Made by a program: the position numbers and the translations under genes | Shown: piece after piece, positions 1 to 40,908 of the stretch | Layout of the letters: each line of letters begins with the position of its first letter | How positions within the stretch are numbered: position 1 is the stretch's first letter | From: Acetobacteraceae bacterium | Lineage (GTDB): Bacteria > Pseudomonadota > Alphaproteobacteria > Acetobacterales > Acetobacteraceae | Length of the DNA stretch: 40,908 nucleotides | Assembly (NCBI GenBank): GCA_025352995.1 | Contig: JANXRN010000176.1 | Location: forward strand, 1-40,908 | Reading direction: 5' to 3' | The notes under the pieces: model-generated | Databases searched by the model: none | What the model saw: only the letters and a program-made list of their open reading frames with translations | What the model was told of the DNA's origin: nothing

Positions 1-1
1 G

Positions 2-196
2 CCGGAGGCGCCTTTGTCGTTCATGGGGGTGAACGTGCTGCCGATGGAAGTGGCGATCGTGGTTGGCGCTTTGGCAATGATGCTGGCGGTGGAGGTGTTC
101 AATCGCCGTTCGATCTACGGCAAGGCGGTGGTGGCAACCGCAGTCGATCGGGATGCGGCCAGCCTGTTCGGCCGTGCCACCATCAAGAAAGTCTGA
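2..196 (+). pseudogene. livH: branched-chain amino acid ABC permease LivH, 3' part, apparently internally deleted
   Basis: The open frame enters from the left edge and ends at TGA 194-196. The visible 64 residues begin PEAPLSFMGVNVLP, which matches the middle of LivH-type permeases, including the conserved stretch IYGKAVVATAVDRDAASL that precedes a further ~110-130 residues in normal LivH proteins. Here the frame passes directly into LFGRATIKKV, which resembles the extreme C-terminus of the family (usually RPxGLFGRxxxxKV). The last membrane segments therefore seem to be missing, joined in frame at a shared LFG. LivH would pair with LivM as the membrane channel of a branched-chain amino acid importer. 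Family assignment is from memory of the LivH motifs; the deletion is an inference from the join. The gene directly precedes the LivM-LivG gene with a 3-base gap. Confidence 0.6.
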
Positions 197-199
197 TCG

Positions 200-2149
200 G
201 TGATGGGCAATGTCCTGAAAGCCGGCCTCGTCGTGGCCCTGGCGCTGTTCCCGTTTGTCGTCACCAGCCCGTATTATTTGCATCTGCTTGTGGTGGTGGC
301 GATTTTTTCCATTGTCGCGCTCGGGCTTGATATCGTGTTCGGATACACGGGGGAAGTTTCGCTCGGCCATGCCGCCTTGTTCGGCGTCGGCGCCTACACT
401 GCTGGCGTGCTGGCGTTTCAGTTCGAACTAGGCTTCTGGTCGGCTTTGCCGCTGGCGGTGATTGTTTCGGCAGGCTTCGGCGCGCTGCTCGCTTTGCCGG
501 CGCTGCGGGTCACCGGGCCGTATCTGGCGATGGTGACGTTGGCCTTCGGCACCATCATCGCGATTTTGATCAATGAAATGACCTTTCTGACCAACGGGCC
601 GCTGGGGATTTCGCTGACCAAGCCGCTATTCGCCGATCTGCGGGAACAATTGCCGTGGCTCGAAATGTCCAAGCCCCGCATGCGCGACGTGGAATATTAC
701 TACGTTGTCGTCGCCTGCCTGCTGGGCACGTTGGTGGTGATCAGCCGGCTGCTGGCGTCGCGCTATGGCCGCGCGTTCGAAGCGTTGCGCGACAGCCCGG
801 TGGCGTCGGACTGCATGGGGGTCAGCGTCTATTCCCATAAAGTGCTGGCCTTCGTGCTCAGCGCCGGTTTTGCCGGATTGGCCGGGGTGCTGTTCACCTA
901 TTCGGAGCAATATATCGCGCCGAATAATTTCAGCTTCGATTTGTCGATCGGGTTTCTGCTCGCGGTCACCATGGGCGGGCGCAAATCGCGTATCGGGCCG
1001 ATCCTCGGCACGGTGGTCGTGGTGTTCTTGCCGAATTTGCTGGCCGACATTGATTTGTTCCGCATTTTCGCCGGCGTGATCGCAGCGACTGCCCTGCTGG
1101 TCGGCGGCATCATCGCCGTGCGCCAGCCCGATCGGCGTGGCTTCATCGCGGTGCCGGTGGCACTTTGCCTCGGCTTTTTCGTCTTCGCCCTGTGGCTGCC
1201 CAAAATCACCGACTACAAGCTCACGGTGTACGGGCTGATGATCTTGTTCGTGGTGTATTATTTGCCGGACGGGATTTACGGGCTGGTGCGCCAGGCGCTG
1301 CAACGCTGGAAGCGGGCAGGGACGGCGACGATCGCCGGCTCCAACGCCTGGTCGGCACCGCCGGTGCTCGGGTCCGGGCCGTTGCTCGAACTCAGCGACG
1401 TGGTCATGCAATTTGGCGGACTGCGCGCGCTCGATACGGTTAACATGGTGGTCATGCCCGGCACCATCCACGGGCTGATCGGCCCGAACGGCTCGGGCAA
1501 ATCGACGATGATGAACGTGCTGACCGGGATTTATACCCCGACTGCGGGCGATATCCGCTTTGAAGGCGCCAGCATCGCCGGCTGGAAACCCCCCGCCATC
1601 GCCGCTGCCGGCATCGCGCGCACTTTCCAGAACGTGCAGCTGTTCGGCGAATTATCACGGCTGCAGAACATCCTGGTCGGGCTCAACCATTTCTATCGCG
1701 GCGGGGTGGCCGATATCGCGCTCGCCTTGCCGCGCGCCCGGCGGGAGGAGGCGGCTGCCCGCGCGCGCGCCACCAGCCTGCTGGAATTCGTCGGGCTTGC
1801 GAGCCTTGCCGATGAAGAAGCCCGCAACCTGCCCTACGGCAAGCAGCGCCTGCTGGAAATCGCCCGTGCGCTCGCGCTCGATCCCAAGCTGCTGCTGCTC
1901 GATGAACCGGCGGCCGGCCTCACCGCGCCGGACATTGTCGAACTCATCGAGATCATCCGCAAAATCCGCGATCACGGCATCACCCAGGTGCTGATCGAAC
2001 ATCATATGGATGTGGTCATGTCGCTGTCCGATACCGTCACCGTGCTCGATTTCGGCCAGAAGATCGCCGAGGGCAAGCCGGCCGAGGTCCAGGCCAATCC
2101 GGCCGTCATCGCTGCCTATCTCGGTGGCAGCATCGAGCACGCCGCCTGA
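200..2149 (+). CDS. LivM-LivG fusion: branched-chain amino acid ABC transporter permease/ATPase
   Basis: One 649-residue frame carries two subunits that are usually separate. Residues about 1-375 are a LivM-type permease with many hydrophobic segments and the LivM motifs GYTGEVSLGHAALFGVGAYT and PALRVTGPYLAMVTLAFGT. After a short linker, residues about 397-645 are a LivG-type ATPase: Walker A GPNGSGKST (Lys434), signature LPYGKQRLLEIARAL (from 544), Walker B LLLLDEP (Asp568-Glu569) and the LivG C-terminal extension. The complex would import branched-chain amino acids or related amides with LivH, LivF and a binding protein not seen here. Start is GTG 200 or ATG 203. The stop overlaps the livF start (TGATG), so the genes are translationally coupled. 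Extra membrane segments around residues 290-365 lengthen the permease part. Confidence 0.93.
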   Translation: MMGNVLKAGLVVALALFPFVVTSPYYLHLLVVVAIFSIVALGLDIVFGYTGEVSLGHAALFGVGAYTAGVLAFQFELGFWSALPLAVIVSAGFGALLALPALRVTGPYLAMVTLAFGTIIAILINEMTFLTNGPLGISLTKPLFADLREQLPWLEMSKPRMRDVEYYYVVVACLLGTLVVISRLLASRYGRAFEALRDSPVASDCMGVSVYSHKVLAFVLSAGFAGLAGVLFTYSEQYIAPNNFSFDLSIGFLLAVTMGGRKSRIGPILGTVVVVFLPNLLADIDLFRIFAGVIAATALLVGGIIAVRQPDRRGFIAVPVALCLGFFVFALWLPKITDYKLTVYGLMILFVVYYLPDGIYGLVRQALQRWKRAGTATIAGSNAWSAPPVLGSGPLLELSDVVMQFGGLRALDTVNMVVMPGTIHGLIGPNGSGKSTMMNVLTGIYTPTAGDIRFEGASIAGWKPPAIAAAGIARTFQNVQLFGELSRLQNILVGLNHFYRGGVADIALALPRARREEAAARARATSLLEFVGLASLADEEARNLPYGKQRLLEIARALALDPKLLLLDEPAAGLTAPDIVELIEIIRKIRDHGITQVLIEHHMDVVMSLSDTVTVLDFGQKIAEGKPAEVQANPAVIAAYLGGSIEHAA

Positions 2150-2874
2150 TGCTCACCATCGAAAACCTTTCCGCTGGATACGGCAAAGTGCAGGTGCTGC
2201 ACGGCATTTCGCTGGAAGTCGCCAAAGGCACGCTGGTCACCCTGATCGGATCGAACGGCGCCGGCAAAACCACCACTTTGCGCGCGCTTTCGGGCATGAT
2301 CGCGCCGACATCGGGGCGCATTATGCTCGGCGGGACGGATATCGCCGGCCTGGCATCGCACGACATCGCCCGCCGTGGCCTCGCCCATTCGCCCGAAGGC
2401 CGGCGGGTGTTCGCCACCTTGTCGGTTGCCGATAATTTGCTGCTCGGCAGTTTCAGCCGCCTCACCGGATCACGCCCCAAGGGCGACGTCGCAAGCGATC
2501 TCGATCGCATGTACACGCTGTTCCCGCGTCTGGCCGAGCGCCGCACCCAGTACGCCGGCACGCTGTCAGGGGGCGAGCAGCAGATGCTCGCCATGGCCCG
2601 CGCGCTGATGCTGGCCCCGGACGTGCTGCTGCTTGATGAGCCGTCGATGGGCCTCGCCCCCAAGCTGGTGGCGGAGGTGTTTGCCACCATCGCGCTGCTG
2701 CGCGACAACCAGGTGACGATGCTGCTGGTCGAACAATTCGCCGCCGCCGCCTTGGATGTTGCCGATATTGGCTATGTGCTGGAAAACGGTCGGGTTACCG
2801 CATCGGGGCCCGCCGCCGCGCTCAAAACCGATCCTGCGGTGCAGGCGGCCTATCTCGGCGCCGCACATGGCTGA
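2149..2874 (+). CDS. livF: branched-chain amino acid ABC transporter ATP-binding protein LivF
   Basis: A 241-residue cytoplasmic ATPase of normal LivF length. Walker A GSNGAGKTT (Lys40), the LivF-typical HSPEGRRVFATLSVADNLLLG, signature LSGGEQQMLAMARAL (140-154), and Walker B VLLLDEPSMGL (Asp164-Glu165) are all present. It would form the second nucleotide-binding domain with the LivG half of the preceding fusion. Its ATG shares one base with the stop of the fusion gene. It is the last gene of the operon, since a tRNA gene and a convergent gene follow. Confidence 0.95.
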   Translation: MLTIENLSAGYGKVQVLHGISLEVAKGTLVTLIGSNGAGKTTTLRALSGMIAPTSGRIMLGGTDIAGLASHDIARRGLAHSPEGRRVFATLSVADNLLLGSFSRLTGSRPKGDVASDLDRMYTLFPRLAERRTQYAGTLSGGEQQMLAMARALMLAPDVLLLDEPSMGLAPKLVAEVFATIALLRDNQVTMLLVEQFAAAALDVADIGYVLENGRVTASGPAAALKTDPAVQAAYLGAAHG

Positions 2875-2928
2875 TCCACCAAAACCCTCTTGCGGAACCC
2901 CGGCTCGATAGCTAGGAAGAGCGCCGTG

Positions 2929-3003
<75 letters not shown>

Positions 3004-3011
3004 TTTCCCGA

Positions 3012-5768
3012 TCACATCGCCGGTTCAGGCTGAAGCTCCTTGACGGCGTCCGCGAAGGCGCGCTCGAGCGCGGTGAGCTGATCTTGCGTCGGCCCGGCAG
3101 TTTGCCGCGCCCCTTGCTCGATCGTGCGCGCGATGTCTGTAAGGCTGGCCAACCCTAAGGTTGCAGCGTTGCCCTTGATGGCATGGGCGGACTGGGCGAC
3201 GCCGGCGAGGTTGCCGCGTGCCGCGTGTTGGCGCAGCTCGGTGAGGGTTACCTGTGTATCGGTGCAGAAGGCAGCGATCACGGCGGCCACTATGTCGTCA
3301 CCCAGGTTGGTCCGCATCTCGTCCAACGCCGCGTTCTTCGGCTCCGGCAGAGGCACCGGTATCGTGCCGAGCCCAAGGGCTGCGACAATTTCCTCCGCCA
3401 GCCGTTCGCTGTTGATCGGCTTGGTGGCAAAGCCGGTCATGCCGGCCGCGCGCCCGGCATCTTCATCGCTGCGAAACGCGTTGGCGGAAATGCCGATGAT
3501 CGGGATTGATGCTTGAGGCCCGGGTAATGCCCTGATTGCCCGCGTGGCGGCCAGACCGTCCATCACCGGCATCATGATGTCCATCATCACCAAATCAATC
3601 CCGCCATCGCCGATCGCCGCCACCGCGTCCTGGCCATTGACCACCGCCCGTACTTGGCAGCCGAGCCGTTCCAGCATGTGGGTTGCGACCAGTCGATTGA
3701 CCTGGGTGTCTTCTGCGATCAGCACCATCGGCGCGCGCGCGGCGATCAGCCCAGGCCCGCTGCTGGGTAGCAGTCGGACGCGCTGTGCCGCCGATCGCGT
3801 ATCTTCGGCCACCCGGATGGCAAAGCTGAACACACTACCAACGCCAAGCGTGCTTTTGACCGCAATGCTGCCGTCCATTGCCTCGACCAGCCGGCGGCAG
3901 ATCGCGAGCCCAAGTCCGGTGCCGCCGAAGCGTCGGGTGATCGAGCCGTCGGATTGGGTGAATTCGGCGAATAAACCGGACTGGGCGGCCTCTGAAATGC
4001 CAATACCGGTATCGCGCACCGCGCCGTCGAGCCACCAGCCGCCGCTCGCATGCGCTCGGATTGCCAGGCTCGCCTCTACGGCGCCGAACTCGGGGGTGAA
4101 TTTGATCGCATTGCCGATCAGGTTGAACAAGATCTGTCGCAGCCGATGTGGGTCACCGACCACCGACCCCGGTAAATTCACGGTCGGCGCGGCGGTCAGC
4201 GTCACGCCCTGGGCGGTGGCGCGCGATGCCAGCACTTCGGTCACTTCGCGCAAAATCTCGCCTGGCGCGAAGGGAATTTCGTCGAGTTCGACGCCACGCT
4301 CATCTATCTTCGAATAATCTAGGATTTCGGTGAGCATCTCGAGCAGATGTGATCCGGCCTGATGGATAATATCGGCATATTCGCGCTGATTATCCGGCAG
4401 TGGCCGCGCCCGCATCAAATCGGCCGCACCCAGAATGCCGTTGAGTGGGGTGCGGATTTCGTGGCTCATCGCGGCGAGGAATTGTGCCCGCGCCCGCACC
4501 GCTGCCTCGGCGGCATCGCGGGCGTCGGTCAGGACGCGCTGCTGCGCGGTCGCTTCGGTCATGTCGGTGAAGCTGCACACCTGCGTTCCGTCATCCAGCG
4601 CTTCAATGCGGGTTTCGATGATCCGTCCAGCCATGTCCTGCCGACTGAGCGGTGCGCGCAGCAGCGCCGGGTCGGCCTGCAAGTCGGGGTCGCCAGCCGG
4701 CAGGCTAAGCAGATTAGCGGTGCGCGCATTGAACATCGCAATCCTGCCGCCCGGATTGACCACCATCACCCCCACGCCAACATGCTCGAACGCGGTTTGC
4801 ATCAGCCGCTGTGCCCGCTCGGCGCGCTTGCGCTGGCCGGCGGCGCGCAGCGTGAGCGCGATGACCACCCCGGTCATCGCCAGCGCGGCCAGAATGGTGC
4901 GCGATGCGTCGGCATCGAGTTCGACGAGAATATCGCGCTCGGCCATCGACACTTCCAGCACCAAGGGCTGGTTGGCGATCCGACGGTAGCTGATGATGCG
5001 GGCAATCAGGTCGGTCGGATCGGTCCAACGCGTCGCCCCGCTCGCCGCGTCCATGGCAAGCGCAATTATCGGTCCTGCGGTCCGCGCGCCGATGACCGTC
5101 GGACCCGCCCGCGCCGCGCCATCCATTTGTGCCCGGATGATCCCGTCGAGCCCGGTAATCGCAATCCGCCCACCGGGCCCGATCTCGATGGTTTGGGAAA
5201 ACCGGGTGAGGTCGCCAGGGGAAACCGACAGCACCACGATCCCGTCGAAACCGCCTTCCGGGGTTTTCAGCATCCGCACGAACTGGATGGTCCAGAGCTT
5301 GGACACCCGGCCGAGCACGGGGGCGGAAATATAAAGATGGTCATCGGGTGCGTCGGCAAAATGGCGGAAATGCGCCCGGTCGGACAAATCGACCCGGGTG
5401 GTGGCCGGGGCGAGGTTACTGAAGCTCATCAGTCCGTGCCGGTCGGCAAGTGCGACCTGGCTGATCAACCGATAGGCCGTGTCGTCGTCAACGAGCAGGG
5501 TACGGAAATTACGCGCCAGGGTCCCTTGAGCGTGCAGCGCGCGAACATGCAGCAGGGTCTGGTCAATTTCGCGGATGCTGCGCACCAGCGATTCCTCATA
5601 CGCGCGCGCCAGATTTGCGGTGGCGAGCTGCGCGGTATGCAGCGCCTGGCTGCGCTGGGCGTCGTTATGCAGGAAAAGTGCAGTCCAGATCAGCAAAACC
5701 GCGCCCACCGGCACCAACCAGGCCGCCGGACGCCGGGCATGCAGCATGATGTCAGGCAAGCGCTGCAT
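3012..5768 (-). CDS. hybrid sensor histidine kinase with PAS, receiver and Hpt domains
   Basis: An inner-membrane multi-step phosphorelay sensor. Numbered from ATG 5768 (918 aa): TM1 about 15-35; periplasmic Cache-like sensor about 36-285 (contains ISAPVLGR); TM2 about 290-310; PAS about 325-410; HisKA with AMSHEIRTPLNG (His436); HATPase with NLIGNAIKF, DTGIG and GGTGLGLA (about 540-655); receiver with phospho-acceptor Asp730 (VMMDIMMPVMDG) and conserved Lys783; C-terminal Hpt with AHAIKGNAATLG (His862). All relay residues are present. This order resembles BarA/ArcB-type kinases, but the signal is unknown. The frame extends to a GTG at 5798 inside the upstream EAL gene without a Shine-Dalgarno; ATG 5768 or ATG 5747 is more likely. 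It directly follows a receiver-EAL gene, suggesting the two act together in c-di-GMP control. Confidence 0.93.
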   Translation of the reverse strand: MQRLPDIMLHARRPAAWLVPVGAVLLIWTALFLHNDAQRSQALHTAQLATANLARAYEESLVRSIREIDQTLLHVRALHAQGTLARNFRTLLVDDDTAYRLISQVALADRHGLMSFSNLAPATTRVDLSDRAHFRHFADAPDDHLYISAPVLGRVSKLWTIQFVRMLKTPEGGFDGIVVLSVSPGDLTRFSQTIEIGPGGRIAITGLDGIIRAQMDGAARAGPTVIGARTAGPIIALAMDAASGATRWTDPTDLIARIISYRRIANQPLVLEVSMAERDILVELDADASRTILAALAMTGVVIALTLRAAGQRKRAERAQRLMQTAFEHVGVGVMVVNPGGRIAMFNARTANLLSLPAGDPDLQADPALLRAPLSRQDMAGRIIETRIEALDDGTQVCSFTDMTEATAQQRVLTDARDAAEAAVRARAQFLAAMSHEIRTPLNGILGAADLMRARPLPDNQREYADIIHQAGSHLLEMLTEILDYSKIDERGVELDEIPFAPGEILREVTEVLASRATAQGVTLTAAPTVNLPGSVVGDPHRLRQILFNLIGNAIKFTPEFGAVEASLAIRAHASGGWWLDGAVRDTGIGISEAAQSGLFAEFTQSDGSITRRFGGTGLGLAICRRLVEAMDGSIAVKSTLGVGSVFSFAIRVAEDTRSAAQRVRLLPSSGPGLIAARAPMVLIAEDTQVNRLVATHMLERLGCQVRAVVNGQDAVAAIGDGGIDLVMMDIMMPVMDGLAATRAIRALPGPQASIPIIGISANAFRSDEDAGRAAGMTGFATKPINSERLAEEIVAALGLGTIPVPLPEPKNAALDEMRTNLGDDIVAAVIAAFCTDTQVTLTELRQHAARGNLAGVAQSAHAIKGNAATLGLASLTDIARTIEQGARQTAGPTQDQLTALERAFADAVKELQPEPAM

Positions 5769-6948
5769 GCCCCAGCAGCGCCGTTGCCGCATCCTCACCC
5801 AAGGGCTGGGCGAATAAATAGCCCTGTCCGATCGCTACCCCAAGGTCATGCAGGCGCTGCGCCACTGCCTCACTCTCGATCCCTTCGGCGACCAGCTTCA
5901 AATCCATTGATTTGGCCAGCGAAATCACCGCGCCAACAATTTTCGGCAATTCTGGATCGCGCAGCAGCCCCATGACAAAATGCTGATCGATCTTGAGTTC
6001 GCTGAACGGCAGCCGCAGCAGCGACAGCAGCGAGGAATGGCCAGTGCCGAAATCATCGATGGCGATGCCGACGCCACGAATGCGCAAGCGCGTCAGAATA
6101 TCGGCCGCGGCGACGTAATCGGCCATCAGCGCGCCTTCGGTCACTTCCAGGATGAGCCGCGCCGGCGCGATCCCATGCCCGGCCAGCACGTCGCTGATCC
6201 GTTCGGGCAACATCAGATCGCCCAGGCTGGACGGCGATAAATTCACCGCCATTTCAAGACCCGGATCCGTATCGTGCCAGGCGCTCAGCTGATGCAGCGC
6301 GCGGTCGAGCACATGGACCGTAATCCGGTCGATCAGCCCGTGGCGTTCGGCGAACGGGATGAAGGCATCGGGGCCGATCATGCCGAAGGCCGGGCTGTGC
6401 CAGCGCACCAACGCTTCGAACCCGACCACGCGGCGGTCGGCCAGTCGAATTTTTGGCTGATAAAGGCAGTAAATTTCCCCGGCATCGAGGGCGGCATCGA
6501 GCATGCCGGGGGTGAGCGTCATCCGTTGCGCCCGGCTGCTGCGCGGCTTGTCGTGCGGCACCGCGGCGATCAGCGCCATCAGCTGATCCAGCGCCAGCGG
6601 CTTGCCGATTGTCCCTGCCACCCGCAAGCCAAGCGCCACCGCCAGCCGCGCCGCCGCTTCGCGCACCCGTTCGTCAAAGCCCGAAATCAGGATCAGCACC
6701 GGATCGCGTTCCAGCCGGGCGATTTCGCGCAGGACTTCGATCCCGTCATGTTCGCGCAGCGACAAATCGAGCACCACTACATCGGCGTCCTGCCCATGGA
6801 GCCACGCCGTCGCCTCGATCAGCGAGCCGGCGCCATGGGCGGTATAGCCGAGCTTTTCGGCCGCCCGCGACACGATCAGCCGCTGCACCGCTTCATCATC
6901 AATGACCAGCAGTACTGGCGGGGCGTGTGTCGTCAGGGTCAACTCCAT
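5752..6948 (-). CDS. response regulator with EAL (c-di-GMP phosphodiesterase) domain
   Basis: A 398-residue cytoplasmic protein. Residues about 10-130 are a receiver domain: acidic DDE at 17-19, phospho-acceptor Asp61 (VVVLDLSL) and Lys116. Residues about 145-395 are an EAL domain with FEALVRW (Glu178), NLSPSSL, ILEVTEGALM, the DDFGTG loop, LKIDQ, VAEGIES and a final GYLFAQPL. These are the metal- and substrate-binding residues of active phosphodiesterases, so hydrolysis of c-di-GMP to pGpG is expected, controlled by phosphorylation. ATG 6948 has AGGA 6-9 bases upstream. The likely partner is the hybrid kinase whose start overlaps this stop. The 68-bp leader holds a 10-bp palindrome AAGAATTCTT at 6995-7004, of unknown role. 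Confidence 0.93.
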   Translation of the reverse strand: MELTLTTHAPPVLLVIDDEAVQRLIVSRAAEKLGYTAHGAGSLIEATAWLHGQDADVVVLDLSLREHDGIEVLREIARLERDPVLILISGFDERVREAAARLAVALGLRVAGTIGKPLALDQLMALIAAVPHDKPRSSRAQRMTLTPGMLDAALDAGEIYCLYQPKIRLADRRVVGFEALVRWHSPAFGMIGPDAFIPFAERHGLIDRITVHVLDRALHQLSAWHDTDPGLEMAVNLSPSSLGDLMLPERISDVLAGHGIAPARLILEVTEGALMADYVAAADILTRLRIRGVGIAIDDFGTGHSSLLSLLRLPFSELKIDQHFVMGLLRDPELPKIVGAVISLAKSMDLKLVAEGIESEAVAQRLHDLGVAIGQGYLFAQPLGEDAATALLGHAALA

Positions 6949-7016
6949 GGCATCCTCGTGGGTGTGAGGGGACCAGGATGCATGACCAAATGAAAAGAAT
7001 TCTTAAACGACGCGGT

Positions 7017-7754
7017 TTATGACCCGCTGAACCAGTTATAGCCCTGGTCCTCCCAATATCCGCCGGGATTGTCGTTGGTAACGATGATGGCGACGATATG
7101 CTTGGGGTTTTTGAAGCCGAGTTTGGTGGGGACGCGTAGTTTCAGCGGGAAACCATATTTGGTTGGCAGCGGCGCGGTGCCGAAATCGAGCGCCAGGTTG
7201 GTTTGCGGGTGCAAGGCCGTCGCCATGTCGATGCTGCTGTAATAGCGGTCAGCGCATTTGAAGCCGACGAAGCCCGCGCGCAAATCGGCGCCTACCCGTT
7301 CCAGAAACACCCGTAGCGGCACGCCGCTCCATTGGCCGATCGCGCTCCAGCCCTCGATGCAAATATGGCGGGTTATTTGGCCTTGCTGCGGCAGGGCGCG
7401 CAGGCGGGCGAGCGTCCAGGGGGCGGTATCGCTGACCCGGCCGCTGACGGCGAGGCGGTAATCATCGGCGTCGATCTCGGGCGCATCGTCTTCCGGGTAG
7501 TAGGCATTGAACGGAAACGGCGTGGTGATGTCGCGGGCGGCGTAGGTTGGCGCGAGGCGATTGGGATCGAACAGCCAGGCCTGGACCCGGTCATTCCAGC
7601 GCGACATTGACCACAGCAGCCGATCAACCGCATCGCCGTCCTGCAAATTGCAGCCAGTGAGCAGACCGAGCGCACTGAGCGAAAGCCCGCGGCGCAGCAG
7701 GAGCCGGCGTTCGAGCAGGCGCAGCGCCCTGCGGTGGTCCTGGTCGCCGATCAT
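7017..7754 (-). CDS. exported molybdopterin-dependent oxidoreductase (sulfite oxidase fold)
   Basis: A 245-residue protein starting at ATG 7754, in an ATGA overlap with the cytochrome gene; the longer frame into that gene is not needed. The N-terminus has LLLRRGLSLSALGLLTGC, a twin-arginine-like signal ending in a possible lipobox with Cys35, fitting Tat export of a folded cofactor protein. The central RHICIEGWSAIGQWSGVPL (Cys132) is the molybdenum-ligating cysteine region of the sulfite oxidase/MsrP superfamily; the C-terminus GYPLKLRVPTKLGFK-like segment (FPLKLRVPTKLGFKNPKHI) and GGYWEDQGYNW also fit. The substrate is unknown. It differs from MsrP in having a cytochrome b561-like partner rather than MsrQ. 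Electron exchange with that membrane cytochrome is inferred from the coupled genes. Confidence 0.85.
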   Translation of the reverse strand: MIGDQDHRRALRLLERRLLLRRGLSLSALGLLTGCNLQDGDAVDRLLWSMSRWNDRVQAWLFDPNRLAPTYAARDITTPFPFNAYYPEDDAPEIDADDYRLAVSGRVSDTAPWTLARLRALPQQGQITRHICIEGWSAIGQWSGVPLRVFLERVGADLRAGFVGFKCADRYYSSIDMATALHPQTNLALDFGTAPLPTKYGFPLKLRVPTKLGFKNPKHIVAIIVTNDNPGGYWEDQGYNWFSGS

Positions 7755-8329
7755 GTCCGTGCCCGCCCCAAGATCATGCCCCATAGAACCGACGGCACCA
7801 GCAACGCCATGCCAACATGCAGAACGGTGAAGCCTGCGATCACCGCCATGGCGATGAAATGGACCCGGCGCGCCCATTCATAGCCGCCAAGGGCCGCCGC
7901 CAGGGTTTGCAGCTGCACCGGCTTCCACAGCGCCAGGCCCGACAGCAGCACCATCACGCCGGCGAGCAGCACCACGCAATAGGTCAGGCGTTGGATGGCG
8001 TTGTACTCGCCGGCTTGATGCGGCAGGCGGAACCGCAGGGCCGCCCGCACATCGTCCAGCACCGCGCCTGGCCCAAGCGGGCGCAGCCGCCGATAATAGC
8101 CGGAGCCGAGCAGATAAACGGCGTAGAGCAACCCATTGCCCACCAGCAGCCACATCAGCGCCAGATGCCAGGCGATCGCCCCGCCCAGCCAGCCACCGAG
8201 CGTCGCCCAGCGCGGAAAGCTGAAACCGAACAAGGGGGAAGCATTATAGATCGCCCAGCCGCTCATCATCATGCCGATGATGGCGGCGGCGTTGATCCAA
8301 TGGGTGAGCCTGATCGGGATTGGCTGCAC
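7751..8329 (-). CDS. membrane b-type cytochrome (cytochrome b561/Ni-Fe hydrogenase cytochrome family)
   Basis: A 192-residue integral membrane protein with about four helices (near 10-30, 45-75, 112-132, 155-182). Histidines placed as haem ligands include His10 (RLTHWINAAAIIGMMMSGW), His55, His157 and His171 (LHVGMALL), the usual pattern of this di-haem cytochrome family. Start is GTG 8329, 8 bp after the stop of the upstream exported protein gene. It overlaps the molybdoenzyme gene by ATGA, so it probably links that periplasmic enzyme to the quinone pool. That function is inferred from family and gene order. Confidence 0.85.
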   Translation of the reverse strand: MQPIPIRLTHWINAAAIIGMMMSGWAIYNASPLFGFSFPRWATLGGWLGGAIAWHLALMWLLVGNGLLYAVYLLGSGYYRRLRPLGPGAVLDDVRAALRFRLPHQAGEYNAIQRLTYCVVLLAGVMVLLSGLALWKPVQLQTLAAALGGYEWARRVHFIAMAVIAGFTVLHVGMALLVPSVLWGMILGRART

Positions 8330-8337
8330 GGCCGCGC

Positions 8338-8946
8338 CTACATTGGCGGGACGAGGCCGTTCTTGCCGATCGACACATTGGTCGCGGTCACCGCGCCATC
8401 GGCCGCCCTTGTGCCGTTAACCAAAACATGGGCGCCAACCGTGAGAGCGGTGCGATCGGCGGCTTCGTAGGTCACGAAGGGCACATCGTCAGGGACCAGC
8501 ACCTGCTTTTCACCACCGGCATAAGTCACCGTCATCATCCGACCCTGGGCCATGACGACGTTGCCCACGGTGCCGTTGGTCATCATGCTTTGCGGCATCA
8601 GGTCCCAGGGCCGGCTGCCTTCACCGACGCCCCGCATGGCGGCCGGGAAGACCTGAACTTCCAGCGCTTTGAGCGAACCATCGGCCTGCGGCACAGTGAC
8701 GGTGCCGATATAGCTGCCGGTTTTGACGTCGGCGGGGTTGGTCAAGGTAAGCCAGGTCATCCGCGCGGTCTCTGCCAGCGCCACCTTGGCCTTGGTGCCA
8801 TTCCGCAAGGTGAGGTCGAGGGTGGTGGCGCTGACCGCGTCGATCGTGCCGCGCAGCCGTGCAGGGGTGGGGGCGGGCTGAGCCTGCACGGCGGTAGGAA
8901 GTGCGGCCAGGGCAGTGCCGGACAGAAACAGGCGACGGTTGATCAT
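8338..8946 (-). CDS. exported protein of unknown function, first gene of the molybdoenzyme operon
   Basis: A 202-residue protein starting at ATG 8946, which has AGGA about 8 bases upstream; a GTG at 8961 in frame is less likely. The N-terminus NRRLFLSGTALAALPTAVQAQ is a signal peptide, possibly Tat, with cleavage after AQA. The mature part is rich in short beta-like stretches (RLRGTIDAVSATTLDLTLRNG; GNVVMAQGRMMTVTYAGGEKQVLVP) resembling small OB-like DUF5666-type repeats. I do not recognise a specific family with certainty. Its position before the cytochrome and molybdoenzyme suggests an accessory periplasmic role. Confidence 0.75.
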   Translation of the reverse strand: MINRRLFLSGTALAALPTAVQAQPAPTPARLRGTIDAVSATTLDLTLRNGTKAKVALAETARMTWLTLTNPADVKTGSYIGTVTVPQADGSLKALEVQVFPAAMRGVGEGSRPWDLMPQSMMTNGTVGNVVMAQGRMMTVTYAGGEKQVLVPDDVPFVTYEAADRTALTVGAHVLVNGTRAADGAVTATNVSIGKNGLVPPM

Positions 8947-9073
8947 GGGCGGGATCCTCACTGGGTATTAGTGGCGTCACAGGGAATGTGGCACGCCGAG
9001 CCCAGCCGGCCAGTCCTTATCAGGGCCCGAAAGATAAAATTTTGTTTAACGGAATAAAATTCGGCGGCAGCGT

Positions 9074-9400
9074 TCAGCGAATTTCGAGTTGGGTGGCGAT
9101 GTCCTCGGCCTTGGCCGCGAGCTTGGCGATCCGTTTGGCGGATGCGGTATCGGCCTTGGCCGGCTTGCTGGTTTGGGCGCGCAGATTTTCCGCCTCGACT
9201 CGCAGATCATGCAGTTCATCCGCCATCAGCAGGGCGGCGAGCGCGAGCAGGCGGCCTTCGCCAGAATGACCGCCGAGCGCCTTGATGCTGTCGACTCGGC
9301 TTTGCACGTCGGTCGCCATATTCGTCAGATGGGATTCCTGGCCATCCTCGCAGCCCAGCGTGTAGCTGTAGCCGTTGATCTTGACCGTCACTTGCGCCAC
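9074..9400 (-). CDS. zapA: cell division protein ZapA
   Basis: A 108-residue cytoplasmic protein starting at GTG 9400, with AAGGA 7 bases upstream. It opens AQVTVKINGYSYTLGCEDGQESHL, the ZapA globular head that binds FtsZ, and continues LLALAALLMADELHDLRVEAENLRAQ, the coiled-coil dimerisation region, ending with another helical segment. ZapA stabilises FtsZ filament bundles at midcell. It is 10 bp behind the small gene at 9411-9602, a gene pair often found in alphaproteobacteria. Confidence 0.9.
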   Translation of the reverse strand: MAQVTVKINGYSYTLGCEDGQESHLTNMATDVQSRVDSIKALGGHSGEGRLLALAALLMADELHDLRVEAENLRAQTSKPAKADTASAKRIAKLAAKAEDIATQLEIR

Positions 9401-9410
9401 GTGCGTGTCC

Positions 9411-9602
9411 TTAATTCTGTGGGTCGGCGGCGAGTTCGTCGCGCAGCCGGGCAATCATGCGATCAAGCTGGGCGGCCATCGCGGTGGCATTTTCGCCTAC
9501 GGCCGGGCGCGGGCCAGCGGCGGCAATCCGGTCAAGCGCTGCGTCCAGACGCTGGGCGGCAGCTTCGGTATCGGCGTCGGTCGCATCAGGTTGAATTGCC
9601 AA
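9411..9602 (-). CDS. small helical protein encoded upstream of zapA
   Basis: I place a 63-residue protein at TTG 9602 because a strong GGAGG (9608-9612) lies 5 bases upstream and the reading frame beyond it looks non-coding. The sequence (DTEAAAQRLDAALDRIAAAG ... LDRMIARLRDELAADPQN) is almost wholly amphipathic helix with heptad-like spacing. Small coiled-coil proteins of the DUF4164 kind occupy this position before zapA in alphaproteobacteria, and I infer a similar relation here. The function is unknown; the neighbour suggests a link to cell division. Confidence 0.7.
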   Translation of the reverse strand: MAIQPDATDADTEAAAQRLDAALDRIAAAGPRPAVGENATAMAAQLDRMIARLRDELAADPQN

Positions 9603-9691
9603 GTGTGCCTCCAGCCAAAATAATTGCGCAACCGAATGGGGAGCATCCGGCGAAACTTGAGTTACACCGCCCAAGCGCTTAGGCGTCAAGC

Positions 9692-10102
9692 ATGTTCTCG
9701 CGTTCGGCGGTGATTGTACACGGAATTGATCAGGTGCGGCAGGCGCTGGCGCCCGGCCAGCCGGTGGTTTTGCTGTCGGGTCTGGGGGCTGCGTTATATG
9801 CGGGCAGCTTCTGGTGGCGTGGGATGATGGCGATCGGGCGGGCGGAATATCCCGCGACGCCGATGGTCGATATTCTCGATTGCGCCGGCGCTCCGGGCCG
9901 GGCGCTGGAAGCGCTGCGGGCCGGGCAGACGGCGATCCGGCTCGATGCGTCAGTGCCGGCCTGGCCCCGGGTTTGTGCGATTGCCGACGGCCTCGGCGCA
10001 CGGGTCTTCGCGCAGCGGCCGCCGGCGATCGATCTTGGCCACGGCGATGGCTGGCGACTTGATGCGTGGCTCACAGGTGACACGACGCCAAAGCTGCGCT
10101 AG
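9692..10102 (+). CDS. conserved hypothetical protein upstream of FBP aldolase
   Basis: A 136-residue soluble protein starting MFSRSAVIVHGIDQVRQAL and ending at TAG 10100-10102. No catalytic motif or membrane segment is evident. Alternating hydrophobic strands (AVIVHG, PVVLLSGLGAALYAG, MVDILDCAG, RVCAIADGLGARVFA) suggest an alpha/beta fold. Codon use is like its neighbours and it is not covered by a better frame, so I take it as real. No clear Shine-Dalgarno precedes the ATG. It is divergent from the zapA pair and is followed by a stem-loop before the aldolase gene. I do not recognise the family. Confidence 0.7.
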   Translation: MFSRSAVIVHGIDQVRQALAPGQPVVLLSGLGAALYAGSFWWRGMMAIGRAEYPATPMVDILDCAGAPGRALEALRAGQTAIRLDASVPAWPRVCAIADGLGARVFAQRPPAIDLGHGDGWRLDAWLTGDTTPKLR

Positions 10103-10108
10103 ATGATC

Positions 10109-10138
10109 GTCCGTTCGAACGATTTCGTTCGGGCGGAC
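10109..10138. terminator. stem-loop between the hypothetical gene and FBP aldolase
   Basis: GTCCGTTCGAACG pairs with CGTTCGGGCGGAC (13 bp including two G-U pairs, loop of four). No T-run follows on either strand, so it may be a Rho-dependent or RNA-stability element rather than a classical terminator. It is bracketed by two identical 10-mers, AGATGATCGT at 10101-10110 and 10141-10150, the first beginning inside the stop codon. Confidence 0.45.
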
Positions 10139-10206
10139 AAAGATGATCGTGAAAACAAGCGTCTAGCGCGGATATTATTGTAGCCCCAAGCGGAGGAAGC
10201 CCCACA

Positions 10207-11121
10207 ATGCGCATCACCCAGCGCGTCAAAAAAATTCTCGATTGGTACGAGAGCGACAATCCCGGCAGCAAGGCGAGCCTCGCCCGCATCCTCATGGAGG
10301 GCAAGCTTGGCGGCACCGGCAAGCTGGTGATCCTGCCGGTTGATCAGGGCTTCGAGCATGGCCCAGCGCGCAGCTTCGCGCCGAACCCGGCGGCTTACGA
10401 TCCGCATTACCATTTCCAACTGGCAATCGATGCCGGCCTGTCGGCCTATGCTGCCCCGCTCGGGATGTTGGAGGCCGGCGCCGATAGTTTTGCCGGCGCC
10501 ATTCCGCTGATCCTGAAGATGAATTCGTCGAACTCGCTGGCGACCAGCAAGGACCAGGCGGTGACGGCGTCAGTCAGCGACGCGCTGCGGCTGGGCTGTT
10601 CGGCGATCGGCTTCACGATTTATCCGGGCAGCGAATACGCGTTCGACCAGATGGAAGAACTGCGCGATTTGGCGGATGAGGCGAAAGCGTCAGGCCTCGC
10701 CGTGGTCACCTGGTCTTATCCGCGTGGCCCGAATCTCGACAAGAAAGCCGAAACTGCGGTCGATATCTGCGCTTACGCCGCCCATATGGCGGCCCTGATG
10801 GGCGCCCATATCATCAAGGTGAAGCCGCCGACTGCCGAAATCGGCCTGGAAGCGGCGCGCAAATCCTATGACGGGGTTGATATCTCGACGATGGCCAAGC
10901 GGGTCGAGCACGTGATGCAGGCAAGCTTCGCCGGCAAACGCATCGTGGTGTTCTCGGGTGGCGAAGCGAAAGACCTTGAAGGCCTGTTCGCCGAAGTGCG
11001 CGGGTTGCGCGATGGCGGCGCCAATGGCTCGATCATCGGCCGCAACACGTTCCAGCGCCCGAAAGCCGATGCGCTGGCGATGCTGGCCAAGATCATTGAG
11101 ATCTACCAGGGCAAGGCGTAA
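10207..11121 (+). CDS. class I fructose-bisphosphate aldolase (DhnA/FbaB type)
   Basis: A 304-residue cytoplasmic enzyme, normal for this type, with GGAGGAA 9 bases before ATG 10207. It reversibly splits fructose 1,6-bisphosphate into glyceraldehyde 3-phosphate and dihydroxyacetone phosphate through a Schiff base. Recognised features: [14 protein letters not shown] near the N-terminus, [19 protein letters not shown] (candidate Schiff-base Lys204 or Lys206) and the C-terminal phosphate-binding [10 protein letters not shown] and [12 protein letters not shown]. It is metal-independent, unlike class II enzymes. thiE follows after 5 bp, probably in the same transcript. Confidence 0.95.
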
Positions 11122-11126
11122 CGATT

Positions 11127-11756
11127 ATGGCGGGGAATGACTGCCGACTTTATCTGATCACCCCGCCCTACATCGATTTTTCAGCTTTCCCCGCCGCGAT
11201 GGCGCAGGCCCTGGATGCCGGCGATGTCGCGGCGGTGCAGTTGCGGCTGAAAGATGTGGATGATGAAACGGTGCGGCGGGCGATCGACCTGCTTCGCCCA
11301 ATCGTCCAGTCACGCGACGTGGCGTTCCTGATCAATGATCGCCCCGACCTTGCGGTTGAGCATGGCTGCGATGGCGCCCATGTCGGGCAAACCGATATGC
11401 ATGCGACGGACGCGCGCAAACTGCTCGGCAAGCTCACCATGGGGGTGACCTGTCACGCCAGCCGTGATCTTGCGATGCAGGCGGGGGAAGATGGTGCCGA
11501 CTACGTCGCCTTCGGGGCGTTCTTCCCGACCGACACCAAGGAAGGCACCGCCGACGCCGAGCCGGAAATCTTGCAGTGGTGGTCCGAATTGATGGAATTG
11601 CCAGTCGTTGCGATCGGCGGCATCAATGCCGGCAATTGCGCGCAGCTGGTCAAGGCCGGGGCAAATTTTCTTGCGGTGGTTGGTGCGGTTTGGGGACATC
11701 CGGACGGGGCTGCCGCAGGGGTGCGGGCGATGAATTTGGCGATAGGGCAAGCATGA
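11127..11756 (+). CDS. thiE: thiamine phosphate synthase ThiE
   Basis: A 209-residue TIM-barrel enzyme that joins HMP-pyrophosphate and thiazole phosphate to give thiamine phosphate. Family motifs in order: [14 protein letters not shown] (about 36-43), [24 protein letters not shown] (diphosphate/Mg site), [15 protein letters not shown] and [11 protein letters not shown]. The loop usually written GVSxH reads GVTCHAS. No TPP riboswitch is visible upstream, and the gene sits 5 bp after the aldolase gene. Its stop is followed after 10 bp by the first paired-palindrome element. Confidence 0.93.
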
Positions 11757-11766
11757 AGGAAGTGAT

Positions 11767-11883
11767 CTTCTTTTTGTGAACAAAAAGAAGCAAAAAAACT
11801 TTATCCATTCTGGTCGTTGGCTTGGGCGCTTACCGCCGTAGCACGGCAAATTTACAGGTGTTCTTTTTGTTCACAAAAAGAAC
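11767..11883 (+). repeat. paired-palindrome element 1 (terminator-like)
   Basis: The left palindrome (11767-11790, CTTCTTTTTGT / ACAAAAAGAAG around GA) is followed by CAAAAAAACTTTA. A GC-rich core contains CGTTGGCTTGGGC and GCCGTAGCACGGC. The right palindrome (11860-11883, GTTCTTTTTGT type) is inverted. The T7 tract normally found before the right palindrome is eroded here. It starts 10 bp after the thiE stop and ends 16 bp before the convergent gene's stop. The likely role is transcription termination between convergent genes. Confidence 0.8.
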
Positions 11884-11899
11884 ATTCTTTCTTGAAAAC

Positions 11900-12157
11900 C
11901 TAGACCAACGCCGGATGGCGCAAATACCACAGGCGTTCATAGGCGGCGACCAAACTGTCCAGGCTGCGGCGGCGATTTGCGTCGGCCGCCATCGGCCGTT
12001 GGCGCAGCATGTTTTCCAACACGTTCAACAATTGTTCGGCAACCTCAAAATCGCCCTGGTCGCAGGCGTGATGGAATGCGATCAGAATCTTGTCTGACAG
12101 GCGACGGCTATGCCGCGGTGGCGCCGACGCCGATTGGTCACGGCCTATATCGTCCAT
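11900..12157 (-). CDS. conserved small protein of unknown function
   Basis: An 85-residue soluble, helix-rich protein from ATG 12157 (GTG 12166 also possible). The core ILIAFHHACDQGDFEVAEQLLNVLENML followed by RRRSLDSLVAAYERLWYLRHP looks like a conserved alphaproteobacterial small family: an alpha-hairpin repeat then an aromatic-rich C-terminus. No catalytic residues are seen. It is convergent with thiE, with only element 1 between them, and lies downstream of the SCO gene on the same strand with a 60-bp gap. Confidence 0.75.
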   Translation of the reverse strand: MDDIGRDQSASAPPRHSRRLSDKILIAFHHACDQGDFEVAEQLLNVLENMLRQRPMAADANRRRSLDSLVAAYERLWYLRHPALV

Positions 12158-12217
12158 TACGCTCACTCAGACCCCACCCTGACAAAAACCGCTCAAGCGC
12201 GCATTATATCGACATAT

Positions 12218-12838
12218 TCAGCTTCCTGCTAGCCTTGTTCGCAACGTCGCCGTCAATTCTTGCGCCGTGCTCCCTGGGCGATACAATCCTCGTAATTTAC
12301 CGTCCGGGCCCATCAGATAAATGAAAGACGAGTGGTCCATCAGATACTGCGTGGTGTCCTTGCGTTCCGCCTTGGCATAGTAAACCCGATAGGCGCGGGC
12401 GACGGCGGCGATGTCAGCGACGCTGCCGGTCAGCCCGATCAGCCGATCATCGAACAGCTTGACGTAGCCACCGATGATCTCCGGCGTGTCGCGCTCGGGA
12501 TCAATGGTAATGAAGATCGGGATGATCTTGGCAGCGTCCGGCCCCAGCCCATCAAGCGCGGATGCGATGACTTGCAATTCGGTCGGGCAGACATCAGGGC
12601 AGAAACTGTAGCCGAAATAAACCAGCATCCATTTGCCGCGAAAATCTGTGTCGCTAACCGGCTTGCCGGCGCTATCGACCAGCTTGAACGGCCCGCCGAC
12701 GGTGACGCCGGCCGACACCCCCAGCGCATCGCCATCAAGCCCGAGCCGCTTGGCCCCGCCGTTGGTAAACCAGTATCCGCCCCACAGGGCGGCCACAACC
12801 GCCAGCAGCCCATAGGCGGCAATCCTGACGCGACGCAT
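12218..12838 (-). CDS. SCO1/SenC family copper chaperone
   Basis: A 206-residue protein with an N-terminal membrane anchor (RIAAYGLLAVVAALWGGYWF) and a periplasmic thioredoxin-like domain. The copper site FCPDVCPTEL (CX3C) and the distal histidine of DHSSFIYLM are present, as are GKWMLVYFGYSFC and FITIDPERDTPE. SCO proteins deliver copper to the CuA centre of cytochrome c oxidase. ATG 12838 is chosen because GAGG lies 9 bases upstream; the GTG at 12853 lacks one. No oxidase genes are near. Confidence 0.93.
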   Translation of the reverse strand: MRRVRIAAYGLLAVVAALWGGYWFTNGGAKRLGLDGDALGVSAGVTVGGPFKLVDSAGKPVSDTDFRGKWMLVYFGYSFCPDVCPTELQVIASALDGLGPDAAKIIPIFITIDPERDTPEIIGGYVKLFDDRLIGLTGSVADIAAVARAYRVYYAKAERKDTTQYLMDHSSFIYLMGPDGKLRGLYRPGSTAQELTATLRTRLAGS

Positions 12839-12897
12839 GATAAAAACCCTCACTCAATCCTCGATGCAGGTTTTATCACGCGCCATGCCCGCCCGCA

Positions 12898-13947
12898 TCA
12901 GCGCGGGGCGAAGAAATTGCCGTCCGCGGTTGCCATTGCCGCCGTCACGTCGCCGAACGCTTCTTCCCAACTGCCAAGGGTGGATGCCTTGCTGTATTCG
13001 GTGGAGCGGTTTTCGAAGAAATTCGCATGCTCCACCGCATTCAACATTTCATCGAGCCAGGGCAGCGGGTTCTTCTCGACATGATACAGCTCATCCAGGC
13101 CCAACTGGGTTAGCCGGCGATCGGCGATGTAGCGGATATATTGCTTCACCTCGGCGCCGGTCAGGCCCTGGATGTCGCCGAGCTCGAAGGCCAGATCAAT
13201 GAACGCGTCTTCGTGATCGACGATGGTGGCGCAGCACAAATAAAGCTCCCGCCGCAGATCCTCGGTCCAGATTTCCGGGTTTTCCTGCACGAAGGTGCGG
13301 AACAGCTGGATCACCGAAATGCAGTGCAGCGACTCGTCACGCACCGACCAGGAAATGATCTGCCCCATACCCTTCATTTTCCCATAGCGCGGGAAATTCA
13401 GCAGGATGGCAAAGCTTGCGAATAATTGCAGCCCTTCGGTGAAGGCGCCGAAGGCTGCCAGAGTCTTGGCGATTTCGTGTTTATTATCAACCGTAAAGCC
13501 CTGCATGTAGTCGAACTTGTCCTTCATCTCCTTGTATTTGAGGAAGGCGGTATATTCGATTTCCGGCATGCCCACCGTGTCGAGCAAATGGCTGTAGGCG
13601 GCAATGTGAATGGTCTCGGTATTGGAAAATGCCGACAGCATCATCAGCACTTCGGTGGGCTTAAACACCTGGCTGTAATGCTTCATGTAGCAATTATTCA
13701 CCTCGACATCGGCCTGAGTGAAAAAGCGGAAAATCTGGGTGAGCAGATTATGCTCGGACGGGGTCAGATTACGGTGCCAGTCCTTCACGTCGTCGGCCAG
13801 CGGCACTTCTTCCGGCAGCCAATGCACCCGCTGCTGCATCAGCCAGGCCTCATACGCCCACGGGTAGCGGAAGGGCTTGTAAACCGGGTTGGCAGTCAGC
13901 AGATCGAACTGAACGGGAGTTTCGTCGGGCGTGCTGGAAGCGGTCAT
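12898..13947 (-). CDS. nrdB: class Ia ribonucleoside-diphosphate reductase beta subunit
   Basis: A 349-residue radical-generating subunit. Di-iron ligands fit by position: Asp80 (TQADVEVN), Glu111 and His114 (SNTETIHIAAYSHL), Glu171 (TEGLQLF), Glu205 and His208 (VRDESLHC). Tyr118 in AAYSHL is the expected radical tyrosine, so this is a tyrosyl-radical enzyme rather than a class Ic (Phe) type. There is no ATP cone at the N-terminus. It works with NrdA to make deoxyribonucleotides. It is downstream of nrdA on the same strand but 267 bp away, separated by element 2 and with its own NrdR-like boxes, so it is probably transcribed independently. Confidence 0.96.
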   Translation of the reverse strand: MTASSTPDETPVQFDLLTANPVYKPFRYPWAYEAWLMQQRVHWLPEEVPLADDVKDWHRNLTPSEHNLLTQIFRFFTQADVEVNNCYMKHYSQVFKPTEVLMMLSAFSNTETIHIAAYSHLLDTVGMPEIEYTAFLKYKEMKDKFDYMQGFTVDNKHEIAKTLAAFGAFTEGLQLFASFAILLNFPRYGKMKGMGQIISWSVRDESLHCISVIQLFRTFVQENPEIWTEDLRRELYLCCATIVDHEDAFIDLAFELGDIQGLTGAEVKQYIRYIADRRLTQLGLDELYHVEKNPLPWLDEMLNAVEHANFFENRSTEYSKASTLGSWEEAFGDVTAAMATADGNFFAPR

Positions 13948-13998
13948 CTTGGTGCCTGGGTTCGAATCGTTGATGGCCGAGGATAGCGCCGGATGACC

Positions 13999-14045
13999 AC
14001 AAGATATAGAGTGTGAAGGTAAAAAAATCGCAAGATATAGAAGAG
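13999..14045. promoter_or_regulatory. NrdR box pair upstream of nrdB
   Basis: Box 1 is ACAAGATATAGAGTGT (13999-14014), about 13 of 16 matches to the NrdR consensus acaCwAtATaTwGtgt. Box 2 is GCAAGATATAGAAGAG (14030-14045), which repeats CAAGATATAGA exactly. The two are 31 bp apart, three helical turns, the spacing typical of tandem NrdR boxes. They lie about 50-100 bp upstream of the nrdB start. The consensus is recalled from knowledge, and binding is inferred. Confidence 0.7.
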
Positions 14046-14061
14046 CAGGTTAAGGCAAGTA

Positions 14062-14203
14062 GTTCTTTTTGTGAACAAAAAGAACCAAAAAAACTTTTTA
14101 ATACTTAGGTACGGTTGCCGTGCGACTGCGGCCGTCTCCCGAGCCATCGGCCAGGGAGTAGCCAGACAAAGTTTTTTTGCTTCTTTTTGTTCACAAAAAG
14201 AAG
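14062..14203 (-). repeat. paired-palindrome element 2 (reverse orientation)
   Basis: Read on the minus strand it begins 11 bases after the nrdA stop with the CTTC-type palindrome (14180-14203). Then come GCAAAAAAAC, a core with CTCCC...GGGAG and GCACGGCAACCGTAC, an A/T7 tract and the GTTC-type palindrome (14062-14085). The core aligns closely with that of element 4 over more than 50 bases. It separates nrdA from nrdB and should end or weaken read-through between them. Confidence 0.85.
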
Positions 14204-14214
14204 GCCTTACTTGC

Positions 14215-16068
14215 CTACTGACAGGCCAGGCATTCCTCGTAATCCGTCGTCCCCGCCCGCGCCACCAACGGCAACTGGCCTTGATCATTGGCCACCGGAA
14301 TCCCGGTGAACTCATCCGGACGGACGACTTTTTCGGACACCGAGTCCGCCCGCGCAATCGACAGGCTGCGGCAGTAATAGAGCGACTTCACCCCACGCTT
14401 CCACGCCATCATGTGGATCTGGTGCAGATCGCGCTTATGCACGTTGGCCGGCAGGAACAAATTCACCGATTGGCTCTGGCAGATATAGGGCGTGCGGTCG
14501 GCGGCGTGTTCGATCACCCAGCGCTGATCAAGCTCAAACGCGGTGCGATACACCGCCTTGTCCTGGTCATCGAGGAAATCGAGATGCTGGACGCTGCCCT
14601 TGTTGAGGGTGATCGACGACCAGACTTCGTCAGTGTCGTGGCCCTTGAGCGCCAGCAGCTTTTGCAAATGCCGGTTGCGCACCGAGAAGCTGCCCGACAG
14701 CGTCTTTTGCAAGAACACGTTGGCGGCGATTGGTTCAATGCCGGGCGACGCGTTGCCGGCAATGATTGAAATCGACGCGGTCGGCGCGATCGCCATCTTG
14801 TGGCTGAAGCGCTCATGGATGCCGTATTCGGCGGCATCGGGGCAGGGGCCGCGTTCATCGGCGAGCAGGCGGCTGGCATTGTCGGCCTGGGCGCGGATAT
14901 GGGCGAACATGCGCTTGTTCCAAACTTTCGCGATCACCGATTCCCACGGCACGTTCTGCGATTGCAGGAAGGAATGGAACCCCATCACCCCAAGCCCGAC
15001 TGACCGTTCGCGCATCGCCGAATATTGCGCGCGCTCCATGCCCGGCGGCGACCGGTCGATGAAATCCTGCAGCACGTTATCGAGGAAGCGCATCACGTCC
15101 TCGATGAATAGCGGATGGTCTTTCCATTCGAACCATGATTCGAGGTTCAACGACGACAGGCAGCACACCGCGGTGCGTTGCTGGCCGTGCTGATCAATCC
15201 CGGTCGGCAGCATGATCTCGCTGCACAAGTTCGAGGTTTTGACTTCGAGGCCCGCCAGCTTGTGCTGTTCCGGCCGGGCGTTATTCACATGGTCGGAGAA
15301 GATCAGATACGGCTCGCCCGTTTCAATCCGCGCCATCAGGATGCGGATCCACAGGCCGCGGGCGCTGATCTTGCGCACCACCGCGCCATCCTTGGGCGAG
15401 GTCAGCGCCCATTCCTCATCGGCTTCGACCGCGCGCATGAAAGCGTCCGGCACCAGAATGCCGTGATGCAAATTGAGCGCCTTGCGATTGGGATCGCCGC
15501 CGGTTGGGCGGCGAATTTCGACGAATTCCTCGATTTCCGGATGCGACAGCGGCAGGTAAACCGCCGCCGAGCCACGCCGCAAGCTGCCCTGGCTGATCGC
15601 CAAGGTCAGGCTGTCCATCACCCGGATGAACGGGATCACGCCCGAAGTCTTGCCGTTCATCCCGACTTTTTCGCCGATCGAACGCAAATTACCCCAATAG
15701 GAGCCGATGCCGCCGCCCTTGGAGGCGAGCCAGACATTCTCGTTCCACAGCCCGACAATGCCATCGAGGCTGTCGCTGGCTTCGTTCAGAAAGCAGGAAA
15801 TCGGCAGCCCCCGCGTCGTGCCGCCATTGGACAGCACCGGGGTTGCCGGCATGAACCACATTTTGGACATGTAGTCGTAAATGCGCTGAGCGTGGGCGGC
15901 GTCTTCGCCATAGAAGCTCGATACCCGGGCGAACAGATCCTGGTAGCTTTCGCCCGGCAGCAGATAGCGGTCGTCCAAGGTGGCGCGGCCAAAATCGGTA
16001 ATCAACGCGTCGCGGCTTCGGTCAACCCGAACCTCGTGGCGTCCCTGCATCTGCACAACATCAAGCAC
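14215..16068 (-). CDS. nrdA: class Ia ribonucleoside-diphosphate reductase alpha subunit, without ATP cone
   Basis: The catalytic subunit, 617 residues if it starts at GTG 16068, which has GGGGGG 7 bases upstream; TTG 16074 is in frame but only 1-2 bases from that site. Active-site cysteines are Cys92 (GLPISCFL) and the thiyl Cys282 in SNLCSEI with Asn280 and Glu284, with Cys302/303 as the third position. The C-terminal redox pair is CLAC (Cys613, Cys616). The YY radical-transfer pair is in SLYYCRS. The protein is shorter than E. coli NrdA and lacks the N-terminal ATP cone, so overall-activity control by dATP must be absent or located elsewhere. Two NrdR-like boxes lie upstream. Its stop is followed at once by element 2. 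Confidence 0.95.
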   Translation of the reverse strand: MLDVVQMQGRHEVRVDRSRDALITDFGRATLDDRYLLPGESYQDLFARVSSFYGEDAAHAQRIYDYMSKMWFMPATPVLSNGGTTRGLPISCFLNEASDSLDGIVGLWNENVWLASKGGGIGSYWGNLRSIGEKVGMNGKTSGVIPFIRVMDSLTLAISQGSLRRGSAAVYLPLSHPEIEEFVEIRRPTGGDPNRKALNLHHGILVPDAFMRAVEADEEWALTSPKDGAVVRKISARGLWIRILMARIETGEPYLIFSDHVNNARPEQHKLAGLEVKTSNLCSEIMLPTGIDQHGQQRTAVCCLSSLNLESWFEWKDHPLFIEDVMRFLDNVLQDFIDRSPPGMERAQYSAMRERSVGLGVMGFHSFLQSQNVPWESVIAKVWNKRMFAHIRAQADNASRLLADERGPCPDAAEYGIHERFSHKMAIAPTASISIIAGNASPGIEPIAANVFLQKTLSGSFSVRNRHLQKLLALKGHDTDEVWSSITLNKGSVQHLDFLDDQDKAVYRTAFELDQRWVIEHAADRTPYICQSQSVNLFLPANVHKRDLHQIHMMAWKRGVKSLYYCRSLSIARADSVSEKVVRPDEFTGIPVANDQGQLPLVARAGTTDYEECLACQ

Positions 16069-16163
16069 AGCCAATCCCCCCTGCGCGGAACCTCGGCACG
16101 ATCACCTGGTCCGCCGTCTCGGTCCCCATCCTGCCCAATGGGTTGCGCACGTCAATTCATTTT

Positions 16164-16210
16164 TCACTATATGTGGCGCATCCATGCGTTGCGCACACTA
16201 GATGAGGTAG
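16164..16210. promoter_or_regulatory. NrdR box pair upstream of nrdA
   Basis: TCACTATATGTGGCGC (16164-16179) and ACACTAGATGAGGTAG (16195-16210) match the NrdR consensus acaCwAtATaTwGtgt at about 11 and 10 of 16 positions. Their starts are 31 bp apart, identical to the spacing at nrdB. They lie about 95-140 bp upstream of the nrdA start, in an otherwise uncoded leader. Assignment rests on the paired spacing plus the nrd context. Confidence 0.6.
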
Positions 16211-16463
16211 GTGCCACCCTTTCTTCACATGGCTGGCAAGAACGAAAGGGAAACTTAGCGCGCGCGCGTCAGGCGGCCAAGGGGGGCAAGCCAAGTTGTC
16301 CCCAGGATTCACGTTCTTAACCGACAGATGGATTCGGCATTAATCGCCGGTAAGCTCCCCAGCCAACGGCCAGGGAAAACCCGTCGGAAAGTTTTTGTTC
16401 TTTTTGGTAACTGCCCAGGTTCTCCCTGGACCGTACCGCAGGAAGACTAACGCCAAGAAAGCA
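16211..16463. other. non-coding leader upstream of nrdA with a decayed element fragment
   Basis: The stretch from the nrdA start to the aminotransferase stop (16069-16637) has no convincing gene. It holds the NrdR box pair, about 140 bp without recognisable structure, and a decayed copy of the right half of the repeat family at about 16355-16405 (GCCAACGGCCAGGG core, then GGAAAGTTTTTGTTCTTTTTGG). The intact element 3 follows. Frames through this region give only low-complexity peptides from the A/T tracts. Confidence 0.6.
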
Positions 16464-16597
16464 CTTCTTTTTTTAAAAAAAGGAGCAAAAAAACTTTACC
16501 ACTTTGGTTCCGCGCGCTCCGCTGTTGCGGGGGAGGCACGCCAACGGGAAGGAATGGATAAAAAGTTTTTTTGGTTCTTTTTGTTCACAAAAAGAAC
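16464..16597 (+). repeat. paired-palindrome element 3 (variant left arm)
   Basis: The left palindrome at 16464-16485 is a variant (CTTCTTTTTTT / AAAAAAAGGAG, lacking the usual GTGAAC centre). It is followed by CAAAAAAACTTTACCAC, a weakly self-complementary core with GCGCGCTCCGC, then AAAAAGTTTTTTTGG and the right palindrome 16574-16597. The tail CTGCTTGCCTT matches element 4. Unlike the other copies, its left arm is not next to a stop codon; its right arm lies 40 bp beyond the aminotransferase stop. Confidence 0.75.
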
Positions 16598-16637
16598 TGC
16601 TTGCCTTCTGACTTTTCCTGACTTTGAGTCTTTCCTG

Positions 16638-17834
16638 TCAGCTAGCCAAGAAATCCATCGCCGCCCCCACCCCGCCCGCGGTGTGCGGCACGCCGGCAAT
16701 CCGCAGCGCCATTTCCACCGCGCCCAAGGTGCCAAGCACCATCGGCTCATTCAGATCGCCGAGATGGCCGATGCGGAACACTTTGCCATTGAGCTTGCCG
16801 AGCCCGCCGCCGAGCGAAACATTGAAGCGCCCGGCGCAGATTTTGCGAATGGCCTCGGCATCGTGCCCGTCGGGCAGTAGCACTGCGGTGACCGAGTTCG
16901 ATTCGCGGGTTTTGTTGCGGCAGAACAGTTCCGGCCCGTTATTGCCCGACCAGTGCCGCACGCAGCGGCGGACCGCTTCGGCGAGGCGGGCATGGCGGGC
17001 GAACACCTCATCAAGCCCTTCCTCGTCAATCAGTCGGATCGATTCGCGCAAGCCGAAGAACTGGTTGGTCGGCACAGTGCCGATAAAGCTGCGCTGCTTC
17101 CTCGCCGACATCGCCTTCCAGCTGAAATAATGCTTGGGCAGGGTGGAGGTTTCGGACGCCGCCATCGCCTTGTCGGACACGCCGGTGAACGCCATGCCGG
17201 TTGGCAGCATCAGCCCTTTCTGGCTGCCACCGACCACCACGTCGATCTTCCATTCATCCATCCGAAGATCGATGCAGCCGAGCGACGAAATCGTGTCGAC
17301 CAGCAGCAAGGCCGGGTGGCCGGCCGCATCCATCGCGTCGCGGATCGCATCAACCGGCAGGAACATACCGGTCGAGGTTTCGTTCTGCACCACGCAGACC
17401 GCCTTGATGGCATGGGCGGTGTCGGCCGCGAGTGCGGCGCCGAGGGCTGCGATATCAATCCCGTCACGCCAGTCGCAGGCCAATTTTTGCACCGTCAGGC
17501 CAACGTCGCGCATCATGCCGGACCAGCTATCGGAAAACACCCCGGTTTCCGGCACCAGCACGGTATCGCCAGCCGACAGCACGTTCACCACGGCAGCTTC
17601 CCAGGCGGCATGGCCGGACCCGGTATACATGAACATGTTCTGCTTGGTTTTCATGATGCGCAAAATGCCGTCCCAGCATTCGTCGTAGAGCTTCATGAAT
17701 TCCGGCGTGTGGAAATCCACCGCGTGATGGCCGATCGCGTGGAGGATCGATTCGGGGATATTGGTCGGGCCTGGATTGGCAAAAAACAGACGGCCGCGGG
17801 GCTTCTTGGTGGCGGCTTGGACGGTATCGGGCAT
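16638..17834 (-). CDS. class V aminotransferase, serine-glyoxylate/alanine-glyoxylate type
   Basis: A 398-residue PLP enzyme of fold type I. The PLP lysine is Lys206 in VVVGGSQKGLMLPTG. Other family landmarks are LFFANPGPTNIPESI near the N-terminus, YTGSGHAAWEAAVVNVLSAGD, the aspartate region LLLVDTISSLGCIDLRMDEW and the C-terminal FRIGHLGDLNE. Members move the amino group between serine or alanine and glyoxylate, or between related substrates, in glyoxylate disposal or the serine cycle. The exact donor cannot be read from sequence. ATG 17834 has GAGGAAAA 8 bases upstream. It stands alone, divergent from the SNF2 gene. Confidence 0.92.
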   Translation of the reverse strand: MPDTVQAATKKPRGRLFFANPGPTNIPESILHAIGHHAVDFHTPEFMKLYDECWDGILRIMKTKQNMFMYTGSGHAAWEAAVVNVLSAGDTVLVPETGVFSDSWSGMMRDVGLTVQKLACDWRDGIDIAALGAALAADTAHAIKAVCVVQNETSTGMFLPVDAIRDAMDAAGHPALLLVDTISSLGCIDLRMDEWKIDVVVGGSQKGLMLPTGMAFTGVSDKAMAASETSTLPKHYFSWKAMSARKQRSFIGTVPTNQFFGLRESIRLIDEEGLDEVFARHARLAEAVRRCVRHWSGNNGPELFCRNKTRESNSVTAVLLPDGHDAEAIRKICAGRFNVSLGGGLGKLNGKVFRIGHLGDLNEPMVLGTLGAVEMALRIAGVPHTAGGVGAAMDFLAS

Positions 17835-17945
17835 TGGGTCGTTTTCCTCAGGCGATTTCGCCCTAGGTTACTGCCGGGGCACAAGCCTGGCAAATTCGGC
17901 ATCGCCCGCTTTGGCGACTCGCGCGGCCCGCGCCAAACTGTGCCC

Positions 17946-20609
17946 GTGACGGATGATCCGCGAACTTACTCGGGCGCAAATCTCGGCCCCCTTCTGCGCC
18001 TCACCCCGCACGGGCAGTTGCGGCTGGACAAGGCTGGCGACGCGTATGCCCGGCTTGAGGCAGCTTTCGCCGCTGGCAGTGGCACGGGATTGCTGGCCCT
18101 GTGCGCCGCCGATTTAGGGTCCGACTTGCCGCCAGCGCTGGTCTGGTGGCGCGATTTCGCCAACCTCTATCTCGCCGCGATTTGTTTGCTGGGGGAAGCG
18201 CCCGGCGCACCGCCGCCGCCGTCGGATGCCGCGCTTGCCACACTGGTACTGACTGCGCCGATGATGCCGGGGGCCGAATATATTACTACCGACATGCTGC
18301 GTCGCCACTGGGTCGACCTGGATGCAGCCTTTGCCGCCGCCCTTGTGGGCAAGGATCGGCAGGCGGTGATGACCGCGCTGAACCCGGCATGGAACCTGGT
18401 CGGGCGGGTTCATTTCAATTTAGCCGAAAACCGCCGCGACCCCGATCTGCCTTTTGCCTTCATGGCAACTTACACAACTTCTTTGTCGGCCGCGGCGCGC
18501 GCCCAGCATGTCCCGCTCGGCCAGGCGATGCGTGACTATGCCGGCCCAGCCAATCGCGCCCGGCTGCTGGCGCTGTTGCAGCCGGTGCAGCGCGCGGCTG
18601 AAAGCTGCGACTGGTTGCGCGCGATGGTGGAGGGTGGAGAGATTTTCCACCCGCTGCGCTGGACTGCGCCCGAGGCCGGGCGCTTGCTTGCCAGCGCCGG
18701 AGACCTGGAGCGCGCCGGGGTGGTGTTGCGCATGCCGGCCAACTGGCGCGCCAGCCGGCCACTGCGCCCGAAAGTCGCGGCTTCCATCGGCGACAACCGA
18801 CCGTCGCGGGTTGGGCTCGACGGGCTGATGGATTTCCGCATGGAAGTCACGCTTGACGGTGATCCGCTGACCACCGGCGAAATAGCTGACCTGCTGGCCG
18901 GGACGGATGGGCTGGTGCTGCTGCGCGGACACTGGGTGGAGGTCGATCGCGCCCGGCTCGCCAAAACCATGGATGCGTTCAAGCGTGCCGAGGATTTGGC
19001 CGCCCGTGACCAACTGACCTTCGCCGAGGCCATGCGGATGCTGGCGGGCACGGCGCTGACCGCGGATGCCGAAGCTGCGACGAACGCGGATTGGGCGTCG
19101 GTGACCGCTGGACCGTGGCTTGCTGAAGCGCTCCACGCGCTGCGCGCAGCCGACGGCGACATCGATCCCGGCCCGGCGCTGCACGCGACATTGCGGCCCT
19201 ATCAGAAATCCGGCGTGCGATGGCTGCATCTGCTGGCCGAGCTTGGCCTGGGCGCCTGCCTCGCTGACGATATGGGACTGGGCAAGACCATCCAGGTGCT
19301 GTCGTTGCTGCTGGTGCGCCAGAAAGGTCCGAACCTGCTGGTCGCGCCTGCATCTTTGCTGGCCAACTGGCAGGCGGAAATCGCCCGCTTTGCGCCCGGC
19401 CTAAAAGCACGGACCGTGCATCCGTCGGTGATGCCAGCCGAAGAACTGCGGGGGCTGACGCAGGCGGATTTCGACGATTTCGATCTCATCATCACCAGCT
19501 ATGGCGGGTTGCTGCGCATTCCGGCGCTGGCGAAGGCCGCGTGGCGCCTGGTGGTGCTGGATGAAGCGCAAGCGATCAAGAACGCGGGCAGCAAGCAGAC
19601 CCGGGCCGCCAAGGCGTTGCGGGCCGAAGCCCGCATCGCGCTGACCGGCACCCCGGTGGAAAACCATCTCGGCGATCTCTGGTCGATTTTCGACTTCATC
19701 AATCCGGGATTGCTCGGCACCGCCAAACAGTTCGCCGGACATGTCAAAGCCCTGGCCAAGCGCGCCCATAATCCCTATGGGCCGATGCGGGCGCTCGTCG
19801 GGCCTTATATTCTGCGGCGGATGAAGACCGATCGCGCGGTGATCGCCGATCTGCCCGACAAGACCGAAATGGTCGCGCATTGCCATCTCAGCCGCAAACA
19901 GGCCGCCTTGTATGAGCGAACAGTGGCTGATCTCGCGGATGCGTTGGCAGATGCCGGCGGCATGGCGCGGCGCGGGGTGGTGCTGGCGACGCTGATGCGG
20001 CTGAAGCAGATTTGCAATCATCCCTCGCACTGGCTGGGTGACGATGGCTGGGCGGAAGCTGATAGCGGAAAGCTTACGCGTTTGCGGGAAATCGCCGAAG
20101 TCGTTGCCGCACGCCAGGAGAAAATGCTGGTGTTCACCCAGTTCAAGGAAATGACCGCGCCATTGTCGCGGCTGCTCGCCGGGATTTTCGGGCGGCCCGG
20201 GCTGGTGCTGCATGGGGCCGTTGCGGTCAAGGATCGTCGCGCGCTGGTTGATGCCTTCCAGTCCGATGACGGGCCGCCGTTTTTTGTGCTGTCGTTGAAG
20301 GCAGGCGGCGCTGGTTTGAATTTGACCGCCGCAAGCCATGTTGTGCATTTCGACCGCTGGTGGAACCCGGCGGTGGAGAACCAGGCCACCGACCGCGCCT
20401 TTCGCATCGGCCAGAAGCGTAATGTTGTGGTGCATAAATTCAGTTGCCTTGGCACGATCGAGGAAAAAATCGCCAAGATGATCGCTGACAAGCAGATGCT
20501 GTCCGATGAAGTGCTCGCCGGTGGGGGTGAAATCAGCCTGACCGAACTCAACGACAGCGCGCTCTTGCAGTTGGTGGCGCTCGATATCAACGCAGCCTTG
20601 AAGGACTAG
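17946..20609 (+). CDS. SNF2/SWI2-family DEAD-like helicase
   Basis: About 887 residues from GTG 17946 (GTG 17940 also possible). The open frame runs far upstream to 16953, but that part is antisense to the aminotransferase. The N-terminal ~420 residues resemble the accessory region of bacterial SNF2 proteins. The motor follows: RPYQKSGVRWL, Walker A DDMGLGKT (Lys447), DEAQ box (539-542), LTGTPVENHLGDLWSIFDF, and motif VI QATDRAFRIGQKR (from 813). It should be a double-stranded-DNA translocase that remodels protein-DNA or RNA polymerase complexes; the true substrate is unknown. The SWIM-domain gene follows after 4 bp, a recurring partner. Confidence 0.93.
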   Translation: MTDDPRTYSGANLGPLLRLTPHGQLRLDKAGDAYARLEAAFAAGSGTGLLALCAADLGSDLPPALVWWRDFANLYLAAICLLGEAPGAPPPPSDAALATLVLTAPMMPGAEYITTDMLRRHWVDLDAAFAAALVGKDRQAVMTALNPAWNLVGRVHFNLAENRRDPDLPFAFMATYTTSLSAAARAQHVPLGQAMRDYAGPANRARLLALLQPVQRAAESCDWLRAMVEGGEIFHPLRWTAPEAGRLLASAGDLERAGVVLRMPANWRASRPLRPKVAASIGDNRPSRVGLDGLMDFRMEVTLDGDPLTTGEIADLLAGTDGLVLLRGHWVEVDRARLAKTMDAFKRAEDLAARDQLTFAEAMRMLAGTALTADAEAATNADWASVTAGPWLAEALHALRAADGDIDPGPALHATLRPYQKSGVRWLHLLAELGLGACLADDMGLGKTIQVLSLLLVRQKGPNLLVAPASLLANWQAEIARFAPGLKARTVHPSVMPAEELRGLTQADFDDFDLIITSYGGLLRIPALAKAAWRLVVLDEAQAIKNAGSKQTRAAKALRAEARIALTGTPVENHLGDLWSIFDFINPGLLGTAKQFAGHVKALAKRAHNPYGPMRALVGPYILRRMKTDRAVIADLPDKTEMVAHCHLSRKQAALYERTVADLADALADAGGMARRGVVLATLMRLKQICNHPSHWLGDDGWAEADSGKLTRLREIAEVVAARQEKMLVFTQFKEMTAPLSRLLAGIFGRPGLVLHGAVAVKDRRALVDAFQSDDGPPFFVLSLKAGGAGLNLTAASHVVHFDRWWNPAVENQATDRAFRIGQKRNVVVHKFSCLGTIEEKIAKMIADKQMLSDEVLAGGGEISLTELNDSALLQLVALDINAALKD

Positions 20610-20613
20610 GGCG

Positions 20614-21438
20614 ATGACATTTGGCTATCGCGACTACGTAACTGTTGCGGACAAGCGTGCCAACGCCGAACGGGAAGTCGCCCGCCGGCGCAAGACCGGT
20701 GAGAAACTTGATCCGGTGGTGCTGGAAAAACGTGCCCTTGCCACAAGTTTCTGGGGCAAGGCGTGGTGCGACAATTTGGAATCCTACAAGGATTTTGAAT
20801 ATCGCCTCAATCGTGGGCGCAGCTATGTGCGCAATGGCGCGGTCATCGACCTCCAGATCGTCGGTGGCGTCATCACCGGGCTGGTGAGCGGGTCGGAGGT
20901 TTACAAGGTCAAGATCGTCATTGGTCCGGTCGCACCCAAGGAATGGCAGGCGATCCGCCGTGACTGCGTCGGCAGTGTGGCTTCGATGATTGAGCTGCTG
21001 CAGGGCAAATTGTCCCAGCCGGTGATGGAACGCATCTGCCGCCATGATCACGGCCTGTTTCCGCGGCCGAAAGAAATCGTCTTCAAGTGCGATTGTTACG
21101 ACTGGGCCGATATGTGCAAGCATGTCGCGGCGGTGATGTATGGCGTTGGGCACCGGCTTGATTGCGATCCGGCGCTGATTTTTGCGCTGCGCAAGGTCAG
21201 CCCCGATGATCTGATCGCCGCGCTTGATGCGGGCCCGGCGGCAGCAGTTCCGGCGCCGACACGGGTTCTCGCAACCGATGACATTGCGGCGTTGTTTGGC
21301 CTGGACATGGCGGCGCCCGCGGAACCGGTCGCCAGGCCGAAGCGCGCCATCGCCAAGCAGGTTCCCAAGCAAGCGAGCGTCAAGACTGTGAAGCCGGGCC
21401 GAACCAAGCTAAGACCGGTCAACTCCAAGACCCTATGA
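20614..21438 (+). CDS. SWIM zinc-finger protein, partner of SNF2 helicase
   Basis: A 274-residue protein with the SWIM motif CDCYDWADMCKH (Cys159, Cys161, Cys168, His170), a zinc finger thought to bind DNA or protein. Upstream is the family-typical SFWGKAWCDNLESYKDFEYRLNRGRSYVRNGAV. The C-terminus (from about 240) is very rich in Lys, Arg and Ala with PKQASVK-like repeats, suggesting non-specific nucleic acid binding. It starts 4 bp after the SNF2 stop. SNF2-SWIM pairs are widespread in bacteria; their role is not firmly known. Confidence 0.9.
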   Translation: MTFGYRDYVTVADKRANAEREVARRRKTGEKLDPVVLEKRALATSFWGKAWCDNLESYKDFEYRLNRGRSYVRNGAVIDLQIVGGVITGLVSGSEVYKVKIVIGPVAPKEWQAIRRDCVGSVASMIELLQGKLSQPVMERICRHDHGLFPRPKEIVFKCDCYDWADMCKHVAAVMYGVGHRLDCDPALIFALRKVSPDDLIAALDAGPAAAVPAPTRVLATDDIAALFGLDMAAPAEPVARPKRAIAKQVPKQASVKTVKPGRTKLRPVNSKTL

Positions 21439-21445
21439 GGTAAAA

Positions 21446-22585
21446 ATGACGACCGAAAATCACGCGACCGGCCTGCAACTGCGTTCGCTGGTGAAATCCA
21501 GCGGCGTGCTGGAACTTTCCCTGGCCAAAGTCGCGACCGCCACCCCCACCGAAGATGAAGTGGTGGTGCGGGTCGAAGGATCGCCGATCAACCCTTCCGA
21601 TCTCGGGTTGCTACTCGGCGCTGCGGACATGGCGACCGCCAAGGTCACCGGCACTGCCGCCCACCCGGTGCTGACCGCCAGCATTCCGCCCGGCCTGATG
21701 CGCGCCATGGCCGGCCGGGTGGATGACAGCATGCCGGTTGGCAATGAAGGCGCCGGCACCGTGGTTGCCGCTGGCGCCAACGCCCAGGCGCTGATTGGCA
21801 AGAAAGTCGCGATCCTGGGCGGTGCGATGTATGCGCAATATCGCGTCATGGCGGCAGCCCAATGTTTGGTGCTGCCCGACGGCACCAGCGCGGCCGAAGG
21901 CGCGTCCTGCTTCGTCAATCCGCTGACCGCGCTCGGCATGGTCGGCACCATGCGGCGCGAAAACCATACCGCCCTGGTGCATACCGCAGCGGCCTCCAAT
22001 CTCGGGCAAATGCTCAATAAAATCTGCCTCGAAGATGGGGTTGGTCTGGTCAATGTGGTGCGCAGTGCTGAACAGGCAGCCTTGCTGCGCGGCATCGGCG
22101 CCCAGCATGTCGTCAATTCCAGCGAACCAAGCTTCATGGATGATCTGATCAAGGCGTTGATCGCCACCGGTGCGACCCTCGCCTTCGATGCGATCGGCGG
22201 TGGCAAGCTTGCCGGGCAAATCCTGACGGCGATGGAGGCGGCGGCCAACGCGACCGCCAAGACCTATAGTCGCTACGGTTCGACGACCTACAAGCAGGTT
22301 TATATTTATGGCGGGCTGAATACGGCAGCGACCGAGCTCAATCGCGGCTTCGGCATGGCCTGGGGCCTCGGCGGCTGGCTGCTGACCCCATACCTCGTCA
22401 AAATCGGTCAAGGCGAGGTCGCCAAGATGCATGCCCGCGTCGTCGCCGGCCTCAAAACCACCTTCGCCAGCCACTATACCGGCGAATTGTCGCTTGCCGA
22501 AACGCTCCAGCTCGACAAGGTCGCGCTCTATAATCGGCGCGCCACCGGGGAGAAGTTCCTGATCAACCCGACCAAGGGCATGTGA
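21446..22585 (+). CDS. zinc-type alcohol dehydrogenase-like/quinone oxidoreductase (MDR superfamily)
   Basis: A 379-residue medium-chain dehydrogenase/reductase. The N-terminal GroES-like part has DEVVVRVEGSPINPSDLG and PVGNEGAGTVVAAG; the Rossmann part has a nucleotide-binding stretch TALVHTAAASNLGQMLNKIC and LAFDAIGGGKLAGQIL. No catalytic-zinc ligand pattern is apparent, so it fits the zinc-free NAD(P)H:quinone oxidoreductase branch. The alanine-rich AASNLGQM replaces the usual GxGxxG. The substrate is unknown. It begins 7 bp after the SWIM gene and may be co-transcribed with the pair. Confidence 0.85.
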   Translation: MTTENHATGLQLRSLVKSSGVLELSLAKVATATPTEDEVVVRVEGSPINPSDLGLLLGAADMATAKVTGTAAHPVLTASIPPGLMRAMAGRVDDSMPVGNEGAGTVVAAGANAQALIGKKVAILGGAMYAQYRVMAAAQCLVLPDGTSAAEGASCFVNPLTALGMVGTMRRENHTALVHTAAASNLGQMLNKICLEDGVGLVNVVRSAEQAALLRGIGAQHVVNSSEPSFMDDLIKALIATGATLAFDAIGGGKLAGQILTAMEAAANATAKTYSRYGSTTYKQVYIYGGLNTAATELNRGFGMAWGLGGWLLTPYLVKIGQGEVAKMHARVVAGLKTTFASHYTGELSLAETLQLDKVALYNRRATGEKFLINPTKGM

Positions 22586-22590
22586 TTTTC

Positions 22591-22632
22591 TTGACATTGG
22601 CACCTTAACTGACTAGTTAGAGCACTAGTCAG
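22591..22632 (+). promoter_or_regulatory. sigma70-like promoter with overlapping operator of the toxin-antitoxin pair
   Basis: TTGACA (22591-22596) is a consensus -35 box, with TAGTTA (22614-22619) 17 bases later as a weak -10. A perfect 9-bp inverted repeat, CTGACTAGT (22609-22617) and ACTAGTCAG (22624-22632) with a 6-bp spacer, covers the -10. Each arm also contains the self-palindrome ACTAGT. A bound dimer would block the polymerase, fitting autoregulation by the antitoxin encoded just downstream. Confidence 0.75.
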
Positions 22633-22647
22633 ATGAGGATTTGTGTC

Positions 22648-22905
22648 TTGAACGCTTGGTCGGTGCAGGACGCTAAGGCCCGTTTCAGCGAATTCCTCGA
22701 TACCTGCATCGCCGAAGGGCCGCAGATCGTCACCAAGCGGGGCGCGGGGGCGGCGGTGTTGGTGCCGCTCCCCGAATGGGAACGGCTGCAACGGACCGCG
22801 CGCCCGAGCTTGAAGGAACTTTTGCTCGCCCCCAGCCCGCGCGGTGATCTCGATCTGCCGGCACGCGGTGGGCGGCACCGCCGGGCGCCGGAGGCTTTGG
22901 ACTAA
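22648..22905 (+). CDS. Phd/YefM-family antitoxin
   Basis: An 85-residue antitoxin. I choose TTG 22648 because GAGG lies 9 bases upstream and the protein then begins NAWSVQDAKARFSEFLDTC, the Phd/YefM N-terminal fold. ATG 22633 is in frame but sits on the edge of the operator and lacks a Shine-Dalgarno. The N-terminal half (about 1-50, IVTKRGAGAAVLVPLPEWERL) should dimerise and bind the upstream inverted repeat. The basic, Pro-rich tail should wrap the toxin. The PIN toxin follows after 6 bp. Confidence 0.88.
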   Translation: MNAWSVQDAKARFSEFLDTCIAEGPQIVTKRGAGAAVLVPLPEWERLQRTARPSLKELLLAPSPRGDLDLPARGGRHRRAPEALD

Positions 22906-22911
22906 TCTTGC

Positions 22912-23325
22912 GTGTATTTGCTCGACACCAATGTCGTGTCCGAACTGCGGAAAACCCGTCCGCATGGCGCGGTGCTGGCATGGATCGGCCGGGTCGCCGA
23001 CGCCGATTTGCATATATCTTCTGTCACCATCGGCGAAATTCAGGCGGGGATCGAGATGACCCGTGTCCAGGACAAAATCCGCGCCGCAGAAATCGAATTC
23101 TGGCTCGACCAGGTGGCCGCGACCTACAATATTCTGCCCATGGACGCCCGTGCCTTCCGCGCCTGGGCCAAGCTGATGCATCGGCAATCGGCGCAATTGA
23201 TCGAAGACGCGATGATCGCGGCCACCGCGATGGTGCATGGGCTGACAGTCGTTACCCGCAACATGCGGGATTTCGAGCAGTTGGGCGTGCGGTGTTTCGA
23301 TCCGTTCAAGCAGCCGGCCAACTGA
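22912..23325 (+). CDS. vapC: PIN-domain ribonuclease toxin VapC (FitB-like)
   Basis: A 137-residue PIN-domain protein from GTG 22912. Acidic metal-binding positions are Asp5 (YLLDTNVVSEL), Glu42 (TIGEIQAGI), Asp99 (IEDAMIAATA) and Asp120 (VTRNMRDF). The TIGEIQAGIE segment is typical of the FitB branch. VapC toxins cut specific RNAs, often tRNA, when freed from the antitoxin. A Phd-type antitoxin with a PIN toxin is a common hybrid pairing. The 3' end overlaps the convergent DUF1643 gene by 20 bp. Confidence 0.92.
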   Translation: MYLLDTNVVSELRKTRPHGAVLAWIGRVADADLHISSVTIGEIQAGIEMTRVQDKIRAAEIEFWLDQVAATYNILPMDARAFRAWAKLMHRQSAQLIEDAMIAATAMVHGLTVVTRNMRDFEQLGVRCFDPFKQPAN

Positions 23326-23842
23326 TCGGCCGCAAGATCTCGGGCAGATAAAGCGGGTGCACCGGCACGCCGTGCTTGGATAGTCGCAGCATTTTCAGGG
23401 CAATCCCGGCCTGCCGCAGGGTCGCGCACACCGTATCGGCATGCACCTGCAAGCCCTTCGGCAACTGCCCATGGGCCACCACTGTCACATCGGCATCGCG
23501 CGCCATGCCGATGATGGCGTCGATATTGCCTGGCCCCACCGGATCATCCACCCCAAGCAACGCCATTTTGTCGGTGGCGCGATAGGCGCAGACATTGCCG
23601 ACATAAAGCCGCCCATAGCCCCAGGCGCGGGCGAAGCGCATCGCCTTGGCAACTGTCGGGTCGTTGACCTGCTCATCAGCGGTGCTCGGGTTCATCATCA
23701 CGAACAACGCCGATTTCAGGCCGGCATCCCAGGTGCGGCTGAGGGTGAACCGATAGCGCCGACAGTCGGAAAACTGCGCCACCGACACCACATCGGCCGC
23801 CAGCGCGTGCCGCACTTTGCCGCCAGGATCGTGATCTTTCAT
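23306..23842 (-). CDS. DUF1643 family protein
   Basis: A 178-residue cytoplasmic protein if it starts at ATG 23842; in-frame ATGs at 23860 and 23923 are possible and none has a strong ribosome binding site. The diagnostic segment is ALFVMMNPSTADEQVNDPTVAKAMRFARAWGYGRLYVGNVCAYRATD, seen here in pieces as MMNPSTAD, DPTV and GNVCAYRAT. The function of DUF1643 is not established; members often sit near mobile or defence genes. It is convergent with and overlaps vapC. Confidence 0.85.
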   Translation of the reverse strand: MKDHDPGGKVRHALAADVVSVAQFSDCRRYRFTLSRTWDAGLKSALFVMMNPSTADEQVNDPTVAKAMRFARAWGYGRLYVGNVCAYRATDKMALLGVDDPVGPGNIDAIIGMARDADVTVVAHGQLPKGLQVHADTVCATLRQAGIALKMLRLSKHGVPVHPLYLPEILRPISWPAA

Positions 23843-24017
23843 GCGCCGGTGATGGCGCATCCCCGACCGGCGTGCAAGCGACAAGGCCGGCGGCGTGAAA
23901 GGGACCCGCAAAAATTTTGCCATTCATGTCATACGGGTGCGCAGGCCGTGTGCCAGTCGGCCTTGGCACCCAAATGGGGCAGGGCTACACTTTGCCCTTC
24001 ATCTGGAGGCCGCGCCC

Positions 24018-24989
24018 ATGTCCAACAAAATCCTCTACGCGCCGAGCGGCGATGCCGACCGCGACATCGCGCCCGATCTGGTACCGGCCGGGTATGAGCT
24101 GATTGAGTGCGCGTTGGGCACCGCAGAGATGAACGCGCATTTGGCGGATGCGGAGTATCTGGTGGGTTTCGGCGCGCCGCAAATGAACGATGCGTTTTTC
24201 AAATCCGCGCCGAAGCTCAAGCTGATCCAGCTGCTCAGCGCTGGTTATGATCGCTGCGATGTCGAAGCCGCGCGGCGCGCTGGGGTGCCGATTGCCAATA
24301 ATGGCGGCGCCAATGCGGTCGCGGTTGCCGAGCACACGCTGATGCTGATGCTGGCAATCAGCCGCCGGCTGGTCTGGCAGCATAAATCGGTGTCATCCGG
24401 CGTGTGGCGCGGCAATGACTGGCAGGACAAGCATGTTTACGAATTGCAGGGCAAAATGCTCGGCATTATCGGGCTTGGCACTATCGGCAAGAAAGTCGCC
24501 CGGCTCGCCCAGGCGTTCGGGATGCGAGTGCAGTATTATGACACGATCCGGCTGAACGAAGATGGCGAGGACGCGATTGGCGCGCGCTTCCGGCTGATGG
24601 ATGAAATTCTGGCGACGTCCGATCTGGTGTCGCTGCACGTGCCGTTGCTGGCCGATACCAAGCATATGATCAGCACGCGGGAATTGGGGCTGATGAAGCC
24701 GTCCGCCTTCCTGATCAACACCTGCCGCGGGCCGGTGGTCGATGAAGCGGCTTTGATTAAGGCGTTGCAAGATAATGTCATCGCCGGCGCGGGTCTGGAC
24801 GTGCTCGACCAGGAGCCGCCGCCGCCTGACAACCCGCTGTTCGGGCTTGAAAACTGCATTCTGACCGCGCATCTCGCCGGCCCGACTTACGAAAACCGGG
24901 CGAAACGCTTCCGCAACGCCTTCGACAACATCCAGCGTGTCGCGCGTGGGCAGACTCCCTATTGGGTGATCCCGGAATTGCGCGGATGA
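24018..24989 (+). CDS. D-2-hydroxyacid dehydrogenase (NAD-dependent)
   Basis: A 323-residue enzyme from ATG 24018, with GGAGG 8 bases upstream. The NAD-binding motif is GLGTIG (152-157). The catalytic triad is Arg237 (NTCRGPVVDEAAL), Glu266 (LDVLDQEPPPP) and His285 (LTAHLAGPT). Members interconvert 2-oxoacids and D-2-hydroxyacids such as glyoxylate, hydroxypyruvate or phosphoglycerate; length and lack of an ACT domain argue against SerA. It overlaps the next gene by ATGA and forms a three-gene operon with both halves of a ThDP enzyme, so the two activities probably act on the same 2-oxoacid. Confidence 0.92.
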   Translation: MSNKILYAPSGDADRDIAPDLVPAGYELIECALGTAEMNAHLADAEYLVGFGAPQMNDAFFKSAPKLKLIQLLSAGYDRCDVEAARRAGVPIANNGGANAVAVAEHTLMLMLAISRRLVWQHKSVSSGVWRGNDWQDKHVYELQGKMLGIIGLGTIGKKVARLAQAFGMRVQYYDTIRLNEDGEDAIGARFRLMDEILATSDLVSLHVPLLADTKHMISTRELGLMKPSAFLINTCRGPVVDEAALIKALQDNVIAGAGLDVLDQEPPPPDNPLFGLENCILTAHLAGPTYENRAKRFRNAFDNIQRVARGQTPYWVIPELRG

Positions 24990-25495
24990 GCGCCTGGTGG
25001 GAAATCGTCCGCGACACGTTGAAGCGGTCGGAGGTCAAGCTCGTCACCTACGTGCCGGACAATGTGCTGAACCCACTGATCGCGGCGATCCATGCTGATG
25101 ACTACTTCAACGCCTTCGTCTGCACCCGGGAAGAAGAAGCCGTCGGCATCGTCGCCGGCGCCTGGATGGGCGGGATGCGCGGGGTGGTGATGATGCAGAC
25201 ATCCGGCTTCGCCACCTTGCCGAACGTGCTGGCGTCACTTGCGGTGCCGTATCAAATTCCGGTGCTGATGGTGGTGTCCGAACGCGGCACGCTCGGCGAA
25301 TTCAATATCGGTCAGGCAATGGTGGCGCGCACCATGCGCCCCGCCCTCGATGCGATGGGGATCGAGCATCACACGCTGACCCGCCTGGATGAGGTTGAAT
25401 TCATCGTCGAACGCAGCATCCGCCAGGCGGTGACCACCCAAGCACCCGTCTGCCTGATCTTGTCGCCCATGCTGACCGGGGGGAAGGCGCCATGA
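24986..25495 (+). CDS. ThDP-dependent decarboxylase, PYR-domain subunit (ComD/sulfopyruvate decarboxylase alpha-like)
   Basis: A 169-residue protein from ATG 24986 that is only the pyrimidine-binding half of a thiamine-diphosphate enzyme. CTREEEAVGIVAGAWMGG carries the glutamate (about 49-51) that activates the cofactor; MMQTSGFATLPNVLASL and VPYQIPVLMVVSERG follow the fold. Separate PYR and PP chains are typical of sulfopyruvate and phosphonopyruvate-type decarboxylases. No coenzyme M or phosphonate genes are nearby, so the substrate is open. ATGA overlaps bind it to both neighbours. Confidence 0.85.
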   Translation: MSAWWEIVRDTLKRSEVKLVTYVPDNVLNPLIAAIHADDYFNAFVCTREEEAVGIVAGAWMGGMRGVVMMQTSGFATLPNVLASLAVPYQIPVLMVVSERGTLGEFNIGQAMVARTMRPALDAMGIEHHTLTRLDEVEFIVERSIRQAVTTQAPVCLILSPMLTGGKAP

Positions 25496-26097
25496 GGAAC
25501 GACGCCATCACCCGCGATCAGGCCAAGATCATGGGGCGGTTTGATATTACCAAGTCCCTGGTTGCGAAATTGCACAAGGACGAAGCGGTCATCGGCGGTA
25601 TTGGCCACACCAACTGGGACCTTTGGGCATCAGGCCGACGGCCACAGAATTTCTACATGCTCGGCAGCATGGGGCTCGCGGTGCCGATCGCCATGGGGGT
25701 GGCGCTTGCCCAGCCCGATCGCAAAATCTTCGCGCTGGAAGGCGATGGATCGGTGCTGATGCAGCTTGGTGCGCTGGCAACGGTTGCCAATCAGCGCGTC
25801 CCCAATCTTTGCATTATCATCATGGATAATGGCATCTACCAGATCACTGGCGGGCAGGTGACGGCCACAGGGCAAGGGGCGGATATCGTTGCCATCGCCC
25901 GCGGCGCTGGCATCGTCCAGGCCGAATGGGCGCAGGATGAAACCCACTTCGCCGCCTTGATGGACCAGGCACTCGCAACGCCCGGGCCAATGCTGGTGGG
26001 CGTGCGGACCGATGGGCAGAAGCCGTTTGGGCAAACCGAACGTGATCCGCCGCAGTTGCGGGATCGGTTTATGCGGGGGCTGGGGGTCAAAAAGTGA
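25492..26097 (+). CDS. ThDP-dependent decarboxylase, PP-domain subunit (ComE/sulfopyruvate decarboxylase beta-like)
   Basis: A 201-residue protein with the diphosphate/Mg-binding motif GDGSVLMQLGALATVANQRV...MDNGIYQ: Gly84-Asp85-Gly86-Ser87 and Asn113. The first part, HTNWDLWASGRRPQNFYMLGSMGLAVPIAMGVALA, is the classic PP-domain entry. With the preceding PYR chain it would form one active enzyme. The extended N-terminus (about 30 residues) and C-terminal FGQTERDPPQLRDRF are ordinary for the family. Its stop is followed after 10 bp by element 4, a likely terminator for this operon. Confidence 0.87.
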   Translation: MRNDAITRDQAKIMGRFDITKSLVAKLHKDEAVIGGIGHTNWDLWASGRRPQNFYMLGSMGLAVPIAMGVALAQPDRKIFALEGDGSVLMQLGALATVANQRVPNLCIIIMDNGIYQITGGQVTATGQGADIVAIARGAGIVQAEWAQDETHFAALMDQALATPGPMLVGVRTDGQKPFGQTERDPPQLRDRFMRGLGVKK

Positions 26098-26107
26098 AAG
26101 TAAGAAT

Positions 26108-26248
26108 CTTCTTTTTGTGAACAAAAAGAAGCAAAAAAACTTTACCACGTTACTCCCTGCCCGTTGGGTCGGGAGCCTACCGCAGGCGCACGGCAACCGT
26201 ACTAAGTGTGAAAAAGTTTTTTTGGTTCTTTTTGTTCACAAAAAGAAC
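26108..26248 (+). repeat. paired-palindrome element 4
   Basis: The left palindrome (26108-26131, CTTC type) is followed by CAAAAAAACTTTACCAC. The core has two small hairpins (CTCCCTGCCC/GGGTCGGGAG; GCCTACCGCAGGC) and GCACGGCAACCGTAC. Then come AAAAAGTTTTTTTGG, the right palindrome (26225-26248, GTTC type) and the tail TGCTTGCCTT. It is the best preserved copy. It starts 10 bp after the ThDP operon stop and ends 26 bp before the enoyl-CoA hydratase start, between genes on the same strand. Confidence 0.88.
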
Positions 26249-26274
26249 TGCTTGCCTTCCTTAGGGAGCCTTTC

Positions 26275-27051
26275 ATGAGCCTCGTTCTACTATCCATCGA
26301 AAACCACATCGCCCGAGTCACGATCAACCGCCCCGAAAAGCTCAACGCAATGAACTCCGCGTTGATAGCCGAGTTCTTTGCGGTGTTCGCGCATCTGGCG
26401 GAAGACCAGGAACTGCGCGCGGTGGTACTGACTGGTGCCGGATCGAAAAGCTTCGTCGGCGGCGCCGATATTGCCGAAATGGGCACGATCCAGACCCCAG
26501 CCCAGGCGCGCGCGTTCATCACCAGCGTGCATCGCTGCTGCGACGCGGTGCGGACGCTGCCGGTGCCGGTGATTGCGCGCATTCAGGGGTTTTGTTTTGG
26601 GGCGGGTCTGGAACTGGCCGCTTCATGTGATTTGCGAGTGGCGGGGCAGGGGGCGGCTTTTGGCATGCAGGAGGTCAAGCTCGGCATCCCGAGCGTGATT
26701 GAGGCGGCGTTATTGCCCGGCCTGGTGGGCTGGGGGCGGACGCGGGAGATGCTGTTGCTGGGCGAGACTTTTTCGGCGGCGGATGCGGCGCGGTGGAATT
26801 TGGTCGAGCGGGTGGTGCCGGATGGTGATTTGGATGCGGCGGTCGATGACTGGCTGGCGAAATTGCTGACCAGCGCGCCATTGGCAGTGCGCAATCAGAA
26901 GGCGTTGATGCGGCGCTGGGAGAGATTGCCGCTGGCCGAGGCGATCCAGGCCGGCATTGATAGTTTTGCCCAGAGTTTTGACAGCGACGAACCCAAGCAG
27001 GCGCTGGGGCATTTTCTGGCCGCAGCGGCAGCGCGCAAACATGGCGTTTGA
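26275..27051 (+). CDS. enoyl-CoA hydratase/isomerase family protein
   Basis: A 258-residue crotonase-fold enzyme with AGGGAG 8 bases before ATG 26275. Family features: VTINRPEKLNAMN, the oxyanion-hole segment KSFVGGADIAEM, IQGFCFGAGLELAASCDLRVA and the catalytic region MQEVKLGIPSVIEAALLPGLVGWGR. The SVIEA variant replaces the GAGGTQ of standard hydratases, so substrate and exact reaction (hydration, isomerisation or hydrolysis) are open. It overlaps the MaoC gene by 11 bp and an acyl-CoA dehydrogenase follows, pointing to a fatty or branched acyl-CoA degradation operon. Confidence 0.92.
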   Translation: MSLVLLSIENHIARVTINRPEKLNAMNSALIAEFFAVFAHLAEDQELRAVVLTGAGSKSFVGGADIAEMGTIQTPAQARAFITSVHRCCDAVRTLPVPVIARIQGFCFGAGLELAASCDLRVAGQGAAFGMQEVKLGIPSVIEAALLPGLVGWGRTREMLLLGETFSAADAARWNLVERVVPDGDLDAAVDDWLAKLLTSAPLAVRNQKALMRRWERLPLAEAIQAGIDSFAQSFDSDEPKQALGHFLAAAAARKHGV

Positions 27052-27514
27052 TCCGGCGGCACATCGGCTGGCAGAGCAGCGCTGGTTCGAGGATTTCAGC
27101 CTCGGTGAAAAATTCAATTTGCCGAGCCGGACGATGACCGAGGCGCTGTTTCTGGCGTTCCAGTCGGCGAGCGGGGATAACCACCCGATCCATTACGATG
27201 TAGAATTTTGTCGCGCGCGTGGCATGCCGCATATGCTGGCGCATGGCTATCAGGTGCTGATCCAGACTGCGGCCGGGGCAGGGATGTTTCCGTTCATGGT
27301 CGAAGATAGTTTGCTCGGGTTCTTGGATCAGTCGAGCCGGTTTCTGGCGCCGGTTTATGTCGGGGATACGCTTTATGGTGCGCTGGAGGTGGCCGAAATT
27401 GCCCCCAATCGGACTACTGGCGTGATCGGGTTGAAGTCCAGCGTGCACAACCAGAAAGGCATACTGGTGATGGATGGGACCCAGCGTTACTTGATAAGGA
27501 AGCGCCCGGCATGA
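27041..27514 (+). CDS. MaoC-family hot-dog dehydratase
   Basis: A 157-residue protein from ATG 27041 (the longer frame back to 26957 overlaps the preceding gene more heavily). The hydratase-2 motif SASGDNHPIHYDVEFCRARGMPHMLAHGYQV includes Asp46 and His51 as catalytic candidates; it is written here by its parts DNHPIHYD and LAHGYQV. It would hydrate an enoyl-CoA or similar thioester in the cytoplasm. It overlaps the enoyl-CoA hydratase gene by 11 bp and the acyl-CoA dehydrogenase by ATGA, so all three are translationally coupled. Confidence 0.9.
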   Translation: MAFDPAAHRLAEQRWFEDFSLGEKFNLPSRTMTEALFLAFQSASGDNHPIHYDVEFCRARGMPHMLAHGYQVLIQTAAGAGMFPFMVEDSLLGFLDQSSRFLAPVYVGDTLYGALEVAEIAPNRTTGVIGLKSSVHNQKGILVMDGTQRYLIRKRPA

Positions 27515-29223
27515 CCGCGATTGCGCCTGATACCACGGGGATGAATTTCTACCGCGCCGATCCGTCGCTCGCTGATTTATTGCGGCTTTATTTGCCGGCT
27601 GATTTGTTCGCCCATATTGATCCGCATCTCGACCGATTGGGCGCATTGGCCGGCGGGCGATTGGATGAATGTGCGCGGCTAGCCGATCGGCACACGCCGG
27701 TTTTGCATCATCGCGATCGTTTCGGACGCGACGTTCAGCATATCGAGTACCACCCGGCTTATCGCGAACTGGAAGCGGCAGCTTTCGGGCAGTTCGGCAT
27801 TCATGCGATGTCGCATCGCAAGGGCATTTTGGGGTGGCAGGGCACGTACCCAAGTGCGGCCAAGCATGCTTTCACCTATTTGTTCAACCAGGCGGAGTTC
27901 GGGTTGGGCTGCCCGATCAACGTGACCGACGGCGCGGCGATGCTGCTGTCGCGCTTTGGCACTGATGAATTGAAAGCGAAATATCTCGACGGCCTGACCC
28001 AGACCGACATGGCGCGCCTGACCCAGGGCGCGCAGTTCATGACGGAGAAAGAGGGTGGTTCGGATGTCGGCGCACTGACCACGCGCGCGGTGCCGGACGG
28101 CGAGCATTTTCGTTTGTATGGCGAGAAATGGTTCTGTTCGAACGCTGATGCGCCAGTGGTGACCTTGCTCGCTAGGCCGGACGGCGCGGGGCCAGGCACG
28201 CGCGGCGTCGGGCTGTTCCTGATGCCGCGCTTTTTGGATGATGGCAGCCCCAATCACTATCGGATCGTTCGGCTGAAGGACAAGCTCGGCACGCGGTCAA
28301 TGGCGTCAGGCGAAATCAGGTTCGAAGGCGCAATTGCCTATCCGCTCGGGCGGCTGGATCGCGGCTTCGTGCAAATGGCCGAAATGGTCAACTGGTCGCG
28401 GCTGTCGAACGGGGTGAAATCTACCGCGCTCATGCGGCGCGCGCTGCATGATGCTGAAACGGTTGCCCATGGCCGCGTCGTGTTCGGCAAGCGGATCATC
28501 GATCTGCCGTTGGCGCGGCGGCAGTTGCTGAAAATCATGCTGCCGATGGAACAGGCCTTGTCGTTATGCTTCGCCACGACGTCCGCCTTGGATCGTGCCG
28601 AGGCTGGCAGCCAGGACGCGGCGACGCTTTTGCGCATTCTGACCCCGGTGCTGAAATTCCGCGCGACGCGCGATGCGCGCAAGGTTTGTGGGGATGCCTT
28701 GGAGTTTCGCGGCGGGATTGGCTATGTCGAGGAATTCGTCACCCCAAGATTGTTGCGCGATGCCCATCTCGGCTCGATTTGGGAAGGCACCGGCAATATC
28801 GTCGCGCTCGATGCGCTGACCCGCGCCGTCGGGCGCCATGGCGCCGAAGCGGCGCTGCTGGCCGAACTCCATGCCAAGCTTGATGATGTGCCAACGGCGT
28901 GGGCAGATCGGCTGCGCGGCCTGGTCGATCGGGCGATCGGATTTGCCCGACAGGTGGCGGGCGATGCCGCGCATGAGGGTGACGCCCGCAAGGCCACCAG
29001 CACGCTGTATCACGTGGCGAGTGCGGTGACCCTGGCGTGGGAGGGCACCCATATCCACGCCGCCTGCGGCGATGCGCGGCGGTTGCTGCTATCGCGGATG
29101 GTGGTGGATCAGCGGCTGACCCCGGCTGATCCGTTTGGGTTGGGCGCCGAGCCGGGCCTTGCGGATGCGGTTCTGGCGGGGCGGGCGGTGCCGATCGACG
29201 AGGCGACAAGATTGCTGATGTAG
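27511..29223 (+). CDS. acyl-CoA dehydrogenase, AidB-like
   Basis: A 570-residue FAD enzyme, longer than ordinary ~380-residue acyl-CoA dehydrogenases and in the AidB size range. Landmarks are FGLGCPINVTDGAAMLL, the flavin-contact stretch MTEKEGGSDVGAL, YGEKWFCSNADAPV, LKDKLGTRSMASGE and the C-terminal FRGGIGYVEE with LGSIWEGTGNIVALD, whose Glu is the usual catalytic base position. AidB in E. coli is linked to alkylation damage; here the operon with two hydratases argues for a catabolic dehydrogenase. It ends at TAG 29221-29223. Confidence 0.9.
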   Translation: MTAIAPDTTGMNFYRADPSLADLLRLYLPADLFAHIDPHLDRLGALAGGRLDECARLADRHTPVLHHRDRFGRDVQHIEYHPAYRELEAAAFGQFGIHAMSHRKGILGWQGTYPSAAKHAFTYLFNQAEFGLGCPINVTDGAAMLLSRFGTDELKAKYLDGLTQTDMARLTQGAQFMTEKEGGSDVGALTTRAVPDGEHFRLYGEKWFCSNADAPVVTLLARPDGAGPGTRGVGLFLMPRFLDDGSPNHYRIVRLKDKLGTRSMASGEIRFEGAIAYPLGRLDRGFVQMAEMVNWSRLSNGVKSTALMRRALHDAETVAHGRVVFGKRIIDLPLARRQLLKIMLPMEQALSLCFATTSALDRAEAGSQDAATLLRILTPVLKFRATRDARKVCGDALEFRGGIGYVEEFVTPRLLRDAHLGSIWEGTGNIVALDALTRAVGRHGAEAALLAELHAKLDDVPTAWADRLRGLVDRAIGFARQVAGDAAHEGDARKATSTLYHVASAVTLAWEGTHIHAACGDARRLLLSRMVVDQRLTPADPFGLGAEPGLADAVLAGRAVPIDEATRLLM

Positions 29224-29285
29224 CGCGTTCGGGAATGTGATATCGATCCCACTAAGGCTAAAAACGAAGAAAGGGGGACGACGTC

Positions 29286-30863
29286 ATGCTGCATCGCCGC
29301 TCATTGTTGCAAGCTACTGCTGCGTCCATGCTGGCAGCCCCCGCCATTGCCCAACCGGCCAAGACCGCGACCTTGCGCTTCGTGCCGCAGGCAAATCTCA
29401 CCTTGCTCGATCCCGTATTCACCACGGCAACGGTTACCAGCAACCACGGCTATTACGTGTTCGATACGCTCTATTCGGTGGGGCCGGACGGCGTATCGCG
29501 CCCGCAAATGGCCGAAGGCCACACGATTTCCGATGACCAGCTGACCTGGCGCATCAAGCTGCGGGAAGGCCTGTGGTTCCATGACGGCACGCCGGTGCGC
29601 GCGACCGACTGCATCGCCAGCATCCAGCGCTGGTCCGTGCGCGATCCGTTCGGCCAGATGGTGGCGGCAGCCGTGGACAGCTACGCGGCCGATGGCGACC
29701 GTACCATTGTCGTCAAGCTCAAGCGGCCTTTCGCGTTGCTGGCGACAGCGCTGGGCAAGCCAGATTCGGCGGTGCCCTTCATCATGCCAGAACGGCTCGC
29801 CAACACCGCCGCCGACAAACAGGTGACGGACATGATTGGCTCCGGACCGTATCGTTTCGTTGCCGCCGAGTATGTCAGCGGCAGCAAGGTCGCGTATGAG
29901 AAGTTCGATAAATATGTGTCGCGTTCGGAACCCGCATCCTGGGCCGCTGGCGCCAAACAGGCGTTTTACCCGCGCATCGAATGGTCGATCATCCCCGATG
30001 CTGCAACGGTCGCGGCCGCACTGCAAAATAACGAAATCGACTGGTGGGAACAACCGCTTGCCGATCTGCTGCCCAAACTGGTGGCCGACAAGAACATCGC
30101 GCTGCAAATCGATCAGCCCTGGGGCCGCACCTCCGAACTGATCATGAACCAGATGCAGCCGCCGTTTAACGACGTCCGGGTGCGCCGCGCGGTGATGATG
30201 GCGGTGCGGCAGGAAGACTACATGCGCGCCTGTTTCGGCGATGATCAATCGCTGTGGCGGGTCAGCAAGGACGTCTTCCCATTCGGCACGCCCTATTACA
30301 CCGGCGCCGACAGCGACCGGATGGCCGGTGACCTCGCACTCGCCAGTAAAATGCTGAAAGAATCCGGTTATGCTGGGCAGAAAGTCGTCGTGATAAACCC
30401 GACCGATTTCCCCGCCATCCATCCGCTCGGCCTGGTGACCGCCGATACGCTGAAAAAAATCGGCATGAATGTCGATTTGCAGGAAACCGACTGGGGCACC
30501 GTGGTGCAGCGGCGATCGAGCATGGAACCGGTGGAGAAGGGCGGGTGGAGCGTTTTCCACACATTCTCATCATCTGTCGCACTTGCCACGCCCGCGACCC
30601 ATCCGCTGATCAATGGCCGCGGCGCCAAAGGCTGGTTCGGCTGGTGGGATAGTGCGGACGCCCGCACCCTGACCGAACAATGGGTCGCCGCCCCCGACCT
30701 CGCCGCCCAGGAAAAGGCCGCCAAGGCGCTGTCGCGTGTCGCGATGACCGATGTTGGCGCCACCATGGTTGGGCAATGGTATGGCAAGACCGCCTATCGC
30801 CGCAGTATTGCCGGGGTGTTGCAGGGCGTGGCGCCGTATCCGTGGAATGTTCGGCCGTCGTAG
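29286..30863 (+). CDS. peptide/nickel-type ABC transporter substrate-binding protein (SBP_bac_5), stand-alone
   Basis: A 525-residue exported protein. The N-terminus HRRSLLQATAASMLAAPAIAQP is a Tat-like signal peptide with cleavage near AIAQ. The mature protein shows the family 5 landmarks LTWRIKLREGLWFHDGTPVRATDCIASIQRW, MIGSGPYRF and FNDVRVRRAVMMAV. It would bind peptides or other ligands in the periplasm. No permease or ATPase lies next to it, so it may serve the importer at 34005-38994 or one elsewhere. AGGGGG lies 9 bases before ATG 29286. Element 5 follows the stop after 6 bp. Confidence 0.92.
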   Translation: MLHRRSLLQATAASMLAAPAIAQPAKTATLRFVPQANLTLLDPVFTTATVTSNHGYYVFDTLYSVGPDGVSRPQMAEGHTISDDQLTWRIKLREGLWFHDGTPVRATDCIASIQRWSVRDPFGQMVAAAVDSYAADGDRTIVVKLKRPFALLATALGKPDSAVPFIMPERLANTAADKQVTDMIGSGPYRFVAAEYVSGSKVAYEKFDKYVSRSEPASWAAGAKQAFYPRIEWSIIPDAATVAAALQNNEIDWWEQPLADLLPKLVADKNIALQIDQPWGRTSELIMNQMQPPFNDVRVRRAVMMAVRQEDYMRACFGDDQSLWRVSKDVFPFGTPYYTGADSDRMAGDLALASKMLKESGYAGQKVVVINPTDFPAIHPLGLVTADTLKKIGMNVDLQETDWGTVVQRRSSMEPVEKGGWSVFHTFSSSVALATPATHPLINGRGAKGWFGWWDSADARTLTEQWVAAPDLAAQEKAAKALSRVAMTDVGATMVGQWYGKTAYRRSIAGVLQGVAPYPWNVRPS

Positions 30864-30869
30864 GAAGGT

Positions 30870-31004
30870 CTTCTTTTTGTGAACAAAAAGAAGCAAAAAA
30901 ACTTCATCTATTGTTGCCGTTGGCTTGGGTCTGCGGAGGGACCCGAGCCAACAGCAACAATCGTGAAAAAGTTTTTTTGGTTCTTTTTGTTCACAAAAAA
31001 GAAC
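30870..31004 (+). repeat. paired-palindrome element 5 with long central hairpin
   Basis: Left palindrome 30870-30893, A7 tract 30895-30901, then a central hairpin: arms 30910-30931 and 30940-30961 pair at 20 of 22 positions plus one G-U, with an 8-base loop. T7 at 30972-30978 and the right palindrome (30980-31004, one extra A) follow. A GC-rich stem flanked by A7 and T7 is the textbook shape of a bidirectional intrinsic terminator. It exactly fills the space between two convergent stop codons (30863 and 31013). Confidence 0.9.
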
Positions 31005-31012
31005 TGCTTCAC

Positions 31013-31798
31013 TTACTGACTAACCCACCCACCATCCACACTCAGTGCCACCCCGGTCATCGTCGCCGCCCCATCCGAACACAAGAACACCGCGGTTGCC
31101 CCGATCTGCTCCGGCGCGGTGAATTTATGCATTGGCTGCTTTTCAGCGAGGAACGCGGCGGCCGCCTGTTCGACCGTGATGCCGTCGCGGGCCGCGCGTG
31201 CGTCAAGTTGCGCCTGCACCAGCGGCGTCAGCACCCAGCCGGGGCAGATTGCGTTGCAGGTCACGCCAGCGTTGGCAAGCTCGATCCCCGCGGTTTTGGT
31301 GAGGCCAAGTAGCCCGTGCTTGGCCGCCACATAGGCAGATTTTTCGCCGCTCGCCACCAGGCCGTGGGCGGAGGCGATGTTGATGATGCGCCCCCAGCCG
31401 CGGGCTTTCATGCCGGGGATTGCGGCTTGCATCGCCAGGAACGCGCCGGTCAGGTTGATCGCGATGATTTTGTTCCATTGGGCCACCGGAAAGCTCTCGA
31501 TCGGGGCGACGAACTGGATTCCGGCATTGTTGACCAGGATATCGAGGCTGCCGTGATCTGCCCCGGCACCGGCCACCATGGTGGCAATTTGCGCGGCGTC
31601 ACTGATGTCGGCGGGGGAGTAGGTCACTTTGACCCCGTACGTTTTGGCGAGTTCGGCTTGCTGGGCGGCGATTGCTGCCGCATCGCCAAACCCGTTGAGC
31701 ACCAGATTGGCGCCGTCAGCCGCCAGGCAGCGCGCGATTGCCAAGCCAATGCCGCTGGTCGAGCCGGTTACCAGCGCGGTTTTTCCTTTGAGTGTCAT
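31013..31798 (-). CDS. 3-hydroxybutyrate dehydrogenase (short-chain dehydrogenase)
   Basis: A 261-residue SDR enzyme. NAD site: VTGSTSGIGLAIARCLAADGANLVLNG (TGxxxGxG at the N-terminus); NNAG at about 90; catalytic Ser-Tyr-Lys in IASAHGLVASGEKSAYVAAKHG; C-terminal TGVALSVDGGW. The tail EKQPMHKFTAPEQIG is typical of D-3-hydroxybutyrate dehydrogenases, which oxidise 3-hydroxybutyrate from PHB to acetoacetate. ATG 31798 has AGGA 7 bases upstream. It lies 15 bp downstream of the FNR-type gene on the same strand and may be co-transcribed. Confidence 0.9.
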   Translation of the reverse strand: MTLKGKTALVTGSTSGIGLAIARCLAADGANLVLNGFGDAAAIAAQQAELAKTYGVKVTYSPADISDAAQIATMVAGAGADHGSLDILVNNAGIQFVAPIESFPVAQWNKIIAINLTGAFLAMQAAIPGMKARGWGRIINIASAHGLVASGEKSAYVAAKHGLLGLTKTAGIELANAGVTCNAICPGWVLTPLVQAQLDARAARDGITVEQAAAAFLAEKQPMHKFTAPEQIGATAVFLCSDGAATMTGVALSVDGGWVSQ

Positions 31799-31813
31799 GC
31801 AAAATCCTATGGT

Positions 31814-32575
31814 TTAGAACTCACCGTCGGCGATCATTTTCAACCGCGTCGGGTCCAACAGGTCAATCGAATGCGCATCGGGCAGGGCGATCAGCCGGTC
31901 GGTTTTGAGTTTGGTGAGAGTGCGGCTCACGGTTTCAATGGTCAGGCCAAGATAGTCCGCGATGTCCGCGCGTGACATCGGCAGCGTAACCAGGCGATGC
32001 TGATTGAAGCGCGGCGCCAAGGGGCAATCGCTGGACATCGCCCCGCGTGCGAGCAGAAAGCTCGCCAGCCGTTCGCGCGCGGTTTTGCGGCCCAGCAGCA
32101 GCATATGGTCTTGCGCCAGCACTAATTCCGAGCAGGCAATTTCGAGCAATCGGTGCTCCAGCGCGGCAAAATCCTCCATCAAGGCCTCCAGCCCGGCCCG
32201 GCTGAAACGGCACACCCGCATTGGTTCGAGCGCTTCGGCGGCGAAGCCGTAATGGGCTTGCGCGGCAAGGCCGAGGAAGGTGCCAGGGGCGGCAAAGCCG
32301 GTGATCTGGCGGCGGCCATCGGGCATGGATTTGAATAGCCGGGCGGTGCCCCCAGTGATGTTGTAAAAAAAACCGGCCGAGTCGCCTTCTTCGATGAAGC
32401 CCTGTCCGGCGGGGATCGCCATGTTCACCGCAACTGCGGCGAGGCGGTGTAAATCTTCATCCGGGATTGAATTACAAACGCTTATCGTGCGTTGTTCGCA
32501 CTTTGCGCAAACAGTAGTCGGGCGCAGCGGAACCACCACGGATGGGCGAACAACAGCCATCGAACTTTGCGACAT
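31814..32575 (-). CDS. FNR-type oxygen-sensing regulator (Crp/Fnr family, CX2CX7C)
   Basis: A 253-residue regulator from ATG 32575, which has GGGGG 4-8 bases upstream; the frame continues to 32905 but that part is antisense to the Rieske gene. N-terminal Cys23, Cys26 and Cys34 form the CX2CX7C pattern of alphaproteobacterial FnrN/FnrL/FixK-type proteins, and Cys122 (MRVCRFSRAG) matches the fourth ligand, so an oxygen-labile 4Fe-4S cluster is expected. A cyclic-nucleotide-like barrel spans about 45-150. The HTH MSRADIADYLGLTIETVSRTLTKL contains the ExxSR recognition helix of FNR. It should switch genes at low oxygen. Confidence 0.93.
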   Translation of the reverse strand: MSQSSMAVVRPSVVVPLRPTTVCAKCEQRTISVCNSIPDEDLHRLAAVAVNMAIPAGQGFIEEGDSAGFFYNITGGTARLFKSMPDGRRQITGFAAPGTFLGLAAQAHYGFAAEALEPMRVCRFSRAGLEALMEDFAALEHRLLEIACSELVLAQDHMLLLGRKTARERLASFLLARGAMSSDCPLAPRFNQHRLVTLPMSRADIADYLGLTIETVSRTLTKLKTDRLIALPDAHSIDLLDPTRLKMIADGEF

Positions 32576-32669
32576 AAGGCCCCCACGGCGATTTTTACCG
32601 GCGTTGGCAGCAGCATAGCGCAAAATCGATAGCGCGACAGGCCGGCGGCTTTCTGGCATGCTGCGCGAA

Positions 32670-32681
32670 CAATGATCATTG
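32670..32681. promoter_or_regulatory. 12-bp palindrome CAATGATCATTG upstream of the Rieske gene
   Basis: A perfect palindrome located 14-26 bases before the Rieske ATG (32696), in the 120-bp divergent region with the FNR-type gene. It resembles an operator but does not match the FNR box TTGAT-N4-ATCAA, so its binder is unknown. It would overlap the 5' leader of the Rieske mRNA. Confidence 0.35.
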
Positions 32682-32695
32682 AGAGGTTTCACAGG

Positions 32696-33022
32696 ATGGG
32701 CGCGACGGAAAACTGGGTGCGGGTGGCTGCCTTGGATGACATTGAAGCGGGTTCGGCGCTTGGGGTGACGGTCGGCGATCTCAATCTGGCGATTTATCAT
32801 CTTGATGATGGACGTGTGTTTTGCACCGATAATATCTGCACCCACGCCTTCGCCTTGCTCACCGATGGCTGGATGGAAGGCACCACGATCGAGTGCCCTT
32901 TGCATGCCGGGCAGTTCGATGTGTGCACTGGCAAGGGGCTGGGCGCGCCGATCGAGGAGGATTTGAAGGCGTTTGCGGTGCGGGTCGAGGCGGGCGAGAT
33001 TTTGGTGGATATCCAGGCGTAG
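32696..33022 (+). CDS. Rieske-type [2Fe-2S] ferredoxin
   Basis: A 108-residue soluble protein from ATG 32696, with GAGAGG 9 bases upstream; ATG 32672 in frame lacks one. The cluster ligands are Cys48-His50 (NICTHAF) and Cys67-His70 (ECPLHAGQFD), the CXH...CXXH Rieske pattern. It has the size of dioxygenase-type Rieske ferredoxins or NirD-like proteins, which pass electrons to oxygenases or reductases. No oxygenase is adjacent. It is divergent from the FNR-type gene and convergent with the TauE gene. Confidence 0.92.
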   Translation: MGATENWVRVAALDDIEAGSALGVTVGDLNLAIYHLDDGRVFCTDNICTHAFALLTDGWMEGTTIECPLHAGQFDVCTGKGLGAPIEEDLKAFAVRVEAGEILVDIQA

Positions 33023-33041
33023 GCAACGCGCGGCGGGAAAT

Positions 33042-33809
33042 CTATCCGACGCTCCGCCAGATCATATAGGCTGCCACCACCATCACCACCCCGGCGAACA
33101 CAATGTTCAGCGCATCCTTGCGGTCGGCCAGCTGCACCGCCAGCCGCAGGCCGATCTGCCCGCCGACCAGACCGCCAGCGATATATTCGCCCGCGACCAC
33201 CCAATCCACCCAGCCGGAGACCGCATAATTCACCGCCGTTGTCAGCCCGAAGGCGCCGACCGCCAGCAATGATGTGCCGATTGCGTGGATCAGCCGCATC
33301 CGTGTTGCCATCACCAGCCCGGGCACGATCAGAAACCCGCCGCCAATGCCGAAAAATCCGGCGAGCAGCCCCACTGCCAGCCCGGTGCCGCCGACGCCGA
33401 GGGTGCGGCGCAAACTCGGGGGGCTGCCCGCGTCCCCGGCATCGCGACGCTTGCGCAACATCAGCAGCGCCACCACGATCATCAGTCCGGCAAATGCCAG
33501 CACCAGTTTTTGCCCATCGACCAGCTTGCCGATGCTGGACCCGACAAACGCGCCCGAAACCCCGGTGGCCGCGAACAGCGCGCCTATCCGCCAACGCACA
33601 TTGCCGACCCGGGCATGGTTGGCGAGGTTCATGAACGCGTTGGCCGACACTGCCAGCGCCCCGGTGCCGATCGCCAGATGCGGGTCTTTCATGCCGACCA
33701 CATATAACAGTAGTGGGGTCGCCAGGATGGAACCGCCACCGCCGATCAGCGCCAGAATGAACCCCACCAGCGAACCGCTGATCACCGCGAGCCCGTGGGA
33801 CAGCATCAT
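33042..33809 (-). CDS. TauE/SafE family sulfite exporter-like permease
   Basis: A 255-residue membrane protein with about eight helices, from ATG 33809; GGAAGGGAG lies 5 bases upstream and the longer frame to 33920 has no support. Two family-typical repeats are seen: GFILALIGGGGSILATPLLLYVVG near the N-terminus and GLLAGFFGIGGGFLIVPGLV in the middle. Members export sulfite, sulfoacetate or other small sulfonates or organic anions; the substrate is unknown. It is divergent from the peptide importer operon across 195 bp. Confidence 0.9.
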   Translation of the reverse strand: MMLSHGLAVISGSLVGFILALIGGGGSILATPLLLYVVGMKDPHLAIGTGALAVSANAFMNLANHARVGNVRWRIGALFAATGVSGAFVGSSIGKLVDGQKLVLAFAGLMIVVALLMLRKRRDAGDAGSPPSLRRTLGVGGTGLAVGLLAGFFGIGGGFLIVPGLVMATRMRLIHAIGTSLLAVGAFGLTTAVNYAVSGWVDWVVAGEYIAGGLVGGQIGLRLAVQLADRKDALNIVFAGVVMVVAAYMIWRSVG

Positions 33810-33900
33810 GCGACTCCCTTCCAACATCTTGCCGCAGTTCATATTCGAAATGGCGCATATTACAAAATCATTGCGACCGCGCCCGACCGCTCCGGACTGG

Positions 33901-33960
33901 TTGACTTTGCCCCCCGGCACGGGAAGATAGCGGGATTATGTCGCGTTAAGGCAAAACGCG
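33901..33960 (+). promoter_or_regulatory. candidate promoter region of the peptide importer operon
   Basis: TTGACT (33901-33906) could be a -35 box, with AAGATA (33924-33929) 17 bases later as a weak -10. A short stem-loop, CGCGTT (33942-33947) with AACGCG (33955-33960), lies in the leader before the binding-protein ATG at 34005. Evidence is by eye only. Confidence 0.3.
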
Positions 33961-34004
33961 CGGTAACACGAAGCTAACGACTGCCTAAACCTGGAGACAA
34001 ATCC

Positions 34005-35594
34005 ATGAGCCAGATTGAATTTCTGCAACAATTGCATCGTGCCGGCCGGATCGGGCGGCGCGAACTGCTCGGCCGTATCTCGGCGCTTGGGGCGGGCGCC
34101 GCGGCATTAACCACGGTTGTTGCCTCGGAAGACGCTTACGCCGCCGAAACCCCGCGGCGCGGCGGCACGATGCGCATGGGCGTGGGCGGCGGCAGCACCA
34201 CCGACAGCCTTGATCCATCGACCTGGAACGATTCGGTCGGCACCGTCGGCGGCTTCGCTTTCCTGGAAGCGCTGATCGAAACCGGCGCCGGCAATAAGCC
34301 CGAGCCCGGCCTGGCTGCGAGCTGGGAAGCCAAGGCGGGGGCGACCGAATGGGTGTTCAACCTGCAGAAGGGCGTGACCTTCCATAACGGCAAGACCTTC
34401 ACCGCCGATGACGCGGTGTTTTCCATCAACATGCATCGCGGCAAGACCAAATCCGGCGCGGCCGGTGCGTTTTCGGCCATCACGGACGTGAAAAAGACCG
34501 GCGAAAACCAGATCACCATCAGCCTGAAATCGGGTGATGCCGAATTCCCGATGGTGCTGACCGATTACCATTGCCGCATGGTGCCCGATGGCACCACCGA
34601 TTTTTCCAAGGCAATCGGCACCGGCGCCTTCACGCTTGGCGGCTATCAGCCCGGCGTGCGGGTGCAGGGCAAGCATTTTGCCAATTACTGGCGTAAGGAT
34701 CGCGGCTTCCTCGACGCGTTCGATCTGACGGTGATCAATGACGGGACGGCGCGGTTGAACGCGCTGATGTCAGGCCAGGTCGATGTGATCAACCGGGTCG
34801 ATCCGAAAGTTGCTGGCCTGATCAAGACGAAGAAGGATTTTGAACTGGTTGTTTCCCCTGGCGGCTGGCACACCGTGGTGTCGTTGTTGCAGGACAAAGG
34901 CGCGCTGTTTGAAAACCATGATCTGCGCCTGGCGATGAAATACGGCATTGACCGCGAGCAGGTGGTCAAGACCTTGTTGGGCGGTTACGGCAATGTCGGG
35001 ATGGATCATCCGATCCCGCGCGGCGATGCCAATTTCAACACTGCCTTGAAGCCGACCGCGTTTGATCCGGACAAGGCGAAATTCCACCTCAAGAAGTCGG
35101 GCTTTGCCGGCAATGTGGTGATCCAGTCGTCCGAAGCCGCCTTCGCTGGCGCGGTCGATATGGCGACCTTGTTCCAGGGCAATCTCGCCAAGGCCGGCTT
35201 GAAAGTGGACGTGAAGAAGGAACCGGCGGACGGGTTCTGGAGCAATGTCTGGCTCAAAGGCAATTGCGTGGTGAGCTACTGGGCCGGCCGTACGACAGCG
35301 ACACAAATGCTCGATGTTGCCTACGGCCCGACCGCGCCGTGGAATGAGAGCCGTTACAAGAACCCGAAATTCGCCGGCCTGCTTGATGCGGCACGCGCCG
35401 AAATTGATGCCGGCAAGCGTCGCACCATCTTGTTCGAAGCCCAGGCGCTGATGTCGGACGATGTCGCGGCGCTGATCCCGGCGTTCCGCAACAGTCTCGA
35501 TGCCCATACCACCAAGGTCGGTGGGCATGTCCCGACGAGCTTGTCGGACATGGATAATTCGGCAATCGCGACGCGCGGCTGGATGAAGGCCTGA
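34005..35594 (+). CDS. peptide ABC transporter substrate-binding protein (SBP_bac_5)
   Basis: A 529-residue exported protein. Tat signal: GRIGRRELLGRISALGAGAAAL, cleavage near DAYA-AETP (about residue 47). Family 5 landmarks: PGLAASWEAK, WVFNLQKGVTFHNGKTFTADDAVFSIN, AIGTGAFTLGGYQPG and HDLRLAMKYGIDREQVVK. It delivers peptides or similar ligands to the permeases encoded next. A Shine-Dalgarno GGAGA (33993-33997) precedes ATG 34005. It is the first gene of a tightly packed operon. Confidence 0.95.
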   Translation: MSQIEFLQQLHRAGRIGRRELLGRISALGAGAAALTTVVASEDAYAAETPRRGGTMRMGVGGGSTTDSLDPSTWNDSVGTVGGFAFLEALIETGAGNKPEPGLAASWEAKAGATEWVFNLQKGVTFHNGKTFTADDAVFSINMHRGKTKSGAAGAFSAITDVKKTGENQITISLKSGDAEFPMVLTDYHCRMVPDGTTDFSKAIGTGAFTLGGYQPGVRVQGKHFANYWRKDRGFLDAFDLTVINDGTARLNALMSGQVDVINRVDPKVAGLIKTKKDFELVVSPGGWHTVVSLLQDKGALFENHDLRLAMKYGIDREQVVKTLLGGYGNVGMDHPIPRGDANFNTALKPTAFDPDKAKFHLKKSGFAGNVVIQSSEAAFAGAVDMATLFQGNLAKAGLKVDVKKEPADGFWSNVWLKGNCVVSYWAGRTTATQMLDVAYGPTAPWNESRYKNPKFAGLLDAARAEIDAGKRRTILFEAQALMSDDVAALIPAFRNSLDAHTTKVGGHVPTSLSDMDNSAIATRGWMKA

Positions 35595-35609
35595 TCCGGG
35601 CAGCGTTCC

Positions 35610-36557
35610 ATGCTGCGCCTGGTCCTGCAACGGCTGGGTTTTGGCGGATTGACCATTCTGGCGGCCTCGGTGCTCATTTTCGTGGGCACCGAGCTGCTGC
35701 CGGGTGACTTGGCCTCGGCGATTTTGCAAAATACTGCGACGCCGGAAAATCTTGCCGAAATGCGCGCCCAGCTTGGCCTCGATCGGCCGGCGCCGGTGCG
35801 CTACATCGAATGGATCAGCCACGCGGCGCAGGGCGATCTTGGCGTGTCACTGTCCAATCAGCGGCCGGTAGCCGACGAACTGGCGCCACGGCTGCGCAAT
35901 TCGTTTTTCCTGGCCGGATTTGCCGCCCTGGTTTCGGTGCCGTTGGCAGTGTTCCTGGGGCTGATGGCGGCGATTTATCAGAATTCCTATTATGATCGGG
36001 CGGTAAATTTCTTCACTTTGATGACTATTTCTATTCCGGAATATCTCGTCGGCTATTTGCTGGTGAAGTATTTTTCGGTGCGCTGGCAGATTTTCCCGTC
36101 GCTGGCCAATGTCACGTCGGAAACCGGGTTTCTTGAGCGGATCGACCTCACCTTTCTGCCGATGCTGACCCTGGTGCTGGTGGTTGTCGCCCACATGATG
36201 CGGATGACGCGGGCGAGCGTGCTCAACATCATGGCCAGCCCCTATATCGAAATGGCGTTCCTCAAAGGGCTGACCAAGGCGCGGGTGGTGGTGCGGCACG
36301 CCTTTCCCAATGCGCTGGCGCCGATCATTGCGGTGATTGCGCTCAACCTCGCCTATTTGGTGGTCGGCGTGGTGGTGGTGGAATCGGTGTTCGTTTATCC
36401 CGGTCTTGGGCAATTGCTGGTCGATGCGGTGTCGAAACACGATGTGCCGTTGGTGCAGGCGTGCGGGCTGATTTTCTCCTGCGTGTTCATTCTGCTGAAC
36501 CTTACCGCCGACATTCTGGGCATCATCAGCAATCCGCGCTTGCGGCGGCCCCGATGA
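35610..36557 (+). CDS. peptide ABC transporter permease, DppB/OppB type
   Basis: A 315-residue inner-membrane protein with about six helices. Starts MLRLVLQRLGFGGLTILAASVLIF, the DppB-type first helix, with the LPGDLA and LGLDRPAPVRYIEW segment following. The ATPase-contact EAA loop is seen as KGLTKARVVVRHAFPNALAP. It forms half of the channel with the DppC-type subunit. It begins 15 bp after the binding-protein gene and overlaps the next gene by ATGA. Confidence 0.94.
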   Translation: MLRLVLQRLGFGGLTILAASVLIFVGTELLPGDLASAILQNTATPENLAEMRAQLGLDRPAPVRYIEWISHAAQGDLGVSLSNQRPVADELAPRLRNSFFLAGFAALVSVPLAVFLGLMAAIYQNSYYDRAVNFFTLMTISIPEYLVGYLLVKYFSVRWQIFPSLANVTSETGFLERIDLTFLPMLTLVLVVVAHMMRMTRASVLNIMASPYIEMAFLKGLTKARVVVRHAFPNALAPIIAVIALNLAYLVVGVVVVESVFVYPGLGQLLVDAVSKHDVPLVQACGLIFSCVFILLNLTADILGIISNPRLRRPR

Positions 36558-37387
36558 GAGTGCGGCTTTACGGACAGATTGTGCCGCTGCCGGCGATGAT
36601 CGGGCTGGTGATCATCGCGGTGAACTTGTTTGCCGCCCTGTTCGCGCCAATTATCGCCCCGTTTGCCGAGGCCGATGTGGTGGGCGATGCCTGGGCGGAG
36701 GCGGATTGGACGTATTTGTTGGGCCTGGACAATCTCGGCCGTGATATTTTCAGTCGCTTGCTGTATGGCGCGCGCCTGTCGATCGGGCTCAGCCTGCTGA
36801 TTACCATGCTGAGCTTTGCCATCGGGGTGATCGGCGGTTTTACGGCCGCGATCGGCAAGGGCTGGATTGATTCCAGCCTGTCGCGCATCGTCGATCTGGT
36901 GCTGGCGATGCCGACCTTGATCTTCGCCTTTGTGGTGCTGTCGGTGATGGGCACCGATCTGGGCGTGCTGGTGGTGACGCTTGCCTGTCTTGATAGTGTG
37001 AAAGTGTTCCGCCTTGCCCGTGCGCTGGCAGTGAACGTTTCTGCACTGGAATATGTTGAAGTCGCGCGGCTGCGCGGCGAGGGGCTGTGGTGGGTGATCA
37101 CCCGCGAAATTCTGCCCAATACCGCCGCGCCGTTGATTGCCGAATTCGGGCTGCGCTTTTCCTTCGCCTTCCTGTTCGTCGCCGCTTTGTCGTTCCTCGG
37201 CCTTGGGGTGCAGCCGCCGACCGCGGATTGGGGCAGCATGGTGCGCGATTATCGCGACGTGATCGCGCTTGATCTCGCCGCACCTTTCTATCCGGCGGGG
37301 GCGATTGCGTTGCTCACCATCGGGGTGAATTTTGTCGTGGACTGGCTGCTGGCGATCCAGTCGCGCGGCTTCGGGGAAGGGGCATGA
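36554..37387 (+). CDS. peptide ABC transporter permease, DppC/OppC type
   Basis: A 277-residue membrane protein from ATG 36554 in an ATGA overlap with the preceding stop; the longer frame from 36461 is inside that gene. DppC landmarks: LLGLDNLGRDIFSRLLYGARLSIGLSL, the EAA-type loop ARLRGEGLWWVITREILPNTAAPLI and the end FLGLGVQPPTADWGSMV. It pairs with the DppB-type subunit. It overlaps the ATPase gene by ATGA. Confidence 0.94.
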   Translation: MRVRLYGQIVPLPAMIGLVIIAVNLFAALFAPIIAPFAEADVVGDAWAEADWTYLLGLDNLGRDIFSRLLYGARLSIGLSLLITMLSFAIGVIGGFTAAIGKGWIDSSLSRIVDLVLAMPTLIFAFVVLSVMGTDLGVLVVTLACLDSVKVFRLARALAVNVSALEYVEVARLRGEGLWWVITREILPNTAAPLIAEFGLRFSFAFLFVAALSFLGLGVQPPTADWGSMVRDYRDVIALDLAAPFYPAGAIALLTIGVNFVVDWLLAIQSRGFGEGA

Positions 37388-38994
37388 GCGACGGGCCCAT
37401 CCTTGATGTTGAAAAGCTGCGCATCGAAGTGCGCACTGATGCCGGCCCCGGGCCGGTGCTGGTCGATGACATCAGTTTCAGCTTGCAAAAGGGCCAGGTG
37501 CTCGGCCTGATTGGCGAAAGCGGCGCTGGGAAATCCACTATCGGCATGGCGGTGTTGGGCTATACCCGCGCCAATTGCTACATCACTGGCGGCCGCCTGC
37601 TGTTTCAGGGGCGCGATATCCGCACCATGTCGGCCGACGAACGCCGGGCTTTGCGCGGCCCCGGCGTGGCCTATATCGCCCAGTCGGCGGCGGCGAGTTT
37701 CAACCCGGCGCACACGCTGATGGACCAGATTTGCGAAATCCCGGTCCAACTCGGGCTGATGTCGCAAGCCCAGGCCCGGGCAAGGGCGATCGAGCTGTTC
37801 GGCGAACTCGATTTGCCCAATCCGGCGGGCTTTGGCGATCGCTATCCCCACCAGGTCAGCGGCGGCCAGTTGCAACGCGCGATGGCGGCGATGGCGATGG
37901 CGGCGCGGCCGGCGGTGCTGATTTTTGACGAACCGACCACGGCACTTGACGTCACCACCCAGGTGGAAGTGCTGGCATCGTTCCGCAAGCTGATCCGCGA
38001 GGCCGGCACGGCGGCGATTTACATCACCCATGATCTGGCGGTGGTGGCGCAAATCGCTGATGACATCATGGTGCTGCGCCACGGCAAGATGATCGAATAT
38101 GGCCGCGCCGACGATATTTTGCAGAACCCGCAGCAGGATTACACCAAGCGTCTGGTGGCCGAACGCGCGGAAGGCCATGGCGGCGGCCAGACCCACACCC
38201 AGACCCCGCTGCTCGAAATTCGCCATGTCACGGCGAGCTATACCGGCCTTGCCAAGGTGATCGACGATGTCAGCCTCGCCATCAGCCCTGGCGACACGCT
38301 GGCGGTGGTGGGCGAAAGCGGCAGCGGCAAATCCACTTTGGCGCGGGTGGTCATGGGGCTGCTGACGCGCGAACAGGGCGATGTGCGTTTCGCCGGCGAC
38401 AGCCTGCCGGCGCGGCTGAACGATCGCACCCGCGAACAATTGCGCCGGGTGCAGATGATTTATCAAAGCCCGGATGTCGCGCTCAACCCGAACCAGACCT
38501 TGTTGCAAATCATCGGGCGCCCGGTGCAGTTCTATTTCGGTCGCAATCGCGCGGCGGTGCGGGCGCGGGTGCTGGAATTGCTCAAGATGATGGATTTGCC
38601 GGCCGATTTCATCGATCGCAAGCCGGCGGCGCTGAGCGGCGGGCAGAAGCAGCGCGTCGGCATTGCCCGCGCGCTCGCCGCCGAACCCGATCTGATTATT
38701 TGCGACGAAGTGACCTCGGCGCTTGACCAATTGGTCGGCGAGGAAATTCTGCGGCTGCTGAAGCGGCTGCAAGACGAGCTCGGCATCGCCTATATGTTCA
38801 TCACCCATGATCTCGGGGTGGTGCGCCGCATTGCCAACAAGGTCGCGGTGATGCGCCACGGGGTGGTGGTGGCGGCGGGGGACACCAAAACCGTGTTCGC
38901 CCCGCCGATGCACCCTTATACCGAACTGCTGCTGTCGAGTGTGCCGGAAATGCGCGCCGACTGGCTTGATGACGTCTTGGCGGGGCGCGGATAA
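37384..38994 (+). CDS. fused DppD-DppF type dual ATPase of peptide ABC transporter
   Basis: A 536-residue protein with two complete ABC domains. Domain 1: Walker A GESGAGKST (Lys50), signature VSGGQLQRAM, Walker B LIFDEPTTALD. Domain 2 (from about 275): Walker A GESGSGKST (Lys316), signature LSGGQKQRVGIARAL, Walker B LIICDEVTSALD. Both H-loops (ITHDLAVV, ITHDLGVV) are present, so both sites look competent. Such DppDF or YejF/GsiA-like fusions replace the usual two chains. The second domain ends with HPYTELLLSSVPEMR, typical of the family's C-terminal oligopeptide region. Confidence 0.95.
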   Translation: MSDGPILDVEKLRIEVRTDAGPGPVLVDDISFSLQKGQVLGLIGESGAGKSTIGMAVLGYTRANCYITGGRLLFQGRDIRTMSADERRALRGPGVAYIAQSAAASFNPAHTLMDQICEIPVQLGLMSQAQARARAIELFGELDLPNPAGFGDRYPHQVSGGQLQRAMAAMAMAARPAVLIFDEPTTALDVTTQVEVLASFRKLIREAGTAAIYITHDLAVVAQIADDIMVLRHGKMIEYGRADDILQNPQQDYTKRLVAERAEGHGGGQTHTQTPLLEIRHVTASYTGLAKVIDDVSLAISPGDTLAVVGESGSGKSTLARVVMGLLTREQGDVRFAGDSLPARLNDRTREQLRRVQMIYQSPDVALNPNQTLLQIIGRPVQFYFGRNRAAVRARVLELLKMMDLPADFIDRKPAALSGGQKQRVGIARALAAEPDLIICDEVTSALDQLVGEEILRLLKRLQDELGIAYMFITHDLGVVRRIANKVAVMRHGVVVAAGDTKTVFAPPMHPYTELLLSSVPEMRADWLDDVLAGRG

Positions 38995-40203
38995 ATGTCT
39001 GATCGGCGTCGTGAAAATACTGTGCTGATCTGGGTGTGCCTGTTGGTCGGGGTGAACCAGCTTGGCTTTGGCGCCATCGTGCCGGTGCTGCCGCAATACG
39101 CCCAGTCCTTTGGCGTGTCGGTGTCAGCGATCGGCATGGCGACCGGGATTTATGGGCTGGCGCGGTTTCTGTTGGCGGCCCCGGCCGGCGGGATCGCGGA
39201 CCGGTTTGGCCGCCGCAAGGCGCTGGCGTTGGGCGGGCTGGCGACGGCTGCCGGCAATCTCTGGTGCGCTTACGCCAGTTCCTACCCGGAATTTCTGACC
39301 GCGCGCTTTCTTGCCGGCGCGGGGGCGGGATTGATCGTGACGACCGGACAGATCGTGCTCGCCGATATCAGCCCGATTGAGCGGCGCGGGCGGATTTTGT
39401 CGATTTATATGTCGGCGTTCGTGTTCTCGGTGGGGATTGGGCCGCTGCCCGGTGGGGTGCTGGCGCATCAGTTCGGGTTGGCGGCACCGTTTGTGGGCTT
39501 TGCCGTCGCTGGCAGCCTGTCCGGGCTGCTATCCTGGTTTGCCATTCCGGAAACCAGCCATATGGCGCATGCGGCCGCCGCCCAGGTGCCGGGGGTTCGG
39601 CCATCCTATGGCCGCCAGATCCAGGCGTTGTCACGCCAGCCCGGCTTTGCGCTGGCGTGCCTGGTCAATTTGATGAACACCGCCGCGCGCACCGGCGGGC
39701 TGTTCAGCATCGTGCCGCTGATCGGCGCAACCCGCCTTGGCATGTCGGTGCAGGATATCGGCATTGCCATGGCGCTTGGGCTGGTGACCGGCCTGATCGG
39801 CGCCTATCCGTCCGGGGTGCTGGTGGATTATTTCGGCCGCAAGGCGGTGATCGTGCCGGCAACGATGGCGTCCGGCGCCGCGCTGCTGCTGTTCTGCATT
39901 GCCAGCAGCCCGTCGGGCTATATCGCGGCAAGCCTGGTGTGGGGGCTGGCAAGTTCCATCGGCGGCTCGGCACCGACCGCCTACGCTGCCGATGCCGCGC
40001 CGCCCGGCATGAACGCCAGCACTTTGAGCCTGTTCCGCATGGTCGGCGATTTCGGCTACGTTGTGGGGCCGATCCTGATGGGGGTGCTCGCCGACCTCGC
40101 CGGCGCCAATATCGCGTTGGAGGTTGTGGCCGCGACCATGGTGGTGGTGGCGCTGCTGTTCGCCTGGAAAGCGCCGGAGACCTATCGCCGGCGCACGGCG
40201 TGA
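38995..40203 (+). CDS. major facilitator superfamily transporter
   Basis: A 402-residue membrane protein with 12 predicted helices. MFS motif A is seen as GGIADRFGRRKAL (after helix 2) and in the second half as GVLVDYFGRKAVI. FLAGAGAGLIVTTGQIVLADI is the helix 4 region and SAFVFSVGIGPLPGGVLA resembles the antiporter motif C of drug:H+ exporters. A proton-driven exporter is likely; the substrate is unknown. The ATG directly abuts the stop of the ATPase gene, so it belongs to the importer operon. The stop overlaps the next gene. Confidence 0.9.
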   Translation: MSDRRRENTVLIWVCLLVGVNQLGFGAIVPVLPQYAQSFGVSVSAIGMATGIYGLARFLLAAPAGGIADRFGRRKALALGGLATAAGNLWCAYASSYPEFLTARFLAGAGAGLIVTTGQIVLADISPIERRGRILSIYMSAFVFSVGIGPLPGGVLAHQFGLAAPFVGFAVAGSLSGLLSWFAIPETSHMAHAAAAQVPGVRPSYGRQIQALSRQPGFALACLVNLMNTAARTGGLFSIVPLIGATRLGMSVQDIGIAMALGLVTGLIGAYPSGVLVDYFGRKAVIVPATMASGAALLLFCIASSPSGYIAASLVWGLASSIGGSAPTAYAADAAPPGMNASTLSLFRMVGDFGYVVGPILMGVLADLAGANIALEVVAATMVVVALLFAWKAPETYRRRTA

Positions 40204-40908
40204 CGACCGGATTTGACGTTATCATCGTCGGCGCCGGTGCCGCCGGGTTGATGTGTGCGATGACGGCCGGGGCGCGTGGGCGGCGGGTTTTGCTGCTTGA
40301 TCACGCCGAGGCGGCTGGCAAGAAAATCCTGATTTCCGGCGGTGGGCGCTGCAATTTCACCAATCTGGACACCAAGGCCGATCGGTTCCTGTCCGACAAC
40401 CCGCATTTCTGTCGCGCGGCACTGGCGGGCTATACCCCGCATGATTTCATCGCGCTGGTCGAGAAGCATGGCATTGCCTGGCATGAAAAGACCCTCGGCC
40501 AGCTATTCTGTGACGGCTCGGCGCGCCAGATCGTGGCGATGCTGCTGGGCGAATGCGCCGCGGTCGGGGTTGATCTGCGGCTGTCGCACCGGATCACCGG
40601 GGTAGAGCACGCCGACGGTTTTCAGCTTGCAACCGATCATGGCACTTTCAGCGCGCCGTCGCTGGTTCTGGCGACGGGTGGGCCGTCAATCCCGAAAATG
40701 GGGGCGAGCGGGTTTGCCTATGACATCGCCGCGCGTTTCGGATTGCGGGTGGTGCCGCCGCGCCCGGCTTTGGTGCCGCTGACCTTCGCCGGCGATGACA
40801 TCGCCTTGATGCAACCGCTCAGCGGGGTGGCGCTTGAAGTAATCGCGCGAACCGGCAAGGCGTCGTTCCGCGAGGCGATGCTGTTCACCCATCGCGGCCT
40901 GTCCGGCC
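40200..40908 (+). CDS. NAD(P)/FAD-dependent oxidoreductase, BaiN/HI0933-like, 5' part
   Basis: The frame starts at GTG 40200, overlapping the MFS stop (GTGA), and is open to the window end (236 residues visible of an expected ~390-400). It begins TTGFDVIIVGAGAAGLMCAM, a GxGxxG FAD site, followed by the HI0933-family hallmark AAGKKILISGGGRCNFTN and later LVLATGGPSIPKMGASGFAYDIA. HI0933/YhiN/BaiN proteins are flavoproteins of mostly unknown physiological substrate. The last complete codons read FTHRGLSG, which is also typical. Confidence 0.92.
   Translation, partial: MTTGFDVIIVGAGAAGLMCAMTAGARGRRVLLLDHAEAAGKKILISGGGRCNFTNLDTKADRFLSDNPHFCRAALAGYTPHDFIALVEKHGIAWHEKTLGQLFCDGSARQIVAMLLGECAAVGVDLRLSHRITGVEHADGFQLATDHGTFSAPSLVLATGGPSIPKMGASGFAYDIAARFGLRVVPPRPALVPLTFAGDDIALMQPLSGVALEVIARTGKASFREAMLFTHRGLSG

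Follow-up and report, generated by a model that had tools for sequence, protein, structure and literature searches.

A probable family of REPIN-like miniature elements, without a detectable RAYT, behind the stop codons of Acetobacteraceae

Five intergenic repeats in the window, a stretch of 40,908 nucleotides of an Acetobacteraceae genome (contig JANXRN010000176.1), probably belong to a previously undescribed REPIN-like family of miniature elements in this bacterial family, and the family looks to be slowly spreading. The unit is a doublet made of a pair of inverted half-modules, each running from an outer repeat of ~11 bp through a 24-bp palindrome and an A7 (or T7) tract to 25-30 nt of GC-rich sequence that is specific to the subtype; several combinations of such halves yield mosaic cores. 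Copying would proceed without target-site duplication, by a single-strand or a recombination/gene-conversion-like route, and a trans-acting factor may drive the spread. The doublets would settle behind stop codons, and the family may persist because a structured 3′ end at that point is tolerated or useful, either as a terminator or in mRNA-end protection. A longer form with the gene for a 172-amino acid (aa) protein is probably a captured passenger that was amplified in the lineage of the source genome. No mobilising enzyme was found in the searches described below. The family shows that doublets of the REPIN kind can attain copy numbers in the hundreds in a genome without a detectable RAYT, while many genera have the same ends, and it makes the persistence of such sequence populations testable in another group. 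Their position, about 11 bp or less from stop codons, points to either an uncommon choice of target or strong selection on the 3′ ends of mRNAs, and the long form brings to light a widespread orphan protein family.

All five elements were recovered where a preliminary description of the window had placed them (Table 1), with 9 of their 10 palindromes matched at ≤3 mismatches and none in 100 dinucleotide shuffles. The layout described for them, i.e., palindrome, A7, GC-rich core, T7, and palindrome, holds generally, except that element 1 has no T7 tract on its right side and the left palindrome of element 3 is a degenerate 22-nt version, missed by the search pattern. The core halves of element 3 resemble types B and D (as judged by eye), and the right palindrome of element 5 carries one additional A. 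The reported likeness between the cores of elements 2 and 4 is genuine (87% complementarity over 95 nt when one core is inverted), and the shared ancestry of the copies is likewise supported; copies from the source genome align to element 4 from about 26098 to 26262. Conserved outer ends also exist, but they are looser than described: a consensus drawn from 158 ends, chiefly of the source genome with some from congeners' loci, gives GAAGGMAAGCW beside G-type ends and a weaker signal beside C-type ends. Counting the outer repeat, palindrome, and A/T tract together, terminal inverted repeats of ~47 bp are present. An Rfam scan of the window returned one tRNA and no other match above the gathering score.

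Table 1. The five elements in the window
Element	Coordinates	Strand	Anatomy
Element 1	11767-11883	+	C-end palindrome 11767-11790, A7 tract, core, G-end palindrome 11860-11883
Element 2	14062-14203	- (reverse polarity, opposite to the other copies)	G-end palindrome on the left, 14062-14085; C-end palindrome 14180-14203
Element 3	16464-16597	+	T7 and right G-end palindrome 16574-16597 intact
Element 4 with outer repeats	26098-26263	+	palindromes 26108-26131 and 26225-26248
Element 5	30870-31004	+	fills a convergent gap

The doublet is the prevailing arrangement in a sample of 61 stretches of the source genome (843,790 bases or 0.84 Mb, many picked for holding elements): its 223 halves form 74 inward-facing pairs at 114-142 nt versus one outward-facing and three same-direction pairs, while unpaired halves are frequent (49/223). 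One C-type end is combined with one G-type end in 48 of 55 doublets. The cores are mosaics of half-modules, and their sequence varies from genus to genus. A C end that comes first along transcription was the commoner arrangement in a small sample (15 vs 5, p=0.04); this weakened to 23 vs 15 in a larger one, and a fixed polarity of the palindromes along transcription is therefore not claimed.

The elements fold well, with z-scores from -3.5 to -14.7 over eight strand/element combinations; seven of these eight foldings give one long hairpin, element 3 forms separate hairpins, and element 5 has the strongest core stem among the elements folded. The end palindromes covary: changes on both sides occur at 5 of 10 pairs, with a score of 0.311 against 0.084 for shuffled sequences, and slid controls show none or one pair changed on both sides. 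The input to this test was 26 of 48 distinct palindromes, gathered with a filter of at least 9/10 pairing. In a tally of 60 distinct 24-mers taken irrespective of pairing, pairs 1, 3, 8, 9, and 10 show 15, 5, 10, 1, and 26 compensated changes and 12, 8, 3, 1, and 6 broken pairs, respectively.

Several known repeat systems resemble these elements in part. Correia/NEMIS, RIME, and BIME elements are, like the doublets, intergenic, about 100-160 bp long, and built of inverted ends or mosaic halves; their sequences are not known to match those of the doublets. Correia elements make a TA duplication, whereas none was seen for the doublets. In the REPIN/RAYT system, a palindromic unit occurs in hundreds of copies as inverted doublets, the two units being separated by a variable spacer that forms a hairpin (Bertels and Rainey, 2011; PMC3116915); the same text also names BIMEs. 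Common to both systems are the hundreds of copies, the inverted doublets, the hairpin-forming variable spacer, the extragenic location, and the additional presence of single halves. Compared with that account, the Acetobacteraceae halves are larger (~11-bp outer repeat, 24-bp AT-rich palindrome, A7, and GC module), the same ends occur across several genera, singlets are not clearly more decayed, and there is neither a GTAG/CGTC head nor a Y1 transposase gene in the source assembly. The earlier comparison with REPINs thus stands for the doublet layout, but not in the strict sense: both heads are absent from the 158 ends, and a search for the RAYT transposase (Y1_Tnp, PF01797) gave 0 matches in the source assembly (97.99% complete), while the same search was positive in 5 of 14 control genomes. 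Two further points may count against the preferred reading: single halves are common, and, unlike in REPINs, their scores (median of 45.0 bits) do not fall significantly below those of doublet halves (45.3 bits; p=0.087).

The GTAG- and CGTC-tagged REPs are palindromic, abundant, and partly RAYT-linked, with the CGTC type being frequent in alphaproteobacteria and, according to its discussion section, absent from Acetobacteraceae (PMC3733652); the elements reported here are comparably palindromic and abundant, but carry neither tag. Similarly, the pneumococcal SPRITE, BOX, and RUP are interspersed repeats with predicted folding, as is the Acetobacteraceae family. SPRITE, with 30 copies in the genome studied and short AAAA/TTTT ends, is terminator-like and enriched near CDS 3′ ends, its target-site duplication not being established, and BOX is modular; the accessible part of that source describes neither a nested-palindrome doublet nor a gene-carrying form for any of them (PMC3049150). 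In the open-licence PMC text, we found no paper with the four palindrome sequences and no named palindromic intergenic repeat family of Acetobacteraceae.

The elements had also been likened to MITEs. A classical MITE, i.e., an internally deleted IS with a transposase acting on these terminal inverted repeats, would account for the long inverted ends, the hundreds of copies, and the short and long forms, which look like products of internal deletion. However, 51 complete elements, all flanked by 40 bp on either side, gave no clear enrichment of target-site duplications (offsets 0-19; lengths 2-6, 8, and 9), none of the 13 long inward pairs in the 0.84 Mb sample showed a transposase, and no IS with matching ends was seen in the part of the genome read. 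The strict MITE interpretation is accordingly not supported, and we regard an origin of this kind as hardly probable.

The doublets are located 3′ of genes. By gene calls from a crude codon-usage method, they occupy 22 of 123 convergent, 3 of 95 divergent, and 45 of 498 co-directional gaps, with none inside called genes and 4 of the 74 doublets having no gene context; the distance on the stop side is ≤20 bp in 66 of 89 cases (median 11 bp). In the window, element 1 begins 10 nt past the stop of a forward-strand gene (11127-11756; thiE by NCBIfam) and faces a called reverse-strand ORF ending at 11900, element 2 is flanked by the reverse-strand genes for the alpha (14215-16074) and beta (12898-13947) subunits of ribonucleotide reductase, and element 5 lies 6 nt past a forward-strand stop (30863) and 8 nt before the end of a reverse-strand gene (31013). 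A putative terminator role of the doublets is plausible, as it fits this position directly behind stop codons. A simple scan for terminators gave 20 sites where 20.7 were expected, i.e., chance level, and the core stem of element 5 is separated from the T7 tract by ~10 nt.

Occupancy differs among congeners, some sites being common to them and others empty; hence, the copies are not all static at orthologous positions. On contig C406 of the source genome, sites D and E are each occupied by a doublet and site C by a single half, and the corresponding gaps of the congener G193 lack them; site E is vacant in G200 as well. The difference at site E might be a gain here or a loss in G193 and G200. 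The gap of element 2 contains degraded, changed, or longer versions in G193, G089, G150, and G103, and no version was seen there in G055 and G119; G103 lies outside the genus. The site of element 4 is occupied in G193, G089, and G200 with nearly identical ends and a core different from that of the source genome, such that across four species the core was replaced at a kept site. No fresh insertion was caught, because the congeners are just about 78-90% identical.

These observations bear on the alternative that the doublets are host-maintained 3′-end modules (bidirectional terminators or mRNA stabilisers) at fixed sites, homogenised by gene conversion and not transposed. The placement close to stop codons, the convergent enrichment, the conservation of ends while the core is exchanged at an orthologous site, and the four genomes with some version in the gap of element 2 all agree with it. 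Nevertheless, the vacant orthologous sites, the end numbers that differ fourfold among congeners, the two genomes with nothing in the gap of element 2, the doublets between co-directional genes (among them the ribonucleotide reductase pair, for which termination would come at a cost), and the chance-level terminator scan speak against it, and we consider it unlikely.

A REPIN-like family that spreads is compatible with the copy numbers. The predicted hundreds of copies per genome proved right, with 239 + 230 matches in the source genome at ≤3 mismatches and 242 + 237 (479 in all) for the 32-base end at ≤2, and 0 for the reversed control both times. Four members of the genus have 479 (source genome), 107, 120, and 104 ends in a count across genomes that left out G200, and ends were found in 17 of 102 sampled Acetobacteraceae genera, many of the assemblies being fragmented MAGs in which repeats break contigs. 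Full-length copies of the source genome are 91% identical to element 4 and those of congeners about 83%. Amplification in this lineage is supported by the end counts and by this higher likeness of its own copies. Searches with element 4 (blastn) against plasmid and phage collections gave no match.

The long form, which the preliminary description had missed, has the same ends, mostly measures 760-792 bp, and encloses the gene for the 172-aa orphan protein. This protein has 48 matches in the source genome, and its gene is present in 43 of 200 sampled Acetobacteraceae genomes. Among the 13 long inward pairs of the 0.84 Mb sample, nine contain this gene, one a second MITE, and three host-like genes as read from translations (an esterase at L271, a RuvX-like protein at L389, and an enoyl-CoA hydratase with a Sir2-like protein at L405). 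As some long inward pairs merely bracket host-like genes, gene capture as a general rule was rejected. In a gene tree from which unlabelled loci and those with short hits had been left out, 17 copies of the source genome and one of G193 form an expansion of the source lineage, and 10 of these have the same left half and junction. The right ends of this clade, compared in 16 of the 17 copies (one had no right end), are conserved beyond neutral expectation, with a median pairwise difference of 0 (mean 0.048) over 31 positions against a median pS of 0.54 for adjoining genes.

Searches with the 172-aa protein gave nothing significant in Pfam and PADLOC (26 members each; best Pfam E 0.071) or in NCBIfam and PHROGs (three members each), a best E of 0.27 with a PDB sequence profile, and no Foldseek match at E≤0.001. 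Compared as a Dps/ferritin-like bundle, it reaches a VIA Z of up to 6.8, a level usual for helical bundles. Plasmid and phage collections gave no tblastn match, and viral contigs no relative.

It is conceivable, if quite improbable, that the halves of a RAYT-free REPIN-like system are recognised and copied by this element-borne orphan protein, which is all-helical and would be unlike known transposase families, or by a relative encoded at another place in the genome, and that placement is linked to the 3′ ends of genes. The protein would then be the mobiliser, a new kind of RAYT equivalent, with autonomous long elements and short doublets as their non-autonomous derivatives; this overlaps with the preferred explanation and is similarly improbable. 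In its favor are the expansion in the source lineage, the purifying selection on the gene (median dN/dS 0.31), its presence in 19 of 21 genomes with at least five ends vs 23 of 171 with none, and, in 22 of 26 gene copies, a palindrome at most 230 bp downstream; 10 of the 26 have a close upstream palindrome. On the other hand, G081 (69 ends) and G031 (8 ends) have no match to the gene, the four copies inspected in G119 (418 ends) are not enclosed within ~170 nt on each side, none of 11 copies from G193 shows a left half within ~170 nt, many congener copies are orthologous and therefore old, and no family or fold match points to an enzyme. A mobilising role of the 172-aa protein is only a possibility, since the gene also occurs in genera that lack these ends; G091, G092, and G151 have many copies of it and no matching ends. 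A GTTACGATATCGTAAC motif is located behind the 172-aa gene.

The five paired-palindrome elements claimed for the window in a preliminary description are all read there, and 9 of their 10 palindromes match TTCTTTTTGTKMACAAAAAGAA with at most three mismatches, a pattern with 0 matches in 100 shuffles. The standard anatomy, drawn from 55 doublets (pairs of inverted halves) of the source genome, comprises an outer repeat, the palindrome CTTCTTTTTGTGAACAAAAAGAAG, CAAAAAAACTT, a GC-rich core, AAGTTTTTTTG, the palindrome GTTCTTTTTGTTCACAAAAAGAAC, and the inverted outer repeat, with one C-type and one G-type end in 48 of the 55; the outer repeat is GAAGGMAAGCW at G-type ends and looser at C-type ends. 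The uniform architecture attributed to the five copies holds as a general layout, from which elements 1, 2, and 3 each depart (table). Just ahead of element 3, 16388-16430 carries what remains of a right half (AAAGTTTTTGTTCTTTTTGG) with AACTGCCCAGGTTCTCCCTG as its tail; comparable tails stand behind a broken end in locus L123 and at site A of the source genome (locus L287 near 2100).

Positions and peculiarities of the paired-palindrome elements in the window
Element	Position	Anatomy	Location
Element 1	11767-11883	without T7	
Element 2	14062-14203	reversed polarity	gap between two ribonucleotide reductase genes
Element 3	16464-16597	left palindrome decayed	
Element 4	26108-26248		
Element 5	30870-31004		

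The expectation of hundreds of copies per genome is borne out by the source assembly (4.5 Mb, 558 contigs), in which 479 sites match the 32-nt end (≤2 mismatches; 242 in forward and 237 in reverse orientation), against 0 for the reversed pattern at the same threshold. A profile search of 61 stretches of this assembly (843,790 bases, many picked for holding elements) recovered 223 halves after removal of the opposite-strand echo of each palindrome, and 0 in reversed sequence. Most of these halves are arranged in inward doublets 114-142 nt in length, of which there are 74, as against 1 outward and 3 same-direction neighbors within 250 nt, so that doublets are the unit normally seen in the family; in addition there are 49 single halves and 13 inward pairs of greater length. 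Of 200 genomes sampled from the family Acetobacteraceae, 29, representing 17 of 102 genera, contain ends (≤2 mismatches), and 8 of the 29 have only 1-3 of them. Relatives are named as Acetobacteraceae and Rhodospirillales MAGs, part of them labelled Asaia bogorensis. Within the genus, G089, G150, and G193 have 107, 120, and 104 ends, respectively, versus the 479 of the source genome, and identity to element 4 reaches 91% among copies of the latter and about 83% among full-length copies of the congeners.

Gene context, based on gene calls by a simple codon-usage method, was obtained for 70 of the 74 doublets, none of which lie inside a called gene: 45 fall in the 498 co-directional gaps, 22 in the 123 convergent ones, and 3 in the 95 divergent ones (convergent versus divergent occupancy, p = 5e-4). 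The distance on the stop side is ≤20 bp in 66 of 89 cases (median 11), compared to 4 of 51 on the start side; these short stop-side distances indicate that the outer repeat mostly starts at or adjoins the stop codon. We infer a role at the 3' ends of genes. RNA folding of the window elements yields z-scores of -3.5 to -14.7, with one long hairpin in 7 of 8 foldings and separate hairpins in element 3.

Compensated changes separate distinct palindromes, with both sides changed at 5 of 10 pairs; covariation is 0.311 versus 0.084 in shuffled sets, and slid controls give 0 or 1 pair, in a test using 26 of 48 variants gathered with a pairing filter. Among 60 variants gathered without this filter the same pairs are compensated, and broken cells occur at every pair too. 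The cores are mosaic: the 25-30 nt adjoining the A7 tract belong to a few half-types that are variously combined (A+R, 17 doublets; G+R, 7; T+D, 4; B+S, 4; B+D, 3; D+B, 3), and in other genera (G055, G103, G119, G020, G043, G031) the inner end sequence is constant and the cores are different. The element 4 site is occupied in the source genome, G193, G089, and G200, across which the surrounding regions align at ~80-84%. Since the ends at this shared site are nearly identical (the single mismatch is in the right palindrome of G089) and the core of the source genome is of another type than that in the other three, the core has been replaced at a kept site, with gene conversion as the likely cause.

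Empty sites, a check named in the preliminary description, are seen for contig C406 of the source assembly, which has three occupied gaps, C with a single half and D and E with doublets: the matching gaps of G193 are all without an element (C and E compact, D filled with unrelated sequence), and E is empty in G200 as well. In the element 2 gap, G193, G089, and G150 have remnants or variant copies, G103 has a long one, and no element is seen in G055 or G119. On C406, synteny with G193, G089, and G150 is broken at a GTAG-REP pair (L287 8374-8494), which suggests a rearrangement at repeats.

In a long form of the element on another contig of the source assembly (C78; L015/L111), family ends lie 767 bp apart with an ORF for a 172-aa protein between them. 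This protein has 48 matches in the source genome, part of them cut by contig ends and none with internal stops. Among 26 near-full copies, a palindrome is located ≤230 bp 3' of the gene in 22 and 111-152 bp 5' of it in 10, and 8 are complete long forms of 760-792 bp. In aligned flanks, ten copies share a common left half and junction, followed by a promoter-like TTGACA, the gene, a GTTACGATATCGTAAC-like motif, and the right half; another set has the right half only. The gene tree unites 17 own copies and one G193 copy in a clade (pairwise dN/dS 0.12-0.49, median 0.31) adjoined by L128, and seven further own copies are interleaved with congener copies, many apparently orthologous. The long-form genes (17 copies) have a median pairwise synonymous difference of 0.54, whereas among the 16 right ends found beside them the difference across 31 positions has median 0 and mean 0.048, in line with constraint on the ends. 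The protein is modeled as mostly helical (pLDDT 79), with no match standing out in a fold search and no significant match among curated families.

The gene is found in 19 of the 21 genomes that have five or more ends, versus 23 of the 171 that have none (same 200 genomes), a distribution that might point to the 172-aa protein as the mobiliser of the elements. However, ends are present in G081 and G031, where a match to the gene was not found; in G091, G092, and G151 the gene is present in many copies and matching ends are absent; the four inspected copies in G119 are not enclosed by ends within flanks of roughly 170 nt; and in G193 the left half is seen in 0 of 11 inspected copies and a clear right half in three, within flanks of this length. 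We hence favor as more likely that the gene is a passenger, captured and amplified together with the element. Dispersed copies of this orphan family are numerous in G091, G020, G151, and G193 (L331-L369), and many of those inspected across genera share a promoter of the TTGACA type and, ~20-45 nt past the stop, a GTTACGATATCGTAAC-like motif. At L389 15214-15856, a gene that reads in translation as RuvX-like is flanked on both sides by inward-facing halves, which gives it the look of a captured gene, though the two halves are possibly independent.

The proposal of a REPIN or MITE carrying a terminator stands with respect to layout, which works as in REPINs (PMC3116915). It fails in that the family ends are without the defining GTAG/CGTC head, the defining Y1/RAYT transposase gene was not found in the source assembly, and target duplication, a feature of MITEs, gave no signal among 51 complete elements. 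A consensus terminator scan returned 20 sites versus 20.7 expected. The closest counterparts by position and terminator-like character are SPRITEs (PMC3049150), from which the family differs in anatomy and scale. We file it as a variant form of miniature palindromic element, outside the REPIN, MITE, and SPRITE families. GTAG-type palindromes (e.g., GGTGCAGTTCCAAGCGGAACTGCACCCTACG) occur 3' of the 172-aa gene in L133, L135, L136, L138, L139, and L140, and also around 8400-8480 of L287, the source genome being without a detected Y1 transposase. A second short repeat, with arms CTAGTGGATAGAATCTGACGG...CCGTCAGATTCTATCCACTAG (L287 ~17835-17946, the 3' flank of L127, and L392 18033-18301), adjoins or sits within elements of the paired-palindrome family and looks like another MITE.
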